From contig NZ_CP150290.1 in NCBI RefSeq assembly GCF_038051995.1, positions 1,227,501 through 1,291,500 of the forward strand: DNA of 64,000 nt, given 5' to 3'. How positions within the stretch are numbered: the first letter of the stretch is position 1; each line of letters begins with the position of its first letter. Below are positions 1 to 64,000 of this stretch, piece by piece. The position numbers and the translations under genes are program-made. The notes beneath the pieces were generated by a model. The model was not told the DNA's origin. It searched no databases and was given only the letters and a program-made list of their open reading frames with translations. Source of the stretch: Paenibacillus sp. FSL H8-0537. GTDB lineage: Bacteria; Bacillota; Bacilli; Paenibacillales; Paenibacillaceae.

Positions 1-528
1 CACTGGGCTGAAGCAAGTATCAAGCAAGCAGTAAAAGATGGTGTTGTTAATGGCTATGTGGACGGAACGTTTAAGCCAGGTAAAACGGTAACCCGTGCAG
101 AATTCACAGTTATGCTGATGAAAGCATTGAACGCTCAGGAAGAAGGAGCGGAGCTGACCTTCACAGATAAAGCGGATATTGGGGCTTGGGCACAGGCTGC
201 GGTAGCACAAGCTGTGCGAGCTGGCATTATTAGCGGTTATAAGGATGGTACCTTCCAGCCGAATGCAAATATCACGCGCGCAGAGATGGCAACGATGATT
301 GGGAAGGCATTTGAGCTGCCACTGGACCCGAATGCAGTCACCTCTTTCTCAGATGATCAATTGATTCCGGTCTGGGCAAAAAGCGCAGTAGCCGCTCTGA
401 AAGAACGCGGCGTAGTGAAAGGAACAGGGGCGAACACGTTTAATCCCCGTGCACAAACAACAAGAGCTGAAGCGGTTGTTATGCTTTTGAATATGTTGAA
501 TCTAGAAAGTGAAAAAAGCAGTCAATAA
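1..528 (+). CDS. SLH-domain surface protein, C-terminal part (5' end outside window)
   Basis: The reading frame is open from base 1 and ends at TAA 526-528, so only the last 175 residues are present. They form most of three S-layer-homology domains, each with the TRAE signature: TVTRAEF, NITRAEM and TTRAEA. SLH triplets bind pyruvylated secondary cell-wall polymer and hold the protein on the cell surface. The sequence closely resembles the C-terminus of the SLH protein at 4279-8655 (same NGYxDGTFKP and FxPNAxITRAEM wording), so the two are likely paralogues. What lies upstream, and so the function, cannot be seen. A hairpin terminator follows at 601-640. Confidence 0.9.
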   Translation, partial: HWAEASIKQAVKDGVVNGYVDGTFKPGKTVTRAEFTVMLMKALNAQEEGAELTFTDKADIGAWAQAAVAQAVRAGIISGYKDGTFQPNANITRAEMATMIGKAFELPLDPNAVTSFSDDQLIPVWAKSAVAALKERGVVKGTGANTFNPRAQTTRAEAVVMLLNMLNLESEKSSQ

Positions 529-600
529 GTACATGATTGTTGTAAAAATAGAGAATTATCTCGCAAGAAACGAAGATAATCCGGCGTAGCCGATATTTAA

Positions 601-640
601 AAGACGCTCGGGAGATGCCGCCCTGAGCGTCTTATTTTTA
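601..640 (+). terminator. Rho-independent terminator after SLH gene
   Basis: Stem AAGACGCTC...GAGCGTCTT with extra GGG/CCC pairing, followed by TATTTTT. The GACGCTCGGG...GAGCGTC core recurs in the terminators at 38692 and 41289. Confidence 0.85.
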
Positions 641-933
641 GAATTTGAAATGAACAGTTTCACTGCCCCGTGTGGATTGCACAATTTTTAGTTCAGATCC
701 GTAACTGGATTTAGGCGTCCCTAGAATGTGATGATTATTTGTGTTGACTCTGCTCATTCCGCACATGTGCAGTATGTGATAAGGATATATCGGGTTCATA
801 AGCATAGATGGACTTGGGAAAAAGAGGATCAGTTATATGCTCCCGCATTCAAAAAAATGTCGTGAGGAGCTGAAAGGTTATAGCTTTGCGCCAGACGATA
901 TTAGTCGTGTACACGACCAACCTTATCCCTATG
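641..933. other. Non-coding gap between convergent genes
   Basis: No convincing gene is seen. The gap holds a perfect 14-bp palindrome, GTCGTGTACACGAC (904-917), just beyond the stop of the minus-strand regulator. It has no loop or T-run of its own, so it looks more like a protein-binding site than a terminator. A 47-codon ORF on the plus strand (837-980) overlaps the regulator's end and is not supported by anything else. Confidence 0.4.
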
Positions 934-1626
934 TTAACGCTTACTGGCAACCAGCATATATCCGGCCCCGCGAATTGTAATGATTCTCTCAGGATTGACA
1001 GGATCAGCCTCGATTTTTTTGCGTAAATTACTGATGTGTACAGCGACCGTTCTCGTATCCTCCAGGCTCTCCATTCCCCAGATGAGCTGAAACAATGCAT
1101 CGGCACTGACGACACGATTCACGTTTTGTGCCATATAGGACAGTAGATTGAACTCTTTTTTTGATAAAAAGATGGGTTCACTACCCAGGTTGACGGACTG
1201 TGCGTAGAAATCGAGCGTCAAACCCGGTAGCTCCAGCTGTTGTTCCCTTCTGCCCTTCGATACTCTGCGAAGGTGAGCCTTGATTTTGGCCATGAGTACG
1301 CCTGGGCTAAACGGCTTGGTCACATAATCGTCGCCCCCATCGGATAATGCGCTGATTTTCACCTCGTCTTCCTCACGACTGCTCAGAAATACGATCGGTG
1401 CATCCGTGTAGCTACGGGCGTTTCTGCACCAATCAATGCCATTTTCATTAGCTAGTAGTACATCCAGTACAATCAAATCCGGCTCGAAAGACGCAAGCAG
1501 CTCCATAGCTTCTGTCCCGTTATGACTGTAGGCGGATGTGAAGCCCTCTCTCTCACAATACACCTGAACTATTTCGCAAATATGGGGATCATCATCGACG
1601 ATCATAATTTTGTACGTATCCTTCAT
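934..1626 (-). CDS. OmpR/PhoB-family response regulator
   Basis: A 230-residue DNA-binding response regulator, probably phosphorylated by the kinase encoded just upstream (1646-3784). The receiver domain (about residues 5-120) shows the acidic pocket VDDD at 10-13, phospho-acceptor Asp55 in IVLDVLL, and the conserved Lys in VTKPFSP. The C-terminal winged helix (about 130-228) ends with RTVAVHISNLRKKI and IRGAGYML, typical of OmpR/PhoB members. The start was moved to the ATG at 1626 because AGGAAGGTG lies just before it and the receiver domain begins there; the frame stays open further upstream. Only 19 bases separate it from the kinase stop, so the pair is one operon. Target genes are not shown; the nearby SLH genes are candidates by position only. 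Confidence 0.92.
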   Translation of the reverse strand: MKDTYKIMIVDDDPHICEIVQVYCEREGFTSAYSHNGTEAMELLASFEPDLIVLDVLLANENGIDWCRNARSYTDAPIVFLSSREEDEVKISALSDGGDDYVTKPFSPGVLMAKIKAHLRRVSKGRREQQLELPGLTLDFYAQSVNLGSEPIFLSKKEFNLLSYMAQNVNRVVSADALFQLIWGMESLEDTRTVAVHISNLRKKIEADPVNPERIITIRGAGYMLVASKR

Positions 1627-1645
1627 GCCATCACCTTCCTGCTTC

Positions 1646-3784
1646 TCAAAAATACAGAGGCAGCGATACATAGAATATCGACCCCGTCTTGCCATCGCTC
1701 TCCGCTCGAACCGCCCCGCCATGCGCTTGTACGATTTCCCTGCAAATCGCCAGCCCGAGGCCGCTTCCCTCTATGCCATTTTCCATGCCTGATCGATCAT
1801 ATCTGTAATTGCGATTGAAGATTTGCTCAAGCTGCTCCGGAGGAATACCCGTACCAGAGTCTTGTACGCTAATAATCGCACAGCGGTTATCCTTCAGCTC
1901 GTCCAAGGCAAGTGCAAGACGCACCACCCCGCCGCTAGTGGTGAACTTCATCGCGTTCGACACTAGATTAAACAAAGCCTGCTCTAATCTTTGTGCATCC
2001 ATCTCAACAACAGGCATGTCGGGTCGTTGGTCTTCTATATTTCCGATATCCAGTATGAAATCCAGCCCTGCGTCACGCACAACCAGCTCATACTGTTCAA
2101 AAAAACCACGCAAGAAGTGAATCGCATGAACCGGTTCCATTCGATACGCTATTTGCCCCGTCTCCAGATGTGACAAGAAGGACAACTCCTCGATCATGCG
2201 ATTAATCCTAATCGTGTTGTCCTGAATATACTTCAGGTACTGTTCATTGCGCTCCGGCTTAACCATGTCCTTCACAGCCTCGACATAACCAAGCATGCTG
2301 GACAGCGGCATGCGCAAATCATGTGTAATGTAGGCAAGCAGCTTCTTCCTCCCTTGCTCAGAGTGGAGTAACCGCTCATATGACGTGCGGAGATTTTCGT
2401 GAGCTGCGGATAACTCATGTGTGCGCTCCATCACGATCCGCTCCAAATTGGTATTCATTTCAGACAGCTTGTTATTCGCTCCCAGCAGCTCGCGTGCTAT
2501 CCTCTCTTCGTTCGTTGCCGCCCTCGTAAATCTTGAAGAAAGCAGAATCATCTGTGCGATCGTAAATACCAACAGACCAAACGGAGATGTATTTCCGATG
2601 GGTGACCATTCGCTGTAATATAAAAAATCGTTGATAACCGTAACGAGAGTAACCACCGACACGAGCAGGAAGATCAGCGCTCCCTCCATACGCCGCAAAG
2701 CCGCGTAGGCAAGCCCGATCATCAAATACGCCATCTGCAGTACAACGATTACACCAATCACCAGTAACAATTTGGAATAGATTAGCGCAGGGGTCATCAC
2801 AACAATTAGGCAGAGCGCGCCAGTTGCGATATGGGTGCAAAGACGAAACCATCGCGACACATAATTCGGGAAAATGCATTCAAAATACATGGTGATGATA
2901 TAACCACTGATGCAAAGAATTAAATACTCAATCTTGAACTGCAATTCCCAGGGAAAATGAGGAAGCAATTGTGTAATCATAATCTCGCCGTTGAGCAAAG
3001 AGCGGATGCCGAACAACACGGTGAACAGACCAAAGTACAACGGAGCCCTATCCTTGCGTCGCAGCACGAACAACAGCAGATTATACAAGCCAATCACCAG
3101 CAGGCCTGCCGTTATGAACATATCTGTGGCAACCTTCAGCTTTGTCCTGACCGTTAACTCATCACTGCCGCCCAGCTCTATATACGTGGTGATGCCGCCT
3201 CGCTTATGATGGAAGTTCGATACTTGCATAACCAGCTCTACCTTATCGTTTTTGGGCTGGAAGAACACCAGCTTCGTTGCCAGATGGGGTGTCATGTCAC
3301 TTTTGGCCTGACCAACCACACCGACTTCTGCTAGCAGCTCACCATTAACCCATAATTTATACGCATGAAAAATAGAAGGCAGCCGTAGTGCAAGCCGCTC
3401 ATTCCGATCCTGCTCGCTAAGCTTAATGACCAGTCGAAATGTGGCAAAGCCTTCTCCTTGAAGCTCTTGACCATTGAGCTTGTAGTCTAGCCAGGATCCG
3501 GGGATGTTGATGTATCGATCAGCCTGTCCCCCTTTTTCGATGCGGCTTCGTATTTCCTCAGGCGAAAGCAGCTCTTGCCAGTAGAACGTCCATTCCCCTT
3601 GCAGCTTTAGCAAATTCTGACTGACATGATCCTGCGTTAAATCTAGAATGCCTTCTTCGCTTTGAATCCGAGGGGAACCCGGTGTAGACGAGAGGAGATA
3701 GCTTGCGACCAAACCAGCAACTACGGAAATAACAGCTAAATGAAGCAAGATAGTACGAGTACCCAATCGGAGAAAATCCCTCAT
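1646..3784 (-). CDS. 7TMR-DISM sensor histidine kinase
   Basis: A 712-residue membrane kinase. After a short N-terminal membrane segment (about 12-30) comes an extracellular jelly-roll region with LQGEWTFYWQELL and GFATFRLVIKL, typical of the 7TMR-DISMED2 sugar-binding-like fold (about 45-215). Seven membrane helices follow (about 220-425), then a coiled coil (about 430-475), a HisKA domain with H-box THDLRMPLSSM (His488) and an HATPase domain with LVSNAMKF and GSGLGLAI. The family senses an unidentified, probably carbohydrate, ligand and passes phosphate to its partner regulator at 934-1626. The ribosome site before the ATG at 3784 is weak. The ectodomain is homologous to that of the hybrid kinase at 13000. 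Confidence 0.9.
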   Translation of the reverse strand: MRDFLRLGTRTILLHLAVISVVAGLVASYLLSSTPGSPRIQSEEGILDLTQDHVSQNLLKLQGEWTFYWQELLSPEEIRSRIEKGGQADRYINIPGSWLDYKLNGQELQGEGFATFRLVIKLSEQDRNERLALRLPSIFHAYKLWVNGELLAEVGVVGQAKSDMTPHLATKLVFFQPKNDKVELVMQVSNFHHKRGGITTYIELGGSDELTVRTKLKVATDMFITAGLLVIGLYNLLLFVLRRKDRAPLYFGLFTVLFGIRSLLNGEIMITQLLPHFPWELQFKIEYLILCISGYIITMYFECIFPNYVSRWFRLCTHIATGALCLIVVMTPALIYSKLLLVIGVIVVLQMAYLMIGLAYAALRRMEGALIFLLVSVVTLVTVINDFLYYSEWSPIGNTSPFGLLVFTIAQMILLSSRFTRAATNEERIARELLGANNKLSEMNTNLERIVMERTHELSAAHENLRTSYERLLHSEQGRKKLLAYITHDLRMPLSSMLGYVEAVKDMVKPERNEQYLKYIQDNTIRINRMIEELSFLSHLETGQIAYRMEPVHAIHFLRGFFEQYELVVRDAGLDFILDIGNIEDQRPDMPVVEMDAQRLEQALFNLVSNAMKFTTSGGVVRLALALDELKDNRCAIISVQDSGTGIPPEQLEQIFNRNYRYDRSGMENGIEGSGLGLAICREIVQAHGGAVRAESDGKTGSIFYVSLPLYF

Positions 3785-3892
3785 GATGAAGTCGACCCCA
3801 ATCTACAAGATGCGCTATAAATAAGTTGATTATTTTAATGATAGCATGATTGGCCTATTTTATCTCAAATGCGAGTTTAAAGTTTTCTTTAG

Positions 3893-4093
3893 GTTTCATT
3901 AAAGACCCCTCCTCTAATCTTCTATCAAAATTACGAGGTTACAGGTTGGACAGCAGTAGATGGAGGTCCAGTGATAGATAATCTTTACATTCGTTCACTC
4001 CCAATACCTGCACAGAACGTAACCTATGGAATGATTCTTGGTGACTACTCTGCTGATGGAGGCGGTGGCGGTTTCCCAGGCTGGCCATTATGA
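3893..4093 (+). pseudogene. Remnant of a gene 3' end
   Basis: From 3893 one frame is open to TGA 4091-4093 and reads like real protein: ...YEVTGWTAVDGGPVIDNLYI..., then NVTYGMILGDYSADGGGGG, ending FPGWPL. There is no start codon with a ribosome site, and a stop lies just before 3893, so this looks like the end of a gene whose front was deleted. The family is not recognised. It sits between the divergently oriented kinase and the next SLH gene and is followed by a terminator at 4151. Confidence 0.45.
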
Positions 4094-4150
4094 TGAATAT
4101 TTAAAAGCTCAGCGAAGTCACTAGGGAAATAAATTTTCTTGCATCATTAT

Positions 4151-4190
4151 AAAAAGCCGCAAAGCCTTGGTGCTGTGCGTTTTTTTCTTT
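4151..4190 (+). terminator. Imperfect terminator hairpin
   Basis: AAAAAGCCGCAAAGC and GTGCTGTGCG form an imperfect stem followed by seven T, then TTTTTT again. It resembles the terminators at 43605 and 52863 (AAAACCGCGAAAGC...GTGCTCCGCGGTTTT), diverged. Confidence 0.6.
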
Positions 4191-4278
4191 TTTGAGTCGA
4201 ATTCTATCATTATTCTTTTATTTGGCTGTAATAAGCTTATTTATGAACGTCTAAGGGATAATGGAGGGGAGAAAAGCA

Positions 4279-7200
4279 ATGCGTAGACCGGGAGCGAAAT
4301 GGTTGGTCGTGCTGGTGACGGCGGTCATGTTATGGAATGCCATAATTGGAGGGGGCTTCGGAAGTGGCAAAGCCTTCGCGGCGAATGAATTTTCTGGTAA
4401 TGGCACATCGAGCAGTCCGTATCTTATTGGAACGGCCGATCAGCTTAACGAAATCAGGGGTTCTTATCTGAATAAGGATCTTTTTTTCAAGCTGACAAAA
4501 AATATTGATTTGAATACCAGCAGCTATAAGGATAACTGGACACCGATTGGAGATAGATCGAATGCACCTTTTCGGGGGAATTTCGACGGCAACGGATTTG
4601 TGATTTCTGGGCTGACTATTGATAAGCAGAGTAATAACCTGGGATTGTTCGGTAATACCAGCGTAGAGAGTGTTATTCATAATATAAAGCTGGAAAATGT
4701 AAATGTTACCGGTTTGAATTCGGTAGGCGGTCTGGTTGGCGCTAATAAAGGTATGATCACAAACAGCTATGTAACAGGTCAAGTAAATGGAGACGATCAT
4801 ACAGGCGGTTTAGTTGGTCACAATGGTGTCACGCTTTTCAATACGAATGCGATTATTGACCATAGCTTCGCTGTTGTGGATGTGTTTGGAGCGTATGGAA
4901 CAGGCGGCCTTACGGGAGGCAATACGGGAACAATCACGTATAGCTACGCGACGGGGGACGTGAAAGGAGATTATGCAGTAGGGGGCTTGGCAGGTGAGAA
5001 TGATGGATCGATTAGTTACGGCTACGCCACCGGAGGAATGTTGGATGGACAAAGTATAGGCGGATTAGTGGGCAGCAATTCTGGAGCAATTGACAGCAGC
5101 TTTGCCACGGGACGGGTGAACGGAACGTACTATACGGGTGGTTTAACAGGCTACAATTATGGAACGATCAGCAAGAGCTATTCCACAGGGGATGTATACG
5201 GAGATCAGCATGTCGGGGGCTTGGTCAGCAACCTTGAAGTAGCCGGCTCCATCAGCGACAGCTTTGCCACAGGGAATGTAAGCGGATCATATTATGTGGG
5301 CGGCTTGATAGGGTATGATTACGCCAATAGTACAGGGGCGTATAGCAACAGCTACGCCAGCGGGAATGTGAGCGGAATTGCTGACGTAGGAAATTTGAGC
5401 AGCAGGGACTTGGGGAATAATGTCGGCAGTCTCTACCTGGACTCAAGTATGAAAGGACCTGTTGCCGGGTGGGATTTTGTCAACCTATGGGCGGTAGATC
5501 CGCTGCGTAATAACGGCTATCCTTATTTGCAGGATACTTTGTTTCAACTGCAATATGACGGGAACGGAAACAACGGGGGGACTGTTCCAAGCGACGCCAA
5601 CTCGTATTTTCCGGGTGAAACGGCCAGTGTTTATGCGGGGCCAATTAACCTAACGAGGACGGGATATACGTTCAGCGGCTGGAACACACAGCCAAACGGG
5701 CACGGCAATAGCTATAGCGGCTCTTTGCAGATTATGCCTTATACGACCTTATATGCACAATGGGCTGCACAAAGCTCCGCGGCCACATTGACTTCCGGTA
5801 TCGGAGTCGTCAGCCAGGGCGGAACGGCAAACGAAACGATAACAAACATCCCATACGGAACCTCATTAGCTGTTTTAAAGGAAGAGATCACACCAGCAAC
5901 TAATGCGACTTTTGAAATTTACGATGCAGACGGAGCGACTGTGGCGACGACCCTGGCTTCTGGCAATAAGGTCATTGTAACCGCGGCGGATGGTTTGACG
6001 AAGGTTATCTATACCGTGACCGTCATTGCTAGCAGTGAAAAGGATATTACAGCCTTCAGCTTCGCTGAACAGACCGAAGCAGCAACGATTAATCAGGCTG
6101 CCCAGACAGTAGTGGTAGAGGTGGCGGGCGGCACTGATGTGACTAGTTTGAAAGCCGCATTCACGTTATCTGCTGGCGCGACGGCTTCGGTTGGCTCTAT
6201 TGTTCAGGTAAGCGGGACGACGGCCAATGACTTTACAAATGCGGTCATCTATGAGGTGAAGGCGGAGGACGGCAGCACGCAAAATTGGACAGTCACCGTG
6301 ACGAAGAGCAGCGAGAAAGAGATCACGGCATTTTCAGTAATTGGGGTTACACAAACGAAAGCTGCAGTTATTAATACGACTGACTATACTGTAGATGTTG
6401 AGGTCGCCTTCGGAACGAGCCTGACTAGCTTGTCTAATTTGAAGGCAACGTTCTCCTTGTCTTCTGGAGCGACAGCGAAAATCGGCAGTGTCGTTCAAAT
6501 AAGTGGTACTACTGCCAACGATATGAGAACGCCTGTCACATATATCATAACAGCGGCAGATGGCAGTTCTCAGGAATGGCTCGTTAATGTCTACATTGAA
6601 GCGAGCAATGCAAAAGACATTACGGCGTTCAGTTTTACTTCGCAAACCAAGCCGGCAACGATTAATGCAGCTGCCCACACGGTAGACATTGAAGTGAAGA
6701 GCGGCACGAATGTGGCTAATTTGGTCGCCACTTTCTCGTTAACTTTATCATCCAGCGCCAGGGTTAATGGCGTATCTCAAAGAAGTGGCATAACATCTAA
6801 CAATTTCACGAATCCCGTTACTTATGTAGTGCAGGCGGAAAATGGAACTAGGCAAAATTGGGTCGTTACGGTGACCGTTGCGCCGCCGAGCAGTGCAAAG
6901 GATATTACAGCGTTCAGCTTTGCGGAGCAAAGCAGAGCAGCAACGATCAGTGCTGCCGCGCAAACGGTTGAGATTGAAGTGACGAATGGTACTAGTCTGA
7001 ATGGTCTAAAAGCAAGCTTCACATTATCCGCGGGAGCCGCAGCTAAAGTCAGCAATGTAACACAAATGAGTGGTACGACGACGAATGATTTTACGACCCC
7101 GTTGACTTATGTCGTGACTGCGGAGGATGGCAGCATCAAGAATTGGACGGTCACGGTGACTGTCGCGGCAAGCAGTGCGAAGGCGATCACGGCATTCAGC

Positions 7201-8655
7201 CTTGCAGAGCAGACAGGAGCGGCGACGATTAATGCCGCAGCCCATACGATTGCGGTTCAAGTGGCGCATGGAACGGATTTGAATGGTCTTGTGGCAAGCT
7301 TCGCGTTATCACCGGGAGCATCGGCAATGGTTGGTTCGGTGAATCAAGTGAGTGGTACAACCGCGAATGATTTTACGAATGCAGTGACCTATATTGTAGA
7401 GGCGGCTGACGGAAGCACGCAGAACTGGACGGTTACGGTAAGCATTGCGACGGCTGCGGCAAGCAGTGCGAAAGCGATCACAGCATTCAGCTTGGCAGAG
7501 CAGACAGGAGCCGCAACGATTAATACGACCACCCACACGATTGCAATTGAAGTGGCGAACGGCACGGACGTGAGCAACTTGGTGGCCACGTTTACGTTGT
7601 CTGCCGACGCATCCGCCAAGGTCGGCACGGTAGATCAGGTAAGTGGAACAACCAACAATGACTTCTCAGCTCCGGTCGTATACACGGTGACTGCGGAGGA
7701 TGGTAGCACGCAAGACTGGACGGTTACGGTAAGCGTTGCGAAGAGCAATGTGGCTACGCTAACGTCGCTGATAGGGATCGTAAGCTCAAGAGGTACGGTT
7801 AACGAAACCATTACGAGCATTCCATACGGTACAACGTTAGCCGTATTCAAGGCGGCGATTACGCCAGCACCGAAGGCAGCTTTCAATGTATACGATTCTG
7901 ACGGTAATACCCTGGCTACCGTATTGGCAACAGGTCAGAAAGTCATCGTTACCGCAGAGGATGGAATCACGAAGGTGACATATACCGTAACCGTGAATGC
8001 CGCCCCTGGAGGTAACGGATCGACGCCTCCAAGTACAGCTCCATCTGACGGTGGATCCGCTGGCAATCCTTCTGATAATGGGTCTGAAGAGAATCCCTCT
8101 ACAAATCCACAACCGACGATTGTTTTCAGCGACATTAGTGGGCACTGGGCAGAGGAGGCCATTAAGCAAGCCGTACAAAGTGAAATGATTAACGGTTACC
8201 CGGATGGTACTTTCAAACCGAACTACACGGTGACCCGCGCTGAATTCGTGGTCATGCTGATGAACGCGTTGAAGCCAAAGACAGTGGGAGTGGAGCTAAA
8301 CTTCACCGATGCGGATAAGATTGGGACATGGGCACAGGAAGCCGTCGCGCAAGCCATGCAAGAAGGTATTATTAAAGGGTATGGAGATGGCTCGTTCCGA
8401 CCGAACGCAGAAATAACGCGTGCGGAGATGGTCGCTATGATTGCCAATGCGCTTAAGCTTTCGACCGAATTGGGAGCAACGGGCTTCGCGGACGACAAGG
8501 ATATACCTGAATGGGTGAGAGGCGCGATAGTTGCGATAAAGAATCTTGGCATCATTCAAGGTATGGGGAATAACCGGTTCCATTCGACTGGCAATGCGAC
8601 GAGAGCGGAGGCAGTAACCGTTCTAATCAACATGCTGGCTCGGCAAAATCAGTAG
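4279..8655 (+). CDS. GLUG/Ig-like repeat SLH surface protein
   Basis: A 1458-residue secreted, S-layer-anchored protein. The start is ATG 4279, preceded by GGAGGGGAG (4263-4271); the in-frame ATG at 4261 lies before that site and is unlikely. Domains: signal peptide 1-34 (cut after KAFA); GLUG repeats about 148-388 (GGLVGxNxGxIxxSYxTG); one InlB-type/Flg_new repeat about 419-495 ending TTLYAQW; an Ig-like unit beginning ATLTSGIGVVSQGG (501-584); six DUF5018-like units of about 90 residues beginning SSAKxITAFSxAEQT (585-1155); a second copy of the ATLTS unit (1157-1242); a Gly/Ser/Pro linker; three SLH domains (1283-1458) with TRAEF, TRAEM and TRAEA. Role inferred: adhesin or surface binding protein. 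No catalytic domain is seen. Confidence 0.93.
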   Translation: MRRPGAKWLVVLVTAVMLWNAIIGGGFGSGKAFAANEFSGNGTSSSPYLIGTADQLNEIRGSYLNKDLFFKLTKNIDLNTSSYKDNWTPIGDRSNAPFRGNFDGNGFVISGLTIDKQSNNLGLFGNTSVESVIHNIKLENVNVTGLNSVGGLVGANKGMITNSYVTGQVNGDDHTGGLVGHNGVTLFNTNAIIDHSFAVVDVFGAYGTGGLTGGNTGTITYSYATGDVKGDYAVGGLAGENDGSISYGYATGGMLDGQSIGGLVGSNSGAIDSSFATGRVNGTYYTGGLTGYNYGTISKSYSTGDVYGDQHVGGLVSNLEVAGSISDSFATGNVSGSYYVGGLIGYDYANSTGAYSNSYASGNVSGIADVGNLSSRDLGNNVGSLYLDSSMKGPVAGWDFVNLWAVDPLRNNGYPYLQDTLFQLQYDGNGNNGGTVPSDANSYFPGETASVYAGPINLTRTGYTFSGWNTQPNGHGNSYSGSLQIMPYTTLYAQWAAQSSAATLTSGIGVVSQGGTANETITNIPYGTSLAVLKEEITPATNATFEIYDADGATVATTLASGNKVIVTAADGLTKVIYTVTVIASSEKDITAFSFAEQTEAATINQAAQTVVVEVAGGTDVTSLKAAFTLSAGATASVGSIVQVSGTTANDFTNAVIYEVKAEDGSTQNWTVTVTKSSEKEITAFSVIGVTQTKAAVINTTDYTVDVEVAFGTSLTSLSNLKATFSLSSGATAKIGSVVQISGTTANDMRTPVTYIITAADGSSQEWLVNVYIEASNAKDITAFSFTSQTKPATINAAAHTVDIEVKSGTNVANLVATFSLTLSSSARVNGVSQRSGITSNNFTNPVTYVVQAENGTRQNWVVTVTVAPPSSAKDITAFSFAEQSRAATISAAAQTVEIEVTNGTSLNGLKASFTLSAGAAAKVSNVTQMSGTTTNDFTTPLTYVVTAEDGSIKNWTVTVTVAASSAKAITAFSLAEQTGAATINAAAHTIAVQVAHGTDLNGLVASFALSPGASAMVGSVNQVSGTTANDFTNAVTYIVEAADGSTQNWTVTVSIATAAASSAKAITAFSLAEQTGAATINTTTHTIAIEVANGTDVSNLVATFTLSADASAKVGTVDQVSGTTNNDFSAPVVYTVTAEDGSTQDWTVTVSVAKSNVATLTSLIGIVSSRGTVNETITSIPYGTTLAVFKAAITPAPKAAFNVYDSDGNTLATVLATGQKVIVTAEDGITKVTYTVTVNAAPGGNGSTPPSTAPSDGGSAGNPSDNGSEENPSTNPQPTIVFSDISGHWAEEAIKQAVQSEMINGYPDGTFKPNYTVTRAEFVVMLMNALKPKTVGVELNFTDADKIGTWAQEAVAQAMQEGIIKGYGDGSFRPNAEITRAEMVAMIANALKLSTELGATGFADDKDIPEWVRGAIVAIKNLGIIQGMGNNRFHSTGNATRAEAVTVLINMLARQNQ

Positions 8656-8763
8656 GTCACTTCTTGGATCGGTTCTGAGACAAGGCGAAGCCAATGGGAG
8701 GATATAATATTTGATATAAAGGTGTCATAAGCTATCTGTAAAAAATAGTATTCTTAGCCTATA

Positions 8764-8805
8764 AAAATGGCGGCTACAGAGGAAATATCTCTGTACCGCC
8801 ATTTT
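8764..8805. terminator. Bidirectional terminator
   Basis: AAAATGGCGG and TACAGAG pair with CTCTGTA and CCGCCATTTT around a short loop. A-run on one side and T-run on the other serve both the SLH gene and the convergent transglutaminase-like gene. Confidence 0.85.
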
Positions 8806-8840
8806 GCATTCTAATGGAAAAGCATTTATAGAAGTTAAGA

Positions 8841-9449
8841 CTACAAGCTCGAAGGCAAACCATGGAGATACATAGCGGTGCAATCTGAATGTTGAAGTAA
8901 AGCGTTGATTGTTTTGACATGGGGCTTCGTATAAATGATAGGATAATTGAGTTCTTCGTATTCCTCGCGTATTGGAAAAGCCACTTTCTCTTCTTCTAAT
9001 GAGAACTGAGCATCTACCCCCGATTTATTTCCCCGTGCATCTAATCGAATCCATTTTCCAATGGACCTCATGTAAACGGCGTTTAGCGCATGGATAACGT
9101 GACCTGTATCAGGAGTATCTCCCAAGGTTAGACGCTGGTAACAGAACCCGGCGGGTATTCCTCGGCTCCTTAATAAAGCGCATAATAAATTCGATTTTGC
9201 ATAACAAATTCCCTCCTTGAAGAAAAGAACATCAGATGCTTTGCACGTAATGCGAGAGCTTTGGATATCCCATGAATGCGAGATGTGGTCACGAACATAT
9301 TCAAAAGCATTTTTAACATAATCCATTTCATTGGACGATTGGCGATCTAGTTCCGCGGCTAAAGCTTTGATTGAAAAATGATCATAATCAACCTCTGGTA
9401 ATAATTCTAAATAGTTTTCTAAGTGATTGGACTCGCATGTATATGTCAT
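8841..9449 (-). CDS. Transglutaminase-like (cysteine protease fold) protein
   Basis: A 202-residue protein with the catalytic triad layout of the transglutaminase-like superfamily: Cys in KEGICYAKSNLL, followed by RSRGIPAGFCYQR, His in TGHVIHALNAVY, and Asp in WIRLDARGN. Members hydrolyse or transfer acyl groups at peptide or isopeptide bonds; the substrate here is unknown. There is no signal peptide, so it is probably cytoplasmic. Start ATG 9449 is preceded by GAGGGGAACC. It is a single gene, convergent with the SLH gene, sharing the terminator at 8764. Confidence 0.85.
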   Translation of the reverse strand: MTYTCESNHLENYLELLPEVDYDHFSIKALAAELDRQSSNEMDYVKNAFEYVRDHISHSWDIQSSRITCKASDVLFFKEGICYAKSNLLCALLRSRGIPAGFCYQRLTLGDTPDTGHVIHALNAVYMRSIGKWIRLDARGNKSGVDAQFSLEEEKVAFPIREEYEELNYPIIYTKPHVKTINALLQHSDCTAMYLHGLPSSL

Positions 9450-9674
9450 TTTGGTTCCCCTCGAATGTTTATTTGGATTTTATTATTATGCATTACAATG
9501 AGTATTTATTCAATGTTTCATGAAGGACTAAAGCGAATATTTAGGTAGAAGGTTTGCTGATTTTTCACTCTGGGAAATCTATAATAAGAGGAGTACGAAT
9601 AACGCTTCATTTCAGTTATCGGACAAGCTCTTTACAATATGGATGGTTGATGGCAAGAGAAGGAAGGGATTCTG

Positions 9675-10382
9675 ATGAAGTTCGAAGAGGTTATGCAGGA
9701 GCTTGAAGCGCTTGGCAAGGAGCACACCAAAAAAAAATATATATCCAATGGAGCACATGAGCCCTTGTTTGGTGTGGCGACAGGCGCGATGAAGCCGATT
9801 GCTCGGAAAACGAAAAAAAACCAGCCGCTGGCCGAGCAGCTTTACGCGACCGGAAATTACGACGCGATGTATTTTGCCGGCGTAATTGCGGAGCCTAAGG
9901 CGATGTCGGAGGCTGACTTTGACCGCTGGATAGACGCTGCCTATTTCTTCATGCTGTCTGATTACGTCGTAGCGGTAACGCTAGCGGAAACAGATATTGC
10001 GCAGCAGGTGGCTGATAAATGGATGGCAAGCGGCGAGGAGCTGCGTATGTCGGCAGGCTGGAGCTGCTATTGCTGGCTGCTTGGCAGCCGTAAGGACAGC
10101 GAGTTTTCCGAGAGCAAGCTGTCCGGAATGCTGGATAAGGTTCGTGATACGATTCACGATGCTCCTGAACGCGCCAAATACGCGATGAATAATTTCGTCT
10201 ATACGACAGCTGTATCCTATGTGCCGCTGCATGACAAGGCGGTCGAAACCGCCACGGCTATCGGGCCGGTGGAGGTGACGGACGCGAAGTCCAAGAGCAA
10301 GCGTCTCGACGCCGCAGGCAATATTCAGAAGGATGTCGATAAAGGCCGAATCGGCTTTAAACGCAATTACGTAAGATGCTGA
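9675..10382 (+). CDS. DNA alkylation repair (AlkD-like) protein
   Basis: A 235-residue all-helical protein that resembles the DNA alkylation repair enzyme family (HEAT-like AlkC/AlkD fold): an N-terminal helix MKFEEVMQELEALG, then GVATGAMKPIARK, LAEQLYATGNYDAMYFAG and a basic C-terminal end (DKGRIGFKRNYVRC). The family removes positively charged alkylated bases such as 3-methyladenine or 7-methylguanine from DNA. The start is set by GAAGGAAGGGATTCTG before ATG 9675. Length fits the family. It stands 87 bases before the DUF4256 gene and may be read together with it. Confidence 0.85.
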   Translation: MKFEEVMQELEALGKEHTKKKYISNGAHEPLFGVATGAMKPIARKTKKNQPLAEQLYATGNYDAMYFAGVIAEPKAMSEADFDRWIDAAYFFMLSDYVVAVTLAETDIAQQVADKWMASGEELRMSAGWSCYCWLLGSRKDSEFSESKLSGMLDKVRDTIHDAPERAKYAMNNFVYTTAVSYVPLHDKAVETATAIGPVEVTDAKSKSKRLDAAGNIQKDVDKGRIGFKRNYVRC

Positions 10383-10469
10383 CACTGGCTCTTGTTGAAG
10401 AGGACCGTGCAGCCTTGGTCAGGCTGAATCATGTAGGGCGGCATTATAATATAGAAGGGAGAAATAAAG

Positions 10470-11048
10470 ATGACAACGAGTCCAAACAGTGCTTCAAAGG
10501 AGCTGTCAGCAGAACAGCAGGAGGAATTGCTTAAAGCCTTGAAAGCCCGTTTCGATAAAAATACAGATCGGCATCAAGGTCTTGAATGGACGAGCGTCCA
10601 AGCGAAGCTTGAAGCTCAAGCCGGAAAGCTATGGTCGCTTCATGAAATGGAACGAACTGGCGGTGAACCGGATGTCGTTGGTTATGACAATGAGACGGGC
10701 GAGTTTATTTTTATGGATTGCTCGGCGGAAAGTCCTAAAGGGCGCAGAAGCATTTGCTACGACCGTGAGGCGCTAGAGTCACGGAAAGAGCATAAGCCGC
10801 AAAATAGTGCGGTAGAAATGGCGGAGTCCATGGGTATTGAGCTTTTGACAGAAGAGCAATATCGGGAGCTTCAGGAGCTTGGGAAATTCGATTTGAAAAC
10901 GTCCAGCTGGGTGAAAACACCCGCTAATATTAGAGAGCTCGGCGGTGCTGTTTTTTGTGATCGTCGCTATAACATGGTCTTCATGTATCATAATGGAGCA
11001 GAATCCTATTATGGTGCTAGAGGGTTCCGGGGCTGGCTAAGGGTGTAG
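10470..11048 (+). CDS. DUF4256 family protein
   Basis: A 192-residue cytoplasmic protein that I recognise as DUF4256: LLKALKARFDKNTDRHQGL near the start, then a block with GGEPDVVGYD, FIFMDCSAESPKGRRS and CYDREAL, and a C-terminal AVFCDRRYNMVFMYHNGAESYY. Function is unknown. Start ATG 10470 follows AGAAGGGAGAAATAAAG. No membrane segment or signal peptide. A terminator lies about 50 bases after the stop. Confidence 0.85.
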   Translation: MTTSPNSASKELSAEQQEELLKALKARFDKNTDRHQGLEWTSVQAKLEAQAGKLWSLHEMERTGGEPDVVGYDNETGEFIFMDCSAESPKGRRSICYDREALESRKEHKPQNSAVEMAESMGIELLTEEQYRELQELGKFDLKTSSWVKTPANIRELGGAVFCDRRYNMVFMYHNGAESYYGARGFRGWLRV

Positions 11049-11098
11049 CCTTTCAAATGAAGGCCAGTCGTTTTTCATCAAAAGGCAAGGAATAAGTG

Positions 11099-11130
11099 AA
11101 CCTCTCCCGACAGCGGCAGAGGTTTTTTTG
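11099..11130 (+). terminator. Terminator after DUF4256 gene
   Basis: AACCTCT and AGAGGTT enclose a 12-base loop, followed by a run of T. Confidence 0.8.
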
Positions 11131-11248
11131 CTTGAAATATGCTTTAAATATGCTTGAAGTTTGCTGGAGGGAATGCATATTCTTAATTGACTTATTTGAG
11201 CAACGACGTTTAAGCTTACTTAATAGATACGAAACATAGGAGGAGCAC

Positions 11249-11818
11249 ATGTCCTGGAGTAAAATGAAACAAAATCTGGAGAGCTTTCTCTGTCCTGCGT
11301 TAATTGGAAGAGTCGAATACCGTTCAACCAGCTATCGTTATTTGCCCGATAAAGCAGGGCTTTGTTATTTGGCGGTAGATAAAAAGAACGTGCTTAATAT
11401 GAATGATGCTGCGAGCTCCATTAGATGGTATAAGACGGAGCTGGAAATTAAAAATGATTCAAGTATCCAGATTCCGATCAGCCCTGCTGAAATGGAAGCA
11501 GTCAGAATAGAGACCAAGGGGTTAGTTCCAGAGGATCGACTGGCAGTCATCGCCCGAGGCAGAAAAATATCCGAGCATGCCAAGGAGCTTATGTCGGCAC
11601 AGTCAGCATTAAGCAAATCCAATTTTGTCGTTGTAGCGAATCATTTTTTATCCTCCCCTATAGAGGAAAGTATGGAGAGCAGCGATATACTATTGAATAT
11701 TTTAGCTTTAGTAGACAGACGAGTCGGAAAAAAACGAATAGTAAACCTGAGTGAAAAAATCAAGCTAAAGCATCCAAGCGTGCAGTATTTTTATGAGCTG
11801 CGGCTTCATACGTTCTGA
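11249..11818 (+). CDS. SF0329-like family protein
   Basis: A 189-residue cytoplasmic protein. The opening WSKMKQNLESFLCPALIGRV and the closing part SSDILLNILALVDRRVGKKR with FYELRL match my memory of the SF0329 family, widespread small proteins without known function. Start ATG 11249 follows AGGAGGAGCAC. The stop is only 36 bases before the next regulator gene, which has its own ribosome site (GAAGGAGAC), so read-through into the two-component genes is possible. The family assignment is from memory of the pattern only. Confidence 0.65.
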   Translation: MSWSKMKQNLESFLCPALIGRVEYRSTSYRYLPDKAGLCYLAVDKKNVLNMNDAASSIRWYKTELEIKNDSSIQIPISPAEMEAVRIETKGLVPEDRLAVIARGRKISEHAKELMSAQSALSKSNFVVVANHFLSSPIEESMESSDILLNILALVDRRVGKKRIVNLSEKIKLKHPSVQYFYELRLHTF

Positions 11819-11854
11819 GGGTACAGGCATAATAGTTGAAGGAGACAAGAACGA

Positions 11855-13000
11855 ATGGTTCGTGTAATGCTCATTGACGATGAAGAGGATGCACTGGATT
11901 TATTGGATATACTGCTAGGGCAAATGGACGATGTTCAAGTAGTAGGAAGATATATGAATCCGATTCAAGCGATTGAGGCTTTAGGTCAGTCACCCGCAGA
12001 TGCCGTGTTTCTAGACAACCAAATGCCGGGAATGAAGGGCACGGAGGCTGCTAGAATCATCAGAAGCATGTTCCCGCAAATGCCGATCGTATTCACAACG
12101 GCTTTTGCCGAATATGCGGTCGAAGCGTTTGAAATTCAGTCGATTGACTACCTGCTGAAGCCATTTACAATAGACAGATTGCAGAGCACGGTGTCGCGCA
12201 TCAAGCAGACCCTAGCCGAGTCCGCTATTCTTTCACGTCAGAGAGCGGGGGCCGGACCTGCTGTTCAATGCTTGGGAGGCTTCCAGCTTGTATTGCCTGA
12301 TAACACAAACAAGGGACTGACATGGAAAACGAAGAAGGAAAAGGAGCTTTGCGCGTTTCTCATCCATTATGCCGGGAGGCCTGTTGGAACCGCCTCCATT
12401 ATTGAGGCATTATGGCCGGGCTATGATTTGAGCAAGGCGAAGACGTATTTGTATACATGCCTGTCTTATTTAAGGAAAAGTCTGGCGGAGCATCACATTC
12501 CGATACATATTACAAAAGCAGATCAAGGCTTTGGCGCTTCCTTGGACGGAGTGACGGTCGACGTTATTGTATTTGAGCAGCTGCTCAGCAGTACGTTGGC
12601 GATGGTGGAGCTGGATGAAAGATCCTATCATAAAATAAACGAGCTGTACAAAGGTGAATATATGGAAGCCTGCGATTTCAATTGGGCCACTGCTAGACAG
12701 CTGGAGCTGAAAGCCTCGTACGTTCACTTGCTTCGCAAAGGGCACTCCCATTTTCAAGGTCAGGGAAAGCTTTCACTTGCAATAGACAGCCTGCAAAAGC
12801 TATTGTCGCTAGCCCCGGATTCGGAGCTGGACGGAAGAGAGTTAATTAAGCTGCACTTGAAGATGGGCAATCGCAATGAGGCGTACCGTGTTTGTCTACA
12901 GCTGCAGCAAGCAGTCCGCCTGCATTTGGGAGCTGAGCTAGAGGCAGAGACCTTGCGGCTAATAGAAGAAACGACAGACCAGACAGAGCGGCAAGGCTGA
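11855..13000 (+). CDS. Response regulator with BTAD (SARP-like) output domain
   Basis: A 381-residue regulator. The receiver domain (1-120) has IDDEED, Asp54 in VFLDNQMPGM and Lys102 in LLKPFTID. A winged helix follows (about 140-225: TWKTKKEKELCAFLIHYAG, IIEALWPG, TYLYTCLSYLRKSL), then a helical bacterial transcriptional activator domain (about 235-370: LYKGEYMEACDFNWA, QLELKASYVHLLRKG, LHLGAELEAETLRL). This is the receiver plus SARP/BTAD layout found in Bacilli. Its TGA overlaps the ATG of the hybrid kinase by one base, so the two are translationally coupled and almost certainly partners. Target genes are not shown; the two SLH genes downstream are the positional candidates. Confidence 0.92.
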   Translation: MVRVMLIDDEEDALDLLDILLGQMDDVQVVGRYMNPIQAIEALGQSPADAVFLDNQMPGMKGTEAARIIRSMFPQMPIVFTTAFAEYAVEAFEIQSIDYLLKPFTIDRLQSTVSRIKQTLAESAILSRQRAGAGPAVQCLGGFQLVLPDNTNKGLTWKTKKEKELCAFLIHYAGRPVGTASIIEALWPGYDLSKAKTYLYTCLSYLRKSLAEHHIPIHITKADQGFGASLDGVTVDVIVFEQLLSSTLAMVELDERSYHKINELYKGEYMEACDFNWATARQLELKASYVHLLRKGHSHFQGQGKLSLAIDSLQKLLSLAPDSELDGRELIKLHLKMGNRNEAYRVCLQLQQAVRLHLGAELEAETLRLIEETTDQTERQG

Positions 13001-16000
13001 TGAGAAAAAAAATGGCGGCGGCTCTCATAACCTTATCCTTATTGATTGCAACCTACGTCATGCTGTTGACTTATTCAACGATCCAGCTGAAGCCTATGCC
13101 GACAGCAGTGAATGGGGTCATGGACTTAACGGCGTGGAGGTTCGAGGAGGAAGGGGCGGTTCGGCTGGATGGTCAGTGGACATTTTATCCAAACCAATTG
13201 CTCACCCAGCTGCCCGCTCTCTCCTCTGACGCTGCGGGGGTCATGTCACCTGCGCTCATTCAGGTTCCCGGATTATGGTCAAAGCAGATGGATACCCTTG
13301 GCATGGCGACCTATCGCTTGCAGCTTCAGATGGGTGATACGGGTGCAATCTACGGCTTGAAAACAGCGTCGATCCTAATTTCTAATCGGCTCATTGTTAA
13401 CGGGGAAATTGTCGGATCAAGCGGGAATCCGGCTGAGCAAGAGCATTACAAAGCACTTAATAAACCATATGTAAGCTATTTTACATTGCAGCCAGGCTGG
13501 AATGAGATTCTGGTTCAAGTAGCCAACTATGAATTTCGTGTTGGCAGCGGGATCGGTGAATCCCTTCTCTTAGGCAAGGCTGAGCAAATGTCCGGCATTC
13601 GCGATCAGGCGACCGCTCATGATTGGATCGCGTTAACCGCATTTCTGATCATGGGGTTATATTTTATCGGGCTATTCTCGCAACGCCGAAATGATTTTTC
13701 ATTGGTGGTGTTTGGCTTCGTTTGCTTATGTATTGCTGTATTTACAAGCGTAAGCGGCGAAAGAGTGCTATTTAATGCGGTCGGCCCCTTTCCATTCTGG
13801 CTGTATTTTCGTATCCAGATGGTCTCTACAGTGGGCGTTGGTTTAGGATTTTTTCTTTATGTTTATACTGCTTTTCGGCCCTACTGCTTTAAATGGCTTA
13901 CGCGAGGAGGGCTAGCCTCTGGAGCGATACTTGTCATGCTGAATATGGGCTTTGCCTCCCAGCTTTCAACAGGCCCTTTTCGCCAAGTGACGTCGCTATA
14001 TGTTACGATCTCGCTGCTGTACGCCACATATGTATTCGTATATACGGCTTTGCATAAAGTAGCGGGCAGCGGGTTTTTAGCTGTGGCCGCAATGGCATTG
14101 AATGCGCTAGTGTTAAACCAGAATATGAACGTCTATTTCGGTGTGCCGATCTATACGCTTCCACCGATTGAACCATTTCTTGTTTTGCTAATGCTTGCCT
14201 TGCTGATGTCGCTTCGTTTCTCGAACGCTTTCCAAAAAATTGAGGAGCTGTCCGGGAAATTGCTGCAAGCGGACAAGCAAAAGGATGATTTTCTCGCCCG
14301 AACCTCGCATGAATTCAAGACGCCTCTTCACGGCGTGCTAAATATATCCCAATCGATGTTAAGCGATACGGCGCAGCCCCCAACTGCGGAGCAGCGGGAA
14401 AAGCTCCAACTGCTTACCGACATTACAAGAAAGCTTTCGCAGCTCGTTTATGACATCCTGGACTTATCCAAGCTGAAGCAGGGAGAATTGAGGATGGTTC
14501 CGGTTCCGATCGATGTTCGTTCGGTAGCGGAGGTGCAGGTGCGCTTTTATTCCTATCTGTGCATGGAAAACCAGATTCGGCTTGTGAACCAGGTGCCTGC
14601 AGAGCTGTCCTCTGCTCTTGCCGATGAAATCCGCTTGAGTCAGATTATCGGAAATTTACTGGATAATGCGATTAAGCATACGAACAACGGGGAGATCATC
14701 ATTACCGGAAGAGAGCAGGGCAGAGAAATCGAAATTTCGGTGCAGGATACAGGAGAAGGCATTGAGCCGCAAGATCTTCCCTATATTTTTGAACCATTCA
14801 AATCACTTGAGGGAGCACAGCATCGCGGCTTTGGATTAGGGCTGCCCATTGCCAAGCAACTGGTCGAGCTGCAAAAGGGAACGATTGCGGTTGTATCCAC
14901 GCCGGGAGTCGGATCGACCTTTACATTCACGCTTCCGATTGCCGAAGAACGGGGAGAAGCATCATGGTCTTCATCCTATTCAAATGCTCAGGCGATGCTC
15001 AAGGAACCTGATTATTCCTTCCAAACGCCATATTATTCGAATCCAAGCGGAAAGCATACGGTTCTAATCGTCGACGATCAGTATGTGAACCTGAAGGTTT
15101 TAATAGACGTCCTTCAAGTTCTCGACTATCATGTCATTGCAGTCAAGAATGGGTACGAGGCGCTGGAGCAGCTGGATCAATCGGGCAGAATCGATCTCGT
15201 TATCCTCGATTTAATGATGCCAGGCATGTCGGGCTATGAAGTATGCCAGGAAATTCGAAGGCAATATTCGCTGCTGGAGCTGCCCGTTCTGATGGTTACG
15301 GCAGCTTATCAGCCGCAGGATAAGGTGGCGGCCTTCCAAGCAGGGGCGAACGATTACTTGCCAAAGCCGTTCGATCTTAATGAGCTAAAGGCAAGAATCG
15401 GCAGCCTGCTCGCCATGAAGGAATCGCTTGGCCGTGCTGTCCACTTGGAGGTGGCGTTTTTACAATCGCAGATCAAGCCTCATTTTTTGTATAACGTGCT
15501 GAATAGTATTGTGGCATTAAGCTATAAGGATGTAGAGCGCGGTCGGAAGATGATTGTCGATCTGGCCGATTACCTGCGAGGAAGCTTTCGGTTCAGCAAT
15601 ACGGAGGAGCGCATAGGGTTTGCAGAAGAGCTTAGTCTTATCCGTACGTACGTGGAGATTGAGCAGGCCCGCTTCAAGGATCGAATTCGCTTCGAATATA
15701 CGATCGAGGAGTCTGCATATAGCTTGCGAATGCCGCCGCTTATATTGCAGCCGCTTGTAGAAAATGCAATTCGTCACGGCATCGGTGATCGCATGGAAGG
15801 CGGCATGGTCACAATGACGGTGGAAGAGCTGGATGGGGGCTGGCGAATTGTCGTAGCCGACAATGGAGTCGGAATCGCATCTGAGCGATTGGAGACGCTG
15901 CTTGAACGGAATGATACAGCTGAGCCGCAGGGGGTCGGCCTGCGTAATATTAACAAGCGCTTGAAATACGAATATGGAATTTCGCTGGAGCTGGAGAGCG

Positions 16001-16053
16001 AGCTAGGGCTTGGTACGAAAGTCACTATACGCATCCCTGCCTCGCGAGTTTAA
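13000..16053 (+). CDS. Hybrid 7TMR-DISM kinase with two kinase cores
   Basis: A 1017-residue membrane protein with an unusual domain string: N-terminal membrane segment; extracellular jelly-roll (about 30-200; LDGQWTFYPNQLL, MATYRLQLQM, NEILVQVANYEF); seven-helix 7TMR-DISM region (about 209-412); HisKA with TSHEFKTPLHG (His437); HATPase (LLDNAIKHT, GFGLGLPIAK); receiver (LIVDDQ, Asp737 in VILDLMMPGM, Lys789 in LPKPFD); a LytS/YesM-type His_kinase with QIKPHFLYNVLNS (His828); and a second HATPase (LVENAIRHG, GVGLRNINKRL). It therefore joins HisKA-class and LytS-class cores in one chain. Start ATG overlaps the regulator stop. The probable output is the BTAD regulator encoded just before it. A terminator follows at 16112. 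Confidence 0.93.
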   Translation: MRKKMAAALITLSLLIATYVMLLTYSTIQLKPMPTAVNGVMDLTAWRFEEEGAVRLDGQWTFYPNQLLTQLPALSSDAAGVMSPALIQVPGLWSKQMDTLGMATYRLQLQMGDTGAIYGLKTASILISNRLIVNGEIVGSSGNPAEQEHYKALNKPYVSYFTLQPGWNEILVQVANYEFRVGSGIGESLLLGKAEQMSGIRDQATAHDWIALTAFLIMGLYFIGLFSQRRNDFSLVVFGFVCLCIAVFTSVSGERVLFNAVGPFPFWLYFRIQMVSTVGVGLGFFLYVYTAFRPYCFKWLTRGGLASGAILVMLNMGFASQLSTGPFRQVTSLYVTISLLYATYVFVYTALHKVAGSGFLAVAAMALNALVLNQNMNVYFGVPIYTLPPIEPFLVLLMLALLMSLRFSNAFQKIEELSGKLLQADKQKDDFLARTSHEFKTPLHGVLNISQSMLSDTAQPPTAEQREKLQLLTDITRKLSQLVYDILDLSKLKQGELRMVPVPIDVRSVAEVQVRFYSYLCMENQIRLVNQVPAELSSALADEIRLSQIIGNLLDNAIKHTNNGEIIITGREQGREIEISVQDTGEGIEPQDLPYIFEPFKSLEGAQHRGFGLGLPIAKQLVELQKGTIAVVSTPGVGSTFTFTLPIAEERGEASWSSSYSNAQAMLKEPDYSFQTPYYSNPSGKHTVLIVDDQYVNLKVLIDVLQVLDYHVIAVKNGYEALEQLDQSGRIDLVILDLMMPGMSGYEVCQEIRRQYSLLELPVLMVTAAYQPQDKVAAFQAGANDYLPKPFDLNELKARIGSLLAMKESLGRAVHLEVAFLQSQIKPHFLYNVLNSIVALSYKDVERGRKMIVDLADYLRGSFRFSNTEERIGFAEELSLIRTYVEIEQARFKDRIRFEYTIEESAYSLRMPPLILQPLVENAIRHGIGDRMEGGMVTMTVEELDGGWRIVVADNGVGIASERLETLLERNDTAEPQGVGLRNINKRLKYEYGISLELESELGLGTKVTIRIPASRV

Positions 16054-16111
16054 CAGGCTGTAGGCTGAACGCGACAGAGCTTCAAAATAGGCCTCCATAT
16101 AGGCATTCATT

Positions 16112-16146
16112 ACAGGTTCTCATCGTTTACGATGGGGCCTGTTTTT
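16112..16146 (+). terminator. Terminator after hybrid kinase
   Basis: ACAGG...CATCG and CGATG...CCTGT pair around TTTA with a small bulge, followed by TTTTT. Confidence 0.75.
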
Positions 16147-16256
16147 CTTGTAGAAAATTGTCGATTTTTAAGGTTTTTTTAAGGTGCCTTCCTGTATGCT
16201 GAGCTAGATCATATGGACTATGCGACAGAATGATAATGCGGAGAGGAAGATGTAGT

Positions 16257-19200
16257 TTGGTTCCAATAAAGAGTAAGCGAAGAATGAACAATATAATCCG
16301 AAAAACGGTACATCTTGTACTTGCCGTTATGCTTTTGATATCGCTTCTATCAAGCGGAGGTACGGCTTGGGCGGCAACCGGCTGGACATCAGTGGATGGC
16401 GGAGGTATTAATGGCATAAACGTAAACGCTGCAAAAGATGGCAGCAACGTGGCATTAGCTGTATTCAGAAACGAAGTATATGCAGCATGGCAGGAACCGA
16501 ATGCAACGGCGACCCAAATACGTGTTAAGAAATATAACGGCACGAGCTGGACGAGCGTAGACGGTAATGGGGCAAGTGGAGTGAATGTAGATTCTGGAAA
16601 AGCGACGGATACCCCTGCTATGGCTGTTTTTGACGATGAATTATATGTTATATGGGTTGAAAGAAACTCAGCCACCACCATTAATCAAGTAAAGGTCAAG
16701 AAATATGATGGCACGAGTTGGACGAGCGTTGATGGCGGCCCAGATGGGCTAAACATTAATGCCTCAAGAGGAGTATCATACCCTGAGTTGTCTGTATATG
16801 ACAATAATCTGTATGCGGCTTGGAATGAGGTTAACAGCAGCAACGCGAATCAAATCCGGGTCAAAAGGTATAACGGCACGGCTTGGACAAGCGTTGACGG
16901 CGGCGGTGTGAACGGTTTGAACGCAAATACGTCACTGGGAGCGGGTCTCCCTAAAATGGCGGAATACAATGGTTTTTTATATTTGGCGTGGAGTGAAACC
17001 AACGGAAGCGCTGTTCAAGTTCGTGCCAAAAAATATGATGGGACGAATTGGACGTCCATTGACGGCGGAGGTACGAGCGGTTTGAATATAAATGCGGCAA
17101 AAACCGCATCCAACCTCTCATTTGCTGTATTCAACAACAGCCTATATTTGTCGTGGGACGAAATAGTCGGAACGAATGATAATCAAATTCGAGTCAAGAA
17201 ATACGACGGCAGCACTTGGACGAGTGCAGACGGCAACGGGATGTATGGTATAAACAAGGATATTAATTTCAGAGCAAATTATGCTAAGTTAGCGGCACTC
17301 GATAACGCTTTATATGCAGTGTGGCAGGAGTACAATGGAACGGCTTTTCAAATCCGGGTTAAAAAATATGACGGTACGAGTTGGACGAGCGTAGATGGAA
17401 ACGCAGTCCAGGGCTTGAACGTAAACGCCTCGAGAGCCGCACAATTTCCTGCGGCAGCAGCGTTAAACAATGTTTTATATGTCGGATGGCAGGAGACCAA
17501 TGGAACGACTACTCAAATTCGGACATCCAGTCATGTGCCGCCTGTGCCGCCGACAATTAATAGCGTAACAGTGAGTCCAGACACTGCAAGCGTTGCACAA
17601 GGAGGAAGCAGACAGCTCACCGCTACGGTGGATGCAGCAGGAGGAGCAGCGACGACGGTGACTTGGACGAGCAGCGACGCGGGCAAGGTCGCGGTGAACA
17701 GCTCGGGGAATGTAACCGTAGCAGCAGATGCCGCGCTAGGCGATTACACGATAACGGCAACGTCTACGGTAGATAGCAGTAAAAAAGACACCTCGAAGAT
17801 TACCGTCACAGAAGCGCCAGCTATTAACAGCGTAAGCGTGAACCCAGGCACGGCAAGCATCATGCAAGGGGGAAGCGAGCAGCTCACCGCTACAGTGGAT
17901 GCAGTAGGAGGAGCGGCGACGACGGTGACTTGGACGAGCAGCAACTCGAGCAAGGTTGCGGTGAACAGCACGGGGAAAGTAACCGTAACAGCGAATGCAA
18001 CGCCGGGTAATTACACGATTACGGCAACGTCGACGGTAGATAACAGTAAAAAAGGCACCTCGACGATTACCGTCACGGCGGCACCAGCAGTTAACAGCGT
18101 AAGCGTGAGTCCAAGCACTGCAAGCGTCGTGCAAGGAGGAAGCGAGCAGCTTTCAGTATTGGTAGACGCAGTAGGCGGAGCAGCGACGACGGTCACTTGG
18201 ATAAGCGATGACGTGAACAACAAGGTGGAAGTAGACAGCGCGGGGAATGTGACGGTAGCGTCCGATGCAACGCCGGGCACCTATACGATCACGGCAACGT
18301 CGACGGTGGATGGCAGCAAAAAAGGCACCTCGACGATTACGGTCACGGCCGCGCCAGCTATCAACAGCGTCAGCGTGAATCCGGGTAGTGCGAGCGTCGA
18401 GCGTGGAGGAAGCAAACAGCTCACAGCATCAGTAGATACAGTGGGAGGAGCAGCGACGACAGTCACCTGGACAAGCGATGATGTGAACAACAAGGTGGAA
18501 GTAGATAGCACGGGAAATGTCACGGTCGCAGCGGATGCACCGTTAAGTACCTACACAATTACGGCAACGTCGACGGTGGATGGCAGCAAAAAAGGTACCT
18601 CGACGATTACGGTCACGGCAGCAGCTTCCTATTCTATCGGTGCAATTACGGATCAGTCGTTAACGGCACTTGTGCAGGGATACGAAGCAGGCACTCAACA
18701 AACAAAAATCATTCTGGTCGCAAATTCGGGAACGGGCACCCTGTCGAACCTGTCGGCAGCGCTTAGTGGCGCAAACGCTAACGATTTTGCAATAACCCAG
18801 CCAGATTCCATTCTAATGAACAGCGCGTCAACCGATTTTAATATTCATACAAAAGACGATTTGCCAGCAGGCACCTATACGGTAACGGTGACCTTATCTG
18901 CAGATCATATGACATCCGTCTCCTTTGTCGTTACGCAAGTTGTAAACTTGCCGAATGCTCCTGAAAATCCACAAAATCTTGTGGCTGATGGCGGCGACCG
19001 TCAAGTTACGCTGAACTGGGGTACAGTATCGGATGCCTTGCAATACCGTATTTATATGGCAACGGATGCTGACCCAAATAACCTCGTTGAGGTGGCGATT
19101 GTCACATCACCTACTTTCAACGTACAAAACCTGATCAATGGCACGACCTATTACTTCGTCGTAAAATCAGAAAACGTGGGAGGCTTGAGCGGGGCATCGA

Positions 19201-20816
19201 ATCTCACAAGTGCGACCTCATCCACAATTCCTGAAGCGCCAACGAACGTGTCCGCAGTGGCGGGCAACGGGCAAGCTGTCGTAACGTTTACGCCTCCAAC
19301 GGATAATGGTGGAAGTGCGATTACAGGCTATGAGGTGACAGCATCACCAGGAAATATCAGCATAATTGGAGGAGTAAGTCCAATTACGCTCACAGGCCTG
19401 ACGAATGGAACAAGCTACACCTTTACGGTAAAAGCAATTAATGCAACGGGTAGAGGCTCTGCTTCTGCGGAATCGAATGCAGTCATTCCGGCAGCATCCA
19501 ATACGCCATCCCAGCCTTCCGCTCCATCGACATCGGGCACTCCGAATACGCCGAACACTCCGAACAACGGTGTGAATATTCTGGTTAACGGAAAAGTTGA
19601 GAATGCGGGTAACGCAACGGTTGGAAGACGAAACAATCAAACCGAAATAACGGTCTTTGTGGATCAGAAAAAACTGGATGAGAGACTCGCTGCGGAAGGG
19701 CTTCAAGCGGTAGTCACGATTCCAATTGAACAAAATTCTGACATTTTCGTCGGAGAGCTGAACGGTCAAATGGTGAGAAACATGGAGGACAAGCAGGCCG
19801 TCCTCGTATTCAAAACCGAAAATGCGACCTACACGCTTCCGGCAGGACAAATGAATATTGCTGCCATATCCGAGCAGGTAGGTGAATCCATCGCCTTGCA
19901 AGATATTAAAGTGAAAATTGAAATTGCCCATCTGACAACAAATACGTTGGAGATTGTGGAGAACGCAGCAGTCAAAGGCCAGTTTACGCTTGTTGGTCAG
20001 CCGCTGAGCTTTATGGTGAGAGCAGTATACGGAGATAAGATTATCGAAGTAACGAATTTTGATGCATATGTGGAAAGGTCGATGGTGCTTCCGGATGGAG
20101 TGGACCCGGCCAAGATTACGACAGGAGTTGTCGTTGAGGCAGATGGCTCCGTACGTCATGTGCCAACTAAAATCCGTCTAATTAACGGAAAGTATGTGGC
20201 ACAAATCAACAGCTTGACGAACAGCGATTATACGGTTGTATGGCATCCGCTCGAATTCTCTGATGTCGCGGAACACTGGGCGAAGGATGCCGTTAACGAT
20301 ATGGGATCGCGCATGGTCGTCGAGGGAACAGGCAACGGGCTGTTCAGCCCTGACCTGGAAATCACTCGTGCTGAATTTGCAGCAATTATCGTTCGCGGAT
20401 TAGGTCTCAAACTCGAGAATGGAGCAACGCCGTTCTCGGATGTTAAAGCAACCGATTGGTTTAACCGAGCGGTCAATACAGCTTATTCCTTACAGCTTAT
20501 CAATGGCTTCGAGGATGGCACATTCCGTCCGAACAACAAAATTACAAGAGAGCAAGCAATGGTTATTCTATCCAAAGCGATGGCGATAACCGGTCTGAAG
20601 GCGAAGCTATATGAGCAATCGGCAGAGGCTGCCCTTCATCCGTACGCTGATGCAGCGGAAGTAGCTGCATGGGCACAAATCGGCGTTGCGGACAATGTGC
20701 AAGCAGGCGTTGTATTCGGCCGAAGCGGTGATTTACTGGCACCGAAGGGGAATATGACAAGAGCCGAGGTTGCGACCATCATACAGCGATTATTGCAAAA
20801 ATCGGATCTGATTTAA
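16257..20816 (+). CDS. SLH protein with seven-repeat predicted propeller, BIG2 and FN3 domains
   Basis: About 1519 residues, secreted and S-layer anchored. I chose TTG 16257 because GGAGAGGAAG sits 7 bases before it and a normal signal peptide (1-39, ending GTAWA) follows; ATG 16230 and 16236 lack a ribosome site, and ATG 16284 is an alternative. Domains: seven repeats of about 55 residues (41-426), each with WTSxDGxG, a LYxxWxE core and QIRVKKY, fitting a seven-bladed beta-propeller; four BIG2 Ig-like units (431-792; TASVxQGGSxQLTATVD); a beta domain (about 792-898); two FN3 domains (900-1080); Ser/Pro/Thr linker; a module shared with the next gene (about 1105-1333); three SLH domains with TRAEF, TREQA and TRAEV. 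Probable surface adhesin. Confidence 0.92.
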   Translation: MVPIKSKRRMNNIIRKTVHLVLAVMLLISLLSSGGTAWAATGWTSVDGGGINGINVNAAKDGSNVALAVFRNEVYAAWQEPNATATQIRVKKYNGTSWTSVDGNGASGVNVDSGKATDTPAMAVFDDELYVIWVERNSATTINQVKVKKYDGTSWTSVDGGPDGLNINASRGVSYPELSVYDNNLYAAWNEVNSSNANQIRVKRYNGTAWTSVDGGGVNGLNANTSLGAGLPKMAEYNGFLYLAWSETNGSAVQVRAKKYDGTNWTSIDGGGTSGLNINAAKTASNLSFAVFNNSLYLSWDEIVGTNDNQIRVKKYDGSTWTSADGNGMYGINKDINFRANYAKLAALDNALYAVWQEYNGTAFQIRVKKYDGTSWTSVDGNAVQGLNVNASRAAQFPAAAALNNVLYVGWQETNGTTTQIRTSSHVPPVPPTINSVTVSPDTASVAQGGSRQLTATVDAAGGAATTVTWTSSDAGKVAVNSSGNVTVAADAALGDYTITATSTVDSSKKDTSKITVTEAPAINSVSVNPGTASIMQGGSEQLTATVDAVGGAATTVTWTSSNSSKVAVNSTGKVTVTANATPGNYTITATSTVDNSKKGTSTITVTAAPAVNSVSVSPSTASVVQGGSEQLSVLVDAVGGAATTVTWISDDVNNKVEVDSAGNVTVASDATPGTYTITATSTVDGSKKGTSTITVTAAPAINSVSVNPGSASVERGGSKQLTASVDTVGGAATTVTWTSDDVNNKVEVDSTGNVTVAADAPLSTYTITATSTVDGSKKGTSTITVTAAASYSIGAITDQSLTALVQGYEAGTQQTKIILVANSGTGTLSNLSAALSGANANDFAITQPDSILMNSASTDFNIHTKDDLPAGTYTVTVTLSADHMTSVSFVVTQVVNLPNAPENPQNLVADGGDRQVTLNWGTVSDALQYRIYMATDADPNNLVEVAIVTSPTFNVQNLINGTTYYFVVKSENVGGLSGASNLTSATSSTIPEAPTNVSAVAGNGQAVVTFTPPTDNGGSAITGYEVTASPGNISIIGGVSPITLTGLTNGTSYTFTVKAINATGRGSASAESNAVIPAASNTPSQPSAPSTSGTPNTPNTPNNGVNILVNGKVENAGNATVGRRNNQTEITVFVDQKKLDERLAAEGLQAVVTIPIEQNSDIFVGELNGQMVRNMEDKQAVLVFKTENATYTLPAGQMNIAAISEQVGESIALQDIKVKIEIAHLTTNTLEIVENAAVKGQFTLVGQPLSFMVRAVYGDKIIEVTNFDAYVERSMVLPDGVDPAKITTGVVVEADGSVRHVPTKIRLINGKYVAQINSLTNSDYTVVWHPLEFSDVAEHWAKDAVNDMGSRMVVEGTGNGLFSPDLEITRAEFAAIIVRGLGLKLENGATPFSDVKATDWFNRAVNTAYSLQLINGFEDGTFRPNNKITREQAMVILSKAMAITGLKAKLYEQSAEAALHPYADAAEVAAWAQIGVADNVQAGVVFGRSGDLLAPKGNMTRAEVATIIQRLLQKSDLI

Positions 20817-20850
20817 GCCTTTTAACGCTCATAAAGTTCTGCAACTAAGT

Positions 20851-20902
20851 ACGATGGTATGAGAGGCCGGTCACTCTATACATGAGTGGCCTCCTACTAT
20901 CG
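20851..20902 (+). other. Long hairpin between tandem SLH genes
   Basis: ACGAT, GTA, GAGGCC and CACTC pair in order with GAGTG, GGCCTC (one C short), TAC and ATCGT. There is no T-run after it, so it is a poor intrinsic terminator. It could stabilise or process a joint transcript of the two SLH genes. Confidence 0.4.
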
Positions 20903-20960
20903 TTCTCGTTATATTGGCACGCACGATAGTGTGCATCAGAACAACTAGGGGGATACTGAA

Positions 20961-23900
20961 ATGAACTCACTAAATACTAAGCTCAAAAGATTCATCTCAA
21001 CAACTTTGGCATTTTTACTCATATTTAACGCTTCGTTCTTTGTGAATTTGCAAAAGATTCATGCAGAAACCGCGACGAACTTGGCATTGAACAAGTCGGT
21101 GACGGTAAGTGGCACTTTTAATACTTACGTGGGAAGTAACGCAGTAGATGGCAATAATACTACGTTCTGGTCTCAAAACAATACAACCACAGGGGGCTAT
21201 ATAACGATCGATTTAGGTACACAGACGAACTTTAATGCATGGGAAATGTATCGTGGTTGGTACATTTCGGGTATCGAATTGCAAGTCAGTTCGAATGGCG
21301 TAAACTTTTCTAAGATCAACGACCCGAATGCTGCGGATACGATGACTCCAACCTCGTATTATAACTCGGGCATGAAGGCTTTTTCATCCCCAGTTACTGC
21401 GAGATATGTCAAGCTTGTTATTACCTCTAATTACGATAACTATTTTAGAGTATATGAATTCAGCCTCTACAACCTGTCAGCACCTAGCGCTCCGTTGAAC
21501 GTTAGTGCTGTAGGTGGCGTTAATCAGGCGAGGGTATCCTTTAATCCTCCAGCAAGCAACGGTGGTGCCGCGATTAAGAGCTACACGGTTACTTCCTCAC
21601 CGGGCAACATTACTGCGTCGGGCACTACCAGTCCGATTACGGTGACAGGTCTACCCGCAGGAGACTACACGTTCTCGGTTCAAGCGGCGAATATAGCGGC
21701 AAAGAGCTCCAGTTCCGAGGATTCTAACTCCGTTACGGTAACCGCTCCGATGTCACCGGAAGCGACACCGTCGGCGGGAATCGACTACACGGCTGAGCAG
21801 CTGACGGGACTAGAGTCAGCTGGCGCCTACACCATTAACGGAACAGCGGTGACGGTGGACGGCAATGGTAAGGTGGCGATCGACGGCAATTGGTTGGGCA
21901 CAACCGTGAACGTCGTGAAGAAGGGCAATGGCACGACAAAGACCGACAGCGCGGCACAGACGCTAAGCCTGCCGGCTCGCCCGTCGACACCGACCGCTGA
22001 AAAAACGGACGAGACGTCCATAAGCGGGAACAACGGCACGCTGACGAACGTGACGGCGGCGATGGAGTACAAGAAGGGGGCGGCTAGCAGCTGGACGGAT
22101 GTAACCGGCACGAGTGTAACAGGACTGGCACCGGATACGTACTCCGTGCGCGTCAAAGCGACGTCATCGGCATTTGCGTCTGTTGCGCAGACGGTGACAA
22201 TCGCGGCATTCATTGCGACGCAGGAAGCGACACCGTCGGCAGGAATCGACTATGCGGCTGAGCAGTTGACGGGACTGGAGTCAGCTGGTGCCTACACCAT
22301 TAACGGAACAGCGGTGACGGTGGACGGCAATGGTAAGGTGGCGATCGACGGCAATTGGTTGGGCACAACCGTGAACGTCGTGAAGAAGGGCAATGGCACG
22401 ACAAAGACCGACAGCGCGGCGCAGACGCTGAGTCTGCCGGCTCGCCCGTCGACACCGACCGCTGAAAAAACGGACGAGACGTCCATAAGCGGGAACAACG
22501 GCACGCTGACGAACGTGACGGCGGCGATGGAGTACAAGAAGGGGGCGGCTAGCAGCTGGACGGATGTAACCGGCACGAGTGTAACAGGACTGGCACCGGA
22601 TACGTACTCCGTGCGCGTCAAAGCGACGTCATCGGCATTTGCGTCTGTTGCGCAGACGGTGACAATCGCGGCATTCATTGCGACGCAGGAAGCGACACCG
22701 TCGGCAGGAATCGACTATGCGGCTGAGCAGTTGACGGGACTGGAGTCAGCTGGTGCCTACACCATTAACGGAACAGCGGTGACGGTGGACGGCAATGGTA
22801 AGGTGGCGATCGACGGCAATTGGTTGGGCACAACCGTGAACGTCGTGAAGAAGGGCAATGGCACGACAAAGACCGACAGCGCGGCGCAGACGCTGAGTCT
22901 GCCAGTCCGTCCGTCAGCTCCAGTCGATATAACCGTGACGGATACCACTTATAACGGAGCTAATGACGGTTCGATTCTCAATGTGAATGTTACGATGGAC
23001 TTCAAAAAAGGAAATACGGAAATATGGACGAATATAACCGGGACGTCGGTTGCCGGGCTGGAACCGGGCATCTACTACGTGCGAGTAATCGCATCGGAAT
23101 CTGCGTTTGCTTCCATTCCCGCTCAAGTTACCATCCATGAATCGGATGCAACCATTCCAGCGGCACCGAATGTGAGTGCCGACGATGTGAACAATGTGAT
23201 TATTGGTCTGGACACGACAATGGAATTCTCGGTTGACAGCGGAGCTTTCGTCCGATACGACGGAACCAATATGCCGCAGTTGAGCGGTGAACACACGGTT
23301 CAAGTGCGGGTGGCGGCCAGCGGCTCCGTTCCTGCTGGACCGTCTACAACGCTGAGCTTCACGACGAATGCTTCCGTTCCGGCTGGAGGCTTGACGGTGA
23401 TAGCAAGTGATCCGGCTGGCGCGGCGAACGACGGCAAAACTCAGATTACGGTAACGCCTGCCGCCGACGGTGATTACAGGCGGGTCTACTTCAACTTCGG
23501 TAACGGCACTGTAAACGTACCGAATGTTGGCGACACGCTTACGGGATACCTGACCGTACCAGGCGACCGCATGATCCCTGCGGCGAACGGGGACAAGATT
23601 GGTGTAGCCGAGGTAGACGCGCAAGGTCAAGTCTTGAAGTTTGGTCAAACGGCGGCGATAGTGATTGCCGAGCAATCGCCTCCTCAACCTACGAACGGAG
23701 CATCGAGTGGAACGGCCAGTTCGAACGAAGAGTCGGTAGATGTACTGGTTAACGGCAAGATTGAAAATGCAGGAAAAGCGACAACGACTGATTCGGGTGG
23801 CGTCAAGATAACGACAGTCGCCATCGATCCGGTAAAGCTGCAGACAAAGCTGGATGCGGAGGGCGTCAATGCAGTCGTCACCATTCCGGTTAAGTCTGCG

Positions 23901-24980
23901 TCAAATGTCATTGTTGGTGAACTGAACGGTCAGATGGTTAAAAATATGGAGGACCTCTCAGCGACGCTCACTCTGCAGACGAACAGGGGAACCTATACGT
24001 TGCCGGCCAAGGAAATCAACATTGACGAATTAGCAGGGAAGCTCGGCACAAACGTGAAGCTGGAGGACATCCAATTAAAAATTATGGTTGCGCAAACGCC
24101 GGACACGATGGGGAAGGTGCTCGAGAATGCGGCGGCGAAGGGCGAGTTCTCCGTTGTCGTGCCCGCGCTGGACTTCACGGTTACGGGTACCTATGGCGGG
24201 AAAACAGTGGAAGTCACGACATTCAACATCTATGTTGAACGCATAGTGGCTTTGCCGGATGGCATTGATCCTAACCGAATTACAACGGGGATCGTCGTTG
24301 ATGCGGACGGAACAGTGCGGCACGTACCGACTAAAATCGTATCGATTGATGGCAAGTTTTACGCTCAGATCAACAGTTTAACCAATAGTACGTACACGGT
24401 CGTCTGGCATCCGCTCGAATTCTCTGATGTCGCGGAACACTGGGCGAAGGATGCCGTTAACGATATGGGATCGCGGATGGTCATTGAGGGTACGGGCGGC
24501 GGACTGTTCAGTCCTGATCGCGATATTACCCGAGCTGAGTTTGCAGCCATTCTTGTACGCGGATTGGGGTTGAAACCGCAAAACGCGTCAACGGCTTTCG
24601 CTGACGTGAAGACATCGGACTGGTACAACAGTGCGATCAGCACGGCATTGGCGTATCAACTGATTAGCGGGTTTGAGGACGGAACGTTCCGACCGAACGA
24701 CAAGATTACTAGAGAACAAGCGATGACGATTCTCTCCAGAGCGATGACGATTACCGGACTGACGACTAAGCTGTCCGTTCAATCAGAAGAGGTAACACTT
24801 CGTCCGTTTGAAGATGCGTCAACCGTATCCGGTTGGGCATACGGCAGCGTTGCAGACAGCTTGCAGGCTGGCCTAGTATCTGGACGAAACGCCACGATGC
24901 TTGCACCGAAGGCGTCTATTACCCGAGCTGAGGTTGCAACCCTTATTCAAAGACTTTTGCAAATTTCAGACCTGATTTAA
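20961..24980 (+). CDS. SLH protein with F5/8-type C domain and near-identical internal repeats
   Basis: A 1339-residue secreted protein; start ATG 20961 follows CTAGGGGGATACTGAA. Signal peptide 1-35 (cut after KIHA). Residues 37-173 form an F5/8 type C (discoidin-like, carbohydrate-binding) domain: NLALNKSVTVSG, AVDGNNTTFWSQ, ITIDLG, ARYVKLVI. One FN3 domain follows (174-263). Residues 266-648 hold nearly identical 155-residue units (EATPSAGIDY, AEQLTGLESAGAYTINGTA), with a diverged last unit to about 730. Next are a DUF4073-like unit (DDVNNVIIGLDTTMEFS), a further beta domain, the pre-SLH module shared with the gene at 16257 (VLVNGKIENAGKAT, VGELNGQMVKNMED) and three SLH domains (TRAEF, TREQA, TRAEV). 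Likely binds glycans at the cell surface. A terminator follows at 25042. Confidence 0.93.
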   Translation: MNSLNTKLKRFISTTLAFLLIFNASFFVNLQKIHAETATNLALNKSVTVSGTFNTYVGSNAVDGNNTTFWSQNNTTTGGYITIDLGTQTNFNAWEMYRGWYISGIELQVSSNGVNFSKINDPNAADTMTPTSYYNSGMKAFSSPVTARYVKLVITSNYDNYFRVYEFSLYNLSAPSAPLNVSAVGGVNQARVSFNPPASNGGAAIKSYTVTSSPGNITASGTTSPITVTGLPAGDYTFSVQAANIAAKSSSSEDSNSVTVTAPMSPEATPSAGIDYTAEQLTGLESAGAYTINGTAVTVDGNGKVAIDGNWLGTTVNVVKKGNGTTKTDSAAQTLSLPARPSTPTAEKTDETSISGNNGTLTNVTAAMEYKKGAASSWTDVTGTSVTGLAPDTYSVRVKATSSAFASVAQTVTIAAFIATQEATPSAGIDYAAEQLTGLESAGAYTINGTAVTVDGNGKVAIDGNWLGTTVNVVKKGNGTTKTDSAAQTLSLPARPSTPTAEKTDETSISGNNGTLTNVTAAMEYKKGAASSWTDVTGTSVTGLAPDTYSVRVKATSSAFASVAQTVTIAAFIATQEATPSAGIDYAAEQLTGLESAGAYTINGTAVTVDGNGKVAIDGNWLGTTVNVVKKGNGTTKTDSAAQTLSLPVRPSAPVDITVTDTTYNGANDGSILNVNVTMDFKKGNTEIWTNITGTSVAGLEPGIYYVRVIASESAFASIPAQVTIHESDATIPAAPNVSADDVNNVIIGLDTTMEFSVDSGAFVRYDGTNMPQLSGEHTVQVRVAASGSVPAGPSTTLSFTTNASVPAGGLTVIASDPAGAANDGKTQITVTPAADGDYRRVYFNFGNGTVNVPNVGDTLTGYLTVPGDRMIPAANGDKIGVAEVDAQGQVLKFGQTAAIVIAEQSPPQPTNGASSGTASSNEESVDVLVNGKIENAGKATTTDSGGVKITTVAIDPVKLQTKLDAEGVNAVVTIPVKSASNVIVGELNGQMVKNMEDLSATLTLQTNRGTYTLPAKEINIDELAGKLGTNVKLEDIQLKIMVAQTPDTMGKVLENAAAKGEFSVVVPALDFTVTGTYGGKTVEVTTFNIYVERIVALPDGIDPNRITTGIVVDADGTVRHVPTKIVSIDGKFYAQINSLTNSTYTVVWHPLEFSDVAEHWAKDAVNDMGSRMVIEGTGGGLFSPDRDITRAEFAAILVRGLGLKPQNASTAFADVKTSDWYNSAISTALAYQLISGFEDGTFRPNDKITREQAMTILSRAMTITGLTTKLSVQSEEVTLRPFEDASTVSGWAYGSVADSLQAGLVSGRNATMLAPKASITRAEVATLIQRLLQISDLI
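21758..22904 (+). repeat. 465-bp direct tandem repeat, about 2.5 copies
   Basis: Units start at 21758, 22223 and 22688. Units 2 and 3 look identical as far as unit 3 extends; unit 1 differs mainly at silent positions in its first 85 bases and a few near its end. The third unit breaks off at about 22904 and continues as a protein-level but not DNA-level match. Confidence 0.95.
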
Positions 24981-25041
24981 GCAGCACGTCAGAGATGATT
25001 TCTTTATTACACGAGACCACTGAAAAAGTCTCCTAACTGAA

Positions 25042-25079
25042 GAAGGTACTGTTCCTCAATAGGAAGCAGTACCTTCTTT
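25042..25079 (+). terminator. Strong terminator after SLH gene
   Basis: GAAGGTACTG and TTCCT pair with AGGAA and CAGTACCTTC around CAAT, followed by TTT. Confidence 0.85.
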
Positions 25080-25120
25080 GCTGTATAATTAAATGATTAC
25101 AGTGAAAGACGGGAAGCTCA

Positions 25121-25393
25121 TTGTTACAGCCTCAAATTACATTTGCATTCAGCCCTTACACGGCACTGTACGACCTTATAGTGCCTAAGGATATTATGCC
25201 ACGCCAAAACAATGTTAAAGCCAAGACGAAAGAACGTTATAAAATTGAAGCAAAGAACAGTGAACTAAAACACCGTCATGGCTATCACATAGCCTCGTCC
25301 TCGGGTCTGTTAGGGCTGCAAATGCAAGGTGCTATGGCGATATTCGCCGTTAATTTGACGGCTATCCAATACTACGTTTTATATAGAAGCTGA
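25121..25393 (+). pseudogene. IS1182-type transposase, internally deleted remnant
   Basis: The 90-residue frame joins an N-terminal piece that fits IS1182-family transposases (ITFAFSPYTALYDLIVPKD) directly to their C-terminal piece (ERYKIEAKNSELKHRHGY, ASSSGLLGLQMQGA, IFAVNL). The central several hundred residues, including most of the DDE catalytic core, are missing, yet the frame is kept. A sequence at 25013-25032, GAGACCACTGAAAAAGTCTC, is itself an inverted repeat and may be the element's left end, but I could not match it on the right. It cannot encode an active transposase. Confidence 0.75.
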
Positions 25394-25404
25394 GGGTGTA
25401 CACG

Positions 25405-26370
25405 ATGCCAAAAAATGATAATATGCTGGCGATTCTCTGGATGCTGAATTCGGGCATGAAAATGACTGCAAAACAAATAGCTGAAAAGCTGGAAATAAAT
25501 ATAAGGACGGTTTATCGGTATATAGATGCACTATGTGCCAGTGGGGTGCCAATTATCTCCGATACAGGCCATAATGGTGGGTATCGCTTGCTGAATCATT
25601 TTATCAGATCCCCTCTGCTATTTGATATGGAAGAGAAGAAGGCACTCCTTCACGCTGCTGCTTTTGCAAAAGAGGCCGGATACCCTTTGAGTGAGGCATT
25701 AGACAGTGCCACATCCAAATTGAAAATGTATTCGAATCAGGAGCAGGAAAACGTGCTTAGCCGTCATTTAGCTGGTTTTGAAGTGATAAACCGCAGTGGC
25801 TACCCTTCTGTTCAGCCGGTATTGGCGGAATTGGAGCAGGCTGTAGCAAACGAATTTTCTGTAGAAATGGATTACCGGACAAGCCATGAAGAACAACCCA
25901 AGAACCGGGTGATCGACCCCTATGGAATGGTTAACTGGAACAATAAATGGTATACAGTTGGATTTTGTCACCTTAGGAAGGAGATCCGCAGTTTTCGGGC
26001 AGAACGGATTGTACAAATCAAGCGGACTCCAATGCTCTTTAAGCGTCCTGAAGCTTTTTCGGCCCGTGAATTTTTTATGCAAAATCTATTGCCTGATTTA
26101 GTGGGAAAGGCTGGGTTAATTTCTTTAATGATCGAAGGCAGATCAGAGGCATTGGATGACTTATGCTTGCATTGGTTTTTGGGGCATCATCTGAAAGAGC
26201 GGACAGCCAATCAAGCCGTTTTTTTACTGGAGGAAGCCTCTATGCTTACACATGTTCCTTATTTTCTGCTTCCCTATGCGAAATCTATTCAAGTCATCGA
26301 ACCGTGGAGCATGAAGGAAAAATTAGTTGCTGTTGCATCGGAGTTAATGGAATATTATCGGCTTTCATAG
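25405..26370 (+). CDS. HTH/WYL-domain transcriptional regulator (YafY-like)
   Basis: A 321-residue regulator. An N-terminal HTH_11 domain (about 1-60: MTAKQIAEKLEINIRTVYRY, GVPIISDTGHNGGYRL) is followed by a WYL domain (about 140-225: VIDPYGMVNWNNKWYTVGFC, FRAERI) and a C-terminal WCX-like region. WYL proteins usually bind a small ligand or nucleic acid and repress or activate nearby genes. The start is ATG 25405, with GAGGGTG just before it; the GTG at 25396 lies inside that ribosome site. The DJ-1/PfpI gene downstream may be its target, judged from position alone. The stop codon is part of a terminator stem. Confidence 0.87.
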   Translation: MPKNDNMLAILWMLNSGMKMTAKQIAEKLEINIRTVYRYIDALCASGVPIISDTGHNGGYRLLNHFIRSPLLFDMEEKKALLHAAAFAKEAGYPLSEALDSATSKLKMYSNQEQENVLSRHLAGFEVINRSGYPSVQPVLAELEQAVANEFSVEMDYRTSHEEQPKNRVIDPYGMVNWNNKWYTVGFCHLRKEIRSFRAERIVQIKRTPMLFKRPEAFSAREFFMQNLLPDLVGKAGLISLMIEGRSEALDDLCLHWFLGHHLKERTANQAVFLLEEASMLTHVPYFLLPYAKSIQVIEPWSMKEKLVAVASELMEYYRLS

Positions 26371-26405
26371 CTTCACTGACAGTAGATGTCAGTGAAGCTA
26401 TTTTA
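26367..26405 (+). terminator. Terminator overlapping the WYL gene stop
   Basis: ATAGCTTCACTGACA and TGTCAGTGAAGCTAT form a 15-bp perfect stem around GTAGA, followed by TTTTATA. The TAG stop lies within the 5' arm. Confidence 0.88.
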
Positions 26406-26484
26406 TAATGAAGATAATCATGGATTGCCGATGCAAGGATGGTTGGTATCCTTTGATGACTTGTAAAATAAGGGGAGCTTGCAA

Positions 26485-27111
26485 ATGACGAATACGGTCT
26501 ATCTTTATGTGTTTGACACGATGTCAGACTGGGAAATCGGCTACTTAACTGCCGAGCTGAACTCGGGAAGATATTTTAAAAAGGGGCTGTTCCCAGCCAA
26601 AATCGTTACCGTGAGCAATGAAAAGACGCCTGTAACGACAATGGGTGGACTGAAAATACTGCCGGATATCAGACTGGATGAATGCAGCATCGAAAGCAAA
26701 GATACATTGATTTTACCCGGCGGAAATACCTGGACGGAAACCATTCACCAACCCATTTTAAAAATGGCAGAGAGGTGTTTAAAGGAAGAGATATGGATTG
26801 CAGCGATTTGTGGTGCGACAATGGGACTTGCCCAATCTGGCTTGCTGAACTCGCGCCAGCATACAAGCAATGATTTGGAATACCTTAAAATGGTCTGTTC
26901 CACTTATACGGGAGAAAAATATTACAAAATGGAGCCAGCTGTAACGGATGGAAAACTAATTACTGCATCTGGTATAGCGCCATTGGAGTTTTCTGTACAT
27001 GTCTTGAGGGAGCTAGATGTGTTTTCACCAGAAACATTAGATGCCTGGTATAGTCTGAATAAGACGCAGGAATCCAAGTATTTCTATGAATTAATGAATG
27101 CCATTGAGTGA
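26485..27111 (+). CDS. DJ-1/PfpI (type 1 glutamine amidotransferase-like) protein
   Basis: A 208-residue cytoplasmic protein of the DJ-1/PfpI superfamily. The nucleophile elbow is IAAICGATMGLA, the Cys being the expected reactive residue; LILPGGNTW precedes it and LITASGIAPLEFSVHVL follows, both typical. Start ATG 26485 follows AGGGGAGCTTGCAA; the upstream TTG at 26479 is inside the ribosome-site spacing. The enzymatic activity (protease, deglycase or amidase) cannot be told from sequence. The DUF3224 gene begins 4 bases after its stop, so they form an operon. Confidence 0.88.
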   Translation: MTNTVYLYVFDTMSDWEIGYLTAELNSGRYFKKGLFPAKIVTVSNEKTPVTTMGGLKILPDIRLDECSIESKDTLILPGGNTWTETIHQPILKMAERCLKEEIWIAAICGATMGLAQSGLLNSRQHTSNDLEYLKMVCSTYTGEKYYKMEPAVTDGKLITASGIAPLEFSVHVLRELDVFSPETLDAWYSLNKTQESKYFYELMNAIE

Positions 27112-27115
27112 TGAT

Positions 27116-27520
27116 ATGGAAACAGCCATTTTTACTGTAACAAAGTGGGAGGAACAGCCCATTGAAAATAATCTAAGCAACTTCCCCATTAATACTGCAA
27201 AAGTGGAATATGAAATTAAAGGTATTTTGGAAGGGAAAGCAACTTTAGAATACTTGCTGTATTACTTAGATAGTAATATGGAAGATGCTGAAAAGGCCAA
27301 ATCCAAAATTGCGGGGTTCCTGCACTTTGAAGGTCATTACGATGGGAAATATGGAGCTTTTACAGCTTGTGAAAACGGCATGTTTGATAACGGTACTCTT
27401 GATAGCCCTGCTCAAATCATTAACGGTACAGGAGAGCTGGAAAAATTAATCGGAAGCTATAACTATCATTTTCTCGGTCACACGAGTGAATTGGTATTAG
27501 ATTTCGACTGGAGCAACTGA
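27116..27520 (+). CDS. DUF3224 family protein
   Basis: A 134-residue protein matching DUF3224 (allene-oxide-cyclase-like small barrel): ETAIFTVTKWEEQPIE at the start, VEYEIKGILEGKATLEYL, GFLHFEGHYDGKYGAF and GTGELEKLIGSYNYH. Function unknown. The ATG at 27116 is chosen because family members begin right before this first strand; the in-frame ATG at 27098 overlaps the previous gene and has no ribosome site. It lies 4 bases after the DJ-1/PfpI stop. Confidence 0.82.
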   Translation: METAIFTVTKWEEQPIENNLSNFPINTAKVEYEIKGILEGKATLEYLLYYLDSNMEDAEKAKSKIAGFLHFEGHYDGKYGAFTACENGMFDNGTLDSPAQIINGTGELEKLIGSYNYHFLGHTSELVLDFDWSN

Positions 27521-27542
27521 AAATCTCAGAAGGTAAAGATGC

Positions 27543-27578
27543 AAAAGGAGGGCATGAAAGTGTCAACTCCTTTTTTTT
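27543..27578 (+). terminator. Terminator after DUF3224 gene
   Basis: AAAAGGAG and CTCCTTTT pair around a 16-base loop, followed by further T. Confidence 0.7.
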
Positions 27579-27672
27579 GTATCCAAACGCATATTGCCAT
27601 GACGACCGAGAAAAGCAAGGCAAGGGGCATAAGGATGCATCATGGAAAAACCTATAATTTACAATGTATCAA

Positions 27673-27686
27673 TGTATGCGCTTACT
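27673..27686 (+). promoter_or_regulatory. Candidate cre (CcpA) site before xynA
   Basis: TGTATGCGCTTACT fits the cre consensus TGWAARCGYTWWCW at 13 of 14 positions. It ends 4 bases before the putative -10 box, so a bound repressor would block RNA polymerase. Catabolite repression is well established for xylan-degradation genes in Bacilli. Confidence 0.6.
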
Positions 27687-27695
27687 TGCTATAAT
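27687..27695 (+). promoter_or_regulatory. Extended -10 promoter of xynA
   Basis: TGCTATAAT is a perfect extended -10 motif (TGnTATAAT). No good -35 box lies upstream; the cre-like site takes that space. The start point would be near 27702, giving a leader of about 120 bases. Confidence 0.6.
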
Positions 27696-27722
27696 TTACC
27701 TAAAGAAGGAGGTGATAGTAAA

Positions 27723-27749
27723 ATGCTATTGAGACATGACACAGGATAA
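27723..27749 (+). CDS. Eight-codon leader ORF before xynA
   Basis: ATG-to-TAA reading MLLRHDTG, preceded by GAAGGAGGTG (27705-27714), a stronger ribosome site than that of xynA. It lies in the predicted xynA leader transcript, 74 bases before the xylanase start. It may be a translated leader peptide that influences xynA mRNA stability or expression; no attenuator hairpin is obvious between the two. Confidence 0.4.
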   Translation: MLLRHDTG

Positions 27750-27823
27750 GTGTTGTGCTGCAATGAGAAGAAACCACACTATATAGGTAGGCAGATAACG
27801 ACAAAAAATTAGGAGGTATTTTC

Positions 27824-28465
27824 ATGTTTAAATTAAAGCTTAATAAGAAAATTTTGACGGTATGCCTTGCAGCTTCAATGAGTTTGGGTATGTTCTCAGC
27901 AACCTCAAGTGCAGCGACAGACTATTGGCAAAATTGGACCGATGGTGGCGGATCAGTAAATGCTGTCAATGGCTCTGGCGGCAATTATAGTGTGACATGG
28001 TCGAATGTCGGGAATTTTGTTGTGGGTAAGGGCTGGAATTTCGGATCGCCAAACCGGGTAGTTAACTACAATGCCGGTCTTTGGGCTCCGTCTGGCAATG
28101 GATATTTGACTTTTTACGGGTGGACAAGAAACTCGCTTATTGAATATTACGTCGTTGACAGCTGGGGCACGTATCGTCCTACCGGAACGTTTAAAGGAAC
28201 CGTATCCAGCGATGGAGGCACATATGACATTTATACGACTATGAGATACAACGCGCCATCCATTGACGGCACACAAACGTTCCCTCAGTATTGGAGTGTC
28301 CGCCAGTCGAAGAGGGCAACTGGGGTCAACTCCGCAATCACGTTCAGCAACCACGTTAATGCATGGAAAAGTAAAGGAATGAATCTGGGCAGCAGTTGGG
28401 CTTACCAGGTGTTTGCGACAGAGGGGTATCAAAGCAGCGGCAGCTCTAACGTAACGGTGTGGTAA
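27824..28465 (+). CDS. xynA: Endo-1,4-beta-xylanase, GH11
   Basis: A 213-residue secreted xylanase, the same length as Bacillus subtilis XynA. The signal peptide covers about residues 1-30 (cut near TSSA), then the mature enzyme begins [12 protein letters not shown]. The two catalytic glutamates of the GH11 jelly roll are Glu107 in [11 protein letters not shown] and Glu200 in [10 protein letters not shown]. Thumb residues PSIDG and the C-terminus SSNVTVW are conserved. It hydrolyses internal beta-1,4-xylosidic bonds of extracellular xylan. ATG 27824 follows TTAGGAGGTATTTTC. It is a single-gene unit with its own promoter, a cre-like site and a strong terminator at 28564. Confidence 0.97.
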
Positions 28466-28563
28466 GAGTTATGGTAACAGGCCAGCTGCAAGTAGGGTAG
28501 CAGACAGGCGCTAGACCGTTTTCGGAATAATGAGAAAGTTATTTAATTATGAATAAGGCTCGC

Positions 28564-28605
28564 TAAGGCCTGCCGGCCTCACAGCCGGCGGCCTTATATT
28601 TTTCA
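28564..28605 (+). terminator. Strong terminator after xynA
   Basis: TAAGGCC-TGCCGGC pairs with GCCGGCG-GCCTTA around a short loop, followed by TATTTTT. Confidence 0.88.
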
Positions 28606-28658
28606 ATAAAAGATAGCTGCCTGCATCCTTTTTCTATCTGCTTAAAGGAGAAATATGA

Positions 28659-29576
28659 ATGAGAAAACAATTTATTTTCCTTTTACCAGTAATCATATTG
28701 GTTGTTACCGCTTGCTCACAACAAATGCCTGAGAAGACCGAAATGGCAATAAAGACCGAGAAGATCGAGAAGACCGAAAAGACGGAAAAGACCGAAAATA
28801 ATAAAAATAATGATAGCCTTGTCTTTGTAAAAGGTGGGGACTTTGTGAATACAAAGTCCAACTTTTATGGGAAAAGTGCAACTATATCAAGCTTTTATAT
28901 CGACAAATATGAGATAACTCAAAAAGAGTGGGTTGAGGTTATGGGAAGCAACCCCTCCGGATTCAAGGGCGACGATTTACCAGTAGAAATGGTTAGCTGG
29001 TATGATGTTGTTGAATACTGTAATAAACGAAGTATAAAAGAGGGCCTGAAGCCGTATTACGAGATAGACAAAAATAAAAAAGACCCTAGTAATAAGAGTG
29101 AGCACGATAATCTAAAATGGACCGTAACGATCAATGAGGGAGCGAATGGTTATCGATTGCCGACGGAAGCGGAGTGGGAATACGCTGCAGGCGGAGGTCA
29201 GGCGAGTAACAGCTATACCTACAGCGGAAGCAATAATGTAGATGAAGTGGCCTGGTATTGGAAAAACGCTGGAGACAAACCATTATCAGGCGAATGGAAC
29301 TGGACAATGATAGAAAGCAACAAAAATAAAACAAAGACAGTCGGTGTCCAGAAACCTAATGAGCTAGGACTTTACGATATGTCAGGCAATGTAAGGGAAT
29401 GGTGTTGGAACTGGTATGAAGACGGAGATTTGGATAGCGATAGTGGTTCTTTAAGGGTTGTAAAGGGTGGCGGCTGGATTGGCGACATCAGAAACAACGA
29501 GATATCTTATAGGGGCAAGTTCGAGGCGAGCGGCTTTGGCCCGGATCAAGGCTTTCGTGTGAGCCGCGCCGAGTAA
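28659..29576 (+). CDS. SUMF1/FGE-fold lipoprotein, probably not a sulfatase activator
   Basis: A 305-residue protein with lipobox VVTAC (Cys19), so it is membrane-tethered outside the cell. After a low-complexity KTEK repeat (about 29-46) comes a formylglycine-generating-enzyme-like domain: VFVKGGDFV, IDKYEITQKEWVEVMG, LPVEMVSWYDVVEYC, YRLPTEAEWEYAA, GLYDMSGNVREWCWNWY, RVVKGGGW and DQGFRVSR. The two active-site cysteines that true FGEs carry after the RGGSW motif are absent here (KGGGWIGDIRNNEISYR), so formylglycine formation is unlikely. The gene is richer in AAA/AAT codons than its neighbours, which may point to transfer. Ribosome site: AAAGGAGAAATATGA before the ATG. Confidence 0.85.
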   Translation: MRKQFIFLLPVIILVVTACSQQMPEKTEMAIKTEKIEKTEKTEKTENNKNNDSLVFVKGGDFVNTKSNFYGKSATISSFYIDKYEITQKEWVEVMGSNPSGFKGDDLPVEMVSWYDVVEYCNKRSIKEGLKPYYEIDKNKKDPSNKSEHDNLKWTVTINEGANGYRLPTEAEWEYAAGGGQASNSYTYSGSNNVDEVAWYWKNAGDKPLSGEWNWTMIESNKNKTKTVGVQKPNELGLYDMSGNVREWCWNWYEDGDLDSDSGSLRVVKGGGWIGDIRNNEISYRGKFEASGFGPDQGFRVSRAE

Positions 29577-29650
29577 ATTGGAACAATGCCTCCGATGGTG
29601 TTCTGCCAAGCAGCAGCTAATGACATAGGGATTTATGAAAGAAGATCGTA

Positions 29651-29678
29651 AAGAGGGGTGTCAAACCTCTCTTTTTTT
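29651..29678 (+). terminator. Terminator after SUMF1-fold gene
   Basis: AGAGG and CCTCT around a short loop, then CTTTTTTT. Confidence 0.7.
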
Positions 29679-29729
29679 GATTCCAATTGAGTCTGCCCCA
29701 GAAATAGAAATCGTATTTTTTACAAGTGC

Positions 29730-29786
29730 TTGAAATTTATCGAGCTTCAATGTTATGTTTTCTTACATTTCTTTGCGAAAACGCAA
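29730..29786 (+). promoter_or_regulatory. Candidate promoter and operator of the ABC/lyase cluster
   Basis: TTGAAA (29730-29735), an 18-base spacer and TATGTT (29754-29759) form a fair sigma-A-like promoter. About 14 bases downstream lies the inverted repeat TTGCG-AAAA-CGCAA (29773-29786), a possible operator. The remaining gap between 29577 and 29895 holds the terminator at 29651 and nothing else that I recognise. Confidence 0.35.
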
Positions 29787-29895
29787 TGGATAGTTAGATT
29801 ATCCTACACTAGAAAGTTGAATCGCCTCTCTCCTGCCGAATCATCCCTCCGTTATACTTGTTTTCAACAGAGGAGAAAAAGGGGGAAGGCTTTAA

Positions 29896-30783
29896 ATGAA
29901 CAAAAGGACGGCGTATTTATTTATTTTTCCAAGTCTGCTGCTGACGCTGGTGTTAGGCGTGTATCCTCTGCTGTGGGCACTTCGGTTTATGTTTTATAAC
30001 TATCAAGGTTATGGTGAGGCGATCTTTGTGGGCTTCGGTAATTTTGCCCGTTTGACGCGAGATCAGAATTTCTGGAACTCGGTCGTAAATACAGGTATCT
30101 ACGCAGTCGGCAAGCTGATTGTGACCATTCCGCTATCGTTGATCTTCGCCTTTATTTTAAATCGGAAAATAAAGGGTCGTTCGCTGCTTAGGGCCGTTTA
30201 TTATTTGCCAACTGTATTCAGCGCCTCTGTCATGTCCATCGTCTTTTTCATCATCTTCAATTCTTATAATGGAGTATTAAACCAATTTCTAATGAAATAC
30301 CATATCATCAGCGAGCCAATCAGCTGGCTAGGACCAAATTATGCAATGCTTACTACTATCATGATCGCTATATGGGGAGCGGTCGGCAATTATATGCTGC
30401 TCTTTCTCGCCGGACTTCAAGGTATTCCCGAGGATCTATACGAAGCGGCTTCCCTGGATGGAGCAAGCGAGGTGCGCAAGTTCTGGAGCATCACGATTCC
30501 CTTGCTCGGACCTGTCATGCAGATGATCATTATGCTGGCAATTACAATCTCCCTTAAAGGATATGAGAGCATCATGGTTCTGACCGAAGGGGGACCTTAC
30601 GGGAAGACCGAGGTCATGTATTTGTATCTCTTCAAGTTGTTGTTCCCGATTTCTCCTGATGCTCAAGTTCAGCAGCAGCTCGGCTATGGAAGTGCTGTTG
30701 GTTTCGTAACAGCTGTCATTGTTGGTATTATAACCCTTATCTACTTCTATTTATCCAAGAAGCTGAACAAGTTGTATGAATAA
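29896..30783 (+). CDS. ABC sugar transporter permease (MalF/UgpA-like)
   Basis: A 295-residue inner-membrane permease with six predicted helices. The EAA loop that docks the ATPase is clear: YEAASLDGASEVRKFWSITI. ATG 29896 follows GGGGGAAGGC. It forms a heterodimer with the permease encoded 15 bases downstream and would receive substrate from the lipoprotein at 35130. No ATP-binding subunit is encoded nearby, so a shared MsmX-type ATPase elsewhere in the genome is likely, as is usual for CUT1 systems of Bacilli. Confidence 0.93.
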   Translation: MNKRTAYLFIFPSLLLTLVLGVYPLLWALRFMFYNYQGYGEAIFVGFGNFARLTRDQNFWNSVVNTGIYAVGKLIVTIPLSLIFAFILNRKIKGRSLLRAVYYLPTVFSASVMSIVFFIIFNSYNGVLNQFLMKYHIISEPISWLGPNYAMLTTIMIAIWGAVGNYMLLFLAGLQGIPEDLYEAASLDGASEVRKFWSITIPLLGPVMQMIIMLAITISLKGYESIMVLTEGGPYGKTEVMYLYLFKLLFPISPDAQVQQQLGYGSAVGFVTAVIVGIITLIYFYLSKKLNKLYE

Positions 30784-30798
30784 TAGGAGGAATGGTCA

Positions 30799-31632
30799 AT
30801 GATAACAAAAATCGCAGGGAAGACCCTTCTGTGGTCATTTCTCCTTATCAGTGCAGGTATTACTTTGTTTCCGATAGTAGTCGTTCTCTTCGGTTCCTTT
30901 ATGACAAATATGGAATTGACTGCGGGAGCTAAAATTTTACCTGATGTGTGGCAATTCGACAACTATGTAACGGCGTGGAATAAAGCGAATTTCTCTCGCT
31001 TTACGTTGAACAGTATCTTTGTCAGCTCGATGACGACCATGGGCACGCTGCTGGTAGCGGCTATGGCGGCCTACGCGGTAGACCGGACGGAGTTTCCAGG
31101 CAAGAAAGCATATACAGGGCTACTTGCCAGTACACTGTTTATCTCAATCGGTGCGGTCGTATTACGGCCTCAATTTGATCTAATGGTTATGATAGGCTTG
31201 CAAAAATCGCTCTGGGGCGTCATTCTTATTCTTATCAGTGCCCACGCGGCAACTTATTTTATATTAATCGGCTTCCTGAGGGGGATTCCGCGTGAATTGG
31301 ATGAAGCAGCATGGATAGACGGCTGCAGCCCTGCTGCGGTATTCTGGAAAATTATTATGCCGCTGCTGCGCCCTGCGCTTGCGGTAGCCGGACTAAGCGT
31401 ATTCCAGAATTCATGGAATGAGTATATACTGCCGCTGGTATTTACTCTGAGCAACAAGTCGTTGCAGACACTCCCGGTGGGACTGGCCAATTTACGCTAT
31501 GGTATTGGCGCGGCGTCTGAGTCTCAACTGATGCTGGCCGGAGCCTGCATCTCGATTCTGCCTCTGCTGGTCGTCTATCTGTTTACGAATAAATCCTTCA
31601 TGCAAGTGACCCTCGGAGCTGTAAAAGGATGA
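30799..31632 (+). CDS. ABC sugar transporter permease (MalG-like)
   Basis: A 277-residue membrane permease, the second half of the channel begun by the gene at 29896. EAA motif: LDEAAWIDGCSPAAVFWKII. The C-terminus LPVGLANLRYG and SFMQVTLGAVKG fits CUT1 permeases. ATG 30799 follows TAGGAGGAATGGTCA. The kinase gene begins 6 bases after its stop, so transport and regulation are in one operon. Confidence 0.93.
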   Translation: MITKIAGKTLLWSFLLISAGITLFPIVVVLFGSFMTNMELTAGAKILPDVWQFDNYVTAWNKANFSRFTLNSIFVSSMTTMGTLLVAAMAAYAVDRTEFPGKKAYTGLLASTLFISIGAVVLRPQFDLMVMIGLQKSLWGVILILISAHAATYFILIGFLRGIPRELDEAAWIDGCSPAAVFWKIIMPLLRPALAVAGLSVFQNSWNEYILPLVFTLSNKSLQTLPVGLANLRYGIGAASESQLMLAGACISILPLLVVYLFTNKSFMQVTLGAVKG

Positions 31633-31638
31633 CGAGCT

Positions 31639-33399
31639 ATGAAATGGAGCTTTTACAAGCTTTCGCTCAAAAATCGAATTCAGATTTTATATGTTTTGTT
31701 AGCCTTTCTCTGCATTAGCGCTACTGGCGGATTAGCTTATAATTTTGCCGCCAAGGTTATTGAGGAGAATGCGCTGAAGCTGAAGCAGACGATGTTGAAC
31801 AAGACGGTTCAGGCACTCGATGAGAGCATGAGGCATATAATTGTTTCATCGTATTCCCTGATGATGAGCGAGACGTACAGCCGAGTGATGGACGATGTGC
31901 GTTATGGCAACAGCACACGTTTCTACCAAAACCTCTCGCTCATGCAAACACCGTTTGCACAGCTTAAGCAGGTGGAGCCAGCAGTCGAATCAGTGCTGCT
32001 CTCCACGCCAATCGGCGAATTTTATTCAACCAAGGATACAATAGCGGAAAATGTGGTATTCACGGAGCTTTATAAGAAAGAGATTAAGGATTATTCTTGG
32101 AATGTACGCTGGGAATCTGGACATGAGGACAAGCTATTACAGGGGGGAAAGCAGGTGGTAACGCTCATGGTGCGTCCTCTGCGCAACTCTGTGAACAATG
32201 ATAATCTGCCCGGCGTGTATCTCATTGTCAATATTAGAGAAGAATATTTCCGTAATGTTATTGAGCAGAGTCTGATTGACGATCAGATTAGGCTTTTTTT
32301 GCTAACGGGAGACGGTTACAGCGTACTGCCTTCGGCAAGTCCGCCGCTCGAAGATTTCCGCAGTGCTTCTTTTCTTAATCGGTTTGCCGAAGAGGGGGAA
32401 GGGGCATTTTCCTATACGAATAATCAGGACGAGCAGCTTGTCAATTACTCCAGGCTTGGTATTAACGGCGATTGGATACTAGCCAGCGTTCAGGCAAAGG
32501 GAGATTTGCTCGGACCTATGCGACAGATCCGCTGGCTGATTTTGAGTATTATGCTGGTCTGTATGGTAATTGCATTGATGTTCTCTAATTTCTTGGCCCG
32601 TCGTCTGTTGCAACCGCTCCACAAGCTGTATCGTCTGATTCAACGAGTGGAAAATAATGATTTGGAGGCTCGCTTCGAGAGCAAATATGAGGACGAGGTA
32701 GCGGTAATCGGCTATCGCTTTAACCGGATGCTCATTCAGATCGAGAATTTAATTGAAGAGAATAAGTATACGGAGCAGGAAAAGCTGAAATTCGAGATTA
32801 AGGCGCTTCAGGCCCAGATTAATCCCCATTTTCTGTACAATACGCTGAATACGATACTTTGGAAAAGCCAGGGAGGCCGCAGCGAGCAGGTGGGGGAGAT
32901 GATTGTTTCCTTGTCATTGCTATTTAGACTGGGGCTGAATAACGGTCAGGAGATGATCACACTTCGTCAGGAACTGGAGCATGTAGAGCAGTATATGCTG
33001 CTGCAGCAGCAGTGCTATGAGGGATTGTTTACGTATATCTTGGAGGTTCCAGATGAATCAGTACTGGATATGCCTCTGCCCAAAATTTTACTGCAGCCGC
33101 TTGTGGAAAATTCCATTTTACACGGCTTCAAGGATTTCGACACAGTGGGTGTGATAACCATTCGCGCGCGGCAAACAGAGGGACAACTTGAGCTGCAGGT
33201 GACCGATAACGGACGGGGGTTGGACGCGGAGCTGCTGAATTTACAGGTGCTGAGACAGTTCCAGGGTCATACAAGCTATGCACTATACAATATCTACAGT
33301 CGCCTGCAGCTGAATTATGGCGCACAGGCGTCCATGTATTTTAAGAGTGTTCCTTATGAAGGGACTTCGGTTGTCATTACCATTCCACGGGAGGGATAG
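31639..33399 (+). CDS. YesM-type sensor histidine kinase
   Basis: A 586-residue membrane kinase. One helix near residues 12-32, an extracellular sensing region of about 260 residues (Cache-like by position), a second helix (about 300-320), HAMP (LLQPLHKLYRLIQRVENND), then a His_kinase domain with QAQINPHFLYNTLN (His397) and an HATPase with LVENSILHG and DNGRGLD. It likely senses the imported sugar or its binding protein and phosphorylates the AraC-type regulator encoded 3 bases downstream. Lies inside the transporter operon. Confidence 0.92.
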   Translation: MKWSFYKLSLKNRIQILYVLLAFLCISATGGLAYNFAAKVIEENALKLKQTMLNKTVQALDESMRHIIVSSYSLMMSETYSRVMDDVRYGNSTRFYQNLSLMQTPFAQLKQVEPAVESVLLSTPIGEFYSTKDTIAENVVFTELYKKEIKDYSWNVRWESGHEDKLLQGGKQVVTLMVRPLRNSVNNDNLPGVYLIVNIREEYFRNVIEQSLIDDQIRLFLLTGDGYSVLPSASPPLEDFRSASFLNRFAEEGEGAFSYTNNQDEQLVNYSRLGINGDWILASVQAKGDLLGPMRQIRWLILSIMLVCMVIALMFSNFLARRLLQPLHKLYRLIQRVENNDLEARFESKYEDEVAVIGYRFNRMLIQIENLIEENKYTEQEKLKFEIKALQAQINPHFLYNTLNTILWKSQGGRSEQVGEMIVSLSLLFRLGLNNGQEMITLRQELEHVEQYMLLQQQCYEGLFTYILEVPDESVLDMPLPKILLQPLVENSILHGFKDFDTVGVITIRARQTEGQLELQVTDNGRGLDAELLNLQVLRQFQGHTSYALYNIYSRLQLNYGAQASMYFKSVPYEGTSVVITIPREG

Positions 33400-33402
33400 T
33401 CT

Positions 33403-35013
33403 ATGAGTATGCTGACGATGTGCGTAATGGATGATATAAAGATGGTCGTAAGCGGTATAGCCTATCAGATTCCTTGGGAGGAGCATGGCATCAAAATTGT
33501 CGGAACGGCTGAAGACGGCCAGAAGGGGCTGGAAATCATCCGTGAGCTGCGGCCCGATATCGTACTGACGGATATTTGCATGCCGAAATTGGGTGGTTGT
33601 GAGATGATTCGCGCCGTTGTGGAGGAGCGTCTGCCGACCAAGGTGATTTTCATGAGTGGATTTAATGATTTTGCCTACGCTCAAGAGGCTGTGCGGCTTG
33701 GCGCTTCTGATTATTTGCTGAAGCCGTTCACCCCTGCTCAGGTGGTGAAGAGTGTGCTGAAGGTCCGTGAGGCAATTGAACAAGAGCAGGATAGATCGGA
33801 CAAAATGCGACTGCTGGAGCAGGAGGTGCACAGAAACAGGCTGCACCAGCGTGAGGAGTATCTACGCAGTCTGCTCTATCAGCCCCAGACAGCCAGAGGG
33901 GAGCTGGAGTGGCAGGAATGGGAGCTGGATCAGCGTCTGCCCTCTTATCAGGTACTGCTGCTGGATAGTGGGCAGCCTGCACAGCCGGAGCATTCCGTGG
34001 CTATGGGGGAGGCTATGCTTGTGCTGCTTCGGCAGATGCTGGAGGGGCAGGGGCAGGGGATTTTGCTCCAGGAGAGCGGTCAGCGGCTAGTCGTACTCTT
34101 GCAGAGCAAGGATCCTGCTGAAGCGGATAAAACGTGGTCGGAGACTAAGGCTCGGCTTGAGGAGAGCCTCATGGATCCAGTGTCGGTGGGAATCAGCTTG
34201 GTCCATGAAGGGCCAGAAGGAATTTCCATTGCGTATAAGGAGGCCGCGAAGGCGTTGAATCATCGTTTCTATAGTGTAACTCCGGGCAGTTATAGCTATA
34301 GCTATGTTAAGTTGCAGGAATATACAATGACGCCTCGCTACGCACCGGAGAAAGAGAAGGGTCTGCTATATGCTTTGCGAAGCGGCAGCAAGGTGAAGAC
34401 AGAGCATATGCTCGATGAGCTGTTCCTTGACTGGGTATTGCAGAATCGTTATCCAGACCCTGAAATGATGGTTCAGCAGTTTAAATCGCTCAGTGTGACT
34501 GTCTACCGCACGATGCTGGAGATAATGAGCGGGGATCTGACCCCTGAACTGGTGGAGCGAATGTCTCATATTCAGGCGCTGCCACTACTAAACTTCGCGG
34601 AATGGATGCGCGAGATGGTTCAATTCTGCGCCTTATGCTGCGACTGTTTGCAGAGCAGGCAGCATACGGAGCACTCCAAAGTAATCAATCAGGTGAAGCT
34701 ATATATACAAGAGCATCTGGATGCCAATCTGACCGTGAACAGCTGCGCCAAAGCGGTGCATTTGAGTCCAAGCTATTTGGCGAATTTGTTCAAGCGCGAG
34801 ACCTCTCTGACCCTTGCGAGCTACATTGCCAATGTGCGGATTGAGAAGGCAAAGGAGTGGCTGATGGAGGGGATGCAGGTACAGCAAATTTCCTTACAGC
34901 TTGGCTACGAGGATCGCCCGTACTTCAGCGAGATGTTTAAAAAGCATTGCGGAATGACGCCTTCCACCTATCGGCAGCATTATTTTGAACAGCAAGATCT
35001 GAAGAAAAGATGA
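33403..35013 (+). CDS. YesN/AraC-type response regulator
   Basis: A 536-residue regulator with an N-terminal receiver (Asp57 in LTDICMPKLGG, Lys in LLKPFTPAQ), a long middle region, and a C-terminal AraC double helix-turn-helix (about 430-530: LTVNSCAKAVHLSPSYLANL, IEKAKEWLMEG, LGYEDRPYFSEMFKKHCGMT). ATG 33403 follows CGGGAGGGATAGTCT. Partner of the kinase just upstream; it probably activates this transporter/lyase cluster. Confidence 0.92.
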   Translation: MSMLTMCVMDDIKMVVSGIAYQIPWEEHGIKIVGTAEDGQKGLEIIRELRPDIVLTDICMPKLGGCEMIRAVVEERLPTKVIFMSGFNDFAYAQEAVRLGASDYLLKPFTPAQVVKSVLKVREAIEQEQDRSDKMRLLEQEVHRNRLHQREEYLRSLLYQPQTARGELEWQEWELDQRLPSYQVLLLDSGQPAQPEHSVAMGEAMLVLLRQMLEGQGQGILLQESGQRLVVLLQSKDPAEADKTWSETKARLEESLMDPVSVGISLVHEGPEGISIAYKEAAKALNHRFYSVTPGSYSYSYVKLQEYTMTPRYAPEKEKGLLYALRSGSKVKTEHMLDELFLDWVLQNRYPDPEMMVQQFKSLSVTVYRTMLEIMSGDLTPELVERMSHIQALPLLNFAEWMREMVQFCALCCDCLQSRQHTEHSKVINQVKLYIQEHLDANLTVNSCAKAVHLSPSYLANLFKRETSLTLASYIANVRIEKAKEWLMEGMQVQQISLQLGYEDRPYFSEMFKKHCGMTPSTYRQHYFEQQDLKKR

Positions 35014-35129
35014 AATCCCCCCCTTACCGCAGTTGAGATACCGTACTCACATGTCAGATCATACTCGTTATTCTTAATAGTAAGGAGTGACGAACTCATT
35101 CCAGAAAACATAATTCGGGGGGAAAGCAA

Positions 35130-36551
35130 ATGCAGAAGAAGTGGTTGCTAGTACTAGTAAGTTCACTGCTTATTATGGCCTTGGCCGCCTGCTCGTCCAA
35201 CACGGGAAACACAACAACCGGGGACAGCGGCAAATCAGGAAATTCTTCAAGCCCATCAAGCTCTTCAGGTTCCTCAGGCACAAAGACAAAGATTGTCTAC
35301 TGGACTCCCGATCGCCATGATGCTGAGTTTATGAAAGGTAAGGTTGATCAATTCAACAAGACCAACACGGACAACATTGAAGTTGAGATGAGCGTTATGG
35401 GCGACAATTATCCGCAAGCTGTGGATATTGCTTTCGCCAGCCAGCAAGCGCCGGATGTGCTGCAAATTGATGATTTCGAAACTTATGTTAAAAAAGGCTA
35501 CCTTGCTCCGATTAACGATTACATGAGCGATGAAATGAAGAAGACGTTCGAGAGCGTTATTATCGAACACAAAAACGAGATTGATGGAAAAATTTACACG
35601 CTGCCAAATACCGGACAGACTTGGCGTTTGATTTACAATGTCGATCTGTTCAAGCGTGCAGGTATTGCTAACCCTCCAACAACGCTGGACGAGCTAGTAG
35701 AGGATGCCAAACTCATTACGGATTTGGGCAAGGCGGAGGGCATCTACGGCTTCGCAAGCCCGCTCAAGGGTTCAAGCGGCTTTGGACGTCCAGGAAATAC
35801 AGTTGCGCCAGCCAGCACGACGACTGGCGTTGACGGTTACAATTACGTTACTGGCGAGTTTGACTTCGGGATGTATAAGGATATCGCTTTAGCTATGCGC
35901 AAGATGGTGGAAAGCGGCAGTATGATGCCGGGTGTAGAGAGCCTCGACATTGACCCGCTTCGTGCCCAGTTCGCACAGGGTAAGATTGGAATGTATTTCA
36001 ATCACTCTGGTGAGCCTGGCGTTTACAAGGGGCAGTTCCCGACAACAATCAACTGGGCGGCGGCGCAGCCCCCGACTCAAAGCGGACAAATTTCGGGTGC
36101 TTCGCAGGTTATCGGCGGATCATACATTGGCATTAACGCCAATTCCGCAAACAAGGATGCAGCCTGGAAATTCATGAATTACATCTACAGCGTAGATCTG
36201 CAGACTGAATATTTTGAGCAAGGTTATGGCGTATCGTTGATTCCGACAGTACTCGCTAATGCCAAGAAGCCGGAAATTCCAGGGATTGCAGGGTTTCTGC
36301 CGAAAAAATATGATGCGATTTACCCGGCTAACCCGATGTCAGCAACGGAGAGTCAGGTTGAGGGGTCAAAGTGGGCAGAATCATTCGTGAAGTTTGTAAT
36401 GGTTGGTGGAGATGTAGGACAGACAATAACTGATCTGAACACTCGCTACAATACCGCGCTCAAGCAAGCCAGAGATTCCGGACTGACAACAATTGAAGCA
36501 GACCCAAGCTTTAATTCGTTGAACTTGCAGGGCAAGCTGTCAAACGAGTAG
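35130..36551 (+). CDS. Extracellular sugar-binding lipoprotein
   Basis: A 473-residue family 1 solute-binding protein. Signal peptide with lipobox ALAACSS (Cys21), then a Ser/Gly/Thr-rich tether and the binding domain (KIVYWTPDRHDAEFM, APDVLQIDDFETYVKKGYLAP, PNTGQTWRLIYNVDLFKRAGI, GKIGMYFNHSGEPG, ALKQARDSG). It would deliver oligosaccharide to the permeases at 29896 and 30799. ATG 35130 follows CGGGGGGAAAGCAA. It is separated from the regulator by 116 bases, in which I see no clear promoter. A hairpin terminator lies between it and the lyase gene. Confidence 0.93.
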   Translation: MQKKWLLVLVSSLLIMALAACSSNTGNTTTGDSGKSGNSSSPSSSSGSSGTKTKIVYWTPDRHDAEFMKGKVDQFNKTNTDNIEVEMSVMGDNYPQAVDIAFASQQAPDVLQIDDFETYVKKGYLAPINDYMSDEMKKTFESVIIEHKNEIDGKIYTLPNTGQTWRLIYNVDLFKRAGIANPPTTLDELVEDAKLITDLGKAEGIYGFASPLKGSSGFGRPGNTVAPASTTTGVDGYNYVTGEFDFGMYKDIALAMRKMVESGSMMPGVESLDIDPLRAQFAQGKIGMYFNHSGEPGVYKGQFPTTINWAAAQPPTQSGQISGASQVIGGSYIGINANSANKDAAWKFMNYIYSVDLQTEYFEQGYGVSLIPTVLANAKKPEIPGIAGFLPKKYDAIYPANPMSATESQVEGSKWAESFVKFVMVGGDVGQTITDLNTRYNTALKQARDSGLTTIEADPSFNSLNLQGKLSNE

Positions 36552-36583
36552 CGGCATAACGGATTAACATTAGAGTAGATTTA

Positions 36584-36636
36584 GGAAAGAACTGCCCCGT
36601 AAATGAGCGTTATGTTTATGGGGCAGTTCCTTTTTC
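36584..36636 (+). terminator. Terminator or attenuating hairpin between lipoprotein and lyase genes
   Basis: AACTGCCCC...GGGGCAGTT with extra GTAAA/TTTAT pairing inside, then CCTTTTT. The lyase gene starts 96 bases later, so this probably lowers but need not abolish its transcription. Confidence 0.75.
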
Positions 36637-36731
36637 GTCATGCAGACGATGATTTGATTTGTATCGGTCGGTATCAGGGAGTCGAACTTGCCCTTGTGCG
36701 ACACTGCCCAAAGAAAAAACAGGAGGCTGCT

Positions 36732-38669
36732 ATGAGCACCTATTATTACCTTACTAGAGCGGAGCTGGAGCAAGCCGCCCAGCGATATGGCGAGTATTAC
36801 CCGGACCATGCCGCCGCCTCGATCCTGATTGCTGATCATGCCTGCCGGAACGAACTCATGATTCCATATACAAATGATCTCACCACCTGGATACAGATGG
36901 GCGAGCGGGTTGATTGGCTCTACAATCCCTCGCGTGATCCCGAGTTCACTTGGGGAGTAAACCGTCATTGGCATATGCTGGATCTTGGCAAAGCCTATTT
37001 AATGACCAAGGATGAAAAATATGTACAAGCCTTTAAGGAGCATTTCCGCAGCTGGCGGGAGCAAAATCCGCCGCCGTCCCCGCGGCCGCCTTATGAGGCT
37101 GCTGTTTACTTCCAGCTGCCAGGGCCGTGGCGGCTGTTGGAAACTGGGCTGCGTGTCCAGTCCTGGATATCGGCTTATGCCTACATGCAGAGCAGTCGCC
37201 TGCTGGATGAGGACTTTTTCACCGGGCTGCAAGAGGCTCTGGAGCAGCATGCAGATTACCTCAGCACCTACTTAGGGGATACGAACATCAACCATGCGAT
37301 TATGCATATGCAAGGGCTGTTCATGATCGGCGTGTTTCTTGCTGAACATCCAAAGGCTCCTTATTGGCGCCAACTAGCGATGGAGCGGCTGCAACTATGC
37401 CAGTATCATCAAATTGGGCCAGAGGGCATCCAGACTGAACTGACCACCCACTATCATGATGGCAGCATTGAGATGTTTGGCACGCCATATTTGTTGGGGC
37501 GTCTAGCAGGGCATCCATTTCCAGAAGCATATGGACAGCAGCTCCACAGGATGACCTCCTTCACACTGGCGATGATTAGGCCCGATAACCGCTCTACGGC
37601 TATCGGCGACTCGGAATGGGTCAGCAATGGACGTGCCAGAGTCGCCATTCTGGGCGGAATACTGGACGACGAGGAGTTAACCATGCTTGGAGAGGTCAGC
37701 CCGGATTTTCTGTGGATGCTTGGAGCTGAAGCATTCCAGCGATTGGTCGAGCGGCAGGAGCACGGATATTCACCTGTGACGGGGAAAGACTTCCCGCAGA
37801 CAGGATATTACATTATGAAAAATGTCGACCAGCACCTGTTCTTCGATGCCGCGCCGATGGGAGGAGCCCACGGCCATGCCGATGCACTTAATCTGGAGTG
37901 GTACTGGCGGCGGCAGCTAATCTTTGCTGATCCCGGCCGCTATACTTACGAGGAGGGGGAGTGGCGGCATTATTTCAAAAGCACCGCTGCTCACAATACG
38001 GTGCTCATTGATGGTATGGACCAGACACCCTATGTTTCAACTCAAGCCTGGGGCGAGCCTTTGGCTGAATGCACGACTCACCGCCGCGAAAGCACAGCTG
38101 CTTATGAGTTCGTCGACGCCTCGCATAACGGGTATTTGCGGCTGAGTAATCCGCTGCTGCACCGACGTTGGCTGTTAATGGGCAAAGAGGTACCGCTGCT
38201 GCTGCTGGTTGATTGGCTGGACGGTGAAGGCGGACATCAGGCGGAGCAGCGCTTTCACCTTCATCCGGATGCTGCTGCGGTATTAATTGAAGCAGAACCG
38301 TTTCCGGGGGTTCAAATCGACTATTCACTATCAAGCATCGGCGTGCAGATGTATTGGACCGCTGATGCTGCCGCTACAGCGACTGAGCTTAAACCGGAAA
38401 TCGTTATCGGGCAGGGCTGGGTATCGGAGATTTACGGGTCCAAAGAGGAGACGTCCATAATTGCAGCCAAGCTTATAACGAGCGGTTCCGCTGGACTTAG
38501 TACGGTTGTGCTGCCCCATGATCTAGACGGGGCAGCAGAGGAGCCTTGGCTGGTGAAGGAATTTACAATAGAGCAGACGGAACAGCAGCTGAGTCTACTG
38601 CTACAGCGGGCAAAGCAGCGGCTGTGGATTCGGATCGAAAGCGGCAGCGTGTTTTGGGAGCTGGAATAA
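36732..38669 (+). CDS. Heparinase II/III-type polysaccharide lyase, cytoplasmic
   Basis: A 645-residue lyase. Start ATG 36732 follows AGGAGG; the frame upstream to 36603 is open but has no ribosome site. Helical toroid first (about 1-330), with the catalytic-region motif NINHAIMHMQGLFM, then a beta-sandwich heparinase II/III domain: GGAHGHADALNLEWYW, FADPGRYTYEEGEWRHYFKS and TAAHNTVLIDGMDQ, all typical. Such enzymes cleave uronic-acid-containing glycans by beta-elimination. There is no signal peptide, so it should act on imported oligosaccharides. Substrate (glycosaminoglycan, alginate, other) cannot be told. Belongs functionally with the transporter genes before it. Confidence 0.88.
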   Translation: MSTYYYLTRAELEQAAQRYGEYYPDHAAASILIADHACRNELMIPYTNDLTTWIQMGERVDWLYNPSRDPEFTWGVNRHWHMLDLGKAYLMTKDEKYVQAFKEHFRSWREQNPPPSPRPPYEAAVYFQLPGPWRLLETGLRVQSWISAYAYMQSSRLLDEDFFTGLQEALEQHADYLSTYLGDTNINHAIMHMQGLFMIGVFLAEHPKAPYWRQLAMERLQLCQYHQIGPEGIQTELTTHYHDGSIEMFGTPYLLGRLAGHPFPEAYGQQLHRMTSFTLAMIRPDNRSTAIGDSEWVSNGRARVAILGGILDDEELTMLGEVSPDFLWMLGAEAFQRLVERQEHGYSPVTGKDFPQTGYYIMKNVDQHLFFDAAPMGGAHGHADALNLEWYWRRQLIFADPGRYTYEEGEWRHYFKSTAAHNTVLIDGMDQTPYVSTQAWGEPLAECTTHRRESTAAYEFVDASHNGYLRLSNPLLHRRWLLMGKEVPLLLLVDWLDGEGGHQAEQRFHLHPDAAAVLIEAEPFPGVQIDYSLSSIGVQMYWTADAAATATELKPEIVIGQGWVSEIYGSKEETSIIAAKLITSGSAGLSTVVLPHDLDGAAEEPWLVKEFTIEQTEQQLSLLLQRAKQRLWIRIESGSVFWELE

Positions 38670-38691
38670 AATATCAAATAATTAAACGAAT

Positions 38692-38730
38692 AAAGACGTT
38701 CTGGGGACTGCACCCTGGAGCGTCTTTGTT
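38692..38730 (+). terminator. Terminator after lyase gene
   Basis: AAAGACG...CTGGGG and CCCTGGAG...CGTCTTT pair, followed by GTTC. Same family as 601 and 41289. Confidence 0.75.
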
Positions 38731-38783
38731 CTATCTATTTATGAGATTTTCAGATTAGCCACTTATAATGCTTCTATATTAAT
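38692..38783 (+). repeat. Intergenic cassette B, copy 1
   Basis: Terminator plus a conserved stretch (ATGAGATTTTCAGATTAG, then TTATAATGCTTCTATATTAA) that is nearly identical to 41289-41378. It contains TATAAT and may carry a promoter for the next gene. Confidence 0.85.
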
Positions 38784-38935
38784 TACAAAAAAATCCTGTT
38801 GGTATGGGGGAGATGATATAATACATATAACTGGGATTTTAAAATGGGGATGTCATTTAAAACCTGTATAAATAATAGAGTTGACTCCAGACGATATGGG
38901 CAGCATTTAAAAAGGAGAGGTTTGATATAACTCTA

Positions 38936-39268
38936 GTGCATGACTTCATACTTATTTCCAATCAAGATTGGGAACAAGAGCCCATTTTTACTGGCGTTTC
39001 AAAGTATATGGAAAAACATCCACAAAACGTTGTCCATTTACATGACGACATGTTTGGTTATATGCAAGATTCATTAAAATGGATTAAAACCTACAATCCT
39101 GATAAAAATAAGAGCGAGCTTGGATTCAAAGAAGACCCGAAACAATCCGGCTATTACGATAAATGGTCATTTAGCAAAAAAGAGCTTCTTGATACGCTAT
39201 GTAAGTTGATTGAGTTCGCGAAACAGGTCGAAGCAGAAGAATATAAAATTCTTTACTGTGGTATTTAA
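38936..39268 (+). CDS. Hypothetical protein, AT-rich
   Basis: A 110-residue reading frame starting at GTG 38936 (HDFILISNQDWEQEPIF, ending EEYKILYCGI). I do not recognise the family. Composition is protein-like, acidic and soluble, without signal peptide. AAAGGAGAGG lies 15 bases before the GTG, which is too far for a good start; no better in-frame start exists, so the gene may be a fragment or begin with a rare codon. A relic of another gene follows immediately. Confidence 0.5.
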   Translation: MHDFILISNQDWEQEPIFTGVSKYMEKHPQNVVHLHDDMFGYMQDSLKWIKTYNPDKNKSELGFKEDPKQSGYYDKWSFSKKELLDTLCKLIEFAKQVEAEEYKILYCGI

Positions 39269-39273
39269 CGGTT

Positions 39274-39366
39274 ATGAATTTAGGCGTGGAAAATGTGACG
39301 TTATACGCGCAGTGGAAGGTTGATCCAGCAACTTCAGTCACTATGAAAAATAACCACTACCGCTGA
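39274..39366 (+). pseudogene. Relic of an InlB/Flg_new repeat protein
   Basis: A 30-codon frame reads GVENVTLYAQWKVDPA, which matches the end of the InlB-type/Flg_new repeat (compare TTLYAQW in the SLH protein at 4279). There is no ribosome site and nothing of the rest of the domain. It looks like a leftover of a lost surface-protein gene. Confidence 0.45.
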
Positions 39367-39390
39367 TTTGGATCAGTGGGCGTGGTTATT
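39345..39390 (-). terminator. Terminator of the minus-strand secreted protein gene
   Basis: On the minus strand AATAACCAC pairs with GTGGTTATT, with inner CCACTGATcc/atCAGCGG-type pairing, followed by TTTTC. It lies 16 bases past the stop of the gene at 39406-39801. Confidence 0.7.
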
Positions 39391-39405
39391 CGATGTCCGA
39401 TCCTA

Positions 39406-39801
39406 TTAGTTGAAGGAAATGCTATAGGATACGGAAGGTAAAGGAGTCGTCGATCCTGGAACGCGCTCTACTACTGTAGTCAAAGTGCCAGGGCTGTAGT
39501 AGGCCGCACCGCCATTGTAGTTTGTGCTGTTTACGACGTATGTGCCAAGGTCCAGTGTTGTATTATTGTAGGTCCAGTAGTAATGCAGTTGAATCGCATT
39601 TGCTGCCGATGCTGTTACCTTAACGCTTGTACCAGACGTTTTAGCATTAGAAAGAAAATAGGCAGAGGTTTGCCCAGCTGTGAGTGTATCGGAATAGGTC
39701 ATTCCATAGGCTACGACAGTAGCACTGGCCGATGCCGTCATGCTGAACATAAGAGACATTGCCAAAACAAGTACGAATAATGTTGCGCTTCTTTTTTTCA
39801 T
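39406..39801 (-). CDS. Small secreted beta-rich protein, cre-controlled
   Basis: A 131-residue protein with a signal peptide (1-26, cut near ASASA) and a mature part of about 105 residues rich in Thr, Ser, Tyr and Ala (VVAYGMTYSDTLTAGQ, AIQLHYYWTYNNTTLDLGTY). The family is not recognised. A beta-sandwich is likely from the alternating hydrophobic pattern. ATG 39801 follows GAGAGGGCGGACC. It is a single-gene unit with a good promoter (39928-39956), a perfect palindromic cre site in the leader and its own terminator, so its synthesis is probably repressed when good sugars are present. Confidence 0.8.
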   Translation of the reverse strand: MKKRSATLFVLVLAMSLMFSMTASASATVVAYGMTYSDTLTAGQTSAYFLSNAKTSGTSVKVTASAANAIQLHYYWTYNNTTLDLGTYVVNSTNYNGGAAYYSPGTLTTVVERVPGSTTPLPSVSYSISFN

Positions 39802-39896
39802 AAATGGTCCGCCCTCTCAAAAATGGATTATTTTAAAGCTAAGCTAGATACAAACTAAAAGCTTTTCGAAACAGGCTGCATCATTCCCTTCTCACT

Positions 39897-39916
39897 AAAT
39901 GTTAGCGCTAACATTT
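39897..39916 (-). promoter_or_regulatory. Perfect palindromic cre (CcpA) site
   Basis: AAATGTTAGCGCTAACATTT is a 20-bp perfect palindrome whose core TGTTAGCGCTAACA fits TGWNANCGNTNWCA at all 14 positions. It lies just after the predicted start point of the gene at 39406-39801, where CcpA would act as a roadblock. A LacI-family operator is the alternative. Confidence 0.75.
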
Positions 39917-39927
39917 CTAGCCATTTC

Positions 39928-39956
39928 AATATATCTTATTGAAATACAGTTGTAAA
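39928..39956 (-). promoter_or_regulatory. Sigma-A promoter of the secreted protein gene
   Basis: Minus strand: -35 TTTACA (39951-39956), 17-base spacer, -10 TATATT (39928-39933). Start point expected near 39921. Confidence 0.65.
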
Positions 39957-40080
39957 TGGTAGAGAAGAAGGAGCAAATGACGGGTTTTGTCGAGTGATAG
40001 GAATAAAAATATCCAAATTTATGCTATGATAAATTTAGTTTTTCTACATTCATTAGGAACTTGCCCCAAGGAGGAGCGCT

Positions 40081-41241
40081 ATGAATATTACAGAAGATTT
40101 TAGAGATGAACGATTCAAAACATATATTTTAGAAAATTATTGTGAAAATCGCGAATGGATTCAGACGAGCGATGTGGAGCAAATCGTATCGTTGCAGCTA
40201 GCAAGCCAAAAATATTCAAGTTTGAAAGGCATTGAACATTTTACGTCGCTTGAAGAGCTGGATTGCTCCTACAATAACCTGATGGAGCTAGATATTAGCC
40301 GCAATATAAACCTAAAAAAGCTTAACTGCAACAAAAACGAGATTCATGCCCTGAATTTGACGAACAATAGGAAGCTTGAAGCATTGGATTGCGGGTTCAA
40401 CCGAATTCAGAAGCTGGATGTCAGCCACAACGCCATGCTCGTCAAGCTGGACTGCTATTGGAACATCCTTACGGAATTGCAAGTGGATCACAACGCGAAT
40501 TTAGAGCAATTCAACTGCGGCTACAATGCCCTTTTTAATTTAAATTTGGATCAAAATAAACAGCTTTCCCGTCTTGATTGCGGAAACAATTATTTAATAG
40601 CCTTGAACGTAAAGGAATGTCCGAGCCTGCTTGAAATTCGCTGCAACAACAATCATCTTACGGAATTGGACGTAACGCGCAATTCAGCCCTGCAAAGCTT
40701 AAGATGCTTCAATAATCATATTAAAGGCCTGGACATTAGCCATAATGTGTTTTTAGAAGAGCTTTATTGCTCAGAAAATAAAATTCCGAAGCTGGACACG
40801 AGCCATAATCCAAAGCTTGCGCGGGTAGATTATTCGAGCAATCTCATTGTCGAGCCTAATCATACGATCAAAGGGGTCGGAACCTTTGTATACGATGTCG
40901 CTCTTTCATCCTATTCCACCACGCTTCAATATAGGGAGAAAGAGCTTGCCGCAACTGTGGCTGTCGCCACCAAAGCGGACATGAAACGGCTGTCGCCTAT
41001 TATAAAAAAAATGTGGGAGCACTTTGACGAGCTATGCGAAAGCGCGCTGGCTCTGATTGCCAGCCTGCATCCTGATGAGGATGTAAATGAGCTCGTTTTG
41101 GCTGAGCTGGAGTTTGCCGAAGACCGCACTTTTCGATTAGGCTACGATGCTGGCGACAGTCCAGCGGGGCAACTTTACATTTACGCAGCTTTTAATCATA
41201 AGCTTGAAATGGACAGCGAGCTTATCTATGAGGCTTATTAA
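40081..41241 (+). CDS. Cytoplasmic leucine-rich-repeat protein
   Basis: A 386-residue protein. Residues about 55-265 form ten or so leucine-rich repeats with a period near 21 (LxxLDCxxNxLxxLDxSxNxxL), many carrying a Cys at the same position (LDCSYN, LNCNKN, LDCGFN, LDCYWN). The C-terminal 110 residues (about 275-386) are a separate, mostly acidic domain ending AFNHKLEMDSELIYEAY, resembling DUF2004/DUF2262-type small domains; I am not sure which. No signal peptide, so it is intracellular, unlike most bacterial Cys-rich LRR proteins near surface genes. Role: protein-protein interaction. ATG 40081 follows AAGGAGGAGCGCT. A terminator follows at 41289. Confidence 0.82.
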   Translation: MNITEDFRDERFKTYILENYCENREWIQTSDVEQIVSLQLASQKYSSLKGIEHFTSLEELDCSYNNLMELDISRNINLKKLNCNKNEIHALNLTNNRKLEALDCGFNRIQKLDVSHNAMLVKLDCYWNILTELQVDHNANLEQFNCGYNALFNLNLDQNKQLSRLDCGNNYLIALNVKECPSLLEIRCNNNHLTELDVTRNSALQSLRCFNNHIKGLDISHNVFLEELYCSENKIPKLDTSHNPKLARVDYSSNLIVEPNHTIKGVGTFVYDVALSSYSTTLQYREKELAATVAVATKADMKRLSPIIKKMWEHFDELCESALALIASLHPDEDVNELVLAELEFAEDRTFRLGYDAGDSPAGQLYIYAAFNHKLEMDSELIYEAY

Positions 41242-41288
41242 TAACGATTATTCAATACAAAAACCAAATACCATACATCTGCCAAACC

Positions 41289-41326
41289 AGACGCTCGGGA
41301 GCTTGCCCCTAGAGCGTCTTTATTTT
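41289..41326 (+). terminator. Terminator after LRR gene
   Basis: AGACGCTC...GAGCGTCT with inner GGG/CCC, then TTATTTT. Confidence 0.85.
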
Positions 41327-41378
41327 GCCTATTCATGAGATTTTCAGATTAGGGATTTATAATGCTTCTATATTAATG
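41289..41378 (+). repeat. Intergenic cassette B, copy 2
   Basis: Near copy of 38692-38783: the same terminator type followed by ATGAGATTTTCAGATTAG and TTATAATGCTTCTATATTAA. It ends 18 bases before the GT-C gene start and so probably supplies its promoter. Confidence 0.85.
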
Positions 41379-41396
41379 GTGTAAAGGAGGTTGTCC

Positions 41397-42953
41397 ATGG
41401 TTAAGGGCATTCAAAAAATATTGTATATCATGCTTGCATGCCTTATAGGGCTTTTTATCGCGTCGTCATTTTTTGTGAGGGCGGAATATCATTTTTACGA
41501 ATACGGCGACACCCCACACTTGGGAAAGCAGCAGCTTGTTTTATTTATTTTAATCATAGGGACAGTCCTCGCGTTAAGCATCTTTCTATATAAACTTTGC
41601 TTAAAGCTGAACAAATACAGCTGGAAAATCGTTATCCCGGCCACGCTGCTGTTCTCGTGTGCACTCCAAATCGCGATTATTTTCCTGTTTCCCCGCCTGC
41701 CGACGGATGATTCCGAAACGGTGCTTTCTCTGGCGATGAATATGCTGTATCAAAAGGATTATTCCACCTTTAACACGGGCGGATATCTTTATATGTTTCC
41801 GTTTAACTTTTCCATCGTTCTATACTTAAAAACGCTGCTGCAGCTATTTCCTGATAATTATTTGGTCATCAAAATCTTCAATATTTTATTTACGCTCGTT
41901 ACTACAGTAATGATTTATTTGCTCAATAGAGAGCTGAATAGCAAGTCTAAGGAACATGACTATGGCGTTCTAGTGTTTGGAGCAACCTATATTCCTGCGC
42001 TGTTTATGAGCAATTTTATTTATAACGATGTGATTGCTACCGCTTTTCTGACCAGTGCTTTATATTTCTCTGTGAGGTTTATCCGAACAAGATCGATTAA
42101 GACGATGATCCTCGCTGCGATTTTGCTGGCCATCGGCAACTATTTCAGAAGCATCGGCGTCATTTTTCTGATTGCTGTGCTGCTCAGCATTATTTTCAAC
42201 ATAAGGAAAATTGGAGTGAAAAAGGCCGTGGCCTCGTTAATCCTAATGGCGGCGTTGTTTAATGTTCCGGCCTGGTCGCAGAACGCGGTTCTGCAGGCCA
42301 CGAATGTTGTAGATGAATCGGTCAATGATAATTCTGCGCCTGTCTACATGTGGCTGAATATGGGCATCAACCTGAATACGTTTGGGTTTTGGGACAGCAG
42401 GCAAAGCTACAATATTTATCAAAGAGATGCGGGCTATAATAAGGCGGACAGTGTAGAGCTGTTTAAGGAGTCGATCAGCAATAAGCTATCTGAGGCGAGT
42501 GCAGGCGATTTAGCGAAAATGTATTTTAAAAAGCTCATCTGGACGTGGACGGAAGGAACGTATCAGATGGAGAGGTACGGCATGGGTAACGATGGCTCCT
42601 CCGATACAGGGGGGAGTAGGGGCTTTAAACTGGAGCGGTACAGCTATACGACGTGGGCTACAGACTTATTCAAGGCCGATTCGAATTATAGAAGTGGGGT
42701 GCTCTGGGTGCTGTATGTGATGAGCTTCCTGATGTATTGCGGGATTTTCATTCGCTTGCTTAGTGGCATTAGAGCCAAACGATACGAAGAAACCTCTTTA
42801 ATTTTGGTCATTTTAGGTTTTATCGCCTTTTATCTGCTATGGGAAATCAAGTCCCGCTATATCTACCCGGTGTATCCATTGCTGATTGTGTTATCCTACA
42901 TGGGCTTTAAGGATTTTTATGAGTGTGTATGGAAAAAATATTTCCTCCGCTAA
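41397..42953 (+). CDS. GT-C-fold membrane glycosyltransferase (GT39/PMT-like)
   Basis: A 518-residue integral membrane protein with about 10-12 predicted helices. After the second or third helix comes an extracellular loop with the acidic motif LPTDDSETV, which fits the catalytic Asp position of GT-C enzymes that use polyprenyl-phosphate sugars. An extracellular segment (about 320-430; VYMWLNMGINLNTFGFW, WTWTEGTYQMERYG) follows, then C-terminal helices. These enzymes transfer a sugar to protein, teichoic acid or lipid outside the membrane; the acceptor is unknown. ATG 41397 has AAGGAGG 6 bases before it; the TTG at 41391 is too close. A small lipoprotein gene follows 31 bases later, probably in the same operon. 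Confidence 0.8.
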   Translation: MVKGIQKILYIMLACLIGLFIASSFFVRAEYHFYEYGDTPHLGKQQLVLFILIIGTVLALSIFLYKLCLKLNKYSWKIVIPATLLFSCALQIAIIFLFPRLPTDDSETVLSLAMNMLYQKDYSTFNTGGYLYMFPFNFSIVLYLKTLLQLFPDNYLVIKIFNILFTLVTTVMIYLLNRELNSKSKEHDYGVLVFGATYIPALFMSNFIYNDVIATAFLTSALYFSVRFIRTRSIKTMILAAILLAIGNYFRSIGVIFLIAVLLSIIFNIRKIGVKKAVASLILMAALFNVPAWSQNAVLQATNVVDESVNDNSAPVYMWLNMGINLNTFGFWDSRQSYNIYQRDAGYNKADSVELFKESISNKLSEASAGDLAKMYFKKLIWTWTEGTYQMERYGMGNDGSSDTGGSRGFKLERYSYTTWATDLFKADSNYRSGVLWVLYVMSFLMYCGIFIRLLSGIRAKRYEETSLILVILGFIAFYLLWEIKSRYIYPVYPLLIVLSYMGFKDFYECVWKKYFLR

Positions 42954-42984
42954 CGCTTATACGCTAAAAAGAGGTGAGCTAAAG

Positions 42985-43152
42985 ATGCGTAGTAAAAGAT
43001 ATGGCTTTATTTTAATTATTGTGATGCTTAGCTGCTCCTTGGTGCTTGCCTCATGCGAGGCCATTACCGCTCAAGCGATAACCCAGTCGGACGCCAGCTC
43101 AAGGGGAAATGGCGGAGCGGATATGAACAGAGGGCCGGGCAGTAGAAGATGA
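42985..43152 (+). CDS. Small lipoprotein
   Basis: A 55-residue precursor with a hydrophobic N-terminus and lipobox LASC (Cys24), so the mature peptide has about 32 residues (CEAITAQAITQSDASSRGNG..., ending GPGSRR). No family is recognised. ATG 42985 follows AAGAGGTGAGCTAAAG. It follows the GT-C glycosyltransferase gene by 31 bases and may serve as its partner or substrate; that is inference only. Confidence 0.65.
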   Translation: MRSKRYGFILIIVMLSCSLVLASCEAITAQAITQSDASSRGNGGADMNRGPGSRR

Positions 43153-43224
43153 GTATATTGAGGTTAGAGTAGAGACATTATTTGATATAACGTATTATAA
43201 AGAAAAAGAGAAGGGGTGAATAAT

Positions 43225-43248
43225 ATGAAAACGTTGGACGGTCTCTAG
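43225..43248 (+). CDS. Seven-codon leader ORF
   Basis: ATG-to-TAG frame reading MKTLDGL, preceded by GAAGGGGTGAATAAT, a strong ribosome site. It ends 24 bases before the TTG start of the next gene. May be a translated leader peptide; could also be the cut-down start of a lost gene. Confidence 0.3.
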   Translation: MKTLDGL

Positions 43249-43272
43249 CTTCCCAGAAGGAGGTTAGAGAAA

Positions 43273-43557
43273 TTGAGCAGAAGCTATAAAAAATCACCCG
43301 TCAGTAGCGATCATACGACTCCCGAAACGTGTTGGGCAAAACGCCAAGCTGCTAAAGCTGTACGTCGTTATGCAGGTTGTATGAATAATGGTAAATGGTA
43401 CAGAAAAGTATATTGTTCTTGGAACATAAGCGATTATAAATTTTATCAAACAAGAAAACAAGCAATTAGGGAATGGGAAAAAAATGAACGATACCAATCG
43501 AAATTTTCACTCGTAGAAATCATTTACGATTGGGAAAAGTTTTATAGAAGAAAATAA
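43273..43557 (+). CDS. Small basic conserved hypothetical protein
   Basis: A 94-residue protein starting at TTG 43273 after AGAAGGAGGTTAGAGAAA. It begins SRSYKKSPVSSDH and contains WAKRQAAKAVRRYAG, KWYRKVYCSWNISDYKFY and a Trp/Glu-rich end. I have seen similar small SRSYKKxP proteins described only as hypothetical. Very basic in the first half, with two Cys. It could bind nucleic acid; nothing proves it. AT-rich compared with neighbours. A terminator follows at 43605. Confidence 0.7.
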   Translation: MSRSYKKSPVSSDHTTPETCWAKRQAAKAVRRYAGCMNNGKWYRKVYCSWNISDYKFYQTRKQAIREWEKNERYQSKFSLVEIIYDWEKFYRRK

Positions 43558-43574
43558 GGGAGATTTGGCCTGGG

Positions 43575-43697
43575 AAGCGCCAATCATAAAATATCCCTCA
43601 TAAAAATAAAACCGCGAAAGCTCAGTGCTCCGCGGTTTTATATTTATTTTTTCCCTAAATTCCTTTATTATTCTTTTATTGGATATTGATATAATTC
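43575..43697 (+). repeat. Intergenic cassette A, copy 1
   Basis: About 122 bases closely similar to 52831-52951: AAGCGCCAATxATAAAATAT, then the CCGCG terminator, then TTATTATTCTTTTATTGGAT and TATAAT. Offset between the copies changes by only 2 bases. Confidence 0.85.
43605..43645 (+). terminator. Terminator with CCGCG stem
   Basis: AAAACCGCG and AGC pair with GCT and CGCGGTTTT, followed by ATATTTATTTTTT. Confidence 0.85.
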
Positions 43698-44049
43698 TAT
43701 TAATAATGGCGGAGTGGAGGCCTATATACCGACCAAGATCAAGAAGAACGAAAGAATGAATACAGAATACATAATATAGGGGATTAAGCCTATAATTTAT
43801 CATGTTGTATTGTAATCGCTTACATTTTATAATTATCTAGAAAGGAGGCGGCAACCAGAAGCTCATGGATGATAAATATTTTCATACCTCTCAGGCCCCT
43901 GAAATGAGTTCTAAGTCTAGTTTACTTAACATAGTAACCTAGATGAAGAATGAATGGAGGGGTTTTTTTATGCAACGGAGACGAAATATCTTACTTTTAT
44001 TCTGATTACATCAAACCGAATGAATGCGCTCATAGATAGGGGTGAGGTT
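43646..44049 (+). promoter_or_regulatory. Leader region of the second uptake cluster, with cre site
   Basis: This stretch without a full gene holds: TATAAT at 43690-43695 within cassette A; a cre-like box TGTAATCGCTTACA at 43811-43824 that fits TGWNANCGNTNWCA at every position; AAAGGAGG at 43841-43848 without a fitting start codon; and a 25-codon frame at 43865-43942 without a well-placed ribosome site. Catabolite control of the regulator/transporter genes that follow is the likely meaning. Confidence 0.6.
43970..44005 (+). CDS. Eleven-codon leader ORF before regulator
   Basis: ATG-to-TGA frame reading MQRRRNILLLF, with GGAGGGG (43956-43962) at good distance. It lies 44 bases before the start of the response-regulator gene, in its predicted leader transcript. 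Confidence 0.3.
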   Translation: MQRRRNILLLF

Positions 44050-45597
44050 ATGTGGAACGTGCTTTTGGTTGATGATGAACCAGGGGTCATAGAAGGGCTG
44101 AAAATGATGATTGATTGGGAAAGCTATGGCTTTCAAGTCTGCGGAGAAGCATTAAACGGTCCGGATGCGTTGAGGCTTATTAAGGAGCTGCGTCCCGAGT
44201 TGGTCTTCACGGATATCCGGATGCCGGTGATCAACGGTTTGGAGTTGATTGAGAAGACGAATCGGATGCTTCCCCATCCTCCTAAATTTATTATTTTAAG
44301 CGGCTATGATGATTTTCAATATGCGCTCGCGGCAACACGTCAACGGGTAGCGGAGTATTTGCTTAAACCAATTGACGATGAGGAGATCGAGGCATTATTG
44401 GTCAAGCTTAACCAACATTTACAGGAGAAGGAAGCAGATGAGAAAAATCGCTTGAAACAGCATTATTTTGCCTTCAATCATATGGTTAACCGTCTCATTC
44501 AAGGTGAATATAATACGGATTTAGAGCAGCAAGTCCGTCTTTCGCTACAGCTTCAAGAAAAGTCCGGGGAGTTAAGGTGTATCTTGATTGACACGCTCCC
44601 GTTCTCTCTCGATTTGAGGTATCAGGTGGGAGGCGTTTTTTCACAGGACATCGCATGTTCCTTCCAAGACAGCATGGGAAGAACGGGGCTGCTCATTGAA
44701 TCTTCTTCGAATGCGGACGGAAAGCTTCAGGAAAAGGTCCTTCTGCTTCAAACGAATTTGGTGATTACGCTGGGGCAACCTGTCATTATAGCTATCAGTG
44801 ATAGAGGGGAAGGGATTCGGGCAATACGAGAGTTATATTTGCAAGCGCTGCAAGTTTGGAAGCAGAAGCGAACCCAAGGCAAAAGCGGAGTGTTTTATTT
44901 TCACGAGGTTGAGAAGAGAAACCAGCAGCATGTCGTGTCCAAGCTCAAATTCAGACAGCTGCCGGAGATTGTGGCCGAGGGAAGCTTCGCAGCCATCGAA
45001 AGCTGCGTAGAAGAGGCATTCGATTCGATTGCTGCTGGCGATCTGCCGGATATCGAAGTGGCTAGGGCCTATGCAGCCGATCTGGAATTGACGATATGCA
45101 GGCTTCTGGCCGAAAAAAATGGAAACCCGGATACGTTTATGATGGGGATGGAAAGAGAGCATGGCAGCCTGGGTAGCAAGGAGGATTATCCCGCTCTGAA
45201 GGGCTATGTTCGCTGCCTATGCTTGGAGACTGCTAACGTTCTGCATGCGTTAAACCAGCAAAATGAGAATAACACGATATTTCATATGATCCAGTATGTG
45301 GACCGTGAGTATCGAAACAAGCTGCAACTGCATGATTTGGCAAAGCATTTTCATATGAATTCAGCGTACTTAGGGCAATTGTTCAAGAAGCATACGGGGA
45401 AATCGTTCAACGTGTATTTGAATGAGAAGCGGATTGAGGAAGCTATGCGGCTGTTAAAGCGAACCCAGATGAAAATATCCGATGTGGCGCAGCAGGTCGG
45501 ATACCCGAAGGTAGATTATTTTATCAATAAATTTAAAATGCACACTGGGGTTTTGCCTTCGGTATTTAAAACGGATTTCGAAAACAGGAAGCGATAG
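44050..45597 (+). CDS. YesN/AraC-type response regulator 1
   Basis: A 515-residue regulator. Start ATG 44050 (MWNVLLVDDEPG) follows AGGGGTGAGG; the frame upstream to 43954 is open but lacks a good start. Receiver with Asp55 in FTDIRMPVINGLE and Lys in LLKPIDDEE; central region of unknown fold; C-terminal AraC HTH (about 415-510: LHDLAKHFHMNSAYLGQLFKK, IEEAMRLLKRT, VGYPKVDYFINKFK). The kinase gene begins 19 bases after its stop. It shares the cluster with a second AraC-type regulator (47445), which is unusual for one kinase. Confidence 0.92.
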   Translation: MWNVLLVDDEPGVIEGLKMMIDWESYGFQVCGEALNGPDALRLIKELRPELVFTDIRMPVINGLELIEKTNRMLPHPPKFIILSGYDDFQYALAATRQRVAEYLLKPIDDEEIEALLVKLNQHLQEKEADEKNRLKQHYFAFNHMVNRLIQGEYNTDLEQQVRLSLQLQEKSGELRCILIDTLPFSLDLRYQVGGVFSQDIACSFQDSMGRTGLLIESSSNADGKLQEKVLLLQTNLVITLGQPVIIAISDRGEGIRAIRELYLQALQVWKQKRTQGKSGVFYFHEVEKRNQQHVVSKLKFRQLPEIVAEGSFAAIESCVEEAFDSIAAGDLPDIEVARAYAADLELTICRLLAEKNGNPDTFMMGMEREHGSLGSKEDYPALKGYVRCLCLETANVLHALNQQNENNTIFHMIQYVDREYRNKLQLHDLAKHFHMNSAYLGQLFKKHTGKSFNVYLNEKRIEEAMRLLKRTQMKISDVAQQVGYPKVDYFINKFKMHTGVLPSVFKTDFENRKR

Positions 45598-45616
45598 CGG
45601 CAGGGATGGTGTACAA

Positions 45617-47455
45617 ATGAAGGGAAGAAGATTCAGATTCGGTACAATTGTGAACGATATTCCTTTAAATTACAAGTTTCTTCTTATTTTTTTTGTGGGC
45701 ATTCTTCTGCCGATTATCGTCATTAATCTGCTGTTTATGGACCGGATGGCTGACTTGATCAAGTCGCGCGAGGAGCAGAATGTTGAAATATCGTTGGAGC
45801 GGGCGAGAAAGGATATTGACGATTATATAAACGGCGGGGTGGCTGTCAGCCATGCCTTGTACACCGATAAGACGTTGTATGAAATGCTGGACCGTACCTA
45901 TGAAAATCAAGCCGATTTCTATGAAGCGTTCGATGAACAGCTTCGAAACCGGGTGAATAGCTATATACCGGTCAATAATCAAATTTCACGCATCAGTATT
46001 TTTACAAACAATCAATCGGTTGTGTCGGGAGGCAACTACCACAAGATCAATGATAATGTGCTGAAAAGCGAATGGTACAAACAGTGGGAGAAGGCGACCG
46101 ATCCGGTAATCGTTTCAGCATACCGCGCAGCTGGAGTGAATGATATGGTTTCAACTGTCCCCTATTTCAGCATCATCGAACGTATGAACTACTATGATTC
46201 CTACAATAAGTATGACAAGCTGCTTCGAATCGATATCGACCTTAGTAAAATTTACGATGTAATCATGCGGGAAGAAGATTATTTGAATTTGTTTTTGGTC
46301 AATGATCATAATCAAATTATTATGTCTGCCCAAAGCGGCTATCAGAGGGGGAATATCAAGGATGCTTACCCCGTATTTAAGCTGCCAGAGTCATACAAGC
46401 AAGAAGGTATCCATGAGATAGCAATCGGCAGGGCCAAATATGTGAAGGGATGGCGTTTGATCGGACTTCCACAAGGGACTCAGGTTTCGAATGCCATGCT
46501 GGATATGCGGCTGTTTGTAGCGATTTCGGCTGCAGTGGTCAGCTTGATCGCATCCCTATTCATCTATGTCATGCTCAGATCATACAATTACCGGGTGAAG
46601 CGGCTGTCCCGGCATATGCAGAAGGTGACGAACGAGAAGTTTGAACTCATTCATATGGATGAGGGCCACGATGAAATCGGTGGCTTGATTCAAAATTTCA
46701 ACTTGATGACAGCTAGAATCAACTCGCTGTTCAACAACGTGTATAAGCTGGAGATTCAGAAAAAAAGCTTGGAGATGGAGCGGGTACAGGCCGAGTTGAA
46801 TTTTTTGCAAAGCCAGATGAATCCTCATTTTCTTTTTAATACGTTAAACGCTATTCTTGTTGCATGCACAAAGCACAACTACGCAGACGTGACGGATATT
46901 ATTAAAAGCTTGTCCAAGCTGCTCCGACGATTACTGAGCTGGAAAGAGGACATCGTTTCGCTTCAGGAAGAAATGATGTTTATTGAGATGTACCTTAAAA
47001 TCGAAAAATTTCGTTTTAGAGACAAGTTTGAATTCAAATTCGATATCGATAAGGAAGCGCTGCGCTATAAAATTCCAAAGATGAGCATACAGCCGCTTGT
47101 TGAAAATGCCTGCAAGCATGGCATACAAGCCTTATACGGACTGGGAACGGTTAAAATCAGCGCTTCAGTTAATCATCATCGGCTCCGGGTCGTGATCACT
47201 GATAATGGAATAGGAATTGAGCCTGACAAGCTGAAGGAAATAATGATATCTATCCGCAATGAAAGCTCGCCCGATATGAGTATCGGCATTCGAAATGTGT
47301 ATCGCAGACTGGAGCTTTATTATAACGAACTGGTGATTTTCAATATTGTGAGTGAGCCGAATGAGGAGACGAAAGTATCTTTTGAAATTCCAATAAAGCT
47401 GCTCCAGCAGCTAGACAACTTTGACGAAGGAAAGAGCATAACACATGACCTATAA
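45617..47455 (+). CDS. YesM-type sensor histidine kinase
   Basis: A 612-residue membrane kinase: helix at about 20-42, an extracellular Cache-like sensing region (about 45-295; SLERARKDIDDYINGGVAVS, NQISRISIFTNNQSVVSG), second helix (about 300-322), HAMP, His_kinase with QSQMNPHFLFNTLNA (His404) and HATPase with LVENACKHG and DNGIGIE. The last 11 bases overlap the next regulator gene, so kinase and regulator 2 are translationally coupled. Likely senses a sugar or the sugar-loaded lipoprotein encoded downstream. Confidence 0.92.
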   Translation: MKGRRFRFGTIVNDIPLNYKFLLIFFVGILLPIIVINLLFMDRMADLIKSREEQNVEISLERARKDIDDYINGGVAVSHALYTDKTLYEMLDRTYENQADFYEAFDEQLRNRVNSYIPVNNQISRISIFTNNQSVVSGGNYHKINDNVLKSEWYKQWEKATDPVIVSAYRAAGVNDMVSTVPYFSIIERMNYYDSYNKYDKLLRIDIDLSKIYDVIMREEDYLNLFLVNDHNQIIMSAQSGYQRGNIKDAYPVFKLPESYKQEGIHEIAIGRAKYVKGWRLIGLPQGTQVSNAMLDMRLFVAISAAVVSLIASLFIYVMLRSYNYRVKRLSRHMQKVTNEKFELIHMDEGHDEIGGLIQNFNLMTARINSLFNNVYKLEIQKKSLEMERVQAELNFLQSQMNPHFLFNTLNAILVACTKHNYADVTDIIKSLSKLLRRLLSWKEDIVSLQEEMMFIEMYLKIEKFRFRDKFEFKFDIDKEALRYKIPKMSIQPLVENACKHGIQALYGLGTVKISASVNHHRLRVVITDNGIGIEPDKLKEIMISIRNESSPDMSIGIRNVYRRLELYYNELVIFNIVSEPNEETKVSFEIPIKLLQQLDNFDEGKSITHDL

Positions 47456-48986
47456 AGTACTGTTAATTGATGATGAGCCGGGCGCTCTGGAAGGCATGCA
47501 GCTGTGGATTGATTGGAATAAACTAGGTTTTGAGGTTTGTGGAACGTGCAGCAACGGGTTAGAAGGCTTACAGCAAATCCAAGAGCAGCTGCCTGATTTG
47601 GTTGTGACGGATGTCAATATGCCGATAATGGACGGGCTTGAAATGATCGCCGCCTGGCGGCAGCGCCATTCGAAAAAAGTTAGTTTTATGATTGTGAGCG
47701 GGTACAGTGATTTTGAATATGCACAGCGGGCGATGCGGTATGGAATCAATCATTATTTGCTGAAGCCTATCATTCAGGAAGAAGCTGAAATGGAAATTGA
47801 AGGTATTCACCGAGAGCTGATGCAGGAGGGTGAAAAGCAAAGCTTTGACCAGATTGCTACATACGAAGAAACGGTTGTTTGGATCAAAGAATTGTTGACG
47901 GAGCAGTCGATGTCGAAGGATTCCGTCCTGTCAATGCCGCTCATAACGCTATCTGTCAAAAGGGAAAAATGGAATTTCTATCTCGTTCAAGCGGATGCTT
48001 TCATGTTCGCTGAATTGAGAGAGACGGCCGTATCGCTGCTGGCCCCAGAGCCGTTTATGTTTCTGATTGACTTGGAGGAGAACAGCTTTGGCATCGTTTA
48101 CGGATATACGATCGAAACGGTTGATGAGGACAGAGCTTGCCTTGTCATCGACGAGCTGATGCGTCGGTATGCGGGTCGGCGTTTATTTGTGGCAGCCGGT
48201 ATGGAAGAGTCGTCCTTACTCAGCATAGGCAGATGCTTGCAAACAGCGAAGCAAGCGATCGCATATCTCTTTTACAAATCGGACTACAATGAAGTTGTTT
48301 ATTATAGCGATATCCGGGATAAGCCCTTTCATTATCACTATGACATTCATCTCATGGACGGTATGCTGGGGGCGATTGAGCTGCTTCACAAATCAAGCTT
48401 TCAGGAAGCTGTGCATTCAGCTGCAAGCAGCTTCCGAGAGACGCTTATTGCTCCCGATATTGTAAAAAAAATCGTCATTCACCTCTTGTATAGAATAATC
48501 GAGTATGTACGGGAGACTATCGATACTCCAGCCGAAGCCATGCTCGGAAAATACAGCATTCCGGAAATATCGGGCTCTGTGCTCCATCTCAATGATCTTT
48601 TAAGTCGGCTCTTAGTATGCGGCGAAGAGAGCATAGAGCTCCTATTAAAGGAGCAGACGCGAAAATCGCAGGGTATCGTGCAGAAAATCAACGGCTATAT
48701 ACAAGAGCATTTCCGCGAAAATCTTACAATCAAGAAGCTAGGGGAAGTTTTTTATTTGAATCCGGTTTATTTGGGTCAGCTGCTGATGAAGAAGAATGGA
48801 CTTGGCTTCAATGAATCGGTCCATGACCTTCGGATTGCTGAGGCGGTAAGTCTCCTTGAGCATAATAAGCTGAAAAACTGCGAAATCGCGGAACGTGTCG
48901 GTTACAGCAATTACAGTCATTTTCTGAAGGAGTTTGAAAAAAGGCTGGGGATGTCTCCGAATAAGTATAAAAGCAATAAGTTATAA
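47445..48986 (+). CDS. YesN/AraC-type response regulator 2
   Basis: A 513-residue regulator: receiver with Asp56 in VTDVNMPIMDGLE and Lys in LLKPIIQEE; middle region; C-terminal AraC HTH (about 410-510: LTIKKLGEVFYLNPVYLGQLL, VGYSNYSHFLKEFEKRLGMSP). Only about as similar to regulator 1 as such families usually are, so the pair is not a fresh duplication. Starts inside the end of the kinase gene. Confidence 0.92.
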   Translation: MTYKVLLIDDEPGALEGMQLWIDWNKLGFEVCGTCSNGLEGLQQIQEQLPDLVVTDVNMPIMDGLEMIAAWRQRHSKKVSFMIVSGYSDFEYAQRAMRYGINHYLLKPIIQEEAEMEIEGIHRELMQEGEKQSFDQIATYEETVVWIKELLTEQSMSKDSVLSMPLITLSVKREKWNFYLVQADAFMFAELRETAVSLLAPEPFMFLIDLEENSFGIVYGYTIETVDEDRACLVIDELMRRYAGRRLFVAAGMEESSLLSIGRCLQTAKQAIAYLFYKSDYNEVVYYSDIRDKPFHYHYDIHLMDGMLGAIELLHKSSFQEAVHSAASSFRETLIAPDIVKKIVIHLLYRIIEYVRETIDTPAEAMLGKYSIPEISGSVLHLNDLLSRLLVCGEESIELLLKEQTRKSQGIVQKINGYIQEHFRENLTIKKLGEVFYLNPVYLGQLLMKKNGLGFNESVHDLRIAEAVSLLEHNKLKNCEIAERVGYSNYSHFLKEFEKRLGMSPNKYKSNKL

Positions 48987-49028
48987 AGTTTTTAGGGTTA
49001 AAACTATAATTAAGCAATAGTTGAATAA

Positions 49029-49046
49029 TGAAAGCGCTTTTATAAT
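49029..49046 (+). promoter_or_regulatory. cre-like site overlapping the lipoprotein promoter
   Basis: TGAAAGCGCTTTTA (49029-49042) fits TGWAARCGYTWWCW at 13 of 14 positions and runs into TATAAT (49041-49046), a perfect -10 box. No good -35 lies at the normal distance. This suggests a separate, glucose-sensitive promoter for the transporter half of the cluster. Confidence 0.6.
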
Positions 49047-49109
49047 GTAGAGAGGTTACATGCAGGAATTGGTATTTCATGTAGCTAAAATTAGATGGAG
49101 GTGCTTTAC

Positions 49110-50801
49110 ATGGGGGGCAAGTCCAAACCGCTGTTTAGGCTCAGTATGGTTATGCTGTTGTCGCTTAGCGTGGTTCTGTCGGGATGCAGCGGAAATAATA
49201 ATACAAACACCGGCAAAAACAACAACTCTTCAACATCAGCAGCAGGCGGAGATGGAACGGCAAAAGTGGAGCCGTTTGAAATTAGTTTCTATATCGGGGA
49301 AGCCGGCCAGCAGCCGACACCTGATAACAAGGTGTATAAGAAGATCAAAGATGAATTGGGAGCAACACTTAATTTTGAATTTCTCGCTGGTGATAGTGAG
49401 CAAAAACTCGGCGTAATGATTGCAGGCTCAGATTTTCCAGATGTAATGACCTCCAATACGAAGCTGGTTACTGCAGGGGCCCTTATTCCGCTTGAGGATC
49501 TCATCGAACAGCATGCTCCTAATCTTAAGGCGCATTATGCAGATTTCTGGAACATGATGAAGGATCCTACAGACGGACATATTTATACTTTGCCGAACTA
49601 TGGCGTGTTTAACGGGAAAGTAAACAGTACATGGTACTCAGGACCTGCATTCTGGATACAAAAGGAAGTATTGAAGGAATTCAATTATCCGAAAGTCAAA
49701 ACGCTTGATGAGTATTTTGATTTGATTGCCAAATATAAAGAGAAATACCCGACGATTGACGGCAGTCCGACCATCGGGTTCGAGATTTTGAACAGCGATT
49801 GGAGAAACTGGGGCTTGTTCAACGCTCCGCAGCATTTAATCGGGCACCCGAACGATGGCGGAGTTGTTGTAAAGGATGGAGTAGCGGAAATATTCTCGAA
49901 TAAAGATTTTTCCAAAAAGTATTACCAAAAGCTTAATGAAATAAATAGCCTTGGACTTCTTGATAAAGAGACTTTCACACAAAACTATGATCAGTACATG
50001 GCTAAATTGTCAAGCGGCACGGTTCTGGGGATGTTTGATCAGCACTGGAATTTCCAAGCGGCAGAGGACTCCTTGACTACCCAAGGAAAAGACAATAGAA
50101 CTTATGTAGGCTTGCCTTTGGTTTACGATGCGAGCATTAAAGATTATTATCGTGACCTTGGTCCGCTTAATTTAAACAATGGCTTCGGTATTACCGTTAA
50201 TGCCAAGAACCCAGAAAGAATTATTAAATTCCTGGATGCTCTTATGACGGAGGATTGGCAAAAAACGTTCTCATGGGGCTTTGTCGAAGAAGACTACATC
50301 GTCAATGAGAATGGTCGATTCATGAAGACGCAAGAGCAGCGTGATAAATTCTCAGATGCAACTTGGAAATTAGCAAATAAAGCGGATACCTTATTTAAGT
50401 TTTTGCCTAAGACTGAAGGCAGCTTCAGCGACGGCAACTCTACGGATGGGGCAGCTCAACCTGAGGAATATCAAGCAGGTCTGAAGGACTTCGACAAAGA
50501 GGTACTAGCAGCTTACGGCTTTAACAGCTATGTGGACTTCTTCAGCGAACCGCCAGCAAACCAGATTTATTATCCGGCTTGGAGCATCGATTTAGTGGAT
50601 GGCTCAGATGCCAAAATCGCAAATACGAAGTTGAATGAACTATCTTCCAAATTCCTTCCAAAAGCTATTTTGGCAAAACCGGCCGATTTTGAGCAGGTCT
50701 GGAACGATTATACCGCTGAGATTGGTAACACCAATGTTAAGGCTTATGAAGATCGAATCAATACAATCATTCAGCAAAGAATTAAGGATTGGAGCAAATA
50801 A
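49110..50801 (+). CDS. Extracellular sugar-binding lipoprotein (LplA-like)
   Basis: A 563-residue solute-binding protein. Start ATG 49110 has GGAGGTG before it; the ATG at 49095 overlaps that site. Signal peptide with lipobox VVLSGC (Cys26), then an Asn/Thr/Ser-rich tether and a large binding domain (EISFYIGEAGQQPTPDNKVY, DFPDVMTSNTKLV, GHIYTLPNYG, NSDWRNWGLFNAP). The length and pattern fit the long LplA/YtcQ-type proteins that work with LplB/LplC permeases. It would supply the permeases at 50892 and 51860. A hairpin just after the stop probably keeps lipoprotein expression above permease expression. Confidence 0.92.
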   Translation: MGGKSKPLFRLSMVMLLSLSVVLSGCSGNNNTNTGKNNNSSTSAAGGDGTAKVEPFEISFYIGEAGQQPTPDNKVYKKIKDELGATLNFEFLAGDSEQKLGVMIAGSDFPDVMTSNTKLVTAGALIPLEDLIEQHAPNLKAHYADFWNMMKDPTDGHIYTLPNYGVFNGKVNSTWYSGPAFWIQKEVLKEFNYPKVKTLDEYFDLIAKYKEKYPTIDGSPTIGFEILNSDWRNWGLFNAPQHLIGHPNDGGVVVKDGVAEIFSNKDFSKKYYQKLNEINSLGLLDKETFTQNYDQYMAKLSSGTVLGMFDQHWNFQAAEDSLTTQGKDNRTYVGLPLVYDASIKDYYRDLGPLNLNNGFGITVNAKNPERIIKFLDALMTEDWQKTFSWGFVEEDYIVNENGRFMKTQEQRDKFSDATWKLANKADTLFKFLPKTEGSFSDGNSTDGAAQPEEYQAGLKDFDKEVLAAYGFNSYVDFFSEPPANQIYYPAWSIDLVDGSDAKIANTKLNELSSKFLPKAILAKPADFEQVWNDYTAEIGNTNVKAYEDRINTIIQQRIKDWSK

Positions 50802-50823
50802 GACATTCGTTTGAGAATCAGCA

Positions 50824-50857
50824 AGAGGTAAGGCATTAATCATGCCTTCCTCTCTTT
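50824..50857 (+). other. Hairpin between lipoprotein and permease genes
   Basis: GAGG and AGGCAT pair with ATGCCT and CCTC around TAATC, followed by TCTTTCT. A leaky terminator or mRNA-stabilising stem, as is common after binding-protein genes. Confidence 0.65.
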
Positions 50858-50891
50858 CTGAAATTAAGGCTTGTGGGGAGAGCGGGAATGA

Positions 50892-51857
50892 ATGGATGAG
50901 ACTTTATTGGAGAAGAAAGCCGTCCGGAATGCTAAAAAAGGAATAAAACAACGAATGAACTGGAACGTCATTAAAGGTCAGAAACAACTCATTTTTATGT
51001 CTGTTCCACTCATGCTTTATATCATTTTGTTTTCTTATGTTCCCATATGGGGTTGGACGATGGCTTTTCAAGACTATAAGCCAGCGCGTGATTTTAGCCA
51101 GCAGAAGTGGGTTGGCTTTAAGCATTTCGAATTTTTATTTAGCGATGATCGTTTTTGGCGCGTATTACGCAATACGCTCGGGATGAGTCTGATTAATCTG
51201 GTGCTTGGCTTTGCCACCGCGATTATATTGGCATTGCTATTAAACGAAATAAAAAAAGTATTGTGGAAAAGAATGGTCCAGACGATTTCTTATTTGCCTC
51301 ACTTTTTGTCTTGGGTTATTGTGACCGGGATTGTAGCCACCTCGCTGGCATCCGACGGGATCATTAATGATGTGCTGATGAGGCTGCATTTGATTAATGA
51401 GCCGATCCTATGGCTAAGCAAGGGAGAGTATTTCTGGGGAGTCGTTGGTGCATCACATATATGGAAAGAGGTCGGCTGGAGCACGATTATTTATTTGGCC
51501 GCTCTGGCTTCAATTGATCCTGCGCTGTATGAAGCAGCTGAAATTGATGGCGCAAATCGCTACAGGAAGATGCTCAATGTGACCCTGCCGGGTATGAAAT
51601 CGACCATTGTCATTTTGTTGATTATGTCGATCGGACATATCATGGACGCCGGATTTGAAGTGCAGTATTTGCTTGGAAATGGCCTAGTTGTCGACTGGTC
51701 AGAAACGATAGATATTTTTGTACTGAAATACGGGATCGCTCAAGGCAATTACTCGCTCGCTACAGCTGGCGGCATTTTCAAAACAGTTGTTAGCATAACG
51801 ATGCTGCTGCTCGCGAACTGGACAGCTAAACGACTCGGGGAAGAGAGGCTGTTATAG
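50892..51857 (+). CDS. ABC transporter permease (LplB-like)
   Basis: A 321-residue membrane permease with a basic N-terminal tail (about 1-35), then six predicted helices (PLMLYIILFSYVPIWGWTMAF first) and the EAA motif YEAAEIDGANRYRKMLNVTL. Extracellular loop text SYVPIWGWTMAFQDYKP is a hallmark of LplB/YteP permeases. ATG 50892 lies about 10 bases after GGGGAG. The next permease gene begins 2 bases after the stop. Confidence 0.93.
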   Translation: MDETLLEKKAVRNAKKGIKQRMNWNVIKGQKQLIFMSVPLMLYIILFSYVPIWGWTMAFQDYKPARDFSQQKWVGFKHFEFLFSDDRFWRVLRNTLGMSLINLVLGFATAIILALLLNEIKKVLWKRMVQTISYLPHFLSWVIVTGIVATSLASDGIINDVLMRLHLINEPILWLSKGEYFWGVVGASHIWKEVGWSTIIYLAALASIDPALYEAAEIDGANRYRKMLNVTLPGMKSTIVILLIMSIGHIMDAGFEVQYLLGNGLVVDWSETIDIFVLKYGIAQGNYSLATAGGIFKTVVSITMLLLANWTAKRLGEERLL

Positions 51858-51859
51858 AT

Positions 51860-52816
51860 ATGGAAAATCAACCAATCAGTCGAAAAAAAGCTTCAGGCCG
51901 ATCGCTGAGCAGAGGCTTGGGTACTTCCGGAATGGAACCGATTCTTTTTAACACATTTAATACCATTTTTATGCTGATTCTGGTGGTCGTTACGTTATAT
52001 CCTTTTCTGAATACGATCGCCGTTTCTTTAAATGTAGGGAATGATACGATTCGCGGCGGTATCTATTTGTGGCCGAGGGAATGGACTTTGCAAAACTACA
52101 AGGCGGTTTTTGTTTCGGGGACGATATACAACGCCTTTTGGGTTTCGGTGGCGAGGACGGTTCTTTCTACCGTACTGAACATTTTTCTAACGACGATGCT
52201 CGCTTATACGTTAAGCCGGCGGGAATTTGTTTTCCGCAAACCGATTACCCTTGTCTTTATTTTGACCATGTATTTCAGCGCTGGCTTGATCCCAGGATAT
52301 TTTCTAATCAAGGACTTGCATTTGCTGAACAGCTTCTGGGTTTACATTATTCCTTCGATGCTTAGCGCGTTCAACATGATTGTAATAAGAACTTACATTG
52401 GAACGCTTCCTGAAAGTCTTGTAGAGTCCGCACGAATTGACGGGGCGGGAGATTTCAAAATCTTCATGCAAATTATTTTCCCGCTGTGTAAACCAGTCTT
52501 GGCTACCATAGCTCTGTTTGTAGCTGTAGGGGCATGGAATTCCTGGTTCGATGCGTTTCTATACACGTCCTCAAGACAAGAGCTAAGCACATTGCAATAC
52601 GAGCTGATGAAGCTTTTATCCTCGACGATGAATTCCAATAGTAACCCTTCCGTGGCGAATGGAGCAGGGGCGACGAAGGATTCGATTTCAATGGTAACGC
52701 CATTATCGATTCGTGCTGCGGTTACAGTGGTCGCAGCGGTGCCGATTCTCCTTGTATATCCGTTCCTCCAGAAGTACTTTGTGGTGGGATTGAACGTAGG
52801 CAGTGTAAAGGAATAG
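51860..52816 (+). CDS. ABC transporter permease (LplC-like)
   Basis: A 318-residue permease with six helices and EAA-type motif VESARIDGAGDFKIFMQIIF. The N-terminus LVVVTLYPFLNTIAVSLN and the C-terminus VYPFLQKYFVVGLNVGSVKE are typical of LplC/YtcP permeases. Forms the channel with the gene just before it. No ATPase gene is present, so a shared ATPase is needed. Ends the cluster; terminator at 52863. Confidence 0.93.
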   Translation: MENQPISRKKASGRSLSRGLGTSGMEPILFNTFNTIFMLILVVVTLYPFLNTIAVSLNVGNDTIRGGIYLWPREWTLQNYKAVFVSGTIYNAFWVSVARTVLSTVLNIFLTTMLAYTLSRREFVFRKPITLVFILTMYFSAGLIPGYFLIKDLHLLNSFWVYIIPSMLSAFNMIVIRTYIGTLPESLVESARIDGAGDFKIFMQIIFPLCKPVLATIALFVAVGAWNSWFDAFLYTSSRQELSTLQYELMKLLSSTMNSNSNPSVANGAGATKDSISMVTPLSIRAAVTVVAAVPILLVYPFLQKYFVVGLNVGSVKE

Positions 52817-52862
52817 TGCAATGAGCCGATAAGCGCCAATAATAAAATATTACTCCTTAAAC

Positions 52863-52898
52863 AAAAACCGCGAAAGCCCAGTGCTCCGCGGTTTTTTG
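52863..52898 (+). terminator. Terminator with CCGCG stem
   Basis: AAAAACCGCG and AGC pair with GCT and CGCGGTTTTT, followed by T. Confidence 0.88.
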
Positions 52899-52918
52899 CA
52901 TTTTATCCCTACATTCTT

Positions 52919-52949
52919 TTATTATTCTTTTATTGGATCTTAGTATAAT
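52919..52949 (+). promoter_or_regulatory. Conserved promoter-like element before SLH gene
   Basis: TTATTATTCTTTTATTGGAT then TATAAT at 52944-52949. The same words occur at 43665-43695, and a diverged form (ATTATTCTTTTATTTGG) lies before the SLH gene at 4279. TTATTC sits 16 bases before TATAAT, a poor -35 for sigma-A, so another sigma factor or an activator may be involved. Confidence 0.5.
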
Positions 52950-53042
52950 CATATTGATACGCTAAGGCGTCGCTATTAAGAGGCTGATTCCTTGGCATTC
53001 TTTAATAAGTAGGAGAAAGAAAGCAATCGGGAGGCTAGAATA

Positions 53043-56000
53043 ATGGATAAAAGAGTGTGGAATAGAGCGACCGCTATGCTTATTGTCATCAGTATGATTG
53101 CAAGCATGTTCGTTGTGGGGATGCCCCAAGCGGTGTATGCGGCTGAAGATACGGTGAATTTCTCAGGGGGAGACGGCACGCTTGCGAATCCCTATAAAGT
53201 ATCAAGCGCGGTGGAATTAAGCAACGTCAATATTCCGGGAGCGGGAGCTTATTTTCAGCAGACAGGGGATATTCACTTGACGGGCAATTGGACGCCGCTC
53301 GGGGCCTTTCGCGGTATTTACGACGGCAATGGTTTTGGTATTTATAATCTGAATATGGATTCAGCAGATTACTTTGTGGGCTTGTTTTCAGAATTAAGTA
53401 GCGGGGCTGTACTGAAAAATATGACACTGGCTGATTTTAATATTACAGCTACAGGAAATAATGCGCACGTCGGAGGTTTGGTCGGCTACACCGCATCGAA
53501 TGCAACCGTTACGGATAGCAAGGGCAACGGTCTCATTTCTTTCACGGACCCTACCTCGGTAGGGGGGCTGGTTGGTAATAACGCAGGGACGATCAGCAAT
53601 AGCTCAAGCAACAGCGTAATTACGAGTGGCGCTGATAACTTTTATGCGGGCGGCCTGGTCGGTGTGAATGTTGGAACGATCATGGGCAGCAGCAGTGGCG
53701 GCTCTGTAAATACGAATAATGTTCAGGTTTATGCTGGCGGTCTTGCTGGCATGAACGAGGGAACCGTTAGCGATAGCGAAAGCAGCAGTACGGTAACGAC
53801 GGGAGATGCATCATCAGCGGGCGGTCTGATTGGCTCCAATTCATCAAGCGGAACCATTAATAACAGCTCCGGTTCTGGTAATGCCAGCGGCAAAAATAGC
53901 TCGGTTGTCGGGGGGCTAGTCGGCAGAAATGCAGGCAATATTAACGGCAGCTACAGTACAGGCAATACAGACGCTGATGCAGATGGAATGGCCGGTGGTT
54001 TGGTTGGGTATAAGTCAGGTGGATCGATTAACAATAGCTACAGCACAGGAAGTGCCAGCGGCGATAATTCTATATTTGTAGGCGGACTCATTGGGATGAA
54101 TATGGGAGATGTCAGCAACAGCTACAGCGTGGGTATTGCAAGTGGCGGAAGGGATGCCAATGGCGGTCTGATTGGCTATAATCCTAGCGGTAATGTCACA
54201 AACAGCTATTATTATCATTTAAGTGCTGCTGCATCGGCCGCAGGCTCAGCTAAAAATGACGCAGAGCTTATGCAGCAGGCGACCTACTCTACTTGGGATT
54301 TTAACAATGTATGGAGAGTTGTGGAAGGGTACACGTATCCTTCTCTCCAGTGGCAGTCTTATACGGCTAAAGAGTCTACAGCTTTAGACTATGTGAATTT
54401 AACCTGGGATTCGATCAAGGGAACGAACAGCTCAGAAAATGATGTAACGGAGGATCTAATTCTTCCGGCAAATGGCGCCGCAGGCTCAACCATAATATGG
54501 AGTGTATCGGTGAGCGGACTCATTAATCCAAGCACAGGCCAAGTGACAAGGGCAACTGATGATGATCATGCCGTTGCTTTGACAGCTACAATCAGCAGAT
54601 CCGGAGGGCAAACCCGGACAAAGCTATTTAACTTGACGGTTATAGAAGCGCCTAACAACAAGCCTAATCGCAAGGCGGATGTAAATGCGACGGACACTGC
54701 CAAAGTAATGCTAAACACGCCTTATACGATTGATCTCTCCACAATCTTTGAAGATGCGGACAGCGACCCGCTAAGCTATAACGTAGCGGTGAACGGCGCA
54801 GCAGCAATAGCAGCAAGCACAGCTTACTCCTACACGCCAAATACGGCAGCTCCAGTAACGCTTGTTTTCACGGCTAGTGATGGGGAAGATATTTCGGACG
54901 ATTCGTATACGATCGAGTTGACGGTGAATCAAGCGCCTGTTCGGCAGGCGGCAGTAGCTGCAACGACAACTGCGACTGTATCGTTAAACACAGCGTACAC
55001 GCTGGATCTAGCCACTATTTTTGAAGATACAGACGCAGATGCATTAACCTACAAGGTATCCATAGATGGCGCTGCGGCAGCAGCTTCAGAAAATTATACG
55101 TATACGCCTGCAGCAGCAGGCCAAGCAACGCTCGTCTTTACCGCTAACGATGGAATGACCGATTCATCGGACACGTATACGGTAGAGCTTGCGGTGAACA
55201 CGCTGCCTGTCCGCCAGCCGGATAAGGATGCGATAGTTGAAGCGACGGTGACGGTGAACACGCCGTATACGCTGGATCTAGCCACTATTTTTGCAGATGC
55301 AGACGGAAATGGCTTGACGTACAAGGTTTCCATAGATGGGGCAGCCGCTGTTACTGCAACGGAAAGTTATACGTACACGCCGACAACAGCAGGCCAAGCA
55401 ACGCTTGTCTTTACAGCGAACGATGGAACGATAGATTCGGCAGACACCTACACGGTGAAGCTCACGGCTAACACGGTGCCTGTCCGCCAAGCAGATGTGG
55501 ATGCAACGACAGCCGCCATTGTGACGGTGAATACACCGTATACACTTGATCTAGCCAGCATTTTTGAAGATGCAGATGGCGATGGCTTGACGTACAAGGT
55601 ATCGGTAGATGGTGCGGCAGCAGTAGCTGCGACCGAGAATTACACGTACACGCCTACAGCGGCGGGCGAATACACGCTTGTTTTTACGGCGAACGACGGA
55701 GTGATAGATTCAGTAGACACCTACACGGTGGAGCTTACAGCTAATACGATGCCAGTACGTCAGTCGAACGTAGGAGCGACGTCTAATGCTGTTATAACGC
55801 TGAACGAGTCCTATACGCTCGATCTAGCTGCTATTTTCGAAGATGCGGACGGAAATGGCTTGACGTACAAGGTTTCCATAGATGGGGCAGCCGCTGTTGC
55901 TGCAACGGAAAGTTATACGTACACGCCGACAACAGCAGGCCAAGCAACGCTTGTCTTTACAGCGAACGATGGAACAATCGATTCGGTGGACACCTATACG

Positions 56001-57554
56001 GTGGAGCTCACGGCTAACACAGTGCCTGTCCGCCAGGCAGATGTGGGTGCAACGACAGCCGCCATTGTAACGATGAATACACCGTATACACTTGATCTAG
56101 CCAGCATTTTTGAAGATGCAGATGGCGATGGCTTGACGTACAAGGTGTCGGTGGATGGTGCGGCAGCAGTAGCTGCGACCGAGAATTACACGTATACACC
56201 AACATTGGCAGGGACTGTGACGCTGGTCTTCACAGCCAACGATGGATTTACAGACTCAACGGACACGTACACCGTGACATTGACGGTAAACCAACCAAGC
56301 AATGGCAGTGGCGGTAATAGTGGCAATGGAAACAGCGGAGGAAGTGGGAGTGGTGGAAGCAGTACGGTGACACCGCAATACTCTGTAACCGTTACAGGAA
56401 GCGGGGGAACGACGCCTCCAACGCTGCCGGTCAAGGTTGATACAACCGCGGGGCGCGCAATCATTTCCATTGGCGAGCTGGCGGGAAAAATATTCACTGG
56501 CAGCGAGACAACGGTTATCACGGTACCTAATATCGCTGCTATACAATCCTACACGCTCGAAGTGCCAGCAGAATCACTGTCTGGGGCGCCAGGAAGCAGT
56601 GAACTGATTTTCATGACCCGCGCAGGAAGTATAGCCATTCCAGCTAACATGCTGCATGGCATCGCAGGAACGAATGGAAAAATCGCAAGCATTACGATTG
56701 GCTTAGGCGATAAGAATGAACTGTCCGCTGAAACGTCTGAAGCAGTAGGCGGTCGCCCGCTGCTTGAGCTTACACTGGGACTGAATGGCGTAACGACGCC
56801 GTGGAACAATCCAGCTGCGCCAGTTAAAATCTCTATCCCTTACGTACCAACTGCTGAGGAACTGAAAAATCCAGAGCATATCGTCATTTGGTATATAGAT
56901 GGCAGCGGCAGCGTCATCTCTGTTCCAAACGGACGTTATGATACGGTGAGCGGAACGGTGACCTTTGAAACGTCGCATTTCAGCTCCTACGCAGTGGCTT
57001 ACGTGCACAAAACCTTTACAGATTTAGGCAGCGTAGAATGGGCTAGACCCGCTATTGAAGTGCTGGCCTCCAAGGGGATTATCGGCGGCACCTCGGTGAA
57101 ATTCTTCTCTCCGACAGCGCCAATCACACGTGCCGATTACCTTGCCTTGCTGGTGAAGACTTTAGAACTGACAGCCGAGTTTAAAGAAAACTTCGCTGAT
57201 GTGGATTCGGATGCCTACTATTATGAAGCACTGGGCATTGCCAAGCAGCTAGGTCTGGCAACAGGAACAGGCAGCAATGAATTCCATCCGAAGGCAAGCA
57301 TCTCACGGCAGGAAATGATGGTATTGACGGCCCGTGCGCTGGAAAAATTCAAAGGAATTGGCGCTGCACAAAATCTCACCGCACTGGAATCCTATAGTGA
57401 CAAAGAGGATATCGCCGCTTATGCGGAAGCGAGCCTCATGCTTCTTGTGGAGGAAGGTCTAATCTCCGGTTCTGGAAATAAGCTTAATCCCCGGGCGCTA
57501 ACAACCCGAGCGGAAGCAGCCGTATTCTTGTATCGGATCTATAGCCAGTACTAA
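53043..57554 (+). CDS. GLUG/aBig/cadherin-like repeat SLH protein
   Basis: A 1503-residue secreted surface protein; ATG 53043 follows ATCGGGAGGCTAGAATA. Signal peptide 1-33 (cut near AVYA). GLUG repeats about 140-390 (GGLVGxNxGxISNS, SYSTGxASG); an atrophied Ig domain of aBig_2 type (441-536: YVNLTWDSIKGTNSSENDV); six cadherin-like units of about 91 residues (538-1081: PVRQADVxATTAAIV, YTLDLAxIFEDADGDxLTYKV, TLVFTANDG); a Gly/Ser linker; a pre-SLH beta module (about 1110-1321) unlike that of the genes at 16257 and 20961; three SLH domains (ITRADY, ISRQEM, TTRAEA). Likely adhesin or surface scaffold. Long bidirectional terminator at 57605. Confidence 0.93.
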   Translation: MDKRVWNRATAMLIVISMIASMFVVGMPQAVYAAEDTVNFSGGDGTLANPYKVSSAVELSNVNIPGAGAYFQQTGDIHLTGNWTPLGAFRGIYDGNGFGIYNLNMDSADYFVGLFSELSSGAVLKNMTLADFNITATGNNAHVGGLVGYTASNATVTDSKGNGLISFTDPTSVGGLVGNNAGTISNSSSNSVITSGADNFYAGGLVGVNVGTIMGSSSGGSVNTNNVQVYAGGLAGMNEGTVSDSESSSTVTTGDASSAGGLIGSNSSSGTINNSSGSGNASGKNSSVVGGLVGRNAGNINGSYSTGNTDADADGMAGGLVGYKSGGSINNSYSTGSASGDNSIFVGGLIGMNMGDVSNSYSVGIASGGRDANGGLIGYNPSGNVTNSYYYHLSAAASAAGSAKNDAELMQQATYSTWDFNNVWRVVEGYTYPSLQWQSYTAKESTALDYVNLTWDSIKGTNSSENDVTEDLILPANGAAGSTIIWSVSVSGLINPSTGQVTRATDDDHAVALTATISRSGGQTRTKLFNLTVIEAPNNKPNRKADVNATDTAKVMLNTPYTIDLSTIFEDADSDPLSYNVAVNGAAAIAASTAYSYTPNTAAPVTLVFTASDGEDISDDSYTIELTVNQAPVRQAAVAATTTATVSLNTAYTLDLATIFEDTDADALTYKVSIDGAAAAASENYTYTPAAAGQATLVFTANDGMTDSSDTYTVELAVNTLPVRQPDKDAIVEATVTVNTPYTLDLATIFADADGNGLTYKVSIDGAAAVTATESYTYTPTTAGQATLVFTANDGTIDSADTYTVKLTANTVPVRQADVDATTAAIVTVNTPYTLDLASIFEDADGDGLTYKVSVDGAAAVAATENYTYTPTAAGEYTLVFTANDGVIDSVDTYTVELTANTMPVRQSNVGATSNAVITLNESYTLDLAAIFEDADGNGLTYKVSIDGAAAVAATESYTYTPTTAGQATLVFTANDGTIDSVDTYTVELTANTVPVRQADVGATTAAIVTMNTPYTLDLASIFEDADGDGLTYKVSVDGAAAVAATENYTYTPTLAGTVTLVFTANDGFTDSTDTYTVTLTVNQPSNGSGGNSGNGNSGGSGSGGSSTVTPQYSVTVTGSGGTTPPTLPVKVDTTAGRAIISIGELAGKIFTGSETTVITVPNIAAIQSYTLEVPAESLSGAPGSSELIFMTRAGSIAIPANMLHGIAGTNGKIASITIGLGDKNELSAETSEAVGGRPLLELTLGLNGVTTPWNNPAAPVKISIPYVPTAEELKNPEHIVIWYIDGSGSVISVPNGRYDTVSGTVTFETSHFSSYAVAYVHKTFTDLGSVEWARPAIEVLASKGIIGGTSVKFFSPTAPITRADYLALLVKTLELTAEFKENFADVDSDAYYYEALGIAKQLGLATGTGSNEFHPKASISRQEMMVLTARALEKFKGIGAAQNLTALESYSDKEDIAAYAEASLMLLVEEGLISGSGNKLNPRALTTRAEAAVFLYRIYSQY
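54655..56285 (+). repeat. Six in-frame repeats with a 546-bp higher-order period
   Basis: Units of about 273 bp. Units 3 and 5 (55302-55429 and 55848-55975) differ at about one base in 128; units 4 and 6 are likewise nearly identical, while adjacent units are less alike. The last duplication therefore copied two units together. Confidence 0.88.
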
Positions 57555-57604
57555 TGTGTGGCTTTGGCAATCCGCTTGGTTTATAGCAACTAAAAATTTA
57601 TTGT

Positions 57605-57653
57605 AAAGAACAAAAACCGTAAAGCTAAATGCTTTGCGGTTTTTGTTCTTTAA
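57605..57653. terminator. Long bidirectional terminator
   Basis: AAAGAACAAAAACCG and AAAGC pair with GCTTT and CGGTTTTTGTTCTTT. It serves the SLH gene and the convergent serine hydrolase gene, and belongs to the CCG..CGG terminator family of 43605 and 52863. Confidence 0.85.
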
Positions 57654-57707
57654 GGAATAGTCTTTATGATGCATTAGCAGCTTTAACGTCAATACTGCAT
57701 GCGCTGT

Positions 57708-59774
57708 TTATAGCTTCTTCAAATCAATTTTAAAGCTATCCCCGGCTTTACCGCCGAAAACGATCAGTCCGTCTGCTGGCAGCGTCACCGATTTTTCAAG
57801 GCTGGCGATCGAAAAGTTGATGATCATGCCCGCTGCATCATATACGGCAAAGCCCGCGCCTGATGGCACATCAACGGTCAATCGTTTATTTGCCGATTTC
57901 TTATCAATTTTATACCATACGGCATGGCCGCTTGGTGGTATCGTGCTAACCGACGATTTCCCGCTGAAAAGAGGCTCGATTGCATCTTCACGGATAAAGG
58001 AGGAGCCGTCGATCATCAAATACTCTTTCTTTTTCAACGTGTAGAAATGGAGGTCAAAGGCATCTCTTCCGTCCATCACGGGAATTTCAGCAGCGTTGAC
58101 TGCTGTATTTTCATCCACAATTTTAGTGCCTGATGCGTATCCATATTCGGTATTCACAGCTATCTTCTTTACAAAATACGGCTGCAATAAATAAAAAATA
58201 GAAGTGATTTTTTCATTCAAAGGGTAGTAGCTTTTGCCGTTTCTAGTTTCCCAAGCCTGTTTCGTTGCCTGTGTTAGAGGGTTTGGGTCCAGCTTTTGAT
58301 AGCTATAACCAACCATGAGCGTTTGACCGATGCCAGGGAATTGCAAATAGGAGCTAAGCTTTAAATAGGTTTTGCCATTGCTTTGCTCATCAAAGCTTAC
58401 CGTTATGCTGCCTTCTTTGTTTTTAAATTGTCCATTGCCTGTATATACGTATTTTTGTTCACGTATAAATCCTCCCAATAAAGCGGGTAAAGCAAGCTCT
58501 CCGTCCTCAATCGCAATATCCATCGTTGATCCCACTGTGCCGTAAAACCCAGAATAAGCAAGCAGATCTGCCGGCATATCGACTTTCACGGAAGGCTCAA
58601 AGGTTTTATCTGGCAGGATGTCTGGAATGATGTTCTCTGCTTTTAAATATTCTAACAACACATTGGTTGCAAAAACGCTATTGTAAAGGGAGCTTCCTCC
58701 CGAGGAAAGCACGGCGATGGAAATATGGTGCTCAGGCAGCGCAATAAGAGCAGCGTGATACATCATTGTATCTCCGCCTTTAGAAAGGGCTGTTATGCCA
58801 TATTCATCAAAAGGGGCCAAGCTAACGGCATCCCAGCCTAGCCCATAGTTAGTAGTATTGGACTCTTCCGGAACCCAGATTCCTTTTCGATATTCATGGC
58901 TTTGCATGGCTTTGGCCGACTGTGCGGATAAAATATCGGGATGATCGCCGATCAATACTTCAGCAAACTTACTTAACTCTTCCGCCGTTGAGTAAATGCC
59001 TCCTGTCCCAATAACATTAGCGTTTTCGACGGGCATAGCTTGATCCATCGTAGGGAAATATGTTTTTGCCAGCCGCGTGCGATCGAAGGAATCGAGTGGT
59101 GTTTTCGTAGCGCTTAAATTCAAAGGCTTGGCTATACGCTGCTCAACGAATTCGGTATAGCTTAAACCGCTCACTCGTTCAACCAACTGCTCAAGCAGCT
59201 GAAAACTATCGTTGCTATATACCGAATATTCGCCGGGAGCTGATTTTAAACGCTCGGTTTGCAATCTGAGTAATAATTTATCATGACTGCTTGTATCATT
59301 GTCACCAAACAGCATGCTGCTCTCATAGTGAGAGCCATATAGTCCTGCTGAATGATTCATGAGCATGCGGGGTGTTATTTGCTTATAGCGCTCATCGGCC
59401 ATTTTAAAATCCTTGATATATGTCGTGAGCGGCTTGTCGATATCGATTTGCTTAGCATCAGCGAGCATCATCGCTGCCGCCGTAACGTACATTTTGCTAA
59501 CCGAGCCTATTCCGAGCATCGTGTCCTTCGTAATGGGCGCCTTGGTCGCTTTATCATATACCCCCGCGCTACCCGACAGGGCAACGGCCCCCTCATCCAG
59601 AATCGCATATTGCAGCCCGCTGACACCGTAATGGGATACGATCCCCGAAGCGAGCTGCTGCGCCTTTTCCTTAACCGTGTCTTGAGCCGCAACCTTATTT
59701 GCCTGAGCAAAGCTCTGAGTTATGGGGATAATGAACAGCGCAGCGGCCATTAATCCAGCAATCATTTTTTTCAT
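57708..59774 (-). CDS. Secreted beta-lactamase-family serine hydrolase
   Basis: A 688-residue protein. The start at 59774 is set by AGGAGG and by the signal peptide that follows (1-25, ending SFAQA). The serine beta-lactamase/PBP4*-like domain (about 30-390) has SVSK (Ser91, Lys94) and YSN (Tyr186), with KGGD in the place of the third motif. The C-terminal 300 residues are beta-rich (LAYSGFYGTVGSTMDIAI) and end in a small domain that resembles a C-terminal pre-peptidase fold (KRLTVDVPSGAGFAVYDAAG). Probably a peptidase or esterase acting on cell-wall or peptide substrates outside the cell; beta-lactam hydrolysis is not implied. It lies directly behind the GHKL kinase gene but has a terminator between, so it is a separate unit. 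Confidence 0.88.
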   Translation of the reverse strand: MKKMIAGLMAAALFIIPITQSFAQANKVAAQDTVKEKAQQLASGIVSHYGVSGLQYAILDEGAVALSGSAGVYDKATKAPITKDTMLGIGSVSKMYVTAAAMMLADAKQIDIDKPLTTYIKDFKMADERYKQITPRMLMNHSAGLYGSHYESSMLFGDNDTSSHDKLLLRLQTERLKSAPGEYSVYSNDSFQLLEQLVERVSGLSYTEFVEQRIAKPLNLSATKTPLDSFDRTRLAKTYFPTMDQAMPVENANVIGTGGIYSTAEELSKFAEVLIGDHPDILSAQSAKAMQSHEYRKGIWVPEESNTTNYGLGWDAVSLAPFDEYGITALSKGGDTMMYHAALIALPEHHISIAVLSSGGSSLYNSVFATNVLLEYLKAENIIPDILPDKTFEPSVKVDMPADLLAYSGFYGTVGSTMDIAIEDGELALPALLGGFIREQKYVYTGNGQFKNKEGSITVSFDEQSNGKTYLKLSSYLQFPGIGQTLMVGYSYQKLDPNPLTQATKQAWETRNGKSYYPLNEKITSIFYLLQPYFVKKIAVNTEYGYASGTKIVDENTAVNAAEIPVMDGRDAFDLHFYTLKKKEYLMIDGSSFIREDAIEPLFSGKSSVSTIPPSGHAVWYKIDKKSANKRLTVDVPSGAGFAVYDAAGMIINFSIASLEKSVTLPADGLIVFGGKAGDSFKIDLKKL

Positions 59775-59847
59775 TTTATAAATCCTCCTCTTAAGTCCCT
59801 TGCCAAATTTTACTTCCTGTTTGTATGTTACAAGGAGGGAGGAGCTT

Positions 59848-59904
59848 ATGGAGCGAATGTCCCTGAAACGAAAAAAACAATCCCTAAACAACAAGATTGT
59901 TTAA
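59848..59904 (+). CDS. Candidate 18-codon peptide ORF
   Basis: ATG-to-TAA frame reading MERMSLKRKKQSLNNKIV with AAGGAGGGAGGAGCTT before it, one of the best ribosome sites in the window. It lies antisense to the region between the serine hydrolase and the GHKL kinase, and its 3' half overlaps the kinase terminator stem. It could be a basic peptide or a chance site. Confidence 0.25.
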   Translation: MERMSLKRKKQSLNNKIV

Positions 59905-59912
59905 GGATTGTT
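59868..59912 (-). terminator. Terminator of the GHKL/LytTR operon
   Basis: Minus strand: AACAATCC-TTAAACAA pairs with TTGTTTA-GGGATTGTT, followed by TTTTTT. It begins 4 bases past the kinase stop. Confidence 0.85.
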
Positions 59913-59915
59913 CAT

Positions 59916-61205
59916 TCAAAAGGGCAGCATAACCATATTATGAAATCGCTTCGGCTTCGTCTCAATCGTCATATGACCCCCATATTTATCGCATATTCTT
60001 GCGATGTTGGTTAAGCCAATGCCATGGTATTCCGGGTTCGGCTTCTGGCTGTGCAGCGAGGCGGCCTCCGTTTCCATATCATTAAGGATATGGATGAACA
60101 GCGCGGATTCATTGGCATGGATGTGAATGAGAATGAAGCGATCCTCGGCGATTCGCACCTGTTTTGAAGCTTCGATTGCATTATCCAGCATATTTCCAAG
60201 GACAACACAGAGGTCATACCGGTCAATCGTTACTTCTTGGGCATTCAGATTAAGCTTCGTATCGATTCGTATGCCATTCGCCTGGCCAATCGTCAGCGTA
60301 TTCGTAACAAGTGCATCGATGACGAGATTCCCGGTATTTACCCGCTGATAGGCGTCTTCGACTTTGTTTAACGTTGTCTTAATATGCGCCATCGCTGCCG
60401 CCAGCTCATTTCGTTTAATACATTCCTCAATGTACAAAAACTGCTGGTTCGTATCATGAATGATCCTTTTAATCGATTTGAAGCTATGAACGGTTTTTTC
60501 GTAATTGGCATCCTGATAGTCCATCTGCTGCTGCAATTGGGCATTCTCATGCATAAATTGAAACTTCTCAATAATCATATCAAAAATATAAATGATCATC
60601 ACATTGATGAAAAGAAATCCGAGGACCGATATGAAATAATGAATGTTCTTTTCACTATAGCTCGTCAGCACATTAAGCTGGTATAGGCTGATTACAGGGA
60701 TGCTCATAATGAGTAAATAGTAGCGATAATGCAAGGAGAAGCTTCGGTGCTTGGCGAATAGCCGAATCATTTGAATGACGGCAAACATGATGATGCAGGT
60801 GAGTAGAGTAGCTTTCGTGTAAGCGAGCTGATCCTGATCATTGCTGCTATTAAAGCTGCTAAATTCGAAGGAATCCAGCGTATAAAAAATATAAAGCGAG
60901 ATTGGATTGACGATGGTCATTAACACGCCATAAAGGATTGTGAAAATGATTTTGGCTTTTAACTCGACTTGGTAAGCTTGGGCCAAGCTAAAGATGACAA
61001 GCAGCGCTAAAGCCGAGGATACGACAGGCGAGATATAAAAAAATAAATACAGAGAATCCAGCACGATAAACACAATGAAATAAAGGAGGCGATGAGGCTT
61101 CCTGGTAGACTTGCCAAAAACCGAGTCGAAGAAAAAAGAGACTTGGACGCACATCACAAGAGCAATGCTTAATACAATAAACAGGTTATCTTGAATCATA
61201 TTCAT
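59916..61205 (-). CDS. GHKL-domain sensor kinase (AgrC-like)
   Basis: A 429-residue membrane protein with six or seven N-terminal helices (about 1-220), a coiled coil, an H-box-like motif RIIHDTNQQF, and a C-terminal GHKL ATPase (LGNMLDNAIEA, GIGLTNIARI). Kinases of this type often detect peptide signals (AgrC, ComD, VirS). It starts inside the end of the LytTR regulator gene (20-base overlap), with GAGGG before ATG 61205 and an alternative ATG at 61199, so the two are coupled. No AgrB/AgrD-type gene is seen nearby, so the signal is unknown. Confidence 0.88.
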   Translation of the reverse strand: MNMIQDNLFIVLSIALVMCVQVSFFFDSVFGKSTRKPHRLLYFIVFIVLDSLYLFFYISPVVSSALALLVIFSLAQAYQVELKAKIIFTILYGVLMTIVNPISLYIFYTLDSFEFSSFNSSNDQDQLAYTKATLLTCIIMFAVIQMIRLFAKHRSFSLHYRYYLLIMSIPVISLYQLNVLTSYSEKNIHYFISVLGFLFINVMIIYIFDMIIEKFQFMHENAQLQQQMDYQDANYEKTVHSFKSIKRIIHDTNQQFLYIEECIKRNELAAAMAHIKTTLNKVEDAYQRVNTGNLVIDALVTNTLTIGQANGIRIDTKLNLNAQEVTIDRYDLCVVLGNMLDNAIEASKQVRIAEDRFILIHIHANESALFIHILNDMETEAASLHSQKPNPEYHGIGLTNIARICDKYGGHMTIETKPKRFHNMVMLPF

Positions 61206-61941
61206 TAACCCTCATGATCATAAATTTCGTATAAAAATCCTTCACTTCTTTAATTTTAGAACGTCCGATCGGCAGCTCCATACCGTTGGACATGAGAACA
61301 ACCCCGCTCGCAAACTTCTTCACATGGAGCAGATTAATAATAATGGATCGATGGATTTGCAAGAAGTTGCTGTCCTTCAAGGCTGAAGCATAATCGGCAA
61401 GAATGCCTTTGCTTTCATAAGTACCATGTGTGGTCATAAAATTCAGCTTGCTCTTTACGCTTAAGCTTTTGGCAGCCTCGATGCCAATGATATCATCATA
61501 TTTTAAAACGACCTCATCATAGGCTGACTTGATGACCAGAAATTTTTTGTGAAGCGCTTGAAAGTATTGGCATAGCTTCATTATTTTTTCCTCAAGGATC
61601 GCAGGGGCTACCGGCTTCAATAAATATTGAAAGGTCATGACGTCAAAGCTTTCGACCATATATTCCGGGTAGCTTGTCAGAAAGACAATTTGCTCATCAA
61701 GGCGATTGAGCCCTCTTATTTTCCGAGCGGTTTGAATGCCGTTCAGTCCATTCATTTCAATATCCAGAATTAAAATATGGAAGGGCGTTTCTTCCCGCTC
61801 ATAATGAGACAGGAGCTGCTCTCCCGAGCTGAATAATACGATTTCAAATTCGATATTGGACTTGATCGACAAAGCAATCAGCATGCTTCTGACGAGCTCT
61901 CTCTGCTGCTCCTCGTCCTCACAAATCGCTACTCTATACAT
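61186..61941 (-). CDS. LytTR-family response regulator
   Basis: A 251-residue regulator. Start ATG 61941 follows GGGGAGGTATCCTTT. Receiver with CEDEEQQ and Asp60 in ILDIEMNGLNG, Lys in LLKPVAPA; C-terminal LytTR DNA-binding domain (about 140-245: IIGIEAAKSLSVKS, FLQIHRSIIINLLHVKKF, LPIGRSKIKEVKDFY). LytTR regulators control surface, bacteriocin or virulence genes by binding direct repeats. Its partner kinase is encoded just downstream. A fair promoter is seen at 61973-62002. Confidence 0.92.
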   Translation of the reverse strand: MYRVAICEDEEQQRELVRSMLIALSIKSNIEFEIVLFSSGEQLLSHYEREETPFHILILDIEMNGLNGIQTARKIRGLNRLDEQIVFLTSYPEYMVESFDVMTFQYLLKPVAPAILEEKIMKLCQYFQALHKKFLVIKSAYDEVVLKYDDIIGIEAAKSLSVKSKLNFMTTHGTYESKGILADYASALKDSNFLQIHRSIIINLLHVKKFASGVVLMSNGMELPIGRSKIKEVKDFYTKFMIMRVNEYDSR

Positions 61942-61972
61942 AAAGGATACCTCCCCAAGCTCCATTTGCGTC

Positions 61973-62002
61973 ATTGTACAACGATATCTAAACATCATAC
62001 AA
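61973..62002 (-). promoter_or_regulatory. Promoter of the LytTR/GHKL operon
   Basis: Minus strand: -35 TTGTAT (61997-62002), 18-base spacer, -10 TACAAT (61973-61978). Confidence 0.5.
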
Positions 62003-62244
62003 TTTTTTGGCCTTGGATAAACAGCTTTTGGATGAAAGGCATATTAGAATCCTTCAAATGGCGTGAATAGGTAATATTCGTTAATTTGGGCAGCTTATAA
62101 TGTGATGTCCGCACATCGTTAAGAAAAAATTAAACCATTCATAAGTATTGAGGTCTTTGTTGTTAAACTGTTTCCTTCATAATGTAGGGAGGGTAAACTG
62201 TAGGGAACGAGGCAAGGGTGTTTTTGGAGGAAAGGGGAAACGTA
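62003..62244 (+). other. Upstream region of the OmpR/kinase pair
   Basis: The space between the two divergent regulator genes is 303 bases. On the plus strand CATAAT (62178-62183) with TTTGTT 16 bases earlier is a weak promoter candidate. GGAGGGT (62190s) has no fitting start. Nothing else is recognised. Confidence 0.3.
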
Positions 62245-62946
62245 ATGGCTGCAACGATATTAATGGTTGATGATGAAAAAGAAATATTGAAGCTGATTGA
62301 GATCTATTTGCTGAATGAAGGCTATCAGCTGCTGCAGGCGTCGAACGGATTGGAGGCGCTTGAGCTGCTAAGCAAAAATAGTGTTGATCTCATCATTCTT
62401 GATGTGATGATGCCGAAGATGGACGGGCTGGAAGCGTGCATGAAAATTCGAGAGGATCATAACATCCCGATTATTATGTTATCAGCGAAGACGCAGGATA
62501 TCGATAAAATTGCCGGTCTTAGCATCGGGGCCGACGAATATGTGTCCAAGCCGTTCAGTCCGCTTGTGCTCGTTGCACGTATTAAGTCCCATTTGCGCCG
62601 CTATAATCGGTTGAGTGCTCAAAAGTTGGAGCCGAGCAGCGACCAGCAAATTGTAATCGATGATCTGGTCATTAATATTGATGCCCACACCGTTACCGTT
62701 GATCGGCAAGAGGTAAAGCTGACGCCGCGTGAATTCGCCGTGCTGGAGCTGTTAGCTATTAATCGGGGAATCGTTCTGAGTACGGAGCGAATTTACGAGG
62801 TAGCTTGGAATGAGCCGTTCATGGAATCGAAAAATACGGTCATGGTGCATATTCGGAAAATTCGCGAGAAGATTGAGAAGGACCCCCAGCATCCTAAGTT
62901 TATTAAAACGGTATGGGGCATCGGCTACAAAATGGAGGCGCTATGA
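62245..62946 (+). CDS. OmpR-family response regulator (VanR-like)
   Basis: A 233-residue regulator. Start ATG 62245 follows AAAGGGGAAACGTA; the earlier ATG at 62218 is before the ribosome site. Receiver with VDDEKE, Asp53 in IILDVMMPKMDG and Lys in VSKPFSPL; winged helix with KLTPREFAVLELLAINRG, NTVMVHIRKIREKIE and VWGIGYKM. Stop overlaps the kinase start by 3 bases of shared sequence (ATGA), a tightly coupled pair. Confidence 0.93.
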   Translation: MAATILMVDDEKEILKLIEIYLLNEGYQLLQASNGLEALELLSKNSVDLIILDVMMPKMDGLEACMKIREDHNIPIIMLSAKTQDIDKIAGLSIGADEYVSKPFSPLVLVARIKSHLRRYNRLSAQKLEPSSDQQIVIDDLVINIDAHTVTVDRQEVKLTPREFAVLELLAINRGIVLSTERIYEVAWNEPFMESKNTVMVHIRKIREKIEKDPQHPKFIKTVWGIGYKMEAL

Positions 62947-64000
62947 ACAGTGAGCAAATGAAACGCCTTATCTTTACTACACTGGGCAGCTTCGTCATTA
63001 CGTTAATCGGATTGTTTGTCGCCTATGGGCTCTCGGCTAATTTGCTCATGAATTTTGGGCCCTTCCGCGAAACCGTAAGAGGGCTGCAAAATATAGTAGG
63101 GACCTTACCGCTTGTTATATTTGCGGCTTTGCTTTTGTTTAGCCTCTGTTTAATCTTCTTCTACAGTCGGGAGACGAATGCGGCAAAGGCTAGTTATCTT
63201 GGAAGCATTGCAGCATTCGGAACGGGAAGCTGGCTGTTTCGAACGATTCGCTGGAAGCTCGTATTCGGGTTTATAATAAGCCTCGTGATCAGCTTTATTT
63301 TATTTGTTTTACTATATTTTATGGTCGTATTGCTTGCAGATATAGCACCGATAGGAGAGCTTATACGCGGCATTGTTAGAACGATAGGGCGTTTGCCGCT
63401 TATTATCGCTACCTGCTTTTTTCTCTTCTTGGCCGTATTTTTCCTGATCAGCAATCAAACCATTCGGTATTTAAAGGAAATCACATTCGGTGTCCAGCAG
63501 ATTGCGAATGGGAATCTGAGCTACGAGATTGCGGTGAAATCCTCGGATGAATTGGGGGAAGTGGCTTATAATATCAATCAAATGGGCCACAAGCTGAACA
63601 TGTTAATGGAAGAGGAGCGCAGGGCGGAGAAGACGAAAAATGATTTAATTACAGGCGTATCTCATGATCTGCGCACACCCTTGACCTCCATTCTCGGCTT
63701 TCTGGAGCTGATTGAAAATGATCGATATAAAGATGAGGTGGAGCTTCGTTATTACATTGGCATTGCTTACGAAAAGTCGTTAAGCTTGAAAAAGCTAATT
63801 GATGATTTATTCGAATTTACGCGAGTCAATAACGGCATGCCTTTGGAAAAGCTCGAATTAGATTTGAACGGTTTTATCCAGCAGCTGCTAGAGGAGTTCG
63901 TTCCGAATTTGGAAGCAGCGGGGATGAAAGGGCGTGTCTTCCCGTACGCTGCTCCGCTCAAAATTAAGGCCGATGGCGACCGGCTGGTCAGAGCGTTTGA
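62943..64000 (+). CDS. VanS-like sensor histidine kinase, 3' end outside window
   Basis: The first 352 residues of a membrane kinase; the frame runs off the window. Four hydrophobic segments (about 10-30, 50-70, 100-128 and 145-170), HAMP (IRYLKEITFGVQQIANGNL), then HisKA with ITGVSHDLRTPLTSILGF (His241). The HATPase begins only at the end. Partner of the OmpR-type regulator whose stop it overlaps. The signal cannot be told; VanS-like does not mean vancomycin resistance here. Confidence 0.9.
   Translation, partial: MNSEQMKRLIFTTLGSFVITLIGLFVAYGLSANLLMNFGPFRETVRGLQNIVGTLPLVIFAALLLFSLCLIFFYSRETNAAKASYLGSIAAFGTGSWLFRTIRWKLVFGFIISLVISFILFVLLYFMVVLLADIAPIGELIRGIVRTIGRLPLIIATCFFLFLAVFFLISNQTIRYLKEITFGVQQIANGNLSYEIAVKSSDELGEVAYNINQMGHKLNMLMEEERRAEKTKNDLITGVSHDLRTPLTSILGFLELIENDRYKDEVELRYYIGIAYEKSLSLKKLIDDLFEFTRVNNGMPLEKLELDLNGFIQQLLEEFVPNLEAAGMKGRVFPYAAPLKIKADGDRLVRAF

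Follow-up and report, generated by a model that had tools for sequence, protein, structure and literature searches.

The response regulator RR2, the 7TMR-DISM hybrid kinase HK2 and the giant surface protein SLH-B are encoded in a conserved cassette of three genes, in which RR2 most likely activates SLH-B by binding a direct repeat at 16165-16186 that would take the place of a -35 box. This mechanism is drawn from sequence, namely the gene order, a hairpin, the repeat, a -10-like hexamer, a second copy of the repeat and the same layout in other genera. The window, i.e. the whole analysed stretch of 64,000 nucleotides from Paenibacillus sp. FSL H8-0537, contains the following features.

1..528, plus strand: 3' end of an SLH protein gene, beginning upstream of the window and convergent with RR1/HK1
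934..1722, minus strand: RR1, OmpR-type response regulator (REC and Trans_reg_C)
1646..3784, minus strand: HK1, 7TMR-DISM histidine kinase (GH2_N-like jelly roll, 7TM, HisKA, HATPase)
4261..8655, plus strand: SLH-A, giant surface protein of 1464 aa (GLUG, DUF5018 repeats, three SLH domains), divergent from HK1
11855..13000, plus strand: RR2, response regulator with SARP-like output (REC, OmpR-type wHTH (Trans_reg_C), BTAD)
13000..16053, plus strand: HK2, 7TMR-DISM hybrid double kinase (jelly roll, 7TM, HisKA, HATPase, REC, His_kinase, HATPase)
16112..16142, plus strand: intrinsic-terminator-like hairpin 3' of HK2 (z -5.47)
16165..16186, plus strand: SARP-type box of two 11-bp direct repeats, TTTTTAAGGTT / TTTTTAAGGTG (heptamers TTTAAGG, 4-bp spacer)
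16195..16200, plus strand: TATGCT, a -10-like hexamer 8 bp downstream of the second repeat
16230..20816, plus strand: SLH-B, giant surface protein of 1528 aa (N-terminal repeats, four Big_2, two fn3, a conserved pre-SLH region, three SLH domains)
20961..24980, plus strand: SLH-C, giant surface protein of 1339 aa (F5/8 type C, fn3, SbsC_C, three SLH domains)

The genes given in the preliminary description were all confirmed by open reading frames and Pfam domain matches. As it had claimed, the sensor motifs LQGEWTFY and LDGQWTFY are common to HK1 and HK2, and each kinase adjoins its own regulator and SLH proteins of more than 1300 residues. Its view that the same system is present twice does not hold, because kinase architectures and regulator classes differ: HK1 is not hybrid, having a plain core of HisKA and HATPase, and is paired with an OmpR-type regulator, whereas HK2 is a hybrid double kinase paired with a REC-SARP regulator. 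HK1/RR1 and HK2/RR2 are thus ruled out as duplicates.

The 7TMR-DISM_7TM match of HK1 reaches 75.7 bits (cut-off 29), and its GH2_N-like jelly roll scores 22.8 bits, below the cut-off of 28. The same 7TM match is marginal in HK2, with 28.4 bits against 29 (28.2 in another run, and 29 with the neighbours in frame); among its hybrid paralogs L002, L004, L005, L006 and L007 exceed the cut-off, while L003 (25.5) and L008 (24) fall under it. RR2 has an OmpR-type winged-helix DNA-binding domain (Trans_reg_C, 27.6 bits, cut-off 26.2) and a BTAD match of 21.2 bits that lies just below the Pfam cut-off of 22.1; its paralogs in L002 and L004 reach 44.6 and 61.4 bits for BTAD. The first base of HK2 is the last base of RR2 (position 13000). 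RR1 probably starts at an internal Met at about 1626, since HK1 ends at 1646.

The SLH domains of SLH-A, SLH-B and SLH-C are all over the cut-off (128.1, 124.7 and 123.1 bits for the whole protein, in three stretches each). Their N-termini are hydrophobic by eye, and export and attachment to the cell wall are predicted. A propeller is predicted for the N-terminal repeats of SLH-B, whose gene may start at the TTG at 16257. The gene ending at 528 encodes 1481 aa and corresponds to L009:6083-10528, with three SLH domains, GLUG and List_Bact repeats. SLH-C and SLH-B have their last 445 aa in common at 60%; a second SLH gene directly behind the first is found at one (L165, 763 aa) of seven ortholog loci, and no box was found in the gap upstream of SLH-C. 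We counted 61 SLH gene clusters in the host genome, and the surroundings of the window are rich in them, with SLH genes at about 1191, 1204, 1209, 1227, 1235, 1247 and 1252 kb.

DISM kinases and SLH genes lie together more often than expected, in the test that the preliminary description had proposed. Of the 10 DISM kinases of the host, 7 have an SLH gene no more than 10 kb away, compared with 16 of 94 other kinases (8/45 and 8/49 in two sets). Circular shifts gave a mean expectation of 1.48, with 0 of 5000 shifts reaching 7, and local jitter of 300 kb gave p 2e-4. Elsewhere in the family, 19 of 58 DISM kinases and 0 of 35 control kinases have an SLH gene no further than five genes away (Fisher p 3.8e-5). 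These controls are the PF06580 kinases with the top scores, for the most part simple sensor kinases about 600 aa long; the closer HisKA control belongs to the host genome only. The 60 DISM regions were fetched from at least roughly 140 matches outside the host, the choice depending on closed genomes and on the place in the contig, irrespective of neighbours; two of them (L047, L051) and two of 37 controls (L091, L093) were dropped for want of a called central gene. One of the 35 controls (L072) does include an SLH gene within its 20 kb, at a distance of eight genes, and random places gave SLH in 0 of 3, all three from one genome. A further named set holds the best 80 of 586 confirmed candidates, in which SLH adjacency stands without a matched control; some genomes are counted both there and in the genus search (e.g. 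L253/L164, L268/L172), and no overlap with L011-L070 was detected. The pairing extends past SLH, as collagen-binding giants occupy the place in some relatives, one of them (L250) with an LPXTG anchor.

The HK2 cassette itself is conserved. The order regulator-kinase-SLH is present in all seven same-genus HK2 orthologs fetched (67-95% identity) and is kept in L163-L167 despite differing outer neighbours. A hairpin separates kinase and SLH gene in 8 of 8 sequences compared, with a T-poor tail in L165 and L166. Behind it, the box TTTAAGG-N4-TTTAAGG could be aligned in our sequence and the seven orthologs, with heptamers identical except for one base in L164; its period is 11 bp and its second repeat stands 8 bp before the -10-like hexamer. 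In the parts of PMC10936776 and PMC10972967 drawn on here, SARP sites are 11-bp direct repeats that overlap the -35 region, the 3' repeat being 8 bp from the -10. The box has the repeats and spacing of such a site as a sequence layout, and binding is predicted from it.

The box is also rare. The 7.0-Mb host genome has 2 matches at up to three mismatches (reversed control 0), and the second copy, at genome position 1201804, precedes a cohesin-SLH gene. The 10 matches among 51 genomes are confined to the 8 that have an HK2 ortholog of at least 67% identity; the other 43 give 0, as does the reversed control. Six more HK2 relatives, L193-L198, were fetched by name (L253, also fetched, repeats L164): L193-L195 have the box and L196-L198 none such, and in L194 and L195 the giant gene behind it is without SLH. 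No box-like conservation was seen by alignment in the 300 bp upstream of RR2. The SLH-B promoter is not listed by a consensus promoter scan, which agrees with dependence on an activator.

We then looked at the box layout beside other regulators of this kind, "SARP-linked" being defined by a purpose-built profile from three regulators (E 1e-4). With the window excluded, a pre-set layout scan matched 5 of 14 SARP-linked SLH genes and 24 of 641 other genes (Fisher p 1.8e-4), one of the five (L001) having a regulator called by the SARP profile yet no BTAD by Pfam. Replication in the named genomes minus HK2 orthologs gave 8 of 17 against 37 of 502, four of the eight being doubtful in start or match because of their positions relative to the called start (L256 +13, L239 -21, L203 -35, L204 -378); periods of 9, 10, 12 and 13 matched 0, 1, 0 and 0 of the 17. 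In each set nine SARP-linked SLH genes (9/14 and 9/17) are without a box in the scan, including the paralogous cassettes L002 and L004 of the host. In other genera, some of the SLH genes next to REC-SARP regulators are preceded by the same layout with other half-sites, often TTNAG, as are a few other giant surface proteins beside such regulators. A TTNAG repeat plus -10 occurs at 15 of 234 genes within three genes of a SARP gene and at 2 of 412 further off (5/107 and 0/455 in the other comparison), a test that is partly circular for SLH genes because the half-site was derived from the same data. Related half-sites plus -10 are rare away from REC-SARP genes (2/412, 0/455, 1/330). Moreover, the recognition-helix stretch TC[LMI]SYLR is present in all 11 regulators of the RR2 clade and in none of the 21 others it was compared with, the eleven being one clade and so one event rather than eleven, and recognition helix and half-site vary together.

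The sensor of HK2 matches the GH2 sugar-binding domain 5uj6 by profile (2.5e-7), and its structural model (pLDDT 85.8) matches 6ncw in Foldseek (8.1e-8). Profile and predicted fold both relate the jelly roll to sugar-binding domains; a GH2 sugar-binding fold is predicted for it, which makes carbohydrate sensing by HK2 plausible. The paralogous cassette L004 of the same genome adjoins an SLH-anchored rhamnogalacturonan lyase.

From these elements a mechanism can be proposed. The jelly-roll sensor of HK2 would bind an extracellular carbohydrate and the kinase would pass phosphate to RR2. Phosphorylated RR2 would dock on the 11-bp direct repeat, which in the SLH-B promoter would take over the role of a -35 box, and recruit RNA polymerase as SARP activators do. 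The terminator-like hairpin would set the kinase operon apart from the SLH gene, and a surface protein with sugar-facing modules would be made only when the cue is present. Of the preliminary proposal, a glycan-sensing system adjusting surface proteins, the enriched adjacency and the HK2 cassette with its terminator and operator-like repeat speak for the idea, and the double presence falls away.

The link of HK1 to SLH is weaker. An SLH gene is called within four genes of the HK1 ortholog in 7 of 13 fetched loci. Upstream alignment of our sequence and these 13 loci, in its last part, gave conserved sequence next to the HK1 start and no shared repeat pointing at the SLH gene. Between HK1 and SLH-A, a relative of the RR2 box with three mismatches (3876-3893) is absent from L168 and may serve as a lead; further loose 11-bp repeats lie in the same gap. 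HK1/RR1 probably serves its SLH neighbours in like manner through a plain OmpR-type regulator, with much less certainty than for HK2/RR2.

Both kinds of gene could simply be hitchhikers, DISM kinases and SLH genes being accessory and gathered in the same variable islands without a regulatory link. The SLH-rich stretch around the window (~1191-1252 kb) and the incomplete association of HK1 orthologs are what such islands would give. The enrichment nevertheless survives local jitter, control kinases of the same family genomes lack SLH neighbours within five genes, the SLH gene stays behind HK2 in every ortholog even where other neighbours change, and box and terminator are conserved in the gap, which leave this account quite improbable. 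It is even less probable that the repeat belongs to another OmpR-family regulator, for example a PhoP-like one, with RR2 acting elsewhere. OmpR-type winged helices can use 11-bp repeats, so the box by itself does not single out RR2 as its binder. According to the part of PMC10972967 consulted, PhoP recognises the AfsR site as well. Against another binder count the restriction of the box to genomes with an HK2 ortholog, the clustering of half-sites plus -10 within three genes of REC-SARP genes and the recognition helix that differs together with the half-site.

Activation by RR2 is the preferred reading of the box, although the direction of control is not readable from sequence. RR2 might repress the SLH gene, or the box might control something other than activation; this is improbable, given a repeat that occupies the -35 position and lies 8 bp before the -10, which is the SARP activation layout in the part of PMC10936776 used here, and a promoter missed by the consensus scan, which fits dependence on an activator. 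A different question is which sugar is read. The kinase may sense the cell's own envelope, in the loading of SLH proteins or in the cell-wall polymer to which they attach, and exert feedback control instead of reading an outside glycan. The sensor fold is of a sugar-binding type, the SLH ligand is itself a pyruvylated cell-wall glycan (PMC6030368, in part), and the present results do not separate inside from outside sugars. Yet the target in the related cassette L250 is a collagen-binding protein of LPXTG type, which would do without the SLH ligand, and the lyase beside host cassette L004 points to plant polysaccharide, so we regard envelope sensing as somewhat unlikely and keep the extracellular carbohydrate as the expected cue of HK2.

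In a wider reading, to which we give even chances, the cassette would be a portable sense-and-display module of Bacillota. A DISM hybrid kinase of GH2 fold and a REC-SARP regulator would control a single giant surface protein of their own by way of an equally private operator of 11-bp repeats, and the recognition helix would fit the half-site of that operator (TTAAGG, TTCAGA, TTTAGA, TTGAGA). Surface anchors (SLH, LPXTG, cohesin/dockerin) and the modules that face the ligand would be freely exchanged, and several insulated copies per genome would display a different protein per sugar. A Paenibacillaceae genome can hold dozens of SLH proteins, and a sensor, a regulator and an operator make their switching directly testable. 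A predicted DNA site is now available for REC-SARP regulators of Bacillota, and surface proteins may become assignable to sensors, perhaps to sugars, from sequence alone.

We found no published 7TMR-DISM-SLH pairing in the literature searched, including 7TMR-DISM papers by title or start of the abstract, and no literature linking 7TMR-DISM to Paenibacillus or treating BTAD-containing response regulators in Paenibacillus. Nor did related papers, covered in part and judged by title, show such a pairing, and we found no account of how individual SLH proteins of Paenibacillaceae are switched. Among known systems, the Streptomyces SARPs (AfsR, ActII-ORF4, DnrI) resemble RR2, as far as the parts of the sources used describe them, in the OmpR-type winged helix plus BTAD, the latter borderline in RR2, and in the 11-bp repeat layout of the site. 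RR2 differs in having a receiver domain in front and a DISM kinase encoded alongside, and regulators of its type occur in Bacillota next to giant surface proteins, not antibiotic clusters. RetS and LadS of Pseudomonas are 7TMR-DISM kinases that have the jelly-roll extracellular domain, seven helices (a marginal match in HK2) and kinase core in common with HK2; their target is the Gac/Rsm network, whereas HK2 ends in REC-His_kinase-HATPase, pairs with a REC-SARP regulator and is linked to a surface-protein gene. Bacteroides hybrid two-component systems adjoin polysaccharide utilisation loci and are alike in outline, with a local carbohydrate sensor controlling adjacent surface-exposed sugar-handling genes, but here the sensor fold is another, the regulator is a separate protein and the products are SLH or LPXTG proteins, not SusCD. 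Finally, RsgI/SigI of Clostridium thermocellum are carbohydrate-sensing factors that also tie extracellular sugar sensing to cell-surface (cohesin/SLH) proteins in a member of the Bacillota; they work by an anti-sigma factor mechanism without a kinase, in contrast to the HK2 system.

The two 7TMR-DISM kinase/regulator pairs beside giant SLH proteins named in the preliminary description are present in the window according to ORF lists and Pfam scans, with part of their domain matches only marginal. The host genome measures 7.0 Mb in one contig, of which the window covers 1227501-1291500, and Paenibacillus and Cohnella supply the closest named relatives of HK2.

1646-3784, minus strand: HK1, a plain DISM kinase; its partner is RR1, an OmpR-type regulator
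11855-13000, plus strand: RR2, a regulator with receiver, OmpR-type winged helix and BTAD domains
13000-16053, plus strand: HK2, a hybrid DISM kinase whose receiver domain is flanked by two kinase cores
16165-16186: two 11-bp direct repeats within a conserved block
16195-16200: -10-like hexamer, 8 bp past the repeats

On one side of HK1 is a convergent SLH gene (end at 528), on the other SLH-A, which is divergent; HK2 has RR2 upstream and SLH-B, then SLH-C, downstream. The pairs differ in both kinase type and regulator architecture, so the view of one system present twice is wrong.

The strongest part of the present results, absent from the preliminary description, is a conserved operator-like site that would link the HK2 system to its SLH gene. 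We aligned the gap between HK2 and SLH-B from eight sequences (the host and seven orthologs) and found two conserved features, a hairpin with a T-rich tail and a repeat block. The hairpin 3' of HK2 (-17.2 kcal/mol, z -5.47 in the host sequence) is present in all eight gaps and lies 21-25 bp upstream of the box in seven; in L165 and L166 its tail is T-poor. In the eight gaps the block reads TGTCG[AG]TTTTTAAGGTTT[TC]TTTAAGGTG, then 8 bp, then TATG. In L164 a tandem-repeat insert parts the terminator from the box, which is retained with one base changed; this insert (L164:7013-8065), 1 kb of arrayed short repeats, left both elements in place. The alignment revealed no comparable conserved block upstream of RR2.

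Among 51 same-genus genomes searched, HK2 has seven orthologs outside the host at 67-95% identity; more distant relatives, at 33-41%, are numerous. The gene order RR2-HK2-SLH is kept in all seven, including L164 with its 1-kb insert. Judged by gene lengths, L161 and L162 share the window's outer neighbours, and L163-L167 have different ones. The SLH protein of the ortholog cassettes ranges from 1128 to 1987 aa; its last ~440 residues are conserved. L167 has a replacement for the N-terminal, ligand-facing part, and in L166 this part is remodelled, the propeller repeats being preceded by another stretch. SLH-C has only the last 445 aa in common with SLH-B (60%), and it looks like a later tandem addition, because in the same-genus genomes G038 and G091 SLH-C is absent from this position and SLH-B directly borders the window's next gene (323 or 320 aa).

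Several features of these proteins were seen besides. The translation of SLH-C (20961-24980) contains long near-identical internal repeats (ATPSAGIDY... units). SLH-B residues ~1084-1390 (19479-20399), ahead of the SLH domains, have no Pfam match, and this pre-SLH region (VNGKxExAG ... SLTNSxYxVVW) is conserved in SLH-B, SLH-C and the SLH protein encoded behind a distal box.

That distal box was found with the box pattern at up to three mismatches, which has two matches in the host genome (reversed control, 0). It lies at 1201804, 371 bp 5' of the start called for the gene that encodes a 1051-aa cohesin/fn3/three-SLH protein, an arrangement also found in G091. At up to two mismatches, there are 10 matches in 51 genomes, all within the eight genomes having an HK2 ortholog; eight of them are the HK2/SLH gap itself, and the independent evidence is therefore the absence elsewhere together with the distal pair. 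The SLH gene of the own-genome region L001 has a different upstream box of TTYAGAT repeats, with one exact and two one-mismatch matches in the host genome.

We then scanned other loci for the box layout, using a rule built on the HK2 box and fixed before other cassettes were viewed (heptamer at period 11, at least 6/7 identical, TA...T 7-9 bp behind). It matched 5/14 SARP-linked SLH genes (paralogs of the host genome in, window out), with 0.22 expected from local shuffles, versus 24/641 other genes (Fisher p 1.8e-4); the regulator at one of the five, L001, has no Pfam BTAD match. In the named loci, HK2 orthologs left out, it matched 8/17 SARP-linked SLH genes versus 37/502 others, and control periods 9, 10, 12 and 13 matched 0, 1, 0 and 0 of the 17. 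Some match positions relative to the called start are doubtful (L256 +13, L239 -21, L203 -35, L204 -378). No box was found by the scan at 9/14 SARP-linked SLH genes of the family/own set and 9/17 of the named set, and 3/14 large non-SLH genes (>900 aa) near a SARP gene in the named loci were matched.

Many scan matches have the half-site TTNAG in common. Counts based on it are partly circular, as it was derived from the same data: a TTNAG repeat plus -10 precedes 15/234 genes within three genes of a SARP gene versus 2/412 farther away, and in the family set 5/107 versus 0/455. Periods 8-10 and 12-14 gave zero matches near SARP genes in both sets, and control-kinase loci gave 1/330. Non-SLH genes behind TTNAG boxes include those for two collagen-binding giants, one of 1614 aa and one of 1445 aa that carries an LPXTG anchor, and, in Schinkia, one for a kelch-dockerin protein. 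The recognition-helix stretch TC[LMI]SYLR is present in 11/11 RR2-clade regulators and 0/21 others compared (fragment L194.1 excluded). Among further HK2 relatives, L194 and L195 have the box ahead of a giant secreted protein without SLH or any Pfam family, and no TTTAAGG repeat was found in L196-L198. As a separate observation, REC-called proteins of 121, 135 and 162 aa lie between SARP regulator and SLH gene in L222, L238 and L248; in L238 one further large gene also lies between them. The short genes of L222 and L238 are each preceded by a TTNAG box.

Regarding ligands, a profile built from 48 sensor domains hits a GH2 sugar-binding domain (5uj6, 2.5e-7), and an AlphaFold2 model covering HK2 residues 1-216 (mean pLDDT 85.8) has GH2 enzymes as first matches (6ncw, 8.1e-8, TM-score by query 0.44). 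The SLH-B repeats are predicted to be propeller-like (pLDDT 85.2, six sequences); glycoside hydrolases match best, and the top 50 also include sialidases and a PL24 lyase (5muk, 5.6e-10). These models suggest carbohydrate ligands for both the HK2 sensor and the SLH-B repeats. Elsewhere in the host genome, a DISM/SARP cassette adjoins an SLH-anchored rhamnogalacturonan lyase (L004:12175-19081; RGL11_C 831 bits), a hint at pectin as the cue of that cassette.

The host genome contains 10 DISM matches, and the best 150 of 209 SLH domain-match candidates fall into 61 gene clusters. An SLH gene lies within 10 kb of 7/10 DISM kinases versus 8/45 HisKA and 8/49 His_kinase proteins lacking DISM (Fisher p 8.6e-4). 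A radius of 5 kb leaves a smaller excess (3/10; p 0.034 by circular shift, p 0.085 by local jitter). An SLH gene is at most four called genes away from each kinase of L001-L004 and L008, and the kinases of L005, L006 and L007 have none nearby. The family sample comprised 20-kb regions, 60 around DISM matches, 37 around PF06580 matches and three random places. The check proposed in the preliminary description, enrichment of the pairing in other family genomes, came out positive: an SLH gene occurs within five genes in 19/58 DISM regions versus 0/35 PF06580 controls, and within two genes in 12/58 versus 0/35, one control having an SLH gene eight genes off. As a class, DISM kinases are mixed, because 12 of the 14 SLH-less plain kinases (of 21 plain ones in the family set) have their own common layout, with some variation: a kinase divergent from a ~240-260 aa regulator, then genes of ~290, 260 and 440 aa. 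This recurrent locus (L011, L019, L024, L025, L030, L061, L065-L070) looks like a separate conserved function. In the named loci, the best 80 of 586 confirmed candidates chosen by similarity to HK2 and a set without matched control, the next gene is a SARP-type regulator in 55 and an SLH gene lies within five genes in 21. A second kind of regulator next to an SLH giant is the 1452-aa AAA_16/GAF/LuxR-type protein with a partial protein-kinase match at L009:1614-5972, directly 5' of the 1481-aa SLH gene ending in the window.

HK1 has 14 same-genus orthologs at 69-87% identity, and 13 of their neighbourhoods were analyzed, each with long flanks. Seven have a called SLH gene at a distance of up to four genes (L168, L171, L172, L174, L175, L179 and L180), and none was called nearby in L169, L170, L173, L176, L177 and L178. 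The alignment of HK1 upstream regions (host and 13 loci) yielded no operator for HK1/RR1, and control of SLH-A by RR1 is a guess. Between HK1 and SLH-A, at 3876-3904, loose 11-bp repeats (TTTAAAG, CTTTAGG, ATTAAAG, with TCTAAT 8 bp on) face SLH-A; the stretch includes a sequence related to the RR2 box with three mismatches, its counterpart was not seen in L168, and it is a possible RR1 site. The same genome has, some 20 kb away from HK1, what is left of an HK1-like sensor (LKLQGEWAFYSQELLAEVCVVG; L191:7332-7571, minus strand) next to another SLH gene (start L191:7880), a further kinase/SLH pairing that has decayed.

Taken by its sequence, the HK2/SLH-B box fits the rule for SARP sites, which are described as heptameric repeats in 11-bp units overlapping the -35 (PMC10972967), with the 3' repeat 8 bp from the -10 (PMC10936776). 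RR2, HK2 and the SLH gene form a conserved cassette in which RR2 would probably activate the SLH gene through the 11-bp repeat box. As a predicted SARP-type two-component switch of surface proteins, it would be a novel form of systems whose kinds are already known.
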